Origin: Chimonanthus salicifolius
Lineage: Eukaryota > Streptophyta > Magnoliopsida > Laurales > Calycanthaceae
Direction: 5' to 3'
DNA length: 64,000 nucleotides
Assembly: GCA_013350335.1 (NCBI GenBank)
Contig: CM023532.1
Location: 91,019,383 to 91,083,382 of the forward strand
Part shown: in pieces, positions 1 through 64,000 of the stretch
How positions within the stretch are numbered: the first letter of the stretch is position 1
How the letters are laid out: the number at the start of each line of letters is the position of its first letter
Made by a program: the position numbers and the translations under genes
Notes under the pieces: generated by a model
What the model saw: only the letters and a program-made list of their open reading frames with translations
What the model was told of the DNA's origin: nothing
The model's database searches: none

Positions 1-405
1 GTTGGGAGTTTCATCTCATGGGATGAAACCCCGAAAGTAGGTATTAATGAGGGAGGTAAAGAGTCATGGTTGTTACAAAGGGCCATCACCCAGAGGACAC
101 CACCCTTGGCCGAATTACATTGGACAAACGAAGAGGATTCTTTGTTTCATTTCACTCTCTCCCTCTCTCTCTTGGTCGATCCCCCTCTCAAGACAAGAAA
201 CACTTAGAGTATTTTCCATCTGAAGTTTCTCTCCCTCTCTCAAACCTACACTCTTTGGCCGAACCCTCTCTTTGGGTTTTCATCTCAAGACCTCTCAAGC
301 TCACTCTTGGCCAAGGATCAAGGAGGAAGAAAGAAGAAAGACTAAGGAAGGAAAAGAGCGGAGGAGCAAGTCGGAACAAAGGAAACCGAAGGAGTGGCGG
401 AATCG

Positions 406-411
406 GTAAGT
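406..411 (+). other. Splice-donor-like GTAAGT in LTR leader
   Basis: GTAAGT follows a purine-rich, exon-like stretch ending GGCGGAATCG. The same position is GTAAGT or a close variant in the LTRs at 14282, 24921, 49841 and 53285 (plus) and 17830-17835 and 63678-63683 (minus). Conservation and the match to the plant 5' splice consensus suggest a donor for a leader intron. No RNA evidence is available. Confidence 0.5.
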
Positions 412-612
412 ACATGATGAGATTTTTATAAGTAAGAAAAGAATGATCAAGGATCATGGTTCGGCCCTTGCATGGACGAACCATAATTGTTATGTAAAGA
501 TCTCATGCATGTCTAAGATAAGGTATTATGACCAAAGATCATGGGTTGGCTTTGCATGGCCCAACCCTAAGGTTGATATGCATGGACCATTAAAGACAAA
601 GGAAGAGTTAGA

Positions 613-1655
613 TGAGGTTAGGCCATGATGTATGGCCGAACCCCATCAAGTAATATAAACATGGTTATATGATATTTTTAAGATGAAGTGATGAACCATA
701 AGGTTCGGCCATGTTATACGGCCGAACCCCATGGAAGGGTGTTAGTGATTTAAAAGGTTTTAAAGGAAGAAAATAATGGAGGAATGGTATTGATATTTTT
801 AAATGGTCTCAAATGTTATAATGATGAAGAACCATGGACCATGGGTTCGGCCATGGTGTATGGCCGAACCCCATGGAGAGATATTGATGGACTTAGATAT
901 TTTGGACCATCAAAATAATGGGGGATGTTGGTAAATATTAATGAGTGGTAAAGGATGAAAATCATGCAAATATGTTAGTGATTTTAAATAAGGTTTAAAT
1001 GTTGTAAATGATAAACTTGAAATGAGGAAATAAGGAAGAACCAAGGATCATGGGTTCGGCCATGTTGTACGGCCGAACCCCATGGAGAAATATTAATGGA
1101 TGTATTATGGAGCCTTGGGTTTAAATGATGAATCTAATGTATGATTAAACCCCCCATGGAGGGACTTTGTTTATGGACCTAAGATTGTAAATGATTTAAA
1201 GGAGAAGATGGGAAATTAGACATCATGGATTCGGCCAAGGTGTATGGCCGAACCTCGTAAACCATTTTAATGGGTCATTTATGGGTCTATGCATGTTTAA
1301 ATGAATGGATTATCAAACCAAGGAATGGACGGATTTGTTAGGGATTTATGTCATGATTAATGAATCGTTTATGGATGTATGTTTATGGATCAATTATGGA
1401 CCTAAGTATGTATAGATAAAAGGTTGATTAGCTATGGAAAGAATAATGGCTAAGATGGAAAAATGGTGAAAATGATGGACCATGGGTTCGGCCATGGCGT
1501 ATGGCCGAACCCCATGGAGAAGTTTTTGTGGACTTAGGTTTTATTGATGCTAAATGACTAACTCATGTATGATTGGCTAATGAATCAAAAAAGGGACCCA
1601 AACCAAGTGAGTGAGGTTCGGCCATGTTGTATGGCTGAACCCCACCAAAGTATGT
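613..1655 (+). repeat. H1 hairpin array (7 copies)
   Basis: Seven dispersed copies of a short inverted repeat near 613, 697, 839, 1045, 1224, 1480 and 1614. The copy at 839-876 has left arm CCATGGGTTCGGCCAT, loop GGTGT and right arm ATGGCCGAACCCCATGG. That gives a 16-bp stem with one bulged C. Unique AT-rich DNA of about 70-240 bp separates copies. The copy at 1614 has a GTGAGG-type base instead of CCATGG. Confidence 0.9.
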
Positions 1656-3357
1656 TTATGGACTTAAACATAGCTAGAAGTTAAACGGAACGTTGGTTTA
1701 ACTTATTGATATGTAATGAGGTAACAGGACTTCTCAAGCAGTGTACGATCGGTGAGCGGTTTTCAGTCCAAAACGCAAGGATACACTAGTTGGTCATTGG
1801 TGGGATTCCTACCTCATTGAAACCATGGGATATGTATGATGATTTTAATTCATATTTTAATGAGTTATTTTGTATAAATGATATGTTTCAAATATGAGAT
1901 TTTAATGCTATGATTTGTATTATTACATAGCATGTTGGCATTTGCATCTCATGCATGGCATGGGAGGGATGAAATGCAACTGGAGACCACGCTCCGTCGG
2001 GGCGTCCGTAAGTGTAAGGGCCCGGAATTTTTAAAATTAATATAAATGGGAATGTTATTTATTTTAAGGATGAAAATTGGAAAATTTATGAAATAAAGGG
2101 GTAAATGGGCCAAAATTTGGACAAAGGCCCAATTATGGCCCAATAGACCATGGAGTGGATTTTAAAATTATGTAAGTGGTTAATGATGGCCAATTGGGCC
2201 ATGGGAGGTCAAATTGGGTCAAATACCCATTTGGGGACCCAATGGGTCAAGATGGTTGTGCTCTAAGGTAAATGGGCTAGATGGAAATGTAATTAGGTCA
2301 TGGGCCCAATGGGGATCCATTTAGAATGAATGGAATGAAATTTAATCATTTAAGTTATTTGGAAGTAAACCAAGGTAATGTGGCCAAGTGGGACCCACCT
2401 TCACCTCATCAAGTGAGGTGGCGTGTGGGCCAATGATTGGTGGGGCCGGCCACTATGGTTGACTTGGTCAACCATGGGTGGAATAATGGGAATTAGGTTA
2501 AATACAAATGAATTAACCTAAGGTAATTATCAAATTAATTAAGTAATTAATTTATTAAATTGGTGGCCAAATGGGGTTAAAATTGGTCAAATGGAGACCA
2601 AGCTACCCCACCTCAAAATTTACACACGTTGGTCTTGGTGATGGTTTAGATGACCACCACCATAAAGCAAAGAAAAGATATTAAAAATATCTCATAAGGT
2701 TGGTGAAACCAATTAATGTAAAGTAAAAGTCTTTAAGTCACCAAATGAGATAAGTTTTGTTGGTCCTCCCATTCTCATTGTCTTTTCACAAACTCCACCT
2801 CTTCCACTCTCCCATGGTCGTCCCCTACATCCAAGTGAAGGAGAGAAAAAGAGCTAAGGAAAAGAGAAGAGAAGGAGAGAAGAAAGGAGTAGAAATTGGA
2901 GGGAAATTACTCTAAGGTGAGGGCTAATATCTTTCCTCTCATGATTTTTCCCTTTCCCTCTCTCAATTTTGAACCCTACCTTGGCCGATCCTAAGGTTAG
3001 GGGTTGCCACCATGGATCAAGCATCTTGACCTATCAAAGATCAAGAGGAAGGAGAGAGGAGGCTAAGGAGACCGACGGGAGCGGCGGAAATCGGAGGAGA
3101 CGTCGGATTGTGAGTATTTCTTAAACAAGAAATTTTGGATTTTAGGGTTTAGGAATTGGAATTTATTTTGTATTAATGTAATGGTGGATAGATAATTTTA
3201 TGCTATGGAGTTTAAACCCATCAAATGAGAGGGTGGAAGATGGAGAAAACCCTAAATGGGTGAATTAGGGTTAGGGTAAGAAAATGACTAAATGGGTTAT
3301 GTGCATTATGTAAATTATGAAATTAAGCATGGAATGGGGTAATTGGAATAAAATTAT

Positions 3358-3850
3358 GGGCCATAGGGTTCGGCCATGTAGTATGGCCGAACCCCATGGT
3401 GGGTGATTTGGTCTTTGATGTAATTGGTTAAGGTTTTAAGAATGGAAAGCGATGAGGGTGTTAAGTTAATGAATTGTAGTAAATGAGTGAATGTGGGAAA
3501 TGTTTCAAAATGTTTTTTATGATGGAAATGTAAAGGGATTTTATGGCATTGGAGGGCATAGAAAGTGATGGATTGTGAACCATGGGTTTGGCCATGGTGT
3601 ATGGCCGAACCCTATGGTGATAATGGTGGACTTAATGGTTATGATTTATAGAGAAATAAATGGGAAAATGATAGTAGTTTTGATGAACCCAAAATATGTA
3701 ATGATACCTTAAAATGGTGATTTAAATTCATGATGTAAACCTCTCATGGGAAGACTTGTGGTAGATCTAAAATGTACTAAAGGATCCAAGGAAAAATGGA
3801 GAACGAGACATCATGGGTTCGGCCATGGTGTGTGGCCGAAACCCATGACC
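3358..3850 (+). repeat. H1 hairpin array in B LTR (3 copies)
   Basis: Three copies of the GGTTCGGCCAT inverted repeat near 3358, 3579 and 3810. The first has loop GTAGT and the second has a G-to-T change in the left arm (GGGTTTGG). The third carries GTGTG in the loop and a mutated right base. They lie 3' of the donor-like GTGAGT at 3110, as in other LTRs. Confidence 0.88.
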
Positions 3851-5316
3851 CATTTTGTAAGTTATTGTATGGGCTAAGGTTGGGTCCATGCTTGTATCTA
3901 GATGATGGAAAATTTGATTAAATTAAGTGGATGATTTAGGGATGTTAGGTCATGGCCAATGAATCATTAATGGACCTAAGTTAGGGACCTAAGTGGTGGA
4001 TCAAGTTTGGACTTAATCATACCTGGATAAATGAGTACATAATCATGTGAAGGGGTAGCGGCAAAATGGTAATTATTGGCTAAATTGAAGAAAACCCACT
4101 AAGATATGATTTATGGGTTTGGAAATGGTAAAATATGGACTAATGTGGTAAATTTAATAAGGTGTCAGATAGCGCGAGCGGTACGCGAGTCGGTAGCTGG
4201 ATTGTCGGACGAATACGGGAAAAGGACGCGAGTTGGTAATCGGTAGGATTCCTACATTTTTGTAAGCCATGGATTGGGTGATGTTTTCTTTAATTTATTT
4301 TGGAAAGCATGTGGTTGCCTTTAAGATGAGTTTTGGATTATGTATCTTGTGATGTTTTCCTTTAAATTATTTTGGAAATCATGTGAATGTCTTAAGATGG
4401 ATTTTGGATTAAATATTATGGGATGTTTTTCCCTTTGATTTATTTGATAATCAAGTAATTGTTTTAAGATGGGTTTTTGTGTTACTATTGAACTACATAT
4501 ATTTACATGGCACATGGCATCTACATCTCATGCATGGCATGGGAGGGATATGACAGGGAAATGATGAAATGAAACCGGAGTCCATGCTCCGTCGGGGCGA
4601 CCGATAAACAGCATGGGGACATTTCACATATGTATTATGATACCTTGATGATGCTTTTCCATCAAGGGGGATGTTGTATTTATTATTGTACCTTGATGAT
4701 GGTTTTTCCTTCAAGGGGGGGATGCCTAGTGTGGATCGCATCTTGATGAGGCTTTTGCATCAAGAGGGTCATGGTACGATGATGGTATGGATTCTATTTG
4801 GAATACTATGGATGGTTGGAAAAAGGGACATTGTAGAGTTGAGGATGAGATTGATGGGTGGGATTCATGACATAAAACACCCATTGCATTACATTGTACC
4901 AAATGGCATAATTTTGAGATAATATCTTCTATATGCATTGTTATTACTAATCCATGTGCTAGCCCTACTCAGAGTCCTACTGGGCGCGTGTTTTAACGCC
5001 CTACTTCTACCCTAGCTGATGACGCAGGAGGTGGCGAAACGGAAGGACGGGACGGGAGTCATGCTTAGTAGCTTGGGAAGGCAGATTCATTATGTTGTTT
5101 AAGTTTATGTTGGAAAAAATGTAATTTGAGTAACTTAGCTTGTCGGAATGTAATAAATTAGATTACGGGTTATGTTTTGGGATTTTATTATGGACATTAT
5201 GGTTTTGAGGTATTATAGAAATTTAAATGAATGTTATCTTCCTTGCTATCTCAAATCTGTAGGATAGTCTTTGTTGTTAATTCCGCACTGAGAAGTAATA
5301 TTCCTTGAGCTTACAT

Positions 5317-5361
5317 CTACGCGTGAACCGTACTCGTGGACTTGGCTCCACGCACGCGTAG
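5317..5361 (+). repeat. H5 double hairpin near LTR 3' end
   Basis: Outer arms CTACGCGTG (5317-5325) and CACGCGTAG (5353-5361), with an inner hairpin of CGTGGA pairing with TCCACG. Homologous positions in other LTRs read CTACGTGTG/CACACGTAG (34290-34335) and CTATGTGTG/CACACATAG (45154-45197). The pairing is kept while the bases change. Confidence 0.75.
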
Positions 5362-6240
5362 GGTTGGCCAGTTAAGGGCCGGGCTTTAGAAGCTCGGACT
5401 TAACTCGCGTCGTGACGTCCGCGTCCTTTGTCACTTTAAAAAAAAAAAAAAAATTTAACTCTGATTTATGGTGAAAAGGGGCGGGCGTTACAGTAAGGCA
5501 TTCGTGAGGATACCTTCATGAGGAGTTTTCCATCAAGAGGGATGTATGATTGACTTGTAACCGGAGACCACGCTCCATTGGGGCGTCCGTAAGGCATTCG
5601 TGAGGATACCTTGATGAGGAGTTTTCCATCAAGAGGATATTATGTGATGGGTGGGACTCATTGCATATGACAACCATGGCATGGCATTGTTTTACATGGT
5701 TTTGATATTGTATTATCTATGTGATTTTTGGTACTAATCCTTGTGTTAACCTACTTGGAGTACCTACTGGGCGCGTTGTCTAACGCCCTACTTCTACCCT
5801 AGTTGATGACACAGGGAATGGATGGAACGAGGAACGAGATCGGAGCCAAGCTTAGGAGCTTCGATGTTTTAGTTTCGTTAACTAGCATTCGGGACTGTAA
5901 TAACGTAGATATATTTGCTATGGTTTGGAATGTTAATTTTGGATATTTTAACTTAAGATAATTATTATTAAGTGATGGACCTCCTTGCTATCTAAAATGG
6001 AATAGAATTATTATTCTATCATATTTCCGCATCTATGACTCATTCCACATGTATAACCTTATTGCGTGTGAACCATTTTAGTGGACTTGGTCCACTCACA
6101 CGTATGGTTGGCCAGTTAAGGGTCGGGCTTTGAAAGCTCGGACTTAGCTCACGTCGTGACATTCCCGCTCTCTCTCACTCTTTTATTCAAAAAAAAAATA
6201 GACTCTGATTTCGGTGAGTGAATAAGGGCGGGGCGTTACA

Positions 6241-6635
6241 GCACGAGTGGTGGGTGGAATTCCTATTTTACTTGTGGTGGGTGAAATTCCCAACCTATTG
6301 AGTGAGGTGGAATTCCTACTCTAATTATGAGGGTGAAAGTTTCGACTTAGTGGATTTGGGGATAGCTCATGGTTGAGCTACTCCTAATAGTGGATGTAGG
6401 TTGGCTAACCGAACCACTATAAATCTTGTCTCCTTATTCTTATGGTGTTAGAGCTAATTTATTATGTTGATTGATAATCATTATTGCTAACACACAAACA
6501 CTTGATTGCAATATCCGCTGCATTAATCTTATCAATCAAGTAATTGTAAAAGGACCAAACATTTTAGGATTGACCTATTCACCCCCCTCTAGGGTCAATC
6601 GTGTTATAGCACCAAAGAGAGAAAACTCTCTTTCA
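6241..6635 (+). repeat. 3' part of a Ty1/copia LTR
   Basis: Ends in the copia-typical pyrimidine-rich segment (CACCCCCCTCTAGGGTC near 6580), then ACTCTCTTTCA at 6625-6635, immediately followed by a PBS. The upstream 6386-6414 segment is the reverse complement of 10426-10460, which lies in the right-hand copia LTR region. The A LTR ending at 6240 interrupts the left side. Confidence 0.7.
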
Positions 6636-6637
6636 AT

Positions 6638-6649
6638 TGGTATTAGAGC
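6638..6649 (+). other. Primer-binding site, initiator-Met tRNA type
   Basis: TGGTATTAGAGC differs by one base from the standard TGGTATCAGAGC complementary to the 3' end of plant tRNA-iMet. It sits 2 bp after the copia LTR end and marks a plus-strand element. Confidence 0.8.
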
Positions 6650-6690
6650 CTTGTGCTCTTCATAAAGGATTTAACCATTTGAGTTGATCC

Positions 6691-7330
6691 GTGCTGGAAC
6701 AATGGCTATGAGAGAAAGTCATGATATTTCCAAACCTCCATTTGTTTTAAAAATGGACTGAACAACTTTAATTGTTTTCATCCATAAATATGTTTGGAAA
6801 TAGGTGAATAGAAAGTGTCTAAGGCTATGGCAGAGGTACTTGATTAACCCTCAAAATTCCATGACCACTCAGTCCAAAAAATCGAGTAACTTGGACTTGT
6901 GATGAAAGGACTATGCACTTTAATTAAACATTAGTAGCTTTCATCAGCGTTGAAACATCATAAGAGGTGGAAAGAATCCACGAAAAAAATTGTCTCATCT
7001 AACCCAATGGATGAAATCACCTATCTTGACCAATCAGTGTACCGAGAGAAAATGTAACTAATTAAGTTCATCCATTGAAGAAGTCCAAGTTCAATCCTCT
7101 AAAGAAGAAGAGGATGGAGTAAAAGAACTTGATGAGGGTGGTGACCTCAAAGTGTCCAATAAGGCCATATACCATGAGAGTTTAAAATAAGCTAAGGACC
7201 TTCACACGGTAAATTTTAAGAATGCCTAACTCTCTAATCAACTTTAAAATGGCAAATGAAGTTGGAAGATGTCTTGAAGTTAATAATCTGAATTTGGGAT
7301 CAAATTTGAAGTTGTCTCAAGACATGGTTG
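6691..7330 (+). pseudogene. gag: Degraded copia gag relic
   Basis: An ATG near 6703 opens a short reading frame shortly after the PBS, the usual place for copia gag. Stops and frame changes follow at once. The 7080-7330 part is rich in Lys, Glu, Leu and Asn codons and could be a coiled-coil gag C-terminus. No frame longer than about 60 codons survives. Assignment rests on position after PBS and composition, not on a clear domain. Confidence 0.4.
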
Positions 7331-8800
7331 CCCAAGGTGATTGTCCTCTCATGTTGAGATAACCTCATGGTACAAAATATGGTGTTTTGATTCACAAACT
7401 TAAATGGGAAGGCATCCAAGATCAAAACTAGATTTGATAAAATTTGTGGACTTAGATTCCAAGTCCCACAATGTTTTTCAAATTTGTGGAGGGATACCAT
7501 TGTTGGTATTAGATTTGAAACATGCTTTGGAATCACCATTATATCTTGGCTTCAATCCATGTTCTTGTTTGATTGTTGGATTGATCTTGTGCAAGTTACT
7601 CGTGTGTATATGTAAGTTAACACCAAAGTATTGGGTTATACTTGTGTCATTTCATTTCATATGCCATGTGACTTGAGCATCTTTTGGAAATGAATATAGT
7701 AGGTGCAGTACCTCATGTATAGGGTGTGTATGGTACACATACACAATGCCATTTCATTCCAAGTCCATAACATTGTGAATCTCTTGCGGAATGAAACTTG
7801 CTCCATGCCTTTAAATGGATTTTTCACTTGGTATGACTTACCAAAAGTGTTGATCAAAGTGATCACATGTGCTTATCTGTAATCCATTTATGTACTAGCT
7901 CTTTCAAAGGGAGAATTATGTTTGAAAGAATAGTAGAATATTTTCCACATGCATGGTAATCATATTCAAAACGGGAAATGAATGTATGGTTTGTGTGCTT
8001 AGTGTTTCATTCCAATATTTGTTATTTTATACATTATGTGGAATAATTTTTGTTCATAGACATCTAGTCCTTGTTAAAGCCTGGAGATGCCGCATCTCAT
8101 GACATCGCACACTTGGGAAATATGTTTGAATTAGTAAATTAAATGTGCCCAAGGTCCTAGGATTGGATTGTCATTGGATACAGGTAAAAGTGATCCATGA
8201 TCCATGTGTTTCTGCCTACCTTCAGAGGGATACATTGAATCTTCTAATGGTACAAAATCTTTGTGAATGTATGTATCTACATTGGCATTGAAAGGTGTAT
8301 AAGCAAAGTATGATGTACTGTGAACATCTCAAGCACATACAGACACCTTCATCCTAAAATTTTCAATTCATAGCGAATGATAGACTATTCGGAGGAACAG
8401 ACATGTCGCTACTATTCTAAATCAGAACACTGTCTGAAGAGGGAAAAATCAAAAGAATAGACAGGTCGGTATTTCTCGACTTCTTGATGTAGACCGATCG
8501 TTGGTCACGGCCTATCTGTGAGACAGAAAGATTAAGTTAAAAGGTCCCTTTCTGCAAAAACGACCGATCATTTCAAAATCGTTGTTTCTCCTCCCAGTAA
8601 ACTCTAGTGATTTCCCTTCGCCTCCGGTGCCCTAGACCAGTCGGTAGGACATCTCTAAACGAAATCTTGCTGGAGAATCATAGGGTTTTTACTTCTCTTG
8701 CTCCTAGAAGCTAGTGTGTTACGGATTTTGGGATCTTCGTCTTCAGATAAGCCTTAGTCATCTCATTTTTGTTTCCGATCACTGTTTGAGGAGCTCTTCC
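7331..8800 (+). other. Unrecognised interior of copia relic
   Basis: No credible coding frame. The longest open stretches are about 70-90 codons in conflicting frames and lack retrotransposon motifs. No protease, integrase or reverse transcriptase is visible, so pol appears deleted. The 8380-8700 part holds repeated GACCGATC and CGGTCGGT-like words, also present at 11330-11480 in the right LTR region. Confidence 0.4.
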
Positions 8801-8810
8801 CAAGCAATCA

Positions 8811-9080
8811 TGCCCAGAAAGATGATTGCTATGTCTCGGTCTTCGATTTCAAGTGAGAACCTTGAGTCCAGTTCTCATCATCTCAAATGATCCCCTAGGT
8901 TCATACAGGATGTCTTTGAACCAAGCTCTGCGGGTTCTGTTCCTAAAAACACCTCTCAAAGAGAGAGCCCTAGCTAAAAAACTGAATCCAGTCGACGGTA
9001 TCATTTGAGGTCTCGAATCACATCTGTACAAGTCCCTAGATCTTGATGAGAATCTCCTTCCCCTCCAGATCACACCCTCG
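8811..9080 (+). pseudogene. Broken ORF in copia relic, possible 3' ORF
   Basis: An ATG at 8811 opens a Ser-rich frame that stops near 8887. The frame continues with a further stop near 8971 and ends in an Arg/Ser-rich stretch near 8985-9020. Its place between the missing pol and the purine-tract array is where Sireviruses may carry an extra (env-like) ORF. No membrane segment or known domain is seen, so this is only a positional guess. Confidence 0.3.
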
Positions 9081-9479
9081 GGATGGCTCTGTTTAGGATA
9101 GTATTTCACATTGTTTTGAAAAAACTTTTTTTTTTGGTATTTTATCTAAGCATTCATGATGCCCTCTCTCCATAGCCATTGTACTGAATGAACATTTTGA
9201 TTATCAATGATATGATATGGTTTATTATGATTTCATGTGTGTACTACTGTATTTGAGTGTCTTTTATCTCATGTCTATGAATTTTATTAAATAGACTAAC
9301 ATGCAGGTTGTGTTGAGTTGGTTTTATATTGGCATGTTAGGGACATAGGGATTGGGGCTGTGATGTTGCACACACCTTTGGAGTTTGGGAGAGTACAAAA
9401 TATATGTTGATTAGCACCTGTTACTGATCATGAGAGATAGAAGGAGGAAGATCGATGCTAGCTTGAAAGGAAGCTTGGA

Positions 9480-9915
9480 GAAAAATAAACTTAGAGGCAG
9501 CTAAGTTTATGGGGGAGATATTCTGGAGAAGCTAGAAAATATAGCTTACTCCATGGGGGAGATGAGTCAAAGAAGCTAGAGAAGATAACTTTGAGAATGG
9601 GGGAGAAGATTCAAAGGAAGTTAGGGAAATTAGCTTGACCCATGAAGAAATCAGCTAAGCTGGAATTTAACTTATGCAGGGGCAGATAAAATTGGATGCA
9701 TAAGAAGCATGCATTGGTCCATGGGAGAGATTTAGTGAGTTTGGATACGAACTCATGGAAGCACTAAATGCAAGAAGCATGGGGGAGTGCTTGAAATCCA
9801 TTTCCTTCAAAATGAAGGGGAACTCAATGTATGCGTACTAATCTTTGTTAATTGTATGACAAAATGGGGGAGAAATTAGTAGAAGCTATTAGACATTAAA
9901 GCCAATTATGGGGGA
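9480..9915 (+). repeat. Series of GGGGGAG polypurine tracts
   Basis: ATGGGGGAG-like tracts recur near 9510, 9555, 9597, 9784, 9866 and 9909, separated by related text containing GAAGCTAG or GAAGTTAG. Multiple polypurine tracts before the 3' LTR are a known trait of Sirevirus-lineage copia elements. They would serve as plus-strand primers in reverse transcription. Together with the PBS at 6638 this favours a Sirevirus-like identity. Confidence 0.6.
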
Positions 9916-10139
9916 GTATTTGGTAAGATTGGAAGAAGCCTAAGTGGTTTGACCCCTTGAAGAATAGAGGACAAATAAGGAGAAACAATGGACATGGGAG
10001 AATGTTTATGCTTGGAGTTTGGGATTTCAAACTCAAAGAAGATTGGGGGAGAAAATCTTCTCAACACTGTTAGCTCAGATAAACTATGAGTAGTGTTGGT
10101 GGCTAGGAAATCATGGTATTTGGGGAAGCATGAATACAA

Positions 10140-12055
10140 ATCTAGTTTAGTCCAAATGGTGTTTAAAAATTTCTTGATTGTTTAAATTTTAAGTGCAGTG
10201 GAATAACAATCTTAGTCAAGAGATTTGTTTAGTGTGATAAATTGTTTATAATTTAAACGATCACATTGAGTTTAAAACCCTTTGCATATTGCTTGATTAT
10301 TGATGCTTGTGCACAATGTGTAAAATAAGATAATCAAAATGCAAAGTGATGTGTGTTGAGAAGAGTACTTAAATAACAAATATAAACACACAAAAATAAA
10401 CACCATAATACCAAATTTATAGTGGTTCGGTTAGCCAACCTACATCCACTGTTAGGACTAGCTCAACCTTGAGCTATCCCCATCCACTAAGTGGGCACTT
10501 TCGCCTTCATAATTAGAGTACGAATTCCACCTCCCTTAATCGGCTGTGAATTCCACATGTATAATAGGAATTCCACTTATTCATTTGGCTAAGAATTCCA
10601 CTCACCACATGTACTAGAGACGACGCTCTATAATTTTTTTATAGTGGTTCTAGACCCAAGCCTCCTTAATCCACTTTCAAGGGACAAAAGTTTTAACAAC
10701 AAAATTAAAACCAAGAAGCACTTGCCTTTGAATCTCTTTCACGTTGATGTGTGCTTCTTCAAGATCCACCCAATGTGTGTCGACGCTCCGCCTTGTATCT
10801 ATCGTAAAGCAATCACAATTCTAAGGTGACTAGGAAATTAGTTCTACCAAATCTTTCCTAGTTTATTATCCTTTCTCCTCTCTCTCTCACAAAATCAATC
10901 CATATGATTGGTTGTATTAGATTCCCCAAGTGTAGGCACGAAAGAGAGTGATCTTTTTGTTGGCCCTTGTTTAAGCTCACTGATAATGATGAGGGTCCAA
11001 CCGATTTGCCAAAGGATACAAACTGGTTATACAAGGATTGGTATTTATAAGCAAGGCAACAAGTTTCAGCAACGGTCATATACCGACAGGTCAGGCGCAC
11101 TGAGGGGTCGTGACTAAAGATATTACCGTTCAACAACCCGACTGTTGTGCATTGAATGCACTCCCAAGGGTATAATTCTTTCCCGGTGACATGTTGGTGT
11201 CGCCGATGGGTCGACAGTCATGGCACAGGTAGGTCGGTCAATACGAGAGGCTCGGTCTTGGGCAGCACCATGCTGATAGAGTTTCAAGTCCAGAAACCAA
11301 TCTTACCTAGACAGTCTTGTCGCCCTTTACCGAAGGGTCGATCTTGGTACTCTCGATCGGTCTTGAACTACCGATATGTCTGTTTTCTCGAGAACCCACT
11401 TGAGTTCAAAGTCCAGAACTCACAAGTCTTTATCGAAGAGTCGTTGACCACGAGGGGTTATTTCTGTCTTTCACCGAGGGATCGGTGCATATGAGACTCT
11501 GAATCAAAGGCACACCCAGAATGACAGTTCTATGATCCAGAACCTTTGTCAATCTAGCTAACCAGTCTTTGACCACGATGGGTAGATCCTGTCTCCACCG
11601 AGGGATCCGTGAGAACGATTGGTCGAGCTGAGAGTGAAACCAAATACATATTTCCAAGTTGGGTTCTTCACTGTCAAGCTTCCCCTCTAGGCTTTTATTG
11701 ATTTTACCATTTGTTCAACTAAGTCTAGGAATGGTCCTCTTAAGGTGTGGGTACCACCTAAAGTCATCATGTCTAAATACTTGTTTTGTGATTTCCATAA
11801 CGATGAGCTTTAATCCGGTGGAGCATGATCTTCACACTTGATCATCTTGAGTCTTCAAGCTTCTAGCAAATGCTTCTTCCCTAGTCATGGAATTGACTAT
11901 CTTAGAGACTAGGTAAAGCCGGGGCACTAACACATGCTGAAGTTTACGCATTGTGTTCTAACTTAACACACACCGCCCAAAACTGTCTTTGCTTAGATTC
12001 GAATGCTGAGTGTTCAACCGAGTAGGCAAACACACTCAATAATTTTGGAAGACAG
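10140..12055 (+). repeat. Copia (Sirevirus-like) 3' LTR region, truncated by Athila relic
   Basis: Non-coding tract following the purine tracts. It contains GTGGTTCGGTTAGCCAACC near 10423 and the same GAATTCC-rich text as 6255-6330 in opposite order, characteristic of copia LTRs. No ORF is convincing. GACCGAT/GGGTCGA words recur at 11330-11620. The exact left boundary is uncertain. On the right, copia-like text ends near 12055, where Athila gag coding begins. Confidence 0.5.
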
Positions 12056-12077
12056 CAGGGAACCCCTTTCTCTGCAA

Positions 12078-13500
12078 CATACGATCCTAATTGGCATCAG
12101 AATCAACCTTCAGTAGGTCAAGGACCCCCTCAATATCAAGGTCAACCATACCAACCTACTCAGGACCAGCCTTTCCACCCATCTGAAAATCATCCACCAC
12201 AGTCAAATCAGTCTTATCAATCCAGTCCATCTCAACAACGTAAACCTTTGCTTGAGTATACGTTGCAGCAATTCATGCAGTCTACCCAGCAGGCTATGCA
12301 CAAGTTTGAAACACAGCTTGGGCAATTAGCCACCATAATAAGAGATAGGGATAAATGTAGATTTCCCAATCAACCTATCCCAAACCCCAAGGGCCAGAAT
12401 GAGGTTTCATCGTCTAATCTAGAAGACGCTAACTCCATTACATTGAGATCCGGGAGACAGGTAGACAATTAAGTGGAAATGCCTAGACAACTGGAAGACT
12501 AGATCATTGGTCAATCCAAGCATCATGATGACACACAGAGTCCCTCCCCAGTCCAAATCGCACCGGACCCATCTGCTAGAAAACTATACTTGCCTAGGGC
12601 TCTTTACCCTTAGAGCTCATCACCAAGCAAGGGGTGCCTTAAGGTAACATAATAGAGGTATTCAAACATATAAGTATCAATATTCCTCTACTTGATGCCA
12701 TCAATCAGATATCCTCATATGCCAAATTTCACAAAGACCTTTGTACGGCAAAACAGAGAACTAATGTTCCCACAACGGTATTTCTAGCAGAAAATGCAAG
12801 TTCACTCATCCAACAAGGGTTTCCAATACAACACAAGGATCTTGGGTGCCAACCATCGCTTGCACGATTGGTACATTTGAAATTGATAGGGCCTTGTTAG
12901 ATCTTGAAGCTAGTGTTAGCCTACTGTCCTACTCCGTTTATGAGCAGTTGGGGCACTCTTATCACACTACAGTTAGCTGACCGCTCTGTAAAAATTTCGA
13001 GGTGTGTGATAGAAGACGTTCTAGTGAAAATAGATAAATTATACTTTCCGATCGATTTTTTGGTGCCGGTTACACAGCCCGTTCAGAATGAAAGTCGGCA
13101 TATTCCGGTTATTCTTGAACGACCATTCTTGGCCATCGTAAAAGCTGTTATCAACTGCCAAAATGGTATGCTTAAGTTGTCGTTCGTAGATCTTTCGACA
13201 AAACTCAATGTGTTTGGCCTATGTCGACAACCTCTCCGCATACACGATTTGTTCGAGGTTAATATGATCCAAAGTTTTGTCCTAGAGTCCTTCCTTCATT
13301 TCATTTGTGATGATCCATTGGAGAAGACTTTGTCCACTTTCAGCATATAATTCAATGAAAATGATAAACAAGAAGTGAATGCTATGTTTGACGCATCTCC
13401 ATATGTGCGAAGGCTCACCAAATTCGAACATCTCCCCATTAGTCAATTTGTACCGGTCCCCTCTATCGAATGTGATGACCCATTCGGGGCAAAAGTCTAA
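12078..13500 (+). pseudogene. gag-pro: Athila-type gag C-terminus and protease relic
   Basis: Three frames read in order. 12078-12472 encodes a Gln/Pro-rich stretch, then TLQQFMQSTQQAMHKFETQL and ITLRSG-type residues typical of the Athila gag C-terminus. 12650-12900 encodes the gag-protease linker (SINIPLLDAI, then a KDLG segment). 12900-13350 holds the aspartic protease: the catalytic motif reads DLEAS with Glu in place of the usual Gly, followed by SYSVYEQLG. A frameshift near 12950 moves to the frame containing LQLADRSVKI and IPVILERPFL. A further frame continues to a stop near 13498. Stops at 12470 and elsewhere, plus the altered active site, mark it as dead. The A element at 13541 cuts off the rest. 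Confidence 0.85.
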
Positions 13501-14096
13501 TATTTTTATTATCATTTTACATGAGTTCAAGCGAGGTCCGTGTAACACTCCAGATTTTCAAGTTATTAATATATATGAAAATTACATATTTAATTTGTGA
13601 ATTGTTAGATATGGACCTTAGATGGGTAAAGTGTTGGGTCATTGCCCAATTAAGACCCAACGGATTGTGGAAATGGTTTCAATAAAATTAAATGGGGCTT
13701 AATTAAATTAGTAATGCATTATGTCTATAATTAATTATTATGCGCATAGAGAGGATTAGAGATAGATTGCCTTGGCTGTGTGTGTGGGATTTGCACATCC
13801 ATGAGGATGCGCATAAGATCATTTTAAAAGGGCTATTTCCTTGGTTAAGAGTGAAACTAAAGGATTGCTAAAAAACGAAGATGTCTAAAGATAAATAAAG
13901 ATTGCCTTGGCCGTGTGTGTGGGATTTTCATATCCATGTTGATGAGCCAAAAGGAGTCCCTTCCCTTGATTAAAAACGACACTAAGGCAATTTTTATTTC
14001 AGCAAGATATTGGCTGAGTGGAAGTGTTATAGAAGGGAGATGCATAAGGAAAAGGGGCGCATGGCACCTTCTAAATTTAGGACTAAGAGGAAGTTT

Positions 14097-14104
14097 TATA
14101 AAAG
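14097..14104 (+). promoter_or_regulatory. TATA box of family A LTR
   Basis: TATAAAAG lies 185 bp upstream of the donor-like GTAAGT. The same spacing is seen at 24736/24921, and a similar one on the minus strand at 63850-63857/63678-63683. It is the likely start of the LTR transcript. A related TATAAAAT is at 56625-56632 on the minus strand. Confidence 0.65.
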
Positions 14105-14281
14105 AAAGACAAGGGGCGCATGGCACACCCAAAAATTAAGAGAGGGGCGCACGGCAAAACAAGTGAAGGAGAGGGCAGCCAGCAAGTATTAAAGATAAAG
14201 AAGAAGGAAGAAAATGCTAAAGAACGAACGGATCGGAAGAACAAGTCGGAGCGAAGGAAAACTGGAGGAGTCGCGGAACCG

Positions 14282-14287
14282 GTAAGT
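14282..14287 (+). other. Splice-donor-like GTAAGT
   Basis: Follows GGAGGAGTCGCGGAACCG, a leader end conserved in family A, and precedes TATTTTTATAATTTG. H1 hairpins begin about 25 bp downstream. The candidate acceptor is at 23580-23596. Confidence 0.55.
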
Positions 14288-14308
14288 ATTTTTATAATTT
14301 GTTTTAAA

Positions 14309-15302
14309 GAAAGGAACCATAAGGTTCGGCCATGGTGTGTGGCCGAACCCCATGGAAGAAGATTGGGGGATGAATAAAGTAATCTTAAGGGAAGATGATG
14401 AACCATAGGGTTCGGCCATGTTGTATGGCCTAACCCCATGGAAAGAGATTGGTTATATTCTAATGGATTTGAATGATGAAAACCATGGAATATTATGGGT
14501 TTAAATGGAAGGTTGTTGGTGAAATACCTTAGACCATGGGTTCGGCCAAGGGGTATGGCCGAACCCCATAAAGAATAATGGATTTATTACTCACATAGTT
14601 AGATCATGGAGATGATGGCTAAGTTGTAAATATAGCTTAAAGTGAAAGTTCATGGGTTTGGCCATGGTGTATGGCCGAACCCCATGAGGTCTCTTTTATG
14701 GACTTGAGTGGTGAAGGACCTTATATGGGTCTAATGATTTTTAAAGAGAAGATTATGAGCCATAGGGTTCGGCCATGGTGTATGGCCGAACCCCATGGAA
14801 GATGGTTATTAATTTAGAAAGAAATTAATAATGGACTTTTGGATCAGAAAGGAAGGAACCTTGATTTATGGATTCAAGAATGAGAATTGATATAATTGGA
14901 AAGTTAGACATCATAGGGTTCGGCCATGGTGTATGGTCGAACCCCATGAATCAATTTTTATGGGTCATGTATGGACCTAATATGATTAAAGGAATGGAGG
15001 GTCTTATTTATGGTTCTATGGTTGTGGATCATTTGTGGATCCATCTATGTAATGTCTAAATTTATGGACCTATGTGTATGGACCTAAGATTATAAGTCAT
15101 GTAAATGGTGAATGAATTATATATGGATCACTCGTGGACTTGGGGATTTTATGTTGAGTTTTATGAATGATCAATTTTGGACCTAAACATGAGTGAATAA
15201 ATGAAGGTGATTAACCATGGAAGGAACAATGGCAAAAATGTAAATATGGTAAAAAATGAAAGACTATGGGTTCGGCCATGGTGTATGGCCGAATCCCATG
15301 GG
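14309..15302 (+). repeat. H1 hairpin array (7 copies, first block)
   Basis: Copies near 14318, 14403, 14537, 14652, 14758, 14911 and 15265. Most have a perfect 12-bp core stem GGGTTCGGCCAT / ATGGCCGAACCC around a GGTGT or similar 5-nt loop. The array is split by the B solo LTR at 15368 and resumes at 18893. Confidence 0.9.
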
Positions 15303-15367
15303 GAATGATTTATGGATTATTGGTGGACTTAGATGTTTATGGACCTATGTTTTGAACCTAAATGTAA

Positions 15368-18300
15368 TGTAACGCCCGCCCCTTTTTCACCGAAAATCAG
15401 AGTTTATTTTTTTTTTTAAAAGTGACAAAGGGCACGGACGTCACGACGCGAGTTAAGTTCCGAGCTTCTAAAGCCCGGCCCTTAACTGGCCAACCCTACG
15501 CGTGCGTGGAACCAAGTCCACGAGTACGGTTCACGCGTAGAAAGTAAGCTCGCGGATTATAAAAATAAATGCAGATGATAATAAAACTATCCTATCAGTT
15601 TTCAGATAGCAAGGAAGAAATATCCATTAAATTGTTAAAATGCCCTCATACTGTACTGTCCAAAATAACTTATAAAACATAGCAAGCCATCTAAGTTATT
15701 ACATTTCCGACAAGCTAAATTATACAAATACACATTTTCCAAAATAAACTTAAACACAATAATTAGTCCGCCTTCCCAAGCTCCTAAGCTTGGCTCCCGT
15801 CCCGTCCTTCCGTTCCACCATCTCCTACATCGTCTGCTAGGGTAGAAGTAGGGCGTTAGAACACGGGCCCAGTAGGACTCCGAGTAGGGCTAGCACGTGG
15901 ATTAGTAATAACAATATACAGAAAATAACACAATGAAAACTGATAAACCATCATATAATGAAAATATAACATGATGCCATGCCATGGGTGTCTATGTTAT
16001 GCATCCCACCCATCATCCAAACCATATAATATCATATCCCTCTTGACGGAACAAAACCTCGTCAAGGTGTCCCCATGCCTTTTCTCGGTCGCCCCGACGG
16101 AGCACGAACTCCAGTTATCAAAATATCCCCATGCCTGCTTTTCGGTCGCCCCGACGGAGCATGGACTCTGGTTCCATTATTTTCCCGCCCATGCCGTGCA
16201 TGAGATGTAATGTATTATGCTATGTAATATATATATCTCATAACTCTAGTATATCATACATAGCCTTGGCATATAATGCATCATCTTAAAATATAAATCA
16301 TAGTATTAAACATAACATTCATAATCGTGAAAACCCATCATAAAATAAATCTCGTAGTCCACAAAATAAGATAAAGATACCATCACATATCCATGGCTTA
16401 CAAGGAGGTAGGAATCTTACCGAATACTGACTCGCATCCTTTTACGGTTTCGCCCGATAATCCGGCTACCGACACGCGTACTGCTCGCGATATGCAATAC
16501 CCTATTACATACACATAATCAGTTCACATTTTAACTATTTCTAAGTCCATTCACATTTCCAAGTCCATATGAAAAACCGGTCCCTATTTAGGTTTTGTGG
16601 GTCCCATTTCATCTATTAAAACTTTTAATCCCATAAGTCTTAAAAATTGGCCACCTTAGGCTTTATCAATCACTTATAAGGTTATTACATTAAAGCCCCT
16701 AAGTCCATGATCAATCTCCATGGAATTCTTGAATTTGGCCATTAATTACAGTTTTGCCACTACTTCATTTTCCATGATTAATCACTCACTTATCCAAGCA
16801 TGATTAAACCCCTAATTGATCATAAACTTAGATCCCTAACTTAGGTCCATTAATGACCCATTGAACCATTTCATAACATCATTAAAATTAGCCTTTTTAT
16901 TAACCTAACCCTTATTCATTTAAACCCATACAAAACCCCACATTTAACCCTTTAGATGGGTAATAGATCATGGTTTTAAAATACCTCATTCATCAACTCT
17001 TCCCATGGGATTTACTTCATACATTTAAACTACAATGAGTCCATTACCCATTCATACCCTTTGGAAACCATAAACATCACTCATCCTCCAATTTAACCCA
17101 TCAAAATGGATCCACAATTGGGCCATGGGTTCGGCCATACACCACGGCCAAGCCCATGGTGTCCTTTCCCCATTTTTTTCTTGGATCTAATTACACCATT
17201 TAGATCCAAAATAAATCCTTCCTTGAGGTGGTTTAAATCACACTTTTAAACCACTACTCTTAGCCCCATTTGGATCATTACATTTGTTCATTTAAAACCC
17301 TAAATTCATCAACACATTATCCTTTAAACCCACCATTTAATCACCATTTCATCACCATAGGGTTCAAGGTTCATTCCATCCATGCATTTCAAAGCCATAA
17401 AACTCCATTACATTTTTATCATAAAATCATTTTTAAACTTACCCACACTCACTCATTTAAAACCCTAATTTTCATTAGCTACAAACCCTCATTGTCTTCC
17501 ATCCATAAAACCCTAACCAATTAAACCAACCACCAAATCACCCACCATGGGGTTCGGCCATACTACATGGCCGAACCCTATGGCCCATGATTCTTATTCC
17601 AAGCACCCCATTCCATGCTCAATTCCATAAATTATACAATGCACATACTACATTTACTTATTTCTTTTCCCTAACCCTAATTCACCCATTTAGGGTTTTC
17701 TCCATCTTCCACCCTTCCATTTGATGGATCGAAATTCCATAGCATAAAATTATCTATCCACCATTTATTTCACAAAAATAAATTCCAATTCTTAAACCCT
17801 AAAAATCCAAAATTTCTTGTTTAAGAAACACTTACAATCCGTCGTCTCCTCCGATTTCCGTCACTCCTGTCGGTCTCCGTAGCCTCCTCTCTCCTTCCTC
17901 TTGATCTTTGATAGGTCAAGATTCTTGATTAATGGTGGAAATCCCCAACCCTAGAATCGGCCAAGGTAAGTTTAAATTGAAAGAGGGAAGAGGAAAGGAT
18001 GATGAGAGGGGAGATAATCACCTTGACCTTAGAGTGATTTTGTGTAAATTTCCACTTCTTTCTTCTCTCCTTCTCTTCTTAGCTTCCTTTCCTTAATTTT
18101 TTTCTTCTCTTTTCCTTCCTAGTGTGGGACGGCCATGGAGAGTGACAATGAAGAGAGTTGAAAAGAGGATAAGAAAATGGAAAAGAACTCAAGACTTACC
18201 CCCCCATTTGGTGACTTAAACTTACCCTTTATATTAACTACTCTCACCAACCAAAGCAAGATATTTTAAAGATCTTTTATTTACTTTATGGTGGTGGTTA

Positions 18301-18838
18301 TCTAAACCACCACCAAGCCCAACGTGTTTAGCCTTGGAGGTGGGGTAGCTTGGTCTCCATTTGACTAATTTTAACCCATTTAGCCACCAATTTAATAATT
18401 TAATAATTTAATTAATTTGATAATTTCCCTAGGTTAATTCATTTGTACTTAACCTAATTCCCATTATTCCACCCATGGTGGCCGGCCCCACCAATCATTG
18501 GCCCACACGCCACCTCACTTGATGAGGTAGAGGTGGGTCCCACTTGGCCACATCAACTTGGTTTAATTCCAAACAACTTAGGTGATTTAAATTTCATTCC
18601 ATTCATTCTAAATGGATCACCATTAGGCCCATGGCCCAATTACATTTCCATCTTACCCATTTAACCCTCATTGACCATTTAAATAAATTTAAACCCAAAC
18701 CATAGTCTATTGGGACATACTTGGGCCTTTGTCCAAATTTTGGCCCATTTACCATTCATTCCACTAATTTTCTAATTTCCATCCTTAAAATAAATAATAT
18801 TCACATATATATTAATTTAAAAATTCCAGGCCATTACA
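15368..18838 (-). mobile_element. Family B solo LTR (3471 bp), target duplication CGTAA
   Basis: On the plus strand it starts TGTAACGCCCGCCCC and ends GGCCATTACA, i.e. a minus-oriented B LTR. Flanks are TGTAA (15363-15367) and CGTAA (18839-18843), one C/T difference consistent with decay of a methylated CpG. The near-identical A LTR at 24184 retains the empty site AAACGTAAGTCG at about 26011. Contents on the minus strand: TATAAAG near 18227, donor-like GTAAGT at 17830-17835, two H1 hairpins (17547 and 17121), two H2 units (16180-16084), H4 near 15865 and H5 near 15540-15494. Confidence 0.93.
17120..17585 (-). repeat. H1 hairpins in minus B LTR (2 copies)
   Basis: Copies near 17120 and 17547 with plus-strand loops ACACC and ACTAC, the complement polarity expected for a minus-oriented LTR. 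The 17120 copy has lost the right-arm match (GGCCAAGCCC). Confidence 0.85.
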
Positions 18839-18892
18839 CGTAAGTCGTTGGAGATAATGGTAATATTTTAATATAGGCTAAAAATCAAAGAT

Positions 18893-19158
18893 CATGGGTT
18901 CGGCCATGGTGTATGGCCGAACCCCATGAGGAATATTTTGGTTATGGATTTGAACAATGGCAATAATGTAAATAAGTGTGAAAATGATAAACCATGGGTT
19001 CGGCCATGGTGTATGGCCGAACCCCATGGGGAATGATTTATGGTTTTAATGTATGAAGGGTTAGGTTAATGGAGTGATAGCCATGGATGGCAATATGGTA
19101 GTTAAGTAGAAATAATGGACCATGGGTTCGGCCATGGTGTATGGCTGAACCCCATGGG
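18893..19158 (+). repeat. H1 hairpin array (second block, 3 copies)
   Basis: Continuation of the array interrupted by the B solo LTR: copies near 18893, 18994 and 19119, all with GGTGT loops. The third has one right-arm mismatch (GGCTGAACC). Confidence 0.9.
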
Positions 19159-20484
19159 GATCGTTTTGTGGACTTTGTTGTTAACAAGGTTGGGTTTATG
19201 GACTTAAACATTATTGTAAATCAAATGGGAGATGGTTTTAATTGATTGATATATTATAAGGTAACGGGACCTCACAAGGTGTGTACAATCGTGAGCGGTT
19301 ACCGGGCTAAAGCGCAAGGACACGTTAGTGGTCTTTGGTAGGATTCCACCTCTTTGAAACCATGGGTTTATGTACAATGTTTTATCTTATTTTGATGAAT
19401 TTTATATTGTAAAGGATATGTTTCAAATGTGAGTTTAAATGCTATGTTTATGTTATAAAATAGCATGTGTTTCATTAGCATCTCATGCATGGCATGGGGT
19501 CAAGGATATGTAACCGGAGGGGCTACACTCTGTGGGGGCTTCCGAAAAACCTATGTGGGATACCTTGATGTGCTTTTCCATCAGGAAGAAACCGGAGAGG
19601 CCACACTCCATCGGGGCATCTGAAAGGCCTATGTGGGGGTACTTGTATGTACTTGTGATGGGTGGGACTCATTGCATTTGACATCATGTCATGGCATGGT
19701 TTATATGGTTTTTGACATTATGATATTATTATATATGTTTTGTACTAACCATGTGTTAACCCTAATTGGAATACCTATTGGGTGCGTTGTTCTAACACCT
19801 TACTTCTACCCTAGTGGATGATACAGGAAACGAGGGGAACCAGGAATGCGAAAAGGGCAAAGCATAGGAACTTGGATGCTTTTAGTTTATATTTTAATTA
19901 AGTTACTTATGGACTTGTAATTTGAGTAACTAGACTTCAGACATGTAATAATTTAGATGATTTGCTATGGTTGGATGTTTATTCGGATGATTGTGTTATG
20001 TTAATAATGATTAAAGACTTGACGTACTTTGTTATCTGAAATGGAATAGAACTAGGTTCTATTATAATTCTGCAGTTATGATTTTAATCAGCATGTTTAT
20101 ATTGTTATGTGTGAACCGTTTTCATGCACTTAGTCTGTAACACCTCGAATTTTCAAGTTATTAATATATATGAAAATTACCCGTTTAAATTGTGAATTAT
20201 TAAATATGGATCTTAGATGGGTAAAGGGTTGGGTCATTGCCCAATCAAGACCCAACAGTTTTGGAAATGGTATCAATAAAATTTAAATGGGGTTGAATTA
20301 AAAAAGGATATGCGCATGAGATGTTTGTGGGATTTTCATATCCACATTGATATGCTAGAATGTCTTGAGAAGATATCTAAGATTAAATAAAGATTACATT
20401 GGCCGTGTATGGGGAATTGTCTAAAATTAAATAAAGAAGATGTCTAAATTAAAAGATTGCTTAGGCCGTGTATAGGGTTATGCA

Positions 20485-20575
20485 CATGGCACCTTCTAAG
20501 TTAAACACAAAGGGGCGCATGGCACCTTCTAAGTTAAACACAAAGGGGCGCATGGAACCTTCTAAGTTAGGCAAC
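20485..20575 (+). repeat. 33-bp tandem repeat upstream of LTR leader
   Basis: CATGGCACCTTCTAAGTTAA with ACACAAAGGGGCG repeats at 20485 and 20518 and partly at 20551. The GGGGCGCATGGCACC word also occurs singly in the LTRs at 14055 and 24695, so this copy expanded locally. Confidence 0.8.
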
Positions 20576-20959
20576 AAGAGGGGAGCACGGGACTAAGCAA
20601 TTGCCATCTTGGTACTTTCTATATAGAGAACCAATTGGAGATTAAAGGCAGCAAGAGGCTCACGGCAATTGTATCTTAGTACCTTCCCAGTTGGGATCAA
20701 GAGGAAGCTGTTAAAAGGAAGGGCAGCAAGGCCGTACGACACCCATAACATCAAAGAACAATCTCGGCTGTGTGAAAGACCAAGAAAAAGGAAGAGAAGG
20801 CAGCCAGCAAGGGTGCAAGGAAGAGAAAGATTGGAAGAGCAAGAACAAGCGAAGGAAAACCGGAGGAGTCGCGGAATAGCTAAGTGATTGATATTTTGTT
20901 TAAAAACAAGGAACGATAGGGTTCGGCCATACATGGTATTTTTAATGAGAAGTTGATGA

Positions 20960-22028
20960 ACCATAGAGTTCGGCCATGATCAAGGGCCGAACCCCATGGA
21001 GGAACTTTGGTTATTTCTATGGGTTAAAACCATGGAAAGACATGGTTTAATGTATGGATTTTTAATGGATGAATTTTGTGAAGATCCTAGACCATGGGTT
21101 CGGCCATGGAGTATGGCCGAACCCCATAAATATTTATGGAATTATGTTCATGAAATTAAATCATGGAAAATGATGGGAAAGGTTACCTGTGATTTATTTT
21201 AAATGGATGGAAGGTTTGATGGTTTTAGATGCAATTAGATCATGAAAACCATGGAGGGTTATGTTGTTTTGATTTCATTTAAAAGAGAACATTATGAACC
21301 ATAGGGTTCGGCCATGGTGTATGGCCGAACCCCATGGAGGTGTATTGGTGTTGTTAATTGTATTTTAATTGCTTAAAATAGAAGATGGGTATTAAATTAG
21401 AAAGTTTCTAATTATGGACCTTTTGATCAAAAAGGGAAGGAACCTTGAATTATGGATTCAAGTATGGAAGTTGCTATAATTGGAAAGTTATACATCATAA
21501 GGTTAGGCCAAGGTGTATGGCCGAACCCCATGAACCAACTTAAGGGATCTTATGGGGTTTTATGTCACGGTTAATGGATTGTTTTATGAATCAATGTTAT
21601 GGATCGGTTTTGGATATGAACATGAGGTAATGGGAATTCTGTAATATCGGTAAAAAAAAAAAATGAAAGATCATGGGTTCGGCCATGTTGTATGGCCGAA
21701 CCCCATGAACTTGTTAACATATGTGGGCCTTTGTATAATGTAAATGAATGGTTTACCAAACCAAGGGATGAAAGATGAAAATAATGGAATGATAGCCATG
21801 GATGGCAATATTGTAAATAAGCAAAATTAATGGACCATGGATTTGGCCATGGTGTATGGCCGAACCCCATGGGGATTGTTTTGATGGACTTAGGGTTCAC
21901 GTATGTTGGATTAAATAAAAGGGAAGTGATTAAATATTTAGCTTAGGGGTTATTGATTAATAAACCAAAGAAGGAAACTAAAACAAAAGGGGCGAGGTTC
22001 GGCCATGGTGTATGGCCGAACCCCACAA
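20960..22028 (+). repeat. H1 hairpin array (7 copies)
   Basis: Copies near 20960, 21091, 21300, 21497, 21671, 21835 and 21990. The last has a base GCGAGGTTCGG/CCGAACCCCAC instead of CCATGGG. A half copy (left arm only) is near 20920. Confidence 0.88.
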
Positions 22029-23306
22029 GTTGGTTTATGGACCTAGTCATTATTGTAAATCAAGTGGGACTTAGTTTTAATTGATTGTTATATAATAAAG
22101 TAACGGGACCTCATAAGGTGTGTACGAACGTGAGCGGTTACCGGACGAAAGACGCAAGGACACGTTAGCGGTCTTTGGTAGGATTCCACCTGTTTGAAAC
22201 CATGGATTTATGTACAATGTTTCTTATCTTATTTTTGATGAATATATGTTGCAAAGGATATGTTTCAAATTGTAATTTTAAATGCTATGTTTATATGATA
22301 AAATAGCATGTGATTCATTTACATCTCATGCATGGCATTGGGTGAAGGATATGTAACCGGAGAGGCCACACTCCGTTGGGGCGTCCGAAAACCCTATGTG
22401 GGATACCTTGATGTGATTTTCCATCAGGAAGAAACCGGAGGGTCCACACTCCGTCGGGGCATCCGAAAGACCTATGTGGGGGGTACTTAAATGTACATGT
22501 GATGGGTGGGACTCATTGCTTTGTCATCATTGCATGGCATGGTTTATATGGTTTTTGACATTATGATATCATTATATGTTTTGTACTAACCATGTGTTAG
22601 CCCTAATTGGAATACCTACTCGACGCGTTGTTCTAATGCCCTACTTCTACCCTAGTGGATGATATAGGAAACGAAGGGAACGATGAACGCGAGGAGGGCC
22701 AGGTATAGGAGCTTGGATGATTTAGTTTATATATTGATTAAGTTACTTATGGACATGTATTTGGGTAACTAGACTTTGGATATGTAATAACTTAGATGAT
22801 TTACTATGGTTGGATGTTTATATGGATAATTGATTAACTTTAATTATTGATTAAAGACTTAACGTACTTTGCTATCTGAAATGGGATAGAACTTGGTTCT
22901 ATTATAATTCCGCAAGTTATGATGTTATTTCCGCATGTTGATATTGTTATGTATGAACCGTTTTCATGGACTTAGTCCATGCACACATTGGGTTGGCTAG
23001 TTAAGGGTCGGACTTTAGAAGTTCGGACTTAGCTCGCGTTGTGACGTCCTGCTCTGTATCACTCTTTGTTTATAAAAAAAAAAAAATAGACTCTGATTTT
23101 CAGAAAGGAAAGCATAGTGAAAAAGGGTGGGGCGTTACAGAGTCCATGCACACATAGGGTTGGCTAGTTAAGGGTCAGAATTTAGAAGTTCGGACTTAGC
23201 TCGCGTCGTGACGTCCCTCTCTCTATCACTCTTTGTTTATAAAAAAAAACAATAGACTCTGATTTTCAGAAAGGAAAGCGAGTGAAAAAGGGCAGGGCGT
23301 TACAGT

Positions 23307-23318
23307 TGGTATCAGAGC
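23307..23318 (+). other. Primer-binding site, initiator-Met tRNA
   Basis: TGGTATCAGAGC, a perfect match to the plant tRNA-iMet PBS, begins 2 bp after the LTR end at 23304. It fixes the LTR boundary and the plus orientation. Confidence 0.95.
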
Positions 23319-23579
23319 GAACCAGAAAGATTGAATCTTTCGAAGTAAATTAATCCGGCCCCCGTGCATTAATTTACTTCGTTAGACTCAGACGGAACAT
23401 TCAATCTGAGAACAACAATGAATGATAGCAAAGGAAATACAATCAAAATAAATGGATTTATCAAACATACCAAAATAGGATATATTTCCCCAAAAACAAA
23501 GAAAAATCAAGAGTGCTTATTTGGAAATTTCCTCAAAAGTAGAAAAATACAAACTTTACGATGATAACTAAGTCATGAT

Positions 23580-23596
23580 ATTTTTCAATGGCTTAG
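23580..23596 (+). other. Splice-acceptor-like site before gag ATG
   Basis: TTTTTCAATGGCTTAG ends with AG at 23595-23596, 6 bp before the gag ATG at 23603. The homologous site in the other plus-strand gag is at 45588-45605. With the donor at 14282 it would define a leader intron of about 2.8 kb once nested insertions are discounted. Confidence 0.4.
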
Positions 23597-23602
23597 GGAA
23601 GA

Positions 23603-24183
23603 ATGTCTCCAAAGAGAAAATACCCGACAAAACCAGAAAGGGAAGGACAAGGAGGTAGAAAAATTTCAACATGAAGAGGAGGAACGACAATCTCGACATG
23701 AAGAGGAAGAACAACCATTCCACCAAGAGGAGGAGGAACAAAACAGCGTGAATATACCGGTGGTGCCTCCTGAACTGCAAAACTTGGTTCAAGCGGTGTT
23801 CACTTCAGTGCTCCAACAACACTTGAACGGGAATGGAACCACCAACGAGACCAATGATAGGAGCATGGTCAGGGACTTCCAGCAACAGCGCCCTCCTCAC
23901 TTCAAATGGAGAGAAGGGGCTATCGGAGCGGAAAATTAGCTGAAGAAGATCACACAGATCCTGACCCTACTCAAAATCACGAGTCATGCTGACAAGATTT
24001 TACTGGCCACGTCACAACTTATCGATGATGCCAGTAAATGGTGGGAGGTAGTAGAGAAGCAGCGAGCACTTATTCCGAAAGGAGAGAGGACTGCAATGAC
24101 TTGGGAGCAGTTCTCAGCTACCTTCCTGGATCATTATTTCCCTGAGGAGGAAAAGGAACGCCAGACTCAGGCTTTTCTATCTT
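23603..24183 (+). pseudogene. gag: Ty3/gypsy gag, N-terminal part, inactivated
   Basis: Starts with ATG at 23603 after the PBS leader. A frameshift precedes a Glu-rich stretch (23650-23745), after which the main frame runs from about 23748. It contains PPELQNLVQAVFTSVLQQ, then a PPHFKWREG segment and, after a stop, the capsid-like retrotransposon gag region with KWWE, TWEQF and a YFPEEEKE segment. The stop at 23937-23939 is TAG where the other copy has TGG (Trp). The frame ends at 24183, where an A LTR begins without any PPT. It would form the virus-like particle core; protease, RT and integrase are absent. Confidence 0.85.
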
Positions 24184-24735
24184 TGTAACACTCCGGATTT
24201 TCAAGTTATTAATATATATGAAAATTACATATTTAATTTGTGAATTATTAGATATGGACCTTAGATGGGTAAAGTGTTGGGTCATTGCCCAATTAAGACC
24301 CAACGGATTGTGGAAATGGTTTCAATAAAATTAAATGGGGCTTAATTAAATTAGTAATGCATTATGTCTATAATTAATGATTATGCGCATGGAGAGAATT
24401 AGAGATAGATTGCCTTGGCTGTGTGTGTGGGATTTGCACATCCATGAGGATGCGCATAATCATTTTAAAAGGGTCTTTCCTTGGTTAAGAGTGAAACTAA
24501 AGGATTGCTAAAAAGAGAAGATGTCTAAAGATAAATAAAGATTGCCTTGGCCGTGTGTGTGGATTTTCATATCCATGTTGATGCGCCAAAAGGAGTCCCT
24601 TCCCTTCATTAAAAACGACACTAAGGCAATTGCTATTTCAGCAAGATATTGGCCGAGTGGAAGTGTTATAGAAGGGAGATGCATAAGGAAAAGGGGCGCA
24701 TGGCACCTTCTAAATTTAGGACTAAGAGGAAGTTT

Positions 24736-24743
24736 TATAAAAG
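24736..24743 (+). promoter_or_regulatory. TATA box of family A LTR
   Basis: TATAAAAG, 185 bp before the donor-like GTAAGT at 24921, exactly the spacing seen in the LTR at 13541. Confidence 0.65.
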
Positions 24744-24920
24744 AAAGAAAAGGGGCGCATGGCACACTGAAAAATTAACAGAGGGGTGCACGGCATAACA
24801 AGAGAAGGAGAGGGCAACTAACAAGTGTTAAAGATCAAGAAGAAGGAGGAAAAGGCTAAGGAAGGAACGGATCGGAAGAACAAGTCGGAGCAAAGGAAAA
24901 CCTGAGGAGTAGCGGAACCG

Positions 24921-24926
24921 GTAAGT
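24921..24926 (+). other. Splice-donor-like GTAAGT
   Basis: Follows AGCGGAACCG and precedes the H1 array. Same context as at 14282. Confidence 0.5.
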
Positions 24927-24957
24927 ATTTTTATAATCTTGTTTTAAAGAAAGGAAC

Positions 24958-26206
24958 CATAGGGTTCGGCCATGGTGTGTGGCCAAACCCCATGGAAGAA
25001 AATTGGGGGATGAATAAAGTAATCTTAAGGGAAGATGATGAACCATAGGGTTCGGGCATGTTGTATGGCCGAACCCATGGAAAGAGATTGGTTATATTTT
25101 AATGGATTTGAATGATGAAAACCATGGAATATTATGTATGTTTTAAAAGGGTTTAAATGGAAGGTTGTTGGTGAAATACCTTAGACCATGGGTTCGGCCA
25201 AGGGGTATGGCCGAACCCCATAAAGAATAATGGATTTATTACTCACATAGTTAGATCATGGAGATGATGGCAAAGTTGTAAATATAGCTTAAAGTGAAAG
25301 ATCATGGGTTTGGCCATGGTGTATGGCCGAACCCCATGAGGTCTCTTTTATGGACTTGAGTGGTGAAGGACCTTATATGGGTCTAATGATTTTTAAAGAG
25401 AAGATTATGAGCCATAGGGTTCGGCCATGGTGTATGGCCGAACCCCATGGAAGATGGTTATTAATTTAGAAAGAAATTAATAATGGACTTTTGGATCAAA
25501 AAGGAAGGAACCTTGATTTATGGATTCAAGAATGAGAATTTATATAATTGGAAAGTTAGACATCATAGGGTTCGGCCATGGTGTATGGCTGAACCCCATG
25601 AATCAATTTTTATTGGTCATGAATGGACCTAATATGATTAAAGGAATGGAGGGTTTTATTTATGGTTCTATGGTTGTGGATCATTGGTGGATCCATGTAT
25701 GTAATGTCTAAATTTATGGACCTATGTGTATGGACCTAAGATTATAAGTCATGTAAATGGTGAATGAATTATATATGGATCACTCGTGGACTTGGGGGTT
25801 TTATGTTGAGTTTTATGAATGATCAATTTTGGACCTAAACATGAGTGAATAAATGAAGGTGATTAACCATGGATGGAACAATGTCAAAAATGTAAATATG
25901 GTCAAAAATGAAAGACCATGGTTTCGGCCATGGTGTATGGCCGAACCCCATGGGAATGATTTATGGATTATTGGTGGACTTAGATGTTTATGGACCTATG
26001 TTTTGAACCTAAACGTAAGTCGTTGGAGATAATGGCAATATTGTAATATAGGCTAAAAAATCAAAGATCATAGGTTCGGCCATGGTGTATGGCCGAACCT
26101 CATGAGGAATATTTTGGTTATGAATTTGAACAATGGCAAAAATGTAAATAAGTGTGAAAATGATAAACCCTGGGTTCAGCCATGGTGTATGGCCGAAACC
26201 CATGGA
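24958..26206 (+). repeat. H1 hairpin array (9 copies)
   Basis: Copies near 24958, 25043, 25187, 25302, 25413, 25565, 25915, 26070 and 26170. This is the most complete uninterrupted plus-strand block. Spacing is about 85-350 bp. Confidence 0.9.
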
Positions 26207-26226
26207 GAATGATTTATGGTTTTAAT

Positions 26227-28714
26227 TGTAACACCCTGCCCTTTTTCACTCGCTTCTTCCAGTAAATTAGAGTCTATTTATTTTTATAACAGAGTAGAGT
26301 GATAGAGAGCGGGACGTCACGACGCGAGCTAAGTCCGAACTTCTAAAGTCTGACCCTTAACTGGCCAACCCTATGTGTGCATGGACTAAGTCCACGAAAA
26401 TGGTTCACACATAACAATATCAACATGCGGAATAAAAAATCATAACCTGCGGAATTATAATCATATCATGCGGAATCATAATAGAACCAAGTTCTATTCC
26501 ATTCAGATAGTAAAGTATGTCAAGTCTTTATTCACAATTTTATCCAGTAGAACATCCAACTATAGCAAATTCATCTAAGTTATTACATCCGAATTCTTGA
26601 TTCTCAAAATACAAGCCCATGAGTATCTTAAACAAAATATAAATTAAAAGCATCCAAGCTCCTATGTTTGGCCCGTTTCACGTTCCTCGTTCCCCTTGTT
26701 TCCTGTATCATCCACTAGGGTAGAAGTAGGGCGTTAGAACAATGCGCCCAGTAGGTATTCCAATTAGGGTTAACACATGGGTTAGTATCAAAAATCCAGA
26801 TATAATATATATCAAAACCAATTATAATAAATCATACCATACTTATAAAGCATCGCATCCAAAATAGTGTATGATAATAGAGATCCAATCATACCGATAA
26901 AAACCAGAAATATTGCGTGATAATAAAGAACATAATCATGCCAATTCAATGCCATGCCATACTATCATATGCAATGAGTCCCACCCATCACAAACTCATA
27001 GTGACTTCTTGATGGAAAGCTCCTCATTAAGGTATCCCCCACGATTGTATTATGGACGCCCCGACGGAGTGTGGATCTCCAGTTACATTTCATACACAAT
27101 ATCCTCTTGATGGAAAGCTCCTCATCAAGGTATCTCCCATGATTGTATTACGAACGCCCCGACGGAGTGTGGATCTTTGGTTACATTTCATACACAATAT
27201 CCTCTTGATGGAAATCACATCAAGGTACCCCACATAGGTTTTTCGAACGCCCTGACGGAGTGTGGACCCTCCGGTTACCTTTCATCCCTCCCATGCCATG
27301 CATGAGATGCAAACGCCAACATGCTATGTAGAAATACAAATCATAGCATTTAAAACTCACATTTAAACCACATGCTATTTTATCATATAAACATAGCACT
27401 TAAAATCACAATTTGAAACATAACCCTTGCAACATATATTCATCAAATAAAATAAGAAAACATTGTACATAATCCCATGGTTTCAAATAGGTGGAATCCT
27501 ACCAAAGACCGCTAACGTGTCCTTGTGTCTTTCGTCCGGTAGCTGCTCACGATCGTAAACACCTTGTGAGGTCCCATTACCTTATAATATAACAATCAAT
27601 CAAAACCAAGTCCCACTTGATTTTTAATATTCTAAGTCCATAAACAAATCCCCATGGGGTTCGGCCATACACCATGGCCGAACCCATGGTCTACCATTTT
27701 TTTCACTTATTTACCAAATTGCCATTATAGATATCCATAGACATTTTCCTCGCTTAGGTTCCAAAATAATTCTTACATACTTCTTTAATTCAAACACATA
27801 GTCCAATAAATAGTTCATGGGGTTCGGCCATACACCGTGGCCGAACCCTATGTCCAATATTTCCACATATTCACAATTTGCCATCCATGGCTTGCATAAC
27901 CAATAATCCGATAACATACATTTGTATCCTCCAATTCGTCCACCATTCATTTAAAATACTAAGTCCATACATGACCTATAAATTTGGTTCATGGGGTTCG
28001 GCCAAACATCATGGCCGAACCCTATGTCCATTAATTTCACCTATTAACAATTTTGCCATCATCTTCATTACCTTAGGTTTAGGTTCCAAAACATAGGTCC
28101 ATTCATAATAAATCCATAATCATAACAATTTCCGTGTGCACCTTTTCTTCCTCTCTTTTCTAGTTTCCAATTGATCCAATCTATACTTAGATAGTGCCAT
28201 GCGCCCCTCTTGCCTATCTTTTATCTACCTTCCAATCTAATAATGTCATAGACGGCCATACAATATTTATCATTCCTAAAATCTTTCCATGGTCCCTTTA
28301 TGCACATAATCATAGATTTGCATACCCCATATTCGGCCATGCATCCTTCCAAATTAATTTTAGATATCTTCTCAAGATATTCCAATACATCATGCACGTA
28401 ACAATTAATTTATATCTCTTGCATTACTAATTTAATTCAGCCTCATTTAATTAGGCTTGAACCCACTTGGTGGTCAACCAAGTTAACCATAACCCATTAG
28501 GTCCCAATTTAGCATTTTGACCCAATTAACAACCTTGACCTAGATTAAACACATCTTACCCATTTATTTTAAATTGAATGTTAAACAATAATTGTTGGGT
28601 CTTAATTGGGTAATGACCCAATACTTTACCCATATAAGATCCATATCTAAAATTTCACAAATTAAATGGGTAATTTCTGTAAATATTTATAACTCGAAAA
28701 TTCGGGGTGTTACA
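26227..28714 (-). repeat. 3' LTR of minus-strand element (2488 bp)
   Basis: Plus-strand ends TGTAACACCCTGCCC and GGGGTGTTACA. It inserted into the A LTR at TTAAT (26222-26226). It contains H5 near 26365-26405, H4 near 26745, three H2 units in a tandem segment (27050-27290), an RY box near 27298 and three H1 hairpins (27650-28030). The TATA position near 28160 reads CTAGAAAAG on the minus strand and is probably inactive. Confidence 0.92.
27020..27290 (-). repeat. 98-bp tandem duplication with H2 and H3 hairpins
   Basis: The unit containing CGCCCCGACGGAGTGTGG and CTTGATGGAAAGCTCCTCAT is present at about 27055 and 27153 (period 98 bp), with a third, partial unit near 27245. On the minus strand each unit holds CGGAG/CTCCG-type (H2) and CTTGATG/CATCAAG (H3) arms. 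Confidence 0.8.
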
Positions 28715-28720
28715 ATACAA

Positions 28721-28730
28721 CCCTCTTTTT
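28721..28730 (-). other. Polypurine tract
   Basis: Minus strand AAAAAGAGGG, 6 bp upstream of the 3' LTR start. The same tract is at 57169-57178 in copy 2. It primes plus-strand DNA synthesis and confirms the orientation. Confidence 0.8.
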
Positions 28731-28803
28731 AAAATTTTCGTCCCGAAAATCGAGTGAAGTGGGGTTTCAAATATTTACCTAAATAGCTCAGGATGAGCTG
28801 TCC

Positions 28804-29460
28804 TTATTTCCGCCTCGAGTTCCCATGTGGCTTCCTCAATGCCATGTCGATCCCATACCACTTTGACAAAATGGATCGCTCGGTTCCGTAATTACCTTTG
28901 TTCTGTGTTATCCTCTCAGACTGCCCATTAGTCTGTGGATGGAATGTTGTACTAGTCAACAAGTTTGTTCCCATGGCCACCTGCATGCTCTGCCATACTC
29001 TGTCGGTAAATCGACCATTTCTGTCGGACACAACAGTCCGAGGTATACCATGCAATCTGATGATATCCTTATTATACCACCGACCTAAAGTCTCAGATGA
29101 GTTTGTCATCTTGATGGGAATGAAATGTATAGACTTGGTCAGTCGGTCTACCACGACCCATATCGCATTGTTGCCCTTTGAAGACCTTGGCAACCTTATC
29201 ACAAAATCTATGGAGATGTGCTCCCATTTCCATTCCGGCACTGGTAAGGGTTTGAGTAACCCTGGTGGCTTTTGATGTTCCGTCTTAACCTGTAACTCTT
29301 TTCTGCAGCTCTTTGGTACATATACCCTTCCTCGGAATACAAGACCTTGTCCTGGTCGTAACTCCCATTCCGGTATGACTTCACTAGTAGACATTTTGGC
29401 CCACATCTTTTTCACTTCCGGGTCTACCCGCTGTTCCTGTTCAATCTTGTCAAGTACCAC
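28804..29460 (-). pseudogene. pol: Ty3/gypsy integrase relic with internal deletions
   Basis: A 218-codon open frame that is a deletion product. Residues 1-56 are the RNase H-integrase connection (RPGQGLVFRGRVYVPK). The His-Cys zinc-binding part is deleted (about 145 bp missing relative to copy 2). Residues 57-186 are the DDE core, with D85 (SIDFVIRLP), D146 (VSDRNGRF) and E182 (QSERI), giving the D-35-E spacing. A second deletion of about 600 bp near 28911 removes the GPY/F domain, and the frame then runs out of phase over the chromodomain region. The three catalytic acids remain, but the protein cannot be a working integrase. Confidence 0.88.
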
Positions 29461-30331
29461 TTAATTACATCAAAATTACTCATATTAACCTATGAGTTTC
29501 ATCCTCGTAAAATTTACTCTTTCTCATGTTATCTCTTTCTCTCGTGAACCCATTTACAATCCTTATGTAAATTAATATATACTCCGTTTCACTTTACCTG
29601 CTACAAAAAAAATATTTTCCACACGTACTTGTTCAATACGTTCATTTATCTACTCTTTGTGTGAGGTAACCTGCCAATACGAGCCTATGCTCAAGCCTTT
29701 TTCTAATTCCATTTTAACTAAGTTTCTAGCTTCACTCTCCTGGAACTCCATCGGTTAACTACAGAGTCAGGTGATCAGTCTCACTCGGCAGTCGCCCATA
29801 GCTTCCCATTTGAGTTTCACTAGACTCTTACCTTTCCCTTAAGTACATCTCCAAATGTAAGCATATTTTCATTTGCACATGAGTCACTATGTGACTAACC
29901 CTTTCTGTTCAAAACTTCTATAATACCGAGTATCTCTCTATACTAACTTTCCTGTGATACAAGTCGTAATACGACTAACACCTTTTTCTTATAACGTGGG
30001 ACGTAAATCGAAACATGTCCCAATCATTAGATCTATATGTCATCTATGAGACCAACAGGTCCATCATACTACCAACATGTATACCATGGTATCGATGCCT
30101 GACATTAATCCAAACCACCACGGAAATCACCATCTGCGGTTATACACATTCATCCCTGGTACCACTATATCAATGAGTATCATCTACCCCTGGTTAATAA
30201 CCATCCATGAATATAACCCCCTTCTAGGTATAATCCATTCATGGACATAATTAATCCAGGTACATCTTCCACCATGAGATATTCTATCCGTAGGAACAAC
30301 ACTCGAATAAGTCACTACCTGACCGTGGCAA
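29461..30331 (-). other. Non-coding internal region of copy 1
   Basis: No ORF of note. The tract is collinear with 58661-59515 in copy 2, so it belongs to the element rather than being a later insertion. The pol homology stops abruptly next to the Leu-Asp-Lys codons near 29455 in both copies. Confidence 0.75.
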
Positions 30332-31239
30332 TGTAATAGCCCAAAATTTTTAAATCAATAAAAATGTTGCTATTATTTATTTTAATGATGGAAATTGGGA
30401 AATTTGATGGAGTAGATGGTAAATGGATCAAAAATTGGACAAAGGCCCAAGTATGGCCCAATGGACCATGGATTGGATTTAAATTCATTTAAAGGGTCAA
30501 TGATGGTCAATTGGGCCAAGGATGGTCAAATTGGGCCCAATGCACATTCGGGACCCAATGGGTCAAAATGATTTAAGCTCTAAGGTAAATGGGTAGGAGG
30601 TGAATGTAATTGGGCCATGGGCCCAATGGTGATCCAAGTAGTTGAAAATGGATTAAATTAAATCACCTAAGTTAGTGATGAGTTGACCAAGGTGACATGG
30701 CCGATTGGGACCCACCTCCACCTCACCAAGTGAGGTCGCGTGGGGACCAAGGATTGGTGGGGCCGGCCACCATGGTTGACTTGATAAACCATGGGTGGAA
30801 TAATGGAATTAGTTTAAGTGGGAATTGATTAACCTAAGGTAATTAATTAATTAATTAAATGATTAAATTATTCAAAAGGTGGTCAAATGGTCAAATGGGA
30901 AGACCAAACCACCTTATCTTAGCACCAAAAACATTGGCTAGGGTGGTGGTTTGTTACAACCACCACCATAAAGCATGAAAAATATCTCATATGGGTTGGT
31001 GGAGGAATTAAATGGTGGAGTAAAGTTTAAGAAACCAAAAGGTGTTGGTTTTTATCTTATCTCTCAAATTCTATTCTTATCTCATTTTTTTCCTCTCTTG
31101 CTCTCCACCACCGTCCCACACCAAGGAAAGAAAGAAGAAGAAAAATTAAGGAGAAAAGAAGAAGAAGACTTAGAGAAGAGGAGTGCAAGCAAAAGCTACC
31201 TCTTCAAGACCAAAGCTTGAGGTAATTTTTCCATCCCAT

Positions 31240-31263
31240 CCTCTCTCTCTCTCTCTCTCTCTC
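31240..31263 (+). repeat. CT microsatellite in LTR leader
   Basis: About 11 uninterrupted CT units within the leader of the B LTR. Pyrimidine-rich stretches occupy the same place in other B LTRs. Confidence 0.9.
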
Positions 31264-32289
31264 AAGTACACCCCATGGTAGATGATTGATTTATTTATTA
31301 GGGTTCATAAGAATGGAAGCATGGAGAATGATTTAGGGTTTTAAGTTTCTAAATGATTAAATGTGGGTAATTTTAAAGGGTTTTTATGAGAAAAATCATG
31401 GGAAATATTGATGATTTCAATGGCCTCAAAAATGGTGGATTTAAAGTTGTAAAAATAGGCAAAAATGGTTGAGAATGGTGATAGTTTAAAATGGATTTTA
31501 AGTGTGGGAAATAATGTTCTAAAAATAAAACCATGGGGAGAATTTAGGGATGGAATGTTTTTAAATCCTATGGTGATGTAATGGTGGTTTTAAATGGGCT
31601 TAGAAGGATGGAAGATATGGAGTAATGCTTTAATAATTTGGAGGTTTAAAAATGGTCAAATGTTTGTAAATTTTAAAGGGAGCTTAATAAAGAAAACCAT
31701 GGTAGGTAATTAAGGATTTTTAATGGATTTTTTAGGGTTAGAATCATGAAGGGATGATTAATGATTTTAGTTTTTTTTTAATGATTGAATGTAATAATTT
31801 TAAAGGGATTGTAAATGAGGAAATGCATGGTGTTAGAATTTTAATGGATTTAGAGAATGGAGGCTATGAAAAGGGGTTAATGATTTATAAAGGTTTTAAA
31901 TGAATGGGTATTAGTGATTTTTAAAAGGGGTGGAAATAATGATAAAAACTATGGAGAGTGATTGGTGAATTTAGAAGTACTTAGGCCATAGTAAGGATGA
32001 AGGAATGTTAGCAACTTCAATGGATTTTAAATGTAGTTAATAATGATCAAAATTGATGGGCTAAGTATGGGACTATATGTGTGTTTAAATAAATAAAGAT
32101 TGGTAATGTTGATGAACTCCAAATGTTGAAAAGAAAAGGGAATTATGGCTAAGATTGATGGACCCTAAATGTATCAAATAATGATTAAGGAATGATGAAT
32201 TAAATGTATGGTTTAGATTCTCTCAATGGAGGGACTTGTGATGGAGTCAAATGATGTAAATGGACCCAAGAAAAATGGAGAAAGAGACA

Positions 32290-32886
32290 TCATGGGTTCG
32301 GCCATGGTGTATGGCCGAACCCATGACCCAATTGTAGATCATTTTTTGGTATAAGATTAATGTGTATGTATATGCTTAAATTAATGGAATTAGGTTAATT
32401 ACATGGTTGAGGTAAGTGCTCTTGTGATATGGTTGATGGATCAATTATGGACTCAAGATGTGGCTAAGAATGATGATTCAATTATAAGTCATTTTTATGG
32501 GCTAAGAAAGGGTTTATGTATGTGGTTAATTAATGTAGATTAAGTTAAGAAAAAGGGTTGTTTTAATGATATTATGGCATGATTAAATGGGTCACTAATG
32601 GACTTGAGTGTATGGATCAATTATGAATAAAGGTATACATGGTTAAGTGAATGATGAACCATGGAAAAAGAGGTAGTGGCAAAACCGTAAATAATGCCCA
32701 AATTCAAGAACTCCATGAGAAATGATCATGGACTTAAGTGCAATTATGGTAACCTTAAGTATGTGATTAATAAAGCCTAGGGTGGCTGATTTTTAAGACT
32801 TATGGGATTAAAAGGTTTAATAGATTAAATGGGACCCACAAACCTAGTTAGTGAGGTTCGGCCAAGGTGTATGGCCGAACCCCGCT
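32290..32886 (+). repeat. H1 hairpins in B LTR (2 copies)
   Basis: One CATGGG-type copy near 32290 and one GTGAGG-type copy near 32850, whose right arm ends CCCCGC. The rest of this longer LTR (31300-32280) has no H1 copies. Confidence 0.88.
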
Positions 32887-33304
32887 AAGGTGTGATTAAT
32901 GGACTTAAATGGTTAAAAACATGGACTAATTATTAATGTATAATAAGGTACTGGACATCGTAAACAGTGCGCGATCGGCGACGGGTCTATCGGACGGAAA
33001 CGAAAGAAAGGGCGTTAGTCGGTATTTGGTAGGATTCCTACCTTTTTTAAGCCATGGATTATGTGTTATGTATGGGTTTTTCCTTGATTTATTTTTGTAA
33101 GCATATAATTGTTTTAAGATAGATTTTAAGGCTATGATGTGTATATTGATGCTTTGCTTGATCTATTTGTTGATAATCAAATTATATGTTTTATTGATGG
33201 GACTTTAAATGCCATGGTTTGTGCTATCATATATATTACATGGCATATGGCATCTACATCTCATGCATGACATGGGAGGGATATGGCATGGGAAGGATGG
33301 AATG

Positions 33305-33432
33305 AAACCGGAGTCCATGCTCCGTCGGGGCGACCGAGAAGCAAGCATGGGGATATCTTGATGTGTTTCATCCATCAAGAGGGATATTATGAGCTATAAC
33401 CGGAGTCCATGCTCCGTCGGGGCGACCGAGAA
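33305..33432 (+). repeat. Two H2 hairpin units
   Basis: CCGGAGTCCATGCTCCG (stem CGGAG/CTCCG, loop TCCATG), followed by TCGGGGCGACCGA, occurs at about 33306 and 33399, separated by an H3 unit (CTTGATG...CATCAAG at 33357-33380). Confidence 0.85.
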
Positions 33433-33448
33433 GCAAACATGGGGACAC

Positions 33449-33812
33449 CTTGACGAGGTTTTGCCGTCAAGGGGGATGATTTGTGATTGTTTATATCTTG
33501 ACGAGGTTTTGCCGTCAAGGGGGATGATTTGTGATTGTTTACACCTTGATGAGGTTTTGCCGTCAAGGGGGATGATTTGTGATTGTTTATATCTTGACGA
33601 GGTTTTCCAGTCAAGGGAGATGATTTGTGATTGTTTATATCTTGACGAGGTTTTACAGTCAAGGGGGATGATTTGTGATTGTTTATATCTTGACGAGGTT
33701 TTGCCGTCAAAGGGGATGATTTGTGATTGTTTATATCTTGACGAGGTTTTGCCGTCAAGGGGGATGATTTGCGATTATTTATATCTTGACGAGGTTTTTC
33801 CATCAAGGGGGA
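33449..33812 (+). repeat. 48-bp tandem array of H3 hairpins (8 units)
   Basis: Units start at 33449, 33497, 33545, 33593, 33641, 33689, 33737 and 33785; the last is partial. Each holds CTTGACGAGG-TTTTGC-CGTCAAG, a 7-bp stem, then GGGGGATGATTTGTGATTG. Because 48 is a multiple of 3 and the unit lacks stops, long frames stay open on both strands; these are not genes. Other LTRs have only one to three H3 units. Confidence 0.93.
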
Positions 33813-34289
33813 TATAGCAGTATGATGGTATGGATGATGGGTGGGACTCATGACATAAGACACCCATGGCATAGCATTCATTTTATGGTTTTCATTATAT
33901 TATTATCTGTATGCTTGTTATCACTAATCCATGTGTTAGCCCTACTCGGAGTCCTACTGGACGCGTTGTCTAACGCCCTACTTCTACCCTAGCTGATGAT
34001 GCAGGAGAGGTGGAAATGAAGGACAAGACGGGAGCCAAGCTTAGGAGCTTGGGAAAGCGAGCGGCTTAGTTTACTTAGTTTATTTTGGAAAAATGTAATT
34101 TGAGCAGCTTAGCTTGTCGGAATGTAATAAATTAGATTACTTGCTATGTTTTGGGATTTTATTTTGGACATTATTATTTTGAGGTAATGTAGTGACTTAA
34201 ATGATGTGATCTTCCCTGCTATCTAAGAAATTGTAGGATAGTCTTCATTATAATTTCCGCACTTAGTTTAATATTCTGCAAGCTTACTT

Positions 34290-34335
34290 CTACGTGTGAA
34301 CCATTCTCCGTGGACTCCGTTCCACGCACACGTAG
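34290..34335 (+). repeat. H5 double hairpin
   Basis: Outer arms CTACGTGTG and CACACGTAG pair perfectly, with inner CGTGGA/TCCACG. Compared with 5317-5361, one G-C pair has become an A-T pair on both arms. Confidence 0.75.
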
Positions 34336-34470
34336 GGTTGACCAGTTAAGGGCCGGGCTTTAGAAGCTCGGACTTAACTCGCGTCGTGACGTCCGCGCCC
34401 TTTGTCACTCTTTACTTCAAAAAAAAAAAAAAAATAGACTCTAATTTCGGTGAAAAGGGGCGGCGTTACA

Positions 34471-34895
34471 GGCAATCATATCAAATCATCAATATACCCC
34501 GACCCCTGGCAAGACTTAGGGCCCATGACTTACTAAGAGGAAAACCCACGTCGAGCGTGATCAAGTCTACCCCACCCTGCATCCCTTCACCCCAAGGGTG
34601 ATTCAGTGGTCGGACCGCATCTAACGAAGCTAGCACCACCCCGACGGGGTAAAATAGTGCCTAAATCTGCGCATCCACGCACAACAAATGTGCGAAATAG
34701 CCGTGAGAGCGTCCTCCAGCGCGAAGCCTGCGAGGGACCCACTCCTCAACGGTAACCCTATGGGACCAAGTCTCCATATTTCATATCGAGGTTCCCACAG
34801 TTTCATAGCTACTCTAAGCCATACTTATAGAATCTACATACCTATCTCATCAATGTCACGTAAGGGACGTACCCATACCACGTCTTAGTAAAATA
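34471..34895 (-). other. Non-coding internal region of copy 1 between nested LTRs
   Basis: Collinear with about 59516-59940 of copy 2. No ORF. It contains the short inverted repeat TCACCCCAAGGGTGA near 34590-34604, also present in copy 2 at 59628-59642. Confidence 0.7.
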
Positions 34896-37800
34896 TGTAA
34901 CGCCCACCCCATTTTCACGTAAATCAGAGTCTACTTTTTTTTTTTAAATAAAAGTGACAACGGACGCGGACGTCACGACGCGAGTTAAGTCCGAACTTCT
35001 AAAGCCCAGCCCTTAACTGGCCAACCCTACGTGTATGCGGAACGAAGTCCACGAGAACGGTTCATGTGTAGGAAGTAAGCTCGCGGAATATAATTATATG
35101 CGGAACATTATAATAGAGACTATCCTACCAGTTTTAGATAGCAAGGAAGTACAGCGCTTAAATTACTAAAATACCCCTATGTTCAAAATTATATCTCAAA
35201 ATGATATCGTCCATAGTACAGTCCAAACCATAGCAAGAAACAGTAATTATTACAATCCGACAAGCTAAGCTACTTAAATTACACTTCCAAAATAAAACTT
35301 AAATAAAACTAAGTAGCCGCTTCCCCAAGCTCCTAAGCTTGGCTCCCGTCGCTTCCACCTTTTCCGCCGTCTCCTGCGTCATCAGCTAGGGTAGAAGTAG
35401 GGCGTTAGACAATGCGCCCAGTAGGACTCCGAGTAGGGCTAGCACATGGATTAGTGATAACAAGCATACCGATAACAATATAATAAAACCATATGATGAA
35501 TATCATGCCATGGGTGCCTATGTCATGTGTCCCACCCATCATCCATATCAACATAAAATGTCATATCCCCCTTGATGGCAAAGCCTCGTCAAGGCGTCCC
35601 CATGTTTGCTTCTCGGTCACCCCGACGGAGCGTGGACTCCGGTTATAGCACCTCAGGCTATCCCCATGTTTGCTTCTCGTTCGCCCCGACGGAGCATGGA
35701 CTCCGGTTTCATCATTTTCCCGCCCATGCCATGCATGCGATGTAAGTGCATTATGCTATGTAGTATATATATAATTCATATCCTTAATATAAAACCCATA
35801 GCATTGAAACATAATCCATAGCCTTAAAAATATCATCCATAGCATTAAAATATAATCCATAACATTTAAAATACCATCCATAGCATTAAACGATAATCCA
35901 TAGCATTTAAAATCCATCTTAAAATAAATCATATAATTACCGAAATAAAACTAGGAAACCATCACATACACATAATCCACGGCTTACAAAAAGGTAGGAA
36001 TCCTACCGAATACCGCTTAGCATCCCTTTACGTTTTCGTTCAATAATCCGGTCGCCGATCGCGTACCGTTTACGACGTCCCGATACCTGATTATACATTT
36101 ACCAAATTAGTCCATATTTTATCCATGATTAAGTCCCTAACTGATCACAACCTTAGATCCATTAATGATCCCTAATTATGTTACAAGGTTATCAAAAATC
36201 AGCCCTTAGCTTAGCCTCATTTCCATTGATTTAAACACATACATGATTCCAAATTTTGCCCATTTAAACATTCTAATTTGTGAACCAAAAACGTAGCAAT
36301 CCTAAGTTTCATTTAATCACTCATAATGTCATCTTAATGCACCCAAGTTCATGTCCAACCTACATGGCCGAACCCAAGGTTCTTCATTGTGGCCCATAAT
36401 TACGGTTTTGCCACTACATTTCCATGACTTAATATCTCCTCCATCCACGTACATTTTTGTCCATAATTCATCCACATACTTAGTCCCATTAATGATTTAA
36501 TGACCATGACATAACATCCCTAAAATCAGCCACTTAATTTAATTAAATTTCCAATTATCTAATCCCATACATAATTCAATTTTTAGCCCATAACATGACC
36601 TACCAATGGGTCATGGGTTCGGCCATACACCATGGCCGAACCCATGATGCCTATTTTCCATTTTTCTTGGGTCCATTTTACCTCATTTGGCCCTACCATA
36701 AACGAATTTAAATCATACATTTAAATTACCCTTTCATAATCATCATGAGATATACTTTGGTCCATTTAATTTAACCATCATTCCATTTCATTTTTCTTGG
36801 TTCCAAAAACACCAAATTCCTCAAAGTTTCCCCATGGAGTTCGGCCATGATACATGGCCGAACCCATGGTCCATAGTTTTTATTTTAAAAACTTCATTTC
36901 CACCCATTTAAACCTTATTTAAAATACTAAATAAAAATCCACTTAATTACCATTAACATTCTCCATTAATTCCCATACTCTTATAACCATTAAATTCATC
37001 ATTCCATCACCATAGGGTTCGGCCATACACCATGGCTGAACCCATGGTTCATGATTCTCCTTCATTCACCATTTTTGGAGGCCATTAAATCATTTACATA
37101 TCCCATGATTTCCTTGTTTAAAACCCCTTTAAAAAAAATCATTAATTTTTACTCAAAATCATCTTGACATCATAGGTTACCCTTCATGGTTCTTAATCCC
37201 AAAAGCCCTATTTAAATTTGTTAATTGCTCACCATGGGGTTCGGCCATACTACATGGCCGAACCCTATGGCCTAAAATTCCTTAAAACACCCATACTTCC
37301 ATATTTAATTAATCTTAATGGTGTCCATAATGTCTATTCATTTTCCTTAATCTATCTCTTCCATTTCATCCATTTCTCATCTCATCATTGAATGAATCTT
37401 AGATCTAAGGCCCATAACATTTGTGGCCACCATCCATTCTAAGAAATGGATTCCATAAACAGATCTTAACCTAAAAAAAATATAAATTCTTGTTTAAGAA
37501 TTTCTTACCCCACCAACGACTCCTCCGGCCTTTCTTTTGATCTCCTTAGCCCTTTCTTTTCTTCTTCTCCTTGTTGCTCGATCACTATGTGCTTGATCAA
37601 GATGGAGTCTCCAAGGTTAGGGTTCGGCTAAGGTGAGGTTAGATTTTGAGAGAGGGAGAGGGGAGGAAGGGATGAAAAATTATCTCAAGCTTGGGTCTTG
37701 GGGTGGTGGTTGGCCAAGCCTAGTTTTTTCCTTCTTTTCTTCTAAGTTTCTTCTTCTTTCTTGGTGTTTTCCTTGGGAGAGAGAGAGAGGACGGTTTTGG

Positions 37801-38919
37801 GAGAGGGAATCAAGAGATGGAGATGAGATGAGACTCTAGACCCATTCCCATCTCATCTTGGTGGCTTGGGTTACACTCCTCCATCATTCCATTTGACCAA
37901 CCAACATGGGTAAGCATGGCTTGTATGTCCTTGGTGGTGGTGGTTGGGATGAAACCACCACCATGCCAACGGTTTTGGGTCTTTAAGGTGGTTGGTTTGG
38001 TCTTCCTATCAAGTCCATTGACTATCCATCATGGAGAGGGGTATGGGCTCTCATGTCTTTGGTGGTGGTGGTTGGGATAAAACCACCACCCTAAGTCCAT
38101 GGTTTCTTTTGTGTTTCCTTGGGTGGTTTCAATGGAATGAAACCACTCTTTGACTTGCCCCTTTGACTTATTCACTTGACTCTAATTTGACCAACCTAAT
38201 TAATTAAATTAGATCCTTACTTAGGTTAATTAATTCCTATTTAATTTAATTCCATTAACTTCTCCTTCTAAGAAATCCACCCATGGTTGACCAAGTCAAC
38301 CATAGTGGACGGCCCCCACCAACACCTACCCTACCCGCCATCTCACTTGATGAGGTGGAGGTGGGCCCCATTCGGCCATGTCATTTAAACCCCATTAATC
38401 TTAACTTAGATGATTTAAAATCATTTAATCAACTTAATCTACTTTAATTCTCCTTAGTCCCCTTAACTTATCCATGGTTGACCAAGTCAACCATGATGGT
38501 CGGCCCCACCTTTTCCTTGGTCCACACTCCACCTCACTTGGTGAGGTGGAGGTGGACCCCACTTGTTATGCTATCTTAACCATCTCATCATTAACTTAGG
38601 TGGTTTAATTCCAATTCAACCCATTCCAATCAATTGGGTCACCATTGGGCCCATGGCCCAATTAAATTATTTTCTATCCTTTACCTTAGAGTTTGACTAA
38701 TTTTGACCCATTGGATCCCAAATGGTTATCGGGCCCACTTTGACCATTATTGACCCCTTAAATGAATTCCATCCAATCCATGGTCCATTGGACCCTACTT
38801 GGGCCTTTGCCCCAAAATTTGATCAATTTAACATCCATAACATCAAAATTCCAATTTTTTTCATTATTAAAATAAATAAATGCCATATATATGTTGATTT
38901 AAAAATTCGGGCTATTACA
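34896..38919 (-). mobile_element. Family B solo LTR (4024 bp)
   Basis: Plus-strand ends TGTAACGCCCACCCC and GGGCTATTACA. Flanks are AAATA (34891-34895) and AAATC (38920-38924); copy 2 reads TAAAATCAAG without the insert, so the left copy has one substitution. It contains H5 near 35025-35070, H4 near 35405, two H2 units (35610-35710), an RY box near 35737, four H1 hairpins, a donor-like GTAAGA on the minus strand at 37503-37508, and a leader with GA-rich tracts near 37640-37850. Confidence 0.9.
36612..37270 (-). repeat. H1 hairpins in minus B LTR (4 copies)
   Basis: Copies near 36612, 36830, 37010 and 37230 with plus-strand loops ACACC, GATAC, ACACC and ACTAC. A decayed half copy is at 36362. 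Confidence 0.88.
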
Positions 38920-39116
38920 AAATCAAGTGACCTCGTCACATGCATCTCAATGCCCAAGTCCTCATAAATTCTTAAATTTGCATACTTTATTAAAAATCAT
39001 TCAAACTTTCATCACAATACAAGGGTTGGTAGGGTTAGAACAAACCCTTCAAAACGTACCCACAACCCTTACAAAATCTTTCCCTTTTCCCCGACATTTC
39101 CTTACCCTTTCTTAGC

Positions 39117-39642
39117 CTAATCTTCCGTAGAAGGCCCTGCATCATCACCAAAATCGAAGAAGTTGTCAAGGCATGTCGTCGACGTGTGCCCCAACACTCC
39201 ACAAGTCAGATAGGGTATTAGTCCTGGTCCCCCAATGTATGGACAATTAGTCCTCTCCTTCCCATGCCCGAGAAGTCCACAAACAGGGCAAATAACGTCA
39301 ATAGGGTGGGGGCAATAAGTATAGTTGGGCCCCTCCTGATTGCATAATTTGCACATATAATCTGTCAACTTATCCGAAGTTGGAGTAGCCGAAGTATACT
39401 CGGGCGAGCCTATCTCCCCTACGGATCTTCTAAGTTTGGGACATCTTCTTCATCCTCTTCGGGTACAAGGGCTGGAGAAACCCCAACATTGTACTCGAGT
39501 GATTCTACTTCCATGTCCTGACTGATTTCAATTTCATTGTTGAAGTTTGGTAAGTTCGAATCGTCGGAAGAAGAAACCAGATCTATTGGATAGCTAGTGT
39601 CCCTCTGTCCCACAACTCTGTATACTCTATGTTGCCTGACAT
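39117..39642 (-). pseudogene. Three-zinc-knuckle ORF, copy 1, frameshifted
   Basis: Homologue of the intact ORF at 60142-60669. The likely ATG is at 39640-39642, just after an acceptor-like GATACAG. A one-base loss soon after breaks the frame. The acidic middle (39419-39613) and the C-terminal part with all three CCHC knuckles (39117-39368) survive in separate frames. Knuckles are CKLCNQEGPNYTYC (His replaced by Pro-Asn), CPVCGLLGHGKERTNC and CLTCGVLGHTSTTC, so the first has lost its His ligand. Role unknown; it occupies the place of gag and may bind element RNA. Confidence 0.8.
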
Positions 39643-39981
39643 ATCTGTATCACAACCACCAAAGTATGTCAATGCCAATATCAGTTCTAATCAAATTAAA
39701 ACCTTTGTTTGGGGAACTTCTCTATGTATCACATAATGTCTCTTGTTTGGGGAAAATTGCCAAATAATCATCTTGTGTTTCTTGTCTTTGGCGAAAAATT
39801 TCCAAATAAGCACTCTTTGATTTTTCTTTGTTTCCGGGGAATATATCATATTTTCCTATGTTGGATAATTCCAATTATTTTGACTGTACTTCCTTTGCTA
39901 TCATCCGTCTGCGTCTAACGAAGTAAATTAATGCACGGAGGCTGGATTAATTTACTACGAAAGATTCAATGTTTCAGGTTC
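39643..39981 (-). other. Leader of copy 1 between PBS and zinc-knuckle ORF
   Basis: Collinear with the leader of the plus-strand gag elements (23319-23590 and 45356-45600), including the ATTTCCCC/GGGGAA text, so both element types share one leader. It ends in an acceptor-like TTGTGATACAG next to the ATG. Confidence 0.6.
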
Positions 39982-39993
39982 GCTCTGATACCA
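39982..39993 (-). other. Primer-binding site, initiator-Met tRNA
   Basis: Plus-strand GCTCTGATACCA, i.e. TGGTATCAGAGC on the minus strand, 2 bp from the LTR end at 39996. Perfect match to plant tRNA-iMet. Confidence 0.95.
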
Positions 39994-39995
39994 AC

Positions 39996-40802
39996 TGTAA
40001 TGCCCCACCTTTTTTCACTCACTTCTTCCCGTAAATCAGAGTCTATTTTTTTATAACAGAGTAGAGTGATAGAGAGCGGGACGTCACGACGCGAGCTAAG
40101 TCCGAACTCCTAAAGTCCGACCCTTAACTGGCCAACCCTATGTGTGCATGGACTAAGTCCACGAAAATGGTTCACACATAACAATATCAACATACGGAAT
40201 AAAAAATCATAACCTGCGGAATTATAATCATATCATGCGGAATCATAATAGAACCAAGTTCTATTCCATTCAGATAGCAAAGTACGTCAAGTCTTTATTC
40301 ACAATTAATTATCCAATAAAACATCCAACTATAGCAAACTCCTCTAAGTTATTACATCTGAATTCTAGATACTCAAAATACAAGCCCATGAGTATCTTAA
40401 ACAAAATATAAATTAAAAGCATCCAAGCTCCTATGCTTGGCTCGTTTTCCGTTCCTCGTTCCCCTTGTTTCCTGTATCATCCACTAGGGTAGAAGTAGGG
40501 CGTTAGAACAATGCGCCCAGTAGGTATTCCAATTAGGGTTAACACATGGGTTAGTATCAAAAATCCAGATATAATATATATCAAAACCAGTTATAATAAA
40601 TCATACCATACTTATAAAGCATCGCATCCAAAACAGTGTATGATAATAGAGATCCAATCATACCGATAAAAACCAGAAATATTGCATGATAATAAAGATC
40701 ATAATCATGCCAATTCAATGCCATGCCATGCTATCATATGCAATGAGTCCCACCCATCACAAAGTCATAGTAACCTTTGATGGAAAGCTCTTCATCAAGG
40801 TA
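39996..40802 (-). repeat. 5' LTR of copy 1, truncated at 40802
   Basis: Starts TGTAATGCCCC on the plus strand and matches 26227-27035 closely. It stops within an H3 unit at CAAGGTATC, where plus-oriented LTR tail sequence begins. Confidence 0.88.
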
Positions 40803-40920
40803 TCGGACTTAGCTCGCATCGTGACGTCCCGTGCTCTATCACTCTACTCTGTTATAAAAAAAAAAAAATAGGCTCTGAATTTACAAGAAGAAGTGAGTGA
40901 AAAAGGACGGGGCGTTACTA
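40803..40920 (+). repeat. Plus-oriented A LTR tail fused head-to-head
   Basis: About 118 bp of an LTR 3' end, from CGGACTTAGCTCG through a poly(A) run to GGGGCGTTACTA. It resembles the end of the LTR at 45230-45341 more than that at 23208-23304. It marks an inverted rearrangement with the truncated minus LTR. Confidence 0.75.
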
Positions 40921-42611
40921 ATATTGTGTTACAATGATAATAATGCTATGATATGATTCATTATTATGCATGTGTAAGATTATTGATGTTGGATTTTGAT
41001 GTTTTAGAACATATATATGATGCTTACATCAATTTGAGATCATATAACTATGTTGGAGTATAATGATTAGATTCATGGCATGTTAATACGATACGTAACA
41101 TGTGGCATGATGGTAGAGAAACTGCATGGTAGGGATGGAGGTGTACGCTGTGATATTTACTGATGACCACGGCGGTGGTAGTGTAAGGCTTCGCTTTTAG
41201 TGAGAAGTACCACATACGTGGTAGGTTTGGTTTGTAAGGCCATGAAAGATCACAAAGACTGTTATTTGGTGGTGGTTGTGTTGTGTAGGCCCCATTTAAT
41301 ATGGGAAGTACCACGCAGTGGTAGGTTGTAAGCCTCGCATCGGCGGGAAGACCACCAAATGCAGTGGCTATTGATGTGGAAGGATGATGAACTAAACATG
41401 TGCATTGAGCATTTTTGCATTGACTAGGGTTTTTCATGCTCAATAGGATCATATTTAACTCAATTTACTTTTAGTTCACCAGTGAACTATTTTTACTTAA
41501 GCACAGTGTCTAGGAAAGTTCTGTCACAAAGACGCACACGTCTAAGGATAACTGGGATTTATGAAGATGTTGTTGTGCTCCCCAACTTACCTGGGAACTT
41601 ACCTAGCGGTGCTTGTGGTTAAACTCTTATTGGAGACTTAATAATTTTTGGGAAGAACATTAGGCATTGCCTAGACTCCTAAGGTTTTGCTTTTAGGTTT
41701 TTTAAAGTTAGGTCATATATTGTGTGGTCTTTGTTTTACCTTGATTTGTCGTTGTGTGTTTGTTAGTTGAGTCCAAATCTGTCTAGTCTAGGAATGTTTA
41801 CTTCTGTTGAGTCTAAGTCAGTCTAGAGTCTGATTGTGTGTCTGTGTTTTTGTCTATTCATTTTTGCAGGACATTGTAGATTAGGGAGCATTGAGGACAA
41901 TGTTCGATTCAACTTTGGCGTATTGGGGGGCTACACTTTTGTGTGTTTTGTTTTCTAGTCCAAAAAAAAAAATTGAGAAAAATTGGTTTTCAGCCCTAAT
42001 ATGTGAATAAAAATTTTATATAATGCTTTTCAATTGAATTTTATGAAATTTATGCTTGGACAATTTTTACACAGCCATATTAATGTTATCCTGAAAAAAA
42101 AAGAATATTCATGAGTCAAGCAATCGTTAGAAGAATATCAGTAGGAGATTTATACGCAGTGAGATTTAGAGCCATTCGATTTTTTTGAGGGCTATAAGTA
42201 ATTCTTGTTTTCTTTGATATGCGCATTATTTCGTTGTGAGATCTCATTATTCTTGATTTTAGTCAAATACTGAGAACGACATCAAAATTGAAGTATTACA
42301 CCAAAAAAATTTCTGAATTTATTTGAAGCATTAGAAAATATCCGTATGAAGCTTAGGAAGTAATATAGACCATTATTTTCGATCGTTTGAGCCTCTGAAG
42401 CCTACCTATTTTTTATCATATTATCCTGTTAGCTCCCACTCTTAAGCCTTTATATGATAGCTTGTTTTGTTGATTAGCCATGTTATCCATATCCAACTCT
42501 TGTTTTGGAGTTTGAGCCAAAATTGAAATATCTATGACCTATTCTAAGGATCCAAAAAAAGTTTGTCACACCCCGCTCCTTCTACCGCCTAAACAGGGTG
42601 TGAGCCAACGC
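40921..42611 (+). other. Unassigned degraded tract, possibly an LTR-element 3' region
   Basis: No credible ORF; the 134-codon minus-strand frame at 41048-41452 has no recognised motif and runs over hairpin repeats. GGGAGCATTGAGGACAATGT near 41877, followed by GGGGGG, resembles text seen near the 3' end of Athila-like gypsy elements. A fresh LTR-like start TGTCACACCCC lies at 42565, with a short inverted match GGGTGTG at 42597. The A LTR at 42612 inserts there. Confidence 0.35.
41150..41370 (+). repeat. Short TACCAC/GTGGTA hairpins
   Basis: ACCACGGCGGTGGT near 41167, TACCACATACGTGGTA near 41207, TACCACGCAGTGGTA near 41309 and a decayed copy near 41351, spaced by GTAAGSCT-type text. The layout is similar to the H2/H3 arrays but the sequence is unrelated. 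Confidence 0.65.
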
Positions 42612-43003
42612 TGTAACATCTCGGATTTTCAGTTAATTATTTTATATGAAATTACCCATTTTAATTGTGAATTTTAGATTGGATTTGTATATGGATAAAG
42701 AATTGGGCCATGACCCAATTAGGACCCAATTGATTGTGGAATTGGTTTATTAAAAATTTAAATGGGTTGAATTATTTTAGTAATGCATTATGTCCAAAGA
42801 ACTAATTAAAAAATTTTATGGCCGTGTATGGGATAAGTTTGGCCGAATTTAGATGTAAAAATCTATGGTTATGTGCATGGGATCTTTTAAAAAGGGTGTG
42901 CATATTTTCTCAAAATAAATAAAAGAAATATCTAAATTAAAAGAAAGGTCCACAACATTGCTATATTTATTTTTAGCATTGGCCAATTGGGAGGTTGCTA
43001 GAT

Positions 43004-43090
43004 AAGCAAGGGAGGTCAGCAATTACTGGATTAAGCAAGGGAGGTCGGCAATTACTAGATTAAGCAAGGGAGGTCGGCAATTACCAATTT
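43004..43090 (+). repeat. 29-bp tandem repeat, three units
   Basis: AAGCAAGGGAGGTCRGCAAT plus TACTRGATT, starting at 43004, 43033 and 43062. It is in U3 upstream of the TATA-like site, the same relative place as the 33-bp repeat at 20485. Confidence 0.9.
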
Positions 43091-43439
43091 AAGACAAAGG
43101 GGTACACGGCATTACTATCTCAAGCATGGGCTGAATGGAAGCTTAGAAAGAGGGAAGCAAAGGAAGGGCAATTTCTATCTTAATGCTTTCTATGTTGATC
43201 AATTGGAATTGCATAAAAGGAGAGACAAAAGGGGGGTGCACGGTTTTTACAATCCCATTGCCGAGTTTTATTTCTTTCTCTCCCTCTCTCAAGTTCTCTC
43301 TCACGCCACAGAGCAAGGAAGAAGAATATTGGAAGAGAAAGATCAAGAAGAAGAAGAAAGAGGCTAAGGAAAGAAGAAAGATTGGAAGAGCAAGAAAAGG
43401 TTGGTATTCTTATTTGATAATTTATTTTGAAATAAAGAA

Positions 43440-44170
43440 CCATAGGGTTCGGCCATGGTGTTTGGCCGAACCCCATGGGGTAGTTTTGGAATGGAGATTA
43501 AAATAGGAAACTATCTAATTTTAGAATTGGTTGCTAAAATTGGAAAGCATCCAATTTTGGAAATATGGTGTCTAAATTTGGAAACTATCCAAGTGTGGAA
43601 GGTATTTGCTAAATTTAGAAAGTTTCCAATTTGGAAGGTGTTTGGTAAAATTAGAAGCTACCTAATTAAGGACTTTCTAAATAAGGATTTTTGGAAACCA
43701 TACGGTTCGGCCATGGGTATGGCCGAACCCCATGGAATTGTTTTGGTATTTTTAGTGTAAATAAATTTATGGTTATTAATTTAGAAAGTGGAGATAAGAT
43801 TGGAAACAAAGGTATCATGGGTTCGGCCATGTGTATGGCCGAACTCCATGAATCAAAAATTGTGGGTTAGGCTTTGTGTTTTGTAAATAAAGTAAAAGAT
43901 ACAATGTATGTTATGGAATGATAGCCATGGATGGCATTCTTAGTAATTATGTGAAAAATATGGAACATTAGGTTCGGCCATGATGTAAGGCCGAACCCCA
44001 TGAATTATTTTATGGACTATGTGTTTTGGATTAAAAGAAGCATGTATGGATGATTTCGAATCTAAGCAAAGAAAAAGGGCTATGGTTATGAACAATGGCA
44101 TTTTCGTAAATAGGTATGAAAAATGGTAAGCCATGGGTTCGGCCATGGTGTATGGTCGAACCCCATGGGG
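43440..44170 (+). repeat. H1 hairpin array (5 copies)
   Basis: Copies near 43440, 43699, 43816, 43967 and 44132. Two have shortened loops (GGGT and GTGT), showing that the stem is better kept than the loop. Confidence 0.88.
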
Positions 44171-45153
44171 TTTTGTTTATGGACTTAGAACCTTGTAATC
44201 AAATGGGACTTGGTGTTGATTTATCATTATATTATAAGGTAACGGGATCTCGCAAGCGGTGTGCGATCGGTGATCGAATCTTGGACGGAAGCGCAAGAAC
44301 TTGTGAACGGTCTTTGGTAGGATTCCACCTTTTTGAAACCATGGATTTTTTTACAATGTTTCTTATCTTATATTTTGATGAAATTATGTTTCAAAGGATT
44401 GGTTTTATATTGATTTTAAATGCTACGTTTAATTGTATAAATAGCATGTGTTGGATATATTTCAAAAGGTGATTTTCAATGCTATGTTTATGCTATAAAA
44501 TAACATGTGTTTCATTGGCATCTCATGCATGGCATGGGGTGAAGGATTTGGTAATCGGAGGGTCTACACTCCGTTTGGGCGTCCGAAAAATCTATGTGGT
44601 GTACCTTGATGTGCTTTTCCATCAGGAAGAAACCGGAGGGTCCACACTCCACCAGGGCGTCCGGAAGGCCTATGTGGTGGGTACATTTATGTACATGTGA
44701 TGGGTGGGACTCATTGCATTAGTCATCATTGCATGGCATAGATTTTACATGGTTTTATATATTATGTTATAATATATGTTTTGTACTAACCATGTGTTAG
44801 CCATAACTGGAATACCTACTGGGCGCGTTGTTCTAACGCCCTACTTCTACCCTAGTTGATGATACATGTAATCAGGGGAACGATGAACATAGGACAAACC
44901 ATGCATAGGAGCTTGGAAGACTTATTTTATCTGTTTTGAATAAAGTTACTCATGAACTTGTATTTGAGTATCTCGATTTCGGAATGTAATAACTTAGCTG
45001 GTTGGATGATTTATTTGATAATTATGATGTTTTAATTATGGACAAGGACTTGACGTACTTTGCTATCTGAATGGAATAGAACTTGATTATGATTCCTCAT
45101 TTTTATGTTATGATTCTGCAGGTTATGATATTTATTCCGCAAGATTGATATTG

Positions 45154-45197
45154 CTATGTGTGAACCATTTTAATGGACTGAGTCCATGCACACATAG
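45154..45197 (+). repeat. H5 double hairpin
   Basis: Outer arms CTATGTGTG (45154-45162) and CACACATAG (45189-45197), inner ATGGA/TCCAT. Two positions differ from 5317-5361 with paired changes on both arms. Confidence 0.75.
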
Positions 45198-45343
45198 GGT
45201 TGGCCTGTTAAGGGTCGGACTTTGGAAGTTCGGACTTAGCTCGCGTCGTGACGTCCCGCGTTCTATCACTCTACTCTGTTCTAAAAAAAATAGGCTCTGA
45301 ATTTACGGGAAGAAGCGAGTGAAAAAGGGCGGGGCGTTACTAT

Positions 45344-45355
45344 TGGTATCAGAGC
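45344..45355 (+). other. Primer-binding site, initiator-Met tRNA
   Basis: TGGTATCAGAGC, perfect, just after the LTR end. Confidence 0.95.
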
Positions 45356-45587
45356 GAACCCGAAACTTGAATCTCTTGGAGTAAATTAATCCGATCTCGT
45401 GCATTAATTTACTTCGTTTGACTCAGACGGATGATAGCAAAGGAAGTACAGTCAAAATAATCGGATTATCAAACATAGCGACATAGGATGTATTTCCCCA
45501 GAAACAAAACAAAATCAAAAGTGCATATTTGGAAATTTTCCCCAACAAGTAGGAATTACAAATTTTGTTTATGAAAACTAAGTCTTG

Positions 45588-45605
45588 ATGTTTTCAATGG
45601 CTTAG
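45588..45605 (+). other. Splice-acceptor-like site before gag ATG
   Basis: TGTTTTCAATGGCTTAG, with AG at 45604-45605, 6 bp before ATG at 45612. Same sequence and spacing as at 23580-23596. Confidence 0.4.
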
Positions 45606-45611
45606 GGAAAA

Positions 45612-46385
45612 ATGGCTCCATGGGGAAGGCCAAAGAAAAATACCTGACAAAACTCAAAAGGGGGTGAAGAGGAGGAACGACGTTCTCATCACGAGGAGGA
45701 ACAACATTCTCGTCATGAGGAGGAACAACATTCTCATCATGAAGAGGAAGAACATCAATCCCACCAAGAGGAAGAACAACAAAACAACGTACACATACCA
45801 GCGGTACCTCCTGAATTGCAGAATCTGGTTCAAGCAGTGGCTACTTCAGTGCTCCAACAACACATGAATGAGAATGGAACCACCAAGGAAAGCAATGACA
45901 GGAGCATGGTCGGAGACTTCCACCAACAGTGCCCTCCTTACTTCAAAGGGAGAGAAGGGGCTGTCGGAGCGGAAAACTGGCAGAAGAAGATTTCACAGAT
46001 TCTGACTCTATTGAATATCACGAGTCATGCTCATAAGATTTTACTGGCCACATCACAGCTGATTGATGATGCTGGTAAATGGTGGGAGGTGATAGGGAAG
46101 TAGAGATCACTTATTCCGGAAAGGGAGAGGACTGCCATGACTTGGGAGCAGTTCTTAGCTACCTTCCTGGAACATTATTTTTATGAGGAGGAGAAGGAAT
46201 GCCAGACCCAGGCTTTTCTATCTTTGGTACAGGGTACCATGACGGTGGCAGAGTACCACCAGGAGTTTCTCAGTTTATCTGTGTATGCATTCTATATGGT
46301 GGATACTGAGTATCGAAGGGCACGGAAGTTTGAGAGGGGCCTTCGGCCAAGCATAAGGGCCAAGGTAACAATATTCAGATGGTAA
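45612..46385 (+). pseudogene. gag: Ty3/gypsy gag, truncated and with two stops
   Basis: One frame from ATG at 45612, MAPWGRPKK first, then TGA at 45645-45647 (probably from CGA). A Glu/His-rich region of 8-residue repeats follows (45666-45770, EEEQHSRH type), then PPELQNLVQAVATSVLQQ and the capsid-like domain with PPYFKGREG, AENWQKKI and KWWEVIGK. TAG at 46101-46103 probably comes from CAG. The frame continues to 46385 with TWEQF, VAEYHQEF and RKFERGLRP. The gag sequence breaks off near 46365-46385 where minus-strand relic DNA begins. Both stops fit C-to-T decay. Confidence 0.88.
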
Positions 46386-48215
46386 CCTTCCAAATTTGGA
46401 TGAGGGTCTCAAATTAGAGATTTTCTAAGTTTAGAAGCTGTCCAAAATCAGATGGTAACCAAAATTAAACACCTTCTATAAATAACAATTTCTAAAATGA
46501 GACAATGTTGAGACTTTCCGTAACAGAAATTCCAACATTAAAACTTCTCAAATTTAGATCTATTTTCTAAAAATAGAATGCATCTAAATTAAACTATATT
46601 TCCAAGATTAAACAAATCTAAATAGAGAAACTAGTTAATTTCAAAATTTTCTAAAAATAGAAGTTTCCGAAAATGACAAGTTTCTAACTTTAGAAGTCTT
46701 TCCATATTTAGATAATCTTCAATATTTTGTTATTTTAGAAACTTCTTACCTAGGTAACATTCTAAAACACTTCTCAAAATAGAACCTTCCAATTTTAAAG
46801 AGTTGTCATAAATAGAAATTTTCTAAAATTAACATTATTTCTAAAAATACAAGATTCAATAGCAGTTTTCTAAGTTCCCTGACAACAGTGCCAAAAACTT
46901 CTTCGCTTTTAAATTTATACTCGTAAGCGTAGCAACTATTTATAATATAGCATAGGAGTGCGAGGTCGAACCTTCATAGGCTTAGGAAAATATTTCCATG
47001 AAAAACATAACACTGAATTATGTAGTTTTAAGAAATTTACAAGATATGAAAATAAATCATAAACATGGAATTAATTATCTAATATAGGAAATTTAATTTT
47101 AAATTAGAAATATTCTAAAAATAGAAAACAAGTCCAAAAATAGGAACAACATCTAAAATTAGAAATTAACCATTAAAGAGACTAGTTTTCATGGAAAATA
47201 CAAAATTTAGCTAATTTCAATTAAGATGGTGGAATTAACAGAAAAATATGAATCATCTTAATCTAACTTAAAACACAAAATTAAGATGCAATTAAATTAT
47301 TTCCAACCGTGTTCCACAATTTTTTTAAGAATTTGAACTTTATAAAAACTAAAGATAAAACACCTAAAATTACCTTTATACATATTTACAATGGAACTGG
47401 CTCAAAGAATCAAGGAGGCATTATTTTCCATATTTTGAAAATAAAATAAAGGCCTAGACTAAAGAGCTCACGTAAATTACCAATCATGCATTCAAATTTT
47501 TCATCCATAATTATTCTAGAAATAAGATCCGTGAACTTCATTAATTCAAGAATTCCAAATTAAACCTTAGACTAAGAAAAATTTAAACTTTTTCTCTAAA
47601 CCTAAATATTTCAGTGCACTTTTAAAAATATGGATCTTAATAAGAGCCTTAGATTGAAGAAGAAAGTCTATTTAATCTAAATATTTCAATGCATTTAATT
47701 TGGAAACTTTAAATTAAATCCACACATAATCTTATTAAAAGAATAAAAATAAAATCAAACTTTCATCATACAATAATTGAATAATTGGAAAATCATAGAC
47801 TAATATTTTAGCACAGCTTTAATTTATTAATAAAACATGAAATTGAAATTATAACTCAATGGGATTTTTGGAATAAAAAGAATACAAAAAATACAATGGA
47901 AAATTAAAATCACCAACCTTAAGAACCCAATGTGAAAATCAAAATTTCCAAAGTCTTCTCTTCTCCTTTTCAATCCCTCTCCAAAGCACAACCCTTGAAT
48001 TTTCTTTAGTCAAGTTCAAATTCTACATGTACAGGGGAAGGGCTCTATTTATAAGATTTGGGAGGAAGAATTAATGGTCAAGATCGATTGGAATTATAGA
48101 TTATATTTTACTGATTACAACAAACTGCAGCGCTAGCTGCTTTTGCTTGGAACATCTGTATTTTTTTTTTCTGATTTCTCTGACATATGTATAAAGATGC
48201 CTTTCTACATGAAAA
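46386..48215 (-). mobile_element. Minus-strand relic of a tRNA-Asp-primed gypsy element
   Basis: AT-rich DNA with no ORF. 46386-46874 is full of TCTAAAAATAGAA-like words. A PBS-like site at 46875-46893 is followed by CTTCTTCGCTTTTAAATTT and a segment near 46930-46980 (GTGCGAGGTCGAACC) of the kind seen at the ends of Athila/Tat LTRs. I read 46894-48215 as LTR on the minus strand, continuing at 55507. Family assignment is tentative. Confidence 0.4.
46875..46893 (-). other. Degenerate tRNA-Asp-type primer-binding site
   Basis: Minus strand TGGCACTGTTGTCAGGGAA, close to the tRNA-Asp PBS used by Athila/Tat elements, with several C-to-T-like differences. The expected LTR side is to the right. Confidence 0.5.
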
Positions 48216-49840
48216 TGTAACACCCCGGATTTTTAAGATATCAATTTACAAGAATATTGTTCATTTAAATTATGAATTAATAGAAATGGACCTTAGATAG
48301 GTAAGGTGTTGGGTAATGACCTAATTAAGACCCAAAGGTTATGGAATGGTTGTTCAATGTAGAGTAAATGGGTAAGTTACATTTATTTGGGCCATGGTGG
48401 CTATTTGGGTCAAAAGGCCCAATTGGGACCTAATGGGTCGTGGTTGACTAGGTTGACCACTGAGTGAGCTCAAGTTTGATTAGGTTGGGGCTGAATTGAG
48501 TTGGAAATGGAATCAAATAATTGAGTTGATTCAAGTGAATTAAATGAGTAGAATTAAATGAGTGAGTTGAGCTAAAAGAAGAAGTTGAGTTGAATGAGTT
48601 TGTAATAACCCGAATTTTTGATAAATATATATATTGGTATTTATTCATTTTAAATTGAAGTTTGATGTAATAAAATGCCAAATGGACCAAATTTTGGGAC
48701 AATGGCCCAAGGATGGCCCAATTGGGCCATGGGTTGGATGAAATCCATTTAATGGGTCAATGAGGACTAATCGGGTCAAGGATGGTCAAATTGGGCCCAA
48801 TACTCATTTGGGACCCAATGGACCCAATTGAGGTAAGCCTAAGGTAAGGAGGGAATTTAATTGGGCCGTGGGCCCAATGTTTACCCAATAAACCATGAAT
48901 TAGAATTAATACATGTAATTGGTCAATGGTAAGTAATCGGGTCAAAGATGGTCAATTTGAGTCAAAGGACCATGTGGGACCCAATGGGCCAAGGTAACTA
49001 AGCCCTAAGATAAATGGATAAGACAAGAATCTAATTGGGCCATGGGCCCAATGGCAATCCAATAAGAGGGATACAATTAATAAAATTTAAATCACCTAAG
49101 TTAGGTGATAAATGGACCAAAGTAACATGGCCAATGGGGCCCACCTCCACCTCACCCATTGAGGTGGCGTGTGGACCCAAGAGTAGTGGGGCCGACCACC
49201 ATGGTTGACTTGGTCAACCATGGGTGGATCATGGGGGGAAATTAATGGGATTAAATTAAATATAAAGTGATTAATTAAATTAATCAAGGGATCAAGGTGA
49301 TCTAAGTTAATCAACCTAAGATTAAAATGGTCAAATGGTTAAATGGTCAAAACCACTCCAATAAACACAAACCACCTCAAGAAAACACAAATTAAAACCA
49401 TGGGCTTGAATGGTGGTTGGGTCTCAACCACCACCACCAAAGTCAAGCCAACCCATGCTTGGTTGGTGAAGAAATTAATGTTGGAGTGAAGACCACTCCA
49501 ACCACCTCCATTCCATTGCAAACCAACCCATTTCACTCTAGCATTCCTCATACACCAAGAAAAAACGGCACCCACCTTGCAAGAGAGGAGAAAGAACTTA
49601 GAAGAAAAACTTAGAAGGAAAAGAAAAGAAAAGAAAAGAAAAGGGGTGAAACCTTGGATTAAGAGCTACTATCTTCATCATCTTCCCCTCTTCCCCTCTC
49701 TCAACCTAACTCTATCTTAGCCAATCCAAACATGTCCCACCATTGATCAAGCACAGCTAGCCAATTAAAGATCAAGAAGAAGGAGAAAAGAGGCCAAGGA
49801 AGTTGACGGGAGCAACAAAGACCGGAGGAGTCGTCGGATA

Positions 49841-49846
49841 GTAAGT
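49841..49846 (+). other. Splice-donor-like GTAAGT in B LTR
   Basis: Follows GGAGGAGTCGTCGGATA, the B version of the leader end. The same context gives GTGAGT at 3110 and GTAAGT on the minus strand at 17830-17835. Confidence 0.5.
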
Positions 49847-50055
49847 ATGTTCTAAACAAGAAATTTATTATTTAAGGTTTTGAATTTTGAAATCCATCCT
49901 TGCCATATGATGGTGGCCAAATTATTTTAGGCTATGGAATGGATCTAAAATCCATCAAATGGAAGGCAAAGAAATGGAAGAGATGGTCTAAGGAAAAAAT
50001 GAAATGAATGGATTAAGTATGGAAAATATGGAAGCTTTAATGGATTGAATGGACC

Positions 50056-51165
50056 TTAGGGTTCGGCCATGTAGCATGGCCGAACCCCATGGCCAATGTT
50101 GGATGATTTTTTATTAGGGTTTGAAGGTTTAAAAGTATGGAGAATGATCAATGGTTTTATGAGGATTTCAAGATGTTAAAATGATTAAAAGTTGATAAAT
50201 TTTAAGAGGTTTTGAATAAGGAAATTTCATGAAAATATGGGTGATCTTTCATGGCCTTGAAAGGCATAGAATGGAATGAATGGATGACCATAGGGTTCGG
50301 CCATGTAGCATGGCCGAACCCCATGGTGAATAATGAGTGATTTATTAAGGTTATTAGGTTTAAAGATAATGAAGAAAAATGATAAATGTAAATGGACTTA
50401 TTGAGTATGGAATGTGAGGTTTAGATGGAATGAAAATGGCGATGATTTAATGATTTGAAAATAGATTATTTTGGGACAAAATTAATGATTTTTATGAAGA
50501 TCTTAAAGTTGGTAATTTATGGTATTTTGTTAATGGAAATGAGGAAATGATTGGTGGTAGAAGTGGAATCTAATTGTAATTAAAAATCCAAGACAAAAAT
50601 AAGGGAAAGACATCATGGGTTCGGCCATGGTGTATGGCCGAACCCATGACCCATGTTTTAGGTCATTCATGGGCTAAGTATGGTTTATACATGTGCTTAA
50701 ACAAAATGGAAATAAGTTAAGTTAATGATAAAATATTAAATGGATTGGTAAGCATGGTAGGTGATGTTTTATATGAGATGAAAAATGGGGTTTTAAATGA
50801 ATGACTTAAATTCATTTGGTGAAGGTAAAATGAACCAAGAAATTAGGAAATGGACATCATGGGTTCGGCCATGGTGTATGGCCGAACCCATGACCCCTTT
50901 GGGAGCCATATTATGGGCTAGGTATGGAATTATTTATGGGATTAAATATTTACAAATTTAATTAAACTAGATGGCTGACTTTATGATGTTATGTCATGAT
51001 TAAGAAATTATAAATGGGTCCAAGTTTATGGGTCAAATATGGACTTAAATATGTATGGATAAAAGGGGTAACTTAACCATGGAAGAGGAGTGGCAAAACC
51101 GTAATTTGTGGCCACATTGAAGGACCATGGGTTCGACCATGGTACATGGCCGAACCCTATGTGGG
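50056..51165 (+). repeat. H1 hairpin array in B LTR (5 copies)
   Basis: Copies near 50056, 50287, 50616, 50862 and 51126. The third and fourth have shortened right bases (CCCATGACC). The fifth has GGTTCGACC in the left arm. Confidence 0.88.
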
Positions 51166-51715
51166 TTGGACATGAAAATGGATATATTATGAATGAATAA
51201 AGGAAGCGGATAGTTGCTGCGTTTTAGGCTCGCAAATCGGAATTTTAAATTTGGCCAAAATTGGATTTATGTGTGAGTCTAAAACCAATGGATAATGGGC
51301 TAAGTTAGGGAGTTAATCATTGATGATGTATGGACTAATTCGGTAAATGTAATAAGGTATCGGGCGTCGTAAACGGCACGCGATCGGCGACCGGATTATC
51401 GAACGGGAAGCGTAACGGAACGCGACACGGTATTCGGTAGGATTCCTACCTTTTTGTAAACGATGGATATGTGATGATGTTTTAAATTATTTTGACTTGG
51501 CTTATTATGGATTTATGATTATAATTTATGATTTATGGGACTTGCACTATGATGGGTTTTAACTTACGAATTACATGATGGTATCATGGATTATATTTTA
51601 ATATTATGCATCATATGACTATGTATGGTATATCGAATATGGTCTATCTTTATACTACATAGCATAATGCACCTACATCTCATGCATGGCATGGGCAGAA
51701 AAAAATAAACAAACT

Positions 51716-51885
51716 GGAGTCCATGCTCCGTCGGGGCCACCGAGAATCAGACATGGGGATAGCCTGAGGGCTATAACCGGAGTCCATGCTCCGTCGGGGC
51801 GACCGAGAATCAGACATGGGGATAGCCTGAGGGCTATAACCGGAGTCCATGCTCCGTCGGGACGACCGAGAAGCAAACATGGGGT
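51716..51885 (+). repeat. 63-bp tandem H2 array (3 units)
   Basis: Units begin at 51716, 51779 and 51842 (last partial). Each has GGAGTCCATGCTCCG, TCGGGGCGACCGA and GACATGGGGATAGCCTGAGG. The inner CCTGAGGG...TAACC text replaces the H3 arm found elsewhere. Confidence 0.92.
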
Positions 51886-53284
51886 ACAGGATATTGTATG
51901 ATCATACGGATAATGGGTGGGATACATGACATAAGCACCCATGACATAGCATTCATCACATGCTTATTTTGTTGTACTTTATTTTATCAGTATGTGTGTA
52001 TCACTAATCCATGTGCTAGCCCTACTCAGAGTCCTACTGGGCGCGTTGACTGACGCCCTACTTCTACCCTAGCTGATGACGCAGGAGAGGCAGGAAGCGG
52101 TGGACATACCGGAGGCCAAGCTTAGGAGCTTGGAAAGCGCAGTCCTAGTTTATATTATGTTTACATTTTGGAGATGTAATTTTAAAGTAACTTAGCTTGT
52201 CGGGTTGTATAAATTTACATTTCTTACGATGGTGGACGTTACTTATGGACGATACATTTTGAGATATAATCATGAACATAGGGGCATTTTGGTAAATTCA
52301 ATGTTATATCTTCCCTTCTATCTAAAAACCGGTAGGATAGACTCTATTATCATGTTCCGCAATGATTATAATCTGCGAGTCTACTTCCTACGCGTGAATC
52401 ATTCTCGTGGACTTAGTTCCGCGCACGCGTGGGGTTGGCCAGTTAAGGATCTGGCTTTAGAAGCTCGGACTTAACTCGCGTCGTGGCATCCGCGCCCTCT
52501 CTCACTCTTCTATTTCAAAAAAAAAATAGACTCTGATTTTCGGAAAACGGGTGAAAAAGGGCAGGGCGTTACAGAGTTAGATTGGAAGTTATGGAGACCT
52601 TCATCTCAAGTGAGTGGAGTGGGAAGATGAGGGGTTGTAGTCATTTCAAAGACTCAAGTAAAAGCACACACGTTGGATGCATGGAATTTTATATCATGCA
52701 TGAAACTCCAAATGGGAATCAATGGGACGGTTTTGGGTTACTCAAACCACATCAAGCTAGCACATGTTGGGAAGCTTGGAGGGTTTCCATCTCAAGATGG
52801 AAACCCAAGAGCCATTCGTTGGGAGTGTTTCATCTCAAGGATGAAACCTCCAAAAGAAACTTAAATGAGGGAGGTGAAAGGACATGAGAGTTACCAAGGG
52901 GTGTCACCAAAGGACACCACCTTTGGCCAACCCTCATTAACCAAGGAAAGAGTTTTATTTCAAGTCACTCTCTCCCTTGGCCCTTTTTCCCCTCTCAAGA
53001 CAAGGAACCTTGGCTGGTTGTCTCTCACACAAATCATTCCTTAGCTGATCACTCCTCAAAGAGAAAGTGGACTTAGAACAAAGGAGTTTGCATCTCAAGG
53101 TTTTATCATTCACACCCAAGGCTAAAATACTCTTTCTCTTAAATCTATACCTTGGCCGAACCACTCCAAGGACTGCATCAAGATCAGTCTTGGCTAAAGG
53201 ACAAAAAGGAAGGAAGGAAAGGCTAAGGAAAGAAAGAAAAGGAACAAGCCGAAGCAAAAGAAAACCGGAGGAATCGCGGAACCG

Positions 53285-53290
53285 GTGAGT
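53285..53290 (+). other. Splice-donor-like GTGAGT
   Basis: Follows GAATCGCGGAACCG, the conserved family A leader end. Confidence 0.5.
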
Positions 53291-53319
53291 AATTTACTAG
53301 TTTTTGTTTATAAGAACCA

Positions 53320-54190
53320 TAGGGTTCAGCCATGGGTATGGCCGAACCCCATGGAGGAAAATTAAGGAATGTATGATTATTTTTAAAAGAAGTAGACGAA
53401 CCCCATGAAAAGATAATTGTTTGTATGTAATGGAAATAGGATTAAGTAAATGGATAACACATTTTGGATGATTAAAGGATGGAAATAATAGATCAAGGAT
53501 TAAAAAGGTGGACCAAAGATAATTAAGTGACGTTCGGCCATGAAGTATGGCCGAACCCCACTAGGGTTATTTTATGGACTGATTTATTTTAGAGGTATGC
53601 AAAACATGAAAACCATAGGGTTCGGCCATGTGTATGGCCGAACCCCATGGACCATTTTTATGGGTTAATTGGAGTTAAAAACATGGTTAGAGATTATTAA
53701 TGGTTCTATGCTTTTGATTAAGGAATCATATATGATTATCTTGGGACTTAGTATTAAGTAAGTAATCAGCCATGATAGATGATAACAAAAGGGACAAAAA
53801 TCAATATGGTGAGGTTCGGCCATGTGGTATGGCCGAACCCCACTAATGGTTATTTGGTGGACTTAGTTTCTTTTGAAGTGGTCAACTTGTAATATAATTG
53901 GTCAAATCAAAATGGAGACTTATGTATGATGGATTAAAGTAAATGAAAGGTTAAACAAGGGTTAGGCTGATGGCAATATTGTAAATATGGAATGAAAAGA
54001 TCAAAGGACTTGAAGAAGGGGCCAAAAGCAAAATGGTGAGGGTCGGCCATGTTGTATGGCCGAACCCCACCAAGGTGTATTTGGTGGATTGAGGTTTTTA
54101 AATGAGTTGTTTGAATGGTATTGGTTAAATAAAAAGAGAGATCAAATTCAAGTGAGTGAGGTTCGGCCATGGTGTATGGCCGAACCTCAC
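53320..54190 (+). repeat. H1 hairpin array with alternative stem base (6 copies)
   Basis: Copies near 53320, 53529, 53618, 53809, 54037 and 54156. Four have the GTGAGG-type base. The copy at 54156-54190 is a perfect 15-bp stem, GTGAGGTTCGGCCAT with ATGGCCGAACCTCAC around GGTGT. Confidence 0.9.
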
Positions 54191-54530
54191 AAGATGGTGT
54201 TCTTGGTCTTAGCATTAATGGAAAATCAAATGGAACATGGATTGACTGGTTGATGTGTAACAAGGTAACGGGACCACACAGAAGGGGCACGATCGTGAAC
54301 GGTTTCCGGTTTAAAGCCAAGGACACCTTAGTTGTCTTGGGTAGGATTCCTACATCACTGAAACCATGGATATGTATTATGTACTTATGATGATTTTATT
54401 TCATGTTTGATAAGTTATTTTGGTATCAAACAATATGTTGCAATTATGGGATTTTCATGCTATGTTTTGTAATATTCTATAGCATGTTGGCATTTGCATC
54501 TCATGCATGGCATGGGAGGGATGGAATGTA

Positions 54531-54735
54531 ACCGGAGATCCACACTCCGTCGGGGCATCCGTAAAGTGAGGGGTATTGTAACAGAAGACCCACGCTCCGT
54601 CGGGGCGTCCGTAAGTCGTGAGGGGTATTTTAACCGGAGATCCACACTCCGTCGGGGCGTCCGTAAAGTGAGGGGTATTGTAACCGGAGATCCACACTCC
54701 GTCGGGGCGTCCGTAAAATCGTGGGGGATACCTTG
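54531..54735 (+). repeat. 50-52-bp tandem H2 array (4 units)
   Basis: ACCGGAGATCCACACTCCG (or ACAGAAGACCCACGCTCCG in unit 2), TCGGGGCRTCCGTAA and GTGAGGGGTATT, starting at 54531, 54581, 54633 and 54683. The loop has changed to ATCCACA compared with B LTRs, while the CGGAG/CTCCG arms are kept in three of four units. Confidence 0.92.
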
Positions 54736-55501
54736 ATGAGGAGAATTCCATCAAGAGGATACATGTGTTTGTGATGGGTGGGACTCATTGCATATGGTAG
54801 CATGGCATGGCATTGAATCAGCATGATTATGATCTTTATTATCATGCAAGGTTTCTAGTTTTTATCTATATGTTGGATCTCTATTATCATACATTATTTT
54901 GGATATGATGTTTTACAAGTATGATATGGTATATTATATCTGGATTTTATATACTAACCCATCTGTTAGCCCTAATTGGAATACCTACTGGGCGCGTTGT
55001 CTAACGCCCTACTTCTACCCTAGTTGATGACACAGGAAGGGAACGGAACGAGGACGTGAGTGGAGCCAAGCTTAGGAGCTTGGATGATTAAGTTATATTT
55101 TGTTTAAGTTATTCATGGACTATGTATTTGAATAGCTAGCATTTGGGATTGTACTAACGTAGGTATATTTGCTATGGATTGGATGGTTAATGTCTGGATA
55201 TTTAAGTTATGATAAGTATGGCTAAGTGTGGGACTACTTTGCTATCTAAATTGGAATAGGATTGTTATCCTATTGTTATTCCGTATATATGTTTTATTCC
55301 ACAAGTTAACTTGAGTACGTGTGAACCATTTTAGTGGACTTGGCCCACGTACACGTATGGTTGGCCAGTTAAGGGTCGGACTTTAGAAGCTCGGACTTAG
55401 CTCGCGTCGTGACGTCCCACTCTCTCTCACTCTTCTATTCAAAGAAAAAAAAATAGACTCTGATTTTTCGAAAAGCAAGTGAAAAAGGGCGAGGCGTTAC
55501 A

Positions 55502-55797
55502 GAAAATGTTGTTGTGTTGTCTGCTGATTTTGTTTTCTTTATCTTGCCACCTTGCTCAACAATTTCTATTTGCTGGATAGCCTCAGAATGGACAATTGAA
55601 AAATAATCTGAAAACCATCCAATTTCTATTTACTGGATAGCCTCAGAATGGACCCTTGAAAAATAATTTGAAAACCATCCATTTGTTCCATTCATGGTAT
55701 TCTTACTAGCGAGTAGTAACACTCAGGAGCCTTTCTTAATTCCCCTCATGCTCAAACATGACAATTTGAGATGTCAACTTGTGACTAGTTAATCCCA
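55502..55797 (-). other. Continuation of tRNA-Asp-primed relic
   Basis: Resumes the sequence interrupted at 48215, after the GAAAA duplication. No ORF. The right boundary near 55797 (ATACTCCA) abuts truncated A LTR sequence. Confidence 0.45.
55561..55680 (+). repeat. 60-bp tandem duplication
   Basis: 55561-55620 and 55621-55680 align without gaps with only a few substitutions (GCTGG/ACTGG, ACAATT/ACCCTT, AATCTG/AATTTG). Confidence 0.95.
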
Positions 55798-57162
55798 TAT
55801 ATGATACTCCATGGCCGAACCCATGGTCTAGGATCTTCACAAAATTCATCGATTAAAAATCCATACATTAAACCATGTCTTTCCATGGTTTCTAACCCAT
55901 AGAAATAACCAAAGTTCCTCCATGGGGTTCGGCCCTTCATCATGGCCAAACTCTATGGTTCAACAACTTCTCTTTAAACCATTTAAACCCTTTTAAAAAT
56001 CACAAGCATACATCTATAATTTTTCAGTTTCAATTCTATTAAAATAACTAATGTCCTTCATGGTTTTCTTCCCTCCAAAAATTATATACCATTACCAACA
56101 AACTCCCATGGGGTTCGACCATACAACCTGGCCGAATCCTATGGCCCATTAATTCGTTTTTAAATCATATATCTAAGATTTCATCATTTGATGGTTCTCA
56201 TTCATACATTCATCCAAACCTTTTAAAACCATTCTAAACTATTAACCATCTTCCATTAAAACCGAACATTCATCCCTTAATCTTCTTCCATGGGGTTCGG
56301 CCATACACCATGGCCGAACCGTATGGTTCTTTTCTTTTAAACAAAATTATCAAATACTAACCGGTTCCGCGACTCTTTCGGCTTGTTCTTACTCTTCCAA
56401 TCCTGTATGGTCGAACCCTATGGTTCCTTTCTTTGAAACAAAATTATCAAATACTAACCGGTTCCGCTTCTCCTTCGGCTTGTTCTTGCTCTTCCAATCC
56501 TTCTCTTCCTTAGCCTCTTCTCCTCCTTGATCTTTCACAAAGCTGAGAACACCTCTTGCTAATGTGCAAACCAGCGTCAAGACCCTTGTTTAATTGTGTA
56601 TTGCCATGCGCCTCTCCTTCTTCTATTTTATAGTTTCCAATTGATCCAATATTAGAAGGTGCCTTGCGCCCCTACTTAGCAAGTGCCTTAGTGCCGTGCG
56701 CCCTTTTTCTATAACACATCCACTCAGCCAAGCAACTTCTTTATTTGGATTTAAACATCTTCTTTATTTAAGAAATAAGATATCATTGCCTAATTCTACT
56801 TATCCCAACGTGTGACCAATTTTAGGACCGTCCTAAAATCTTTCCATTTAATCTTAGATATCTTCTTAAGATATTCTAGCATATCAATGTGGATATGAAA
56901 ATCCCACATACATCTCATGCGCATGTCCTTAATCTAGATAGATATTGTTTCATATCAACCTCACATACACAGCCAAATTAATCCATATCTAATTTTTAGA
57001 CACATTGCATACCCTTTTAATTCAACCCCATTTATTGAAACCATTCCCAAAACCGTTGGGTCTTAATTGGGCAATGACCCAACATTTTTACCCATATAAG
57101 GTCCAAAACTAATAATTCACAAATTAAATGGGTATCTTTCATTGAAAATCCAGGGTGCTACA
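55798..57162 (-). repeat. 3' LTR of copy 2, truncated
   Basis: Plus-strand right end AGGGTGCTACA (TGTAGCACCCT on the minus strand). The left part is missing beyond an H1 half hairpin at 55798. It includes H1 copies near 55921, 56105 and 56289, a donor-like GTTAGT at 56356-56361 with a partial local duplication of the leader end near 56400-56470, and TATAAAAT at 56625-56632. It matches 63100-64000 in the 5' LTR. Confidence 0.88.
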
Positions 57163-57168
57163 ATACAA

Positions 57169-57178
57169 CCCTCTTTTT
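57169..57178 (-). other. Polypurine tract
   Basis: Minus-strand AAAAAGAGGG, 6 bp before the 3' LTR, identical to copy 1. Confidence 0.8.
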
Positions 57179-57222
57179 AAAATTTTTGTCCCGAAAATCG
57201 AGTGAAATTGGGTTTCAAACAT

Positions 57223-58660
57223 TTACATAAATCGCTCAGGATGAGATGTCCTCATTTCCGACTCGAGTTCCCATGTGGCTTCCTCAATGCCATGTCGATC
57301 CCATACCACCTTGACAAACTGGATTGCTTGGTCTCGTAATACCCTTTGTTCTGTGTCCACCAGTCGGACAAGCTTTTTGACATATGTCATGTCGCTCTGG
57401 ACATCTATTTCTTGTATGTTCAGTACATGAGAAAGATCAGGATTGTACTTCCTCAACATCGATATATGGAACACATCGTGCAAAGATGCCAACTGTGATG
57501 GGAGTGCCAATTGATAAGCCACATCCCCCATCCTTCTTATGATTGAAAACGGTCCCACATATCTTGGCGACAATTTCCCTTTCTTTCCAAATCTCATGTG
57601 TCCCTTTCGTGGTGAGACTTTCAAGAACACCATGTCTCCCACTTCAAATTTGAGAAACCTTCTCCTCTTGTCAGCATAGCTCTTCTGATGACTTTGCGCA
57701 GTCAACAGGTGCTGCCGTATCAACTGTATATACGCTGTAGTCTCTGCAACCAACTCAGGTCCAATCAGTGTAGGCTCACTGGCCTCTGTCCAGCATACTG
57801 ATAACCTACAAGGTCTACCATATAATGCCTCAAATGGAGCCATCTGGAGGATTGCCTGGTAACTGTTGTTGTATGAGAATTCTACCAACGGCAAGTGATC
57901 CTCCCATCCACCCTTGAAATCTAGTATACATGTCTCAGCATATCCTCCAATGTTTGTATTGTCCTCTCAGACTGCCCATCAGTTTGTGGATGGAATGTTG
58001 TGCTAGTAAGTAGACCTGCTCCCATGGCCGACTGCATGCTCTGCCATACTCTGCCAGTGAATCGACCACCTCTGTTGGTCACAATAGTCCGAGGTATACC
58101 ATGCAATCTGATGATATCCTTGATATACCGCCGACCTAAAGTCTTGGATGAGTCTGTCATCTTAATAGGAATGAAATGTGAAGACTTGGTCAGTCGGTCC
58201 AGCACGACCCATATTGCATCGTTGCCCTTTGAAGACCTTGGCAGCCCTATCACAAAATCGATGGAAATGTACTCCCATTTCCATTCTGGCACTGGTAAGG
58301 GTTTGAGTAACCCTGGTGGCTTCTGATGTTCCGTCTTAACCTGCTGACACGTTAAGCAATGAACCACAAATTCTGCCACATCTCTTTTGAGTCCGTGACA
58401 CCAGTAATATCTCTTTAGGTCGTGATACATCTTGGTGCTGCTCTAATGAATTGAGAGTTTGGTCTGATGTGCCTCAATTAGTAACTCTTTTCTGCAGTTC
58501 TTAGGCACATATATCCTTCCTCGGAATACAAGACCCTGTCCTGGTCGTAACTCCCATTCCGGTATGACTTCACCAGTAAACATCTTGGTCCATATCTCCT
58601 CCATTTCCTAATCTATCCGTTGTTCCTATTCAATCTTGTCAAGTACCACTTAATTATATC
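57223..58660 (-). pseudogene. pol: Ty3/gypsy chromovirus integrase, inactivated
   Basis: Begins abruptly near 58650 in the RNase H-integrase connection (RPGQGLVFRGRIYVPK), with early stops. The zinc-binding part includes HCLTC (58360-58346), and a TAG near 58444 interrupts just before it. The core frame 58430-57921 has D58 (SIDFVIGLP) and E155 (QSERT), but the second catalytic Asp is Asn (N119, VTNRGGRF). A one-base loss near 57934 shifts to the frame 57894-57223: LPLVEFSYNN-like region, GPY/F module (RYVGPF), then a C-terminal chromodomain-like segment (VVWDRHGIEEATWELE...HPERF). This end would guide integration to chromatin. The lineage is Tekay/Del-like chromovirus by these motifs. Confidence 0.9.
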
Positions 58661-60141
58661 AAAATCACTCATAGCAACCTATGAGTTTCATTCTCGCTGA
58701 ATTTACTCTGTCTCATGTTATCTCTTTTTCTCGTGAACCCATTTACGATCTTATGTAGATCAATGTACTCTGTTTCACTTTACCTGTTACCAAGATATTT
58801 TCCATACGTACTTGCTCAATACGTTCATTCGTCTACTCTCTGTGTGAGGTATCCTGCCAATACGAGCGTATGCTCAAGTCTTTTGCTGATTCCATTTTAA
58901 CTAGGTTTCTAGCTGCACTCTCCTAGAACTCCATCGGCTAACTACAGAGTCAACTGGCCAGTCTAACTCGGCAGTCGCCCATAGCTTCCCATTCGAGTTT
59001 CACTAGACTCTTAACTTTGCCCTTAAGTACATTTCGCAAAAGTAAGCATATCTTCATTTGCACATAAGTCACTATGTGACTAACACCTTCTGTTCAAAAC
59101 TTCTATGATACCGAGTATCTCTCCACACTAATTTTCCTGTGATACAAGTCGTAATACGATTAACGCCTTTTTCTTTTAACGTGGGACGTAAATCGAAACA
59201 TGTCCCAATCATTAGATCTATATGTCATCTATGAGACCAACAGGTCCATCATACTACTAACATGTCTACCATGGTACCGACACCTGACATTAATCCAAAC
59301 CACCATGGGAACCACCATCCATGGTTATACACATCCATCCCTGGTACCACTCTATCAGTGAGTATCTCTATCGATGGTTAATAACTATCAATAAATATAA
59401 CCCTCCTATGGGTATAATCCATTCATGGGCATAATTAATCCATAGCACATCATCTACCGTGAGATATTCTATCCGTAGGAGCAACAATCGAATGAATCAC
59501 TATTTAACTATGGCAACAATACCAAATCATAAATATACCCCGACCCCTAGCAAGACTTAGGACCCATGACTTACTAAGCGGAAGATCCACGTCCAACGTG
59601 GTCAAGTCTACCCCGTCCTACGTCCCTTCACCCCAAGGGTGATTCAGTCAAACTCTAAGGCGGTCGGTCCGCGTCTCACGAAGCTAGCACCACCCCCACG
59701 GGGTAAAATAGTACCTAGCTCTGCGCATCCATGCACATCAAGTGTGCGAAAACGCAGTGAGAACGCCCTCCAGCGCTTACCATGCGAGGGACACACTCCT
59801 AACAGTAACCCTATGGGACCAAGTCTCCATAATTTCGTATCGAGGTTCCACAGTTTCATAGCTACTCTGAGCCATACTCATAGAATCTATATACTTATCT
59901 CATCAATATTACGTGAGAGACACACCCATGCCACATCTCAATAAAATCAAGTGACCTCGTCACCCACATCTCAATGCCCAAGTCCTCATAAACTCTTAAA
60001 TTTGCATACTTTATTAAAAATTATTCAAACTTTCATCACTATAAAAGGTTTGGTAGGGTTAGAACAAACCCTTCATTATGTAACCACAACCTTTACAAAA
60101 TCTTTCCCTAGTTCCCCGACATTTCCTTACCTTTTCTTAGC
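58661..60141 (-). other. Non-coding internal region of copy 2
   Basis: About 1.5 kb without a credible ORF, collinear with copy 1. The last 300 bp (59560-59860) holds short perfect inverted repeats: CCACGTCCAACGTGG at 59587-59601 and TCACCCCAAGGGTGA at 59628-59642. The expected gag C-terminus, protease, RT and RNase H are missing; the tract does not resemble them. Confidence 0.7.
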
Positions 60142-60669
60142 CTAATCTTCTGTAGAAGATCCTGCATCATCACCAAAATAGAAGAAGTTGTTGGGGCATG
60201 TCGTTGACGTGTGCCCCAACACTCCACAAGTCAGACAGGGTATTATTCCTGGTCCCCCAATGTAAGGACAGTTAGTCCTCTCGTTCCCGTGCCCGTGAAG
60301 TCCACAAACAGGGCATATAACCTCAATAGGGTGGGGGCAATAAGTATAGTCGTGCCCCTCCTGATTGCATAATTCGCACATATAATCTGTCAACTCATCC
60401 GAAGTCGGAGTAGTCGGAGTATACTCGGGAGAGCCTATCTCCCCTACGAATTCTTCTAAGTTTGGGGCATCTTCCTCGTCCTCTTCGGTTACAAAGGCTG
60501 GAGCAACCCCAACATTGTACTCGGGCAATTCTACTTCCATGTCCTGACTGATTACAACTTCATTGATGAAGTTTGGCACGCTAGAATCGTCGAAAGAAGA
60601 AACCAGATCTATTGGACAGCTAGGTGTCCCGCTGTCCCACAACTCTGTATACTCTGTGTTGCCTGACAT
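60142..60669 (-). CDS. Three-zinc-knuckle protein of non-autonomous retrotransposon
   Basis: Intact 175-codon ORF from ATG at 60667-60669, chosen because it follows an acceptor-like GATACAG by 2 bp and is shared with copy 1; the frame is open 12 codons further up. It has an acidic middle (TEEDEED at residues 61-67), then three CCHC knuckles: C98-C101-H106-C111, C119-C122-H127-C134 (longer last spacing) and C145-C148-H153-C158. The tail is acidic and ends in STED. CCHC knuckles in gag bind RNA, so a role in packaging element RNA is plausible, but there is no capsid domain. I do not recognise the family. An origin as a captured host gene is possible. Confidence 0.75.
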   Translation of the reverse strand: MSGNTEYTELWDSGTPSCPIDLVSSFDDSSVPNFINEVVISQDMEVELPEYNVGVAPAFVTEEDEEDAPNLEEFVGEIGSPEYTPTTPTSDELTDYMCELCNQEGHDYTYCPHPIEVICPVCGLHGHGNERTNCPYIGGPGIIPCLTCGVLGHTSTTCPNNFFYFGDDAGSSTED

Positions 60670-60671
60670 AA

Positions 60672-60695
60672 CTGTATCACAACAACAGAAACATA
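60672..60695 (-). other. Splice-acceptor-like site before zinc-knuckle ATG
   Basis: Minus-strand GTTTCTGTTGTTGTGATACAG, pyrimidine-rich and ending in AG at 60672-60673, 2 bp before ATG. The CAG and its context are kept in copy 1. Confidence 0.5.
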
Positions 60696-60705
60696 TCAAT
60701 GACAA

Positions 60706-61030
60706 CCAGAATTCTAATCAAACTAATCTTTGTTTTGGGGAATTTCTCTACGTATCACATAATGTCTCTTTTTTGGGGAAAATTGCCAAAACGGCACTCT
60801 TGATTTTGCTTTGTTTCTAGGGAAATATATCCTAAGTATCATGTATTCGTTTTCTCCATTTGGGGATATCGGGAAAGTATCTCCTAATTTGCTATGTTGG
60901 ATAAATCCATTTATTTTGACTGTACTTCCTTTGCTATCATCCATTGTTGTTCTCAGATTGAGTCTAACGAAATAAATTAATGCCCGGGGGCCGGATTAAT
61001 TTACTCCGAAAGATTCAATCTTTCTGGTTC
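60706..61030 (-). other. Leader of copy 2
   Basis: Non-coding leader between PBS and ORF. It includes an alternative 73-codon frame (60723-60944) without a recognised domain. Homologous leader text is shared with the gag-bearing plus-strand elements, so the two element types have common 5' ends. Confidence 0.6.
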
Positions 61031-61042
61031 TCTCTGATATCA
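61031..61042 (-). other. Primer-binding site, initiator-Met tRNA type, two mismatches
   Basis: Minus-strand TGATATCAGAGA versus TGGTATCAGAGC; located 2 bp from the LTR end at 61045. Confidence 0.85.
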
Positions 61043-62207
61043 ATTGTAACACCCCGCCCTTTTTCACTCTCTTCTCTGCTTTCCGAAAATCAGAGTCTAT
61101 TTTTTTTTATATAAACAAAGAGTGATAGAGAGCGGGACGTCATGACGCGAGCTAAGTCCGACCCTTAACTGGCCAACCCTATGTGTGCATGGACTAAGTC
61201 TATGAAAACAGTTCACACATAACAATATCAACATGTGGAATAACATCATAACTTGCGGAATTATAATAGAACCTAGTTCTATACCATTTCAGATAGCAAA
61301 GTACGTCAATTCTTTAATCATAATTAAAGTTAACTCAATTATCCAAATAAACATCCAACCATAGCAAATCATCTATGTTATTACATGTCCAAAGTCTAGT
61401 TACTCAAATACAAGTCCATAAGTAACTCAATAAAAAATATAAACTAAAATCATCCAAGCTCCCATGCCTGGCCCGTTTTGCGTTCATCCTTCTCCTTGTT
61501 TCCTGTATCATCCACTAGGGTAGAAGTAGGACGGTAGAACAACGCGCCCAGTATGTATTCCAGTTAGGGCTAACACATGGTTAGTACAAAACATATATAA
61601 TAATATCATAATGTCAAGAGCCATATAAGCCATGCCATGCAATGATGACAACTGCAATGAGTCCCACCCATCACATGTACATTTAAGTACCCACCACATA
61701 GGTCTTTCGGACGCCCCGACGGAGTGTGGATCCTCTGGTTTCTTCCTGATGGAAAAGCACATCAAGGTATCCCACATAGGTTTTTCGGACACCCCGACGG
61801 AGTGTGGCCCCTCCGGTTACATATCCTTCACCCCATGCCTTGCATGAGATGCAAATGAATCACATGCTATTTTATCATATAAACATAGCATTTAAAATCA
61901 CAGTTTGAAACATATTCCACATATGCTATTTCATCATATAAACCTAGCATTGAAAATCACAATTTGAAAAATATAGTCCTTTACAACATAATTTCATCAA
62001 TAATAAGATAAAACAATTGTACATAAACCCATGGTTTCAAAGAGGTGGAATCCTACCAAAGACCACTACATGTCCTTGCGCTTTTCGTCCGGTAACCACT
62101 CACGATCGTACACACCTTGTGAGGTCCCGTTACCTTATAATGCATTAATCAATTAAAACCATGTCCCATTTGATTTACAATAATGTTTAAGTCCAGAAAC
62201 ACAATCC

Positions 62208-63650
62208 CCATGGGGTTCGGCCATACACCATGGCCGAACCCATGGTTCCTTATGTTCATTTAATTACCAAATTGCCATCCATGGCTATCACTCCATTAAC
62301 CTAACCCTTTATACGTTAAAACCATAAAATCATTCCCCATAGGGTTCGGCCATACACCATGGCCGAACCCATGGTCTATCATTTTCACAGTTATTTACAT
62401 CATTGTCATTGTTCAAATCCATAAAAACATTTCTCATGGGGTTCGGCCATACACCATGGCCGAACCCATGATTCCTCACTTTCACCCTTTATTACAACTT
62501 TGCCATTGGTCTAATCATTTCAACCTTTCATTCATTAACACATGCCTAAGTCCATGTTTTGATCCACAAACCTACCTCATGGGGTTCGGCCATACATCAT
62601 GGTCGAACCCATGATCCATCATTTTTGCTTATATTTACAACATTGCCATTCATACCACTCCATTCATTTAAATCTTCCATAAATAGACCCTAAGTCCAAA
62701 CCGATTCATAATCATTGGTTCATGGGGTTCGGCCATACACCATGGCTGAACCTTATGATGTCTAACCTTCCATTTTAATCAAAAGTCCATAATTAGAAAC
62801 TTCCTAATTTTAATAACCATCCTCCATTTTAGAATGTATTTACAACTTTGCCATCATCTCCATGATTAGAACCTTTCTATTTTTATATTGCCTCCATTAC
62901 CTTTTTGAATCCATAAAATAAACCCTAGTGAGGTTCGGCCATACACCATGGCCGAACCTCACTCATAGAGACAATCCAACCGTATTAAATCCATCTATAT
63001 TTTTCCATAGTTTTCATCTTTCAAAACTTCCATTCATTTAAAATAAATCTCAAGTAACCTTTCCCATCATTTTCCATGATCTAATTTCATGAACATAATT
63101 CCATAAATATTTATGGGGTTCGGCCATACTCCATGGCCAAACGCATGGTCTAGGATCTTCATAAAATTCATCCATTAAAAATCCATACATTAAACCATGT
63201 CTTTCCATGGTTTCTAACCCATAGAAATAACCAAAGTTCCTCCGTGGGGTTCGGCCCTTCATCATGGCCGAACCCTATGGTTCAACAACTTCTCTTTAAA
63301 CCATTTAAACCCTTTTAAAAATCATAAGTATACATCTATAATTTTTCTCTTCCAATTCTATTAAAATAACTAATGTCCTTCATGGTTTTCTTCCCCCCAA
63401 GAATCATATACCATTACCAACAAACTCCCATGGGGTTCGGCCATACAACTTGGCCGAACCCTATGGTCCATTAATTCGTTTTTAAATCATATATCTAAGA
63501 TTTCATCATTTGATGGTTCTCATTCATACATTCATCCAAACCTTTTAAAACCATTTTAAATTATTAACCATCTTCCATTAAAACCCAACATTCATCCCTT
63601 AATCTTCTTCCATGGGGTTCGGCCATACACCATGGCCGAACCCTATGGTT
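62208..63650 (-). repeat. H1 hairpin array (10 copies)
   Basis: Copies near 62208, 62339, 62436, 62578, 62722, 62928, 63112, 63245, 63429 and 63610. Plus-strand loops are mostly ACACC. The copy at 62928-62962 has the GTGAGG base with a perfect 15-bp stem. This is the densest array in the window. Confidence 0.9.
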
Positions 63651-63677
63651 CCTTTCTTTTAAACAAAATTATCAAAT

Positions 63678-63683
63678 ACTAAC
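63678..63683 (-). other. Splice-donor-like GTTAGT
   Basis: Minus strand, after GGAGTCACGGAACTA. The matching acceptor candidate is at 60672, giving a putative intron of about 3.0 kb that contains the whole H1 array, the 3' part of the LTR and the PBS. Confidence 0.45.
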
Positions 63684-63849
63684 TAGTTCCGTGACTCCTT
63701 CGGCTTGTTCTTGCTCTTCCAATCCTTCTCTTCCTTAGCCTCTTCTCCTCCTTGATCTTTCACAAAGCTGAGAACACCTCTTGCTAATGTGCAAACCAGC
63801 GTCAAGACCCTTGTTTAATTGTGTATTGTCGTGCGCCTCTCCTTCTTCT

Positions 63850-63857
63850 CTTTTATA
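63850..63857 (-). promoter_or_regulatory. TATA box of family A LTR
   Basis: Minus-strand TATAAAAG, about 170 bp before the donor-like site. Confidence 0.6.
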
Positions 63858-64000
63858 GTTTCCAATTGATCCAATATTAGAAGGTGCCTTGCGCCCCTAC
63901 TTAGCAAGTGCCTTAGAGCCGTGCGCCCCTTTTCTATAACACATCCACTCGGCCAAGCAACTTATTTATTTGGATTTAAACATCTTCTTTATTTAAGCAA

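Follow-up and report, generated by a model that had tools for sequence, protein, structure and literature searches.

Hairpin arrays in the long terminal repeats of a Ty3/gypsy element of Chimonanthus salicifolius: a candidate cis-acting DNA dyad

A short palindromic hairpin, H1, is repeated in arrays through the long terminal repeats (LTRs) of a retrotransposon family in Chimonanthus salicifolius, here analyzed in a stretch of 64,000 nucleotides (the window) and in the host genome. The inner H1 core is held as sequence. The reading put forward tentatively, ahead of the others weighed below, is that H1 forms a DNA-level cis-acting dyad array in the upstream LTR, most likely bound by a dimeric host factor acting on LTR transcription.

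A 12+5+12 pattern with at most 3 mismatches retrieves 72 H1 hairpins from the window, against 0 expected from 100 dinucleotide shuffles, and a looser rule (at most 4 mismatches per arm, loops of 2-10 nt) yields 77, in line with the roughly 75 copies of one hairpin counted in the first-pass annotation. Among these 77 the loop is 5 nt long in 72, 4 nt in 4 and 3 nt in 1; both arms are perfect in 24, of which 23 have the 5-nt loop. The copy with the 3-nt loop (457-483) is doubtful. When the window is scanned for perfect inverted repeats (arms of 9 or more, loops of 3-8) and overlapping registers are included, 118 matches result, of which 83 are H1; the same count in five first-order Markov sequences gives 1-4. 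The 852.6-Mb host genome contains 37,527 exact copies, compared to 0 for a reversed control. Exact H1 patterns found no match in viral contig or genome contig collections, which says little because neither is a plant collection, and a pseudo-ORF spanning three H1 hairpins returned no homologue.

All 77 copies fall within LTR-like stretches (43,822 of the 64,000 bases), so that the confinement to A and B LTRs claimed earlier is confirmed within the window. LTR limits were drawn from self-comparison, the termini TGTAAC...GTTACA and 5-bp flanking duplications; ends are accurate to 1-2 bases, the left end of the stretch 1-2012 not being established. The map is as follows.

615..1642, plus strand: 7 H1 copies (615, 701, 843, 1052, 1227, 1484, 1614) in an LTR-A-like stretch, about 1-2012; in addition, the doubtful 457-483
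3366..3843, plus strand: 3 copies in LTR-B 2013-5493
14322..15296, plus strand: 7 copies in LTR-A 13541-15367, the opening part of an LTR that resumes at about 18838-20135 and 23141-23305
17127..17578, minus strand: 2 copies in an inverted LTR-B, about 15368-18838, flanks TGTAA/CGTAA, inserted into the LTR-A starting at 13541
18896..19152, plus strand: 3 copies in the continuation (about 18838-20135) of the interrupted LTR-A starting at 13541
20966..22023, plus strand: 7 copies in LTR-A, about 20136-23140, flanks TAGTC/GAGTC
24962..26200, plus strand: 9 copies in LTR-A 24184-26223
27657..28022, minus strand: 3 copies in an inverted LTR-A, about 26224-28714
32294..32882, plus strand: 2 copies in LTR-B, about 30332-34470, flanks GGCAA/GGCAA
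36615..37265, minus strand: 4 copies in an inverted LTR-B, about 34896-38919, flanks AAATA/AAATC
43445..44163, plus strand: 5 copies in LTR-A 42612-45340
50059..51157, plus strand: 5 copies in LTR-B, about 48601-52573, flanks GAGTT/GAGTT
53322..54187, plus strand: 6 copies in LTR-A 52575-55502
55925..56321, minus strand: 3 copies in an inverted LTR-A 55804-57142, the 3' LTR of the element with internal region 57143..61044
57143..61044, minus strand: internal region of an LTR-A element; integrase pieces lie at 57226-57966 (SH3, chromodomain-like end) and 57924-58442
62213..63643, minus strand: 10 copies in an inverted LTR-A 61045-64000, which extends past the window

LTR-A 24184-26223 is 95.8% identical to 13541-15367 over their common stretch and is probably its 3' partner; the two LTRs of the element at 57143..61044 are 95-96% identical over the stretches compared. 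The integrase pieces score above the curated cut-off for PF24626 and PF17921 but below it for PF00665. The integrase piece aligns through its chromodomain-like end with six chosen relatives, five of which list PF00385 there, while PF00385 itself gives no score in the window piece. Judged by its integrase, which appears to be of chromovirus type, the H1 carrier belongs to the plant Ty3/gypsy elements and may be Tekay-like.

In H1 a 5-bp spacer of nearly constant length separates two 12-bp arms with a TTCGGCC core, and as many as 4 more matched pairs follow on the outside. The core reads TTCGGCCAT-5-ATGGCCGAA and includes a CGG-CCG signature. Arm spacing hardly varies: of the 195 copies carrying no more than 2 mismatches, 185 have a 5-nt loop. 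As had been proposed, loop polarity follows LTR orientation: read in the LTR sense, the loop starts with G in 76 of 77 copies, the exception being 457-483. A few loops would start with G whichever strand is read. Pairing at the loop ends (G-T 172, G-C 13, A-T 8, G-A 6 of 199) is uninformative, as every transition there gives a pair.

Departures from the core in 194 unique oriented copies affect one side only, with 3 exceptions within the inner 11 pairs and 3 more in the outermost pair; on the sense strand, C>T changes (41) do not outnumber G>A (54). The outer bases behave differently from this fixed core. The matching described in the first-pass annotation is real, but it comes in three versions rather than two (CCAT/ATGG, TCAT/ATGA and GTGA/CAC); genome-wide, GTGA-CAC occurs 3,306 times versus 23 for GTGA-ATG, and the outer pair is C-G in 3,173 copies, T-A in 1,678, T-G in 240 and C-A in 335. 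Beyond the outer 4-5 bases no excess of pairing is found. The symmetry is imperfect, since an A-C mismatch or a one-base bulge recurs directly outside the core (A-C in 96 of 100 listed GTGA-type copies, of the 3,306). Where both flanks are homologous, 4 pairs (from 2 slot groups) show matched changes and 3 unmatched ones; where one flank is, the figures are 108 and 79. As the copies are clonal, these counts are not independent.

The first-pass annotation held that stems vary less than spacers, and proposed comparing their substitution rates, with equal divergence counting against its claim. In diverged pairs, stem divergence is flat (6.6, 6.5 and 7.5%) while spacer divergence climbs (11.8, 18.1 and 23.0%); among pairs with 92% identity or more, the difference is 3.0% for stems and 1.6% for spacers. 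The same pattern is obtained with the window copies alone. The claim thus holds between old lineages and fails between copies differing by less than 8%, where stems exceed spacers. Steady stems beside diverging spacers in old pairs, and the reverse in near-identical ones, point to constraint in multiplying lineages and not on inserted copies. The H1 sequence appears to be kept in replicating elements and to decay after insertion.

Counted per LTR, the window has 2-10 hairpins; at least 8 are found only in some LTR-A, and LTR-B has 2-5. Measured in eight LTRs that lie in the window from end to end, the array spans 28-64% of LTR length and leaves a hairpin-free stretch of 1,117-1,759 bp before the 3' end, a part conserved between LTR-A and LTR-B. 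Of 7 A stretches compared, 6 have a candidate TATATA some 555-590 bp upstream of the LTR end (one via an added 165-bp continuation); in LTR-B it has no regular position.

Comparable arrays are known from Sireviruses, and the earlier remark that no described LTR feature of this sort was known is not supported. Sireviruses are Ty1/copia elements whose LTRs carry high-copy palindromic repeated motif (RM) boxes with a CGG-CCG core, for which a transcriptional role was suggested without proof (PMC2829016). In the account given there, RMs are absent from the classic Ty1/copia elements compared, Ty3/gypsy being outside that study's subject. H1 resembles these boxes as a multi-copy LTR palindrome with dyad symmetry and the same CGG-CCG core, in clustering away from the LTR 3' end, and in strong within-family conservation against divergent flanks (PMC2829016). 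It differs in its carrier, a Ty3/gypsy element with a chromovirus-type integrase, and in its size, 29 nt with as many as 4 outer pairs in addition, versus 10-20 nt for RMs in Table 3 of that study; the spacing of 80-280 bp between neighbours (171 of 190), the covarying outer pairs and a modest CpG enrichment also set it apart (PMC2829016). For RMs the figure of 8 or more per element is taken over one LTR together with the linker, unlike the per-LTR counts given above for H1; extra RM copies upstream of an ENV gene are a further Sirevirus trait (PMC2829016). In maize Sireviruses, LTR palindromes are small-RNA hotspots (Bousios 2016, via PMC5311732 and PMC10760457). As with H1, one palindrome with predicted secondary structure is clustered in the LTRs; it differs from H1 in its motif, CACCGGACNNNGTCCGGTG, in its Ty1/copia carrier and in having small-RNA evidence (PMC5311732, PMC10760457). 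LTR models that include a chromoviral clade share with H1-bearing LTRs the short inverted TG...CA termini and an AT-rich core promoter, but the word stem 'palindrom' is missing from the main text and the passages compared describe no such array (PMC3601003). Searches of open-licence literature revealed, by titles and abstract openings among the matches listed, no palindrome array in Ty3/gypsy LTRs, and the titles of the listed matches to the arm sequence look unrelated. The best reading is that the H1 array is of the kind already known from Sireviruses, the new elements being the other superfamily, the longer stem and the covarying outer pairs.

Within the proposed dyad reading, H1 would be a dyad repeated 2-10 times in the upstream LTR part of a plant Ty3/gypsy, chromovirus-like family; a predicted dimeric host factor would bind the array and drive or shape LTR transcription, as suggested for the Sirevirus boxes, and copy number would arise through gain and loss of hairpin-plus-spacer units. 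Conservation between lineages, a core fixed as sequence, near-fixed arm spacing, the hairpin-free conserved 3' part and the Sirevirus-like CGG-CCG core speak for it. We infer that the array is protein-bound, that its effect is transcriptional and that it lies in U3 upstream of the promoter, the last by inference because the TATATA position is irregular in LTR-B. The matched outer pairs point to pairing as such, which an ordinary dimer site does not need. Imperfect symmetry next to the core, the clonal relation of the copies and the modest CpG enrichment also count against the dyad reading. It is conceivable, if unlikely, that pairing itself is functional: the fixed core and covarying 4-bp collar would form a hairpin or cruciform selected only during replication, and provide joints for duplication and reshuffling of the LTR array, one structure serving as both regulatory and recombination unit.

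Pairing would also be selected if H1 acted in LTR-derived RNA, at the 3' end of the genomic RNA or in an antisense transcript, with a role in packaging, dimerisation or reverse transcription. The covariation of the outer pairs, the folding of 8 strands of 6 copies at z -5.1 to -8.4 and an alignment of the last slots in which both arms differ together agree with this account, to which we give limited credence. Wobble is not favoured on the sense strand, in the core (C>T 41 versus G>A 54) or in the outer pairs, where T-G 240 versus C-A 335 leans, if anything, to antisense; matched core changes hardly ever occur. Minimum-energy folds of 24 whole arrays form 82 of 151 stems in sense and 116 of 151 in antisense, incompletely, we think, because identical arms cross-pair. 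Of the three roles first suggested (RNA structure, protein-binding cruciforms, a source of small RNAs), a DNA-level protein-binding dyad fits best, and the pattern of mutations lends no weight to a role in sense RNA. Small RNAs and methylation might, by analogy with the maize palindromes (PMC5311732, PMC10760457), make H1 a silencing handle that persists as their source or target. This seems improbable: being silenced would not by itself select a motif in replicating lineages, and CpG o/e, counted in place, is just 0.66 in hairpins versus 0.54 in the remaining LTR, a modest enrichment (145 of 914 CpGs in 5% of LTR length). Dicing substrates usually need a stem longer than the 16-17 bp or so that are paired in H1.

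Matched arms and arrays could instead be a mutational by-product, of no use to the element, of template switching and unit duplication in which the hairpin templates itself during reverse transcription. Some neighbouring units are indeed sisters: 34 of 172 neighbouring spacer pairs with both spacers assigned share a family, so that the arrays are partly degenerate tandem units and their earlier description as not tandem is right only in part. Homology between arrays often breaks at a hairpin, being two-sided in 18% of 400 pairs versus 40% of 156 at control points (31-53% at single points; 6 of 1000 bootstraps over arrays at or below zero), and where only the right flank is homologous (n=92) both arms differ in 39 pairs and one arm in 7. 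With only the left flank homologous, however, 61 of 227 pairs differ in a single arm, which shows that a hairpin is not invariably moved as a whole, and HSP ends are only mildly enriched near hairpins (27% versus 23% random). Self-templating would also tend to mend the A-C mismatch that persists beside the core. The by-product account, rather unlikely overall, predicts that stems and spacers diverge to the same extent between lineages, which is not seen, and leaves unexplained a fixed core beside spacers that diverge two- to three-fold more. As a short, high-copy palindrome H1 might equally be a MITE or another independent mobile hairpin accumulated in LTRs, for which copies outside LTRs with their own target duplications had been named as the telling sign. 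Another copy lies within 1 kb for 229 of 230 (window plus 20 loci); the one isolated copy inspected (L017:7294-7322) has no target duplication by eye, and 14 H1 calls all fall in 2 of 5 arbitrarily placed 10-kb regions, both with LTR-like sequence (at region level, not copy by copy). An origin as a MITE is thus rejected as highly implausible.

If the dyad reading is right, arrays of CGG-CCG palindromes arose in both great superfamilies of plant LTR retrotransposons, and would reflect a host factor or pressure common to both rather than a Sirevirus oddity. With more than 37,000 exact copies in one genome, H1 offers unusual power to separate lineage selection from post-insertion decay, and pairing from sequence, in a non-coding element.

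The hairpin H1 (two 12-bp arms with a TTCGGCC core, a 5-nt loop and a collar of up to 4 matched outer pairs) occurs in the window in 72 copies at no more than 3 mismatches, against 0 expected. A looser rule yields 77 copies, all 77 within LTR stretches, and the first base of the loop, read in LTR sense, is G in 76 of them. The exact pattern returns 37,527 copies from the host genome (852.6 Mb) and 0 for the reversed control; since it is matched by only 23 of the 77 window copies, the genomic total may, by extrapolation, be on the order of 100,000. Within the initial 4.3 Mb of contig C1, twenty 10-kb regions surrounding most of the exact matches listed gave 155 calls, with one place entering the count twice. 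Of these calls, 136 fall in stretches resembling the window LTRs and 19 show no such resemblance; 17 of the 19 lie within arrays, the remaining two being L009:6326 (6 mismatches) and L017:7294 (3 mismatches; coordinates of the loci themselves). Five arbitrarily placed regions contained 14 calls, all in two regions also containing LTR-like sequence, and no calls were made in the other three. Of the 230 non-overlapping copies drawn from the window and these 20 loci, 229 lie within 1 kb of another copy, with a median spacing of 159.5 bp and peaks at 80-100 and 140-180.

Two cases stand out among the sampled loci. The H1-like copy at L017:7294-7322, with loop CCAAT, is the only one isolated outside any array, and inspection by eye revealed no flanking duplication. 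Loci L011 and L012 (G000:C1, about 1.045 and 1.071 Mb) each harbor a divergent 9-copy array with mostly ATTGT or GTTGT loops; the two arrays are about 25 kb apart and nearly identical in layout.

The window is plant DNA made mostly of nested LTR retrotransposons. Two related LTR groups, A and B, carry the H1 arrays; they were defined from self-comparison, TGTAAC...GTTACA termini, 5-bp flanks and a TTGGTATCAGAG stretch, which lies directly inside two LTRs and is presumably a tRNA-Met-type primer site. LTR-A measures ~2.5-3.3 kb (copies with both ends visible) and LTR-B ~3.5-4.1 kb. The 5-bp flanks are equal in two cases (GGCAA/GGCAA, GAGTT/GAGTT) and show one difference in others (TGTAA/CGTAA, TAGTC/GAGTC, AAATA/AAATC); from such like flanks, four B copies look like solo LTRs. 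The features referred to are as follows.

About 55.8-64 kb, minus strand: A-group element, both LTRs partly visible and 95-96% identical over the stretches compared
2455-2475, 38283-38303, 38473-38495 and 49199-49223: second perfect hairpin, around ATGGTTGAC-3-GTCAACCAT, in LTR-B copies
60145-60717, minus strand: open frame with several zinc-knuckle-like Cys/His clusters, just within the 5' LTR end
44110-45340 and 51100-52574: examples of LTR 3' parts with blocks conserved between A and B, without H1
6242-13540 (7.3 kb): stretch without H1, with one short self-match only (10415-10576) in the self-comparison

Open pieces of the 55.8-64 kb element match the integrase families PF24626 and PF17921, and the alignment of the first piece with six relatives extends through a chromodomain-like end, PF00385 being listed in five of the six. 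These matches point to a Ty3/gypsy, chromovirus-like element as the carrier of H1. In another A element, the piece 28807-29460 matches PF00665 with a score under the curated cut-off; no reverse transcriptase piece was identified in the window's elements. The 60145-60717 frame has a single homologue in a protein search at an E-value threshold of 1e-3 (P0121, 47% over 92%) and a DNA-level relative at about 39087-39386 (92%). The blocks conserved between A and B in the LTR 3' parts are ACCGGAG...CTCCGTCGGGGC, which most copies have twice, and a stem-like GGGCGCGTTG..CTAACGCCC block preceding CTTCTACCCTAG.

H1 resembles the repeated-motif (RM) boxes of Sireviruses, which are CGG-CCG palindromes clustered in LTRs (PMC2829016). 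By carrier, however, it is not a member, RM boxes belonging to Ty1/copia elements. They are also shorter than H1, form CpG islands and were reported to be missing from the classic Ty1/copia elements in the comparison (PMC2829016). In maize, such palindromes are described as small-RNA hotspots (PMC5311732, PMC10760457).

Divergence was compared in 656 alignments from the window and 25 loci, each 300 bp or longer and including a query hairpin; stem columns were called in the query only, and most pairs were counted from both sides. In the class of at least 92% identity, the difference is 3.0% for stems and 1.6% for spacers (p 0.024), and outside CpG 2.9% and 1.5% (p 0.030), both p values treating non-independent aligned sites as independent. 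Stems and spacers then differ by 6.6% and 11.8% (80-92% class), 6.5% and 18.1% (70-80%) and 7.5% and 23.0% (below 70%), hairpin calling by similarity biasing stem divergence downward; this bias was judged unable to produce a flat stem line against a rising spacer line. The window alone gives the same pattern. The reading suggested by these alignments is that replicating lineages would retain the stem, while inserted copies would decay freely.

Core changes in 194 unique oriented copies are one-sided, save for matched doubles (3 in the inner 11 pairs, 3 in the outermost). A sense C>T change leaves a G-U wobble in the sense RNA; C>T is not in excess in the core (41, versus 54 G>A). At a position outside the core, an A-C mismatch or a bulge of one base is common, and beyond it up to 4 pairs occur in three matched versions: CCAT/ATGG (83 copies), TCAT/ATGA (30) and GTGA/CAC (18). 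Mixed classes are few (e.g. C-A 6, T-G 4), and 15 copies are classifiable on neither side. Outer pairing averages 4.10 of 5, versus 3.60 (sd 0.04) in 1000 partner reshufflings, a test that gave no pairing excess further out than these 5 positions. Genome-wide, copies with a perfect core and a GGTGT loop have outer pairs C-G (3,173), T-A (1,678), T-G (240) and C-A (335), an odds ratio of about 66, without preference for the sense wobble T-G over its mirror C-A. GTGA...CAC was found 3,306 times, versus 23 for GTGA...ATG and 44 for CAT...CAC, with patterns unlike in their allowed gaps. The collar is therefore coupled between the two sides of the dyad, and nothing points to sense-RNA selection. 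As the copies are clonal, few ancestral events may lie behind this coupling. Among the 94 pairs homologous on both flanks, changes are matched in 4, in 2 slot groups (a slot being the place of one hairpin within an array), and unmatched in 3; a further 55 are the same and 32 could not be typed. Among the 593 with one homologous flank, changes are matched in 108 and unmatched in 79, while 6 pairs are unpaired in both copies, 229 are the same and 171 could not be typed. When 14 last or late slots are aligned, four A copies have the CCAT version and three others the GTGA version, and the two look like occupants of one orthologous place.

The 47 arrays, with 218 hairpins, delimit 265 spacers forming 31 families and 39 singletons. 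By eye, family order is broadly retained; of 172 neighbour pairs with both spacers classified, 34 belong to a single family. After masking of the hairpins, pairs with homology on one side or both were scored for two-sided homology: this holds for 18% of 400 pairs at hairpins versus 40% of 156 at control points (31-53% at single points), the difference being at or below zero in 6 of 1000 bootstraps over arrays. Hairpins are thus frequent joints between array modules; they may provoke switching or constitute the shared homology. HSP ends are only mildly enriched at hairpins. Both outer arms are changed in 39 of the 92 right-flank-only pairs and one alone in 7; for the 227 left-flank-only pairs, the figures are 62 and 61.

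Possible but less favoured explanations hold H1 to be an RNA structure, a mutational by-product or a silencing handle. CpG enrichment (o/e) is modest, 0.66 in hairpins versus 0.54 in the rest of the LTRs. The arrays lie at 28-64% of the LTR (8 LTRs measured), and in six of seven A stretches a candidate TATATA is found some 555-590 bp upstream of the LTR end, its position being irregular in B. The favoured explanation is that H1 forms a DNA-level dyad array that would act in cis from the upstream part of the LTR, as this fits the fixed core, the near-fixed spacing, the single polarity, the LTR placement and the lineage-level constraint.
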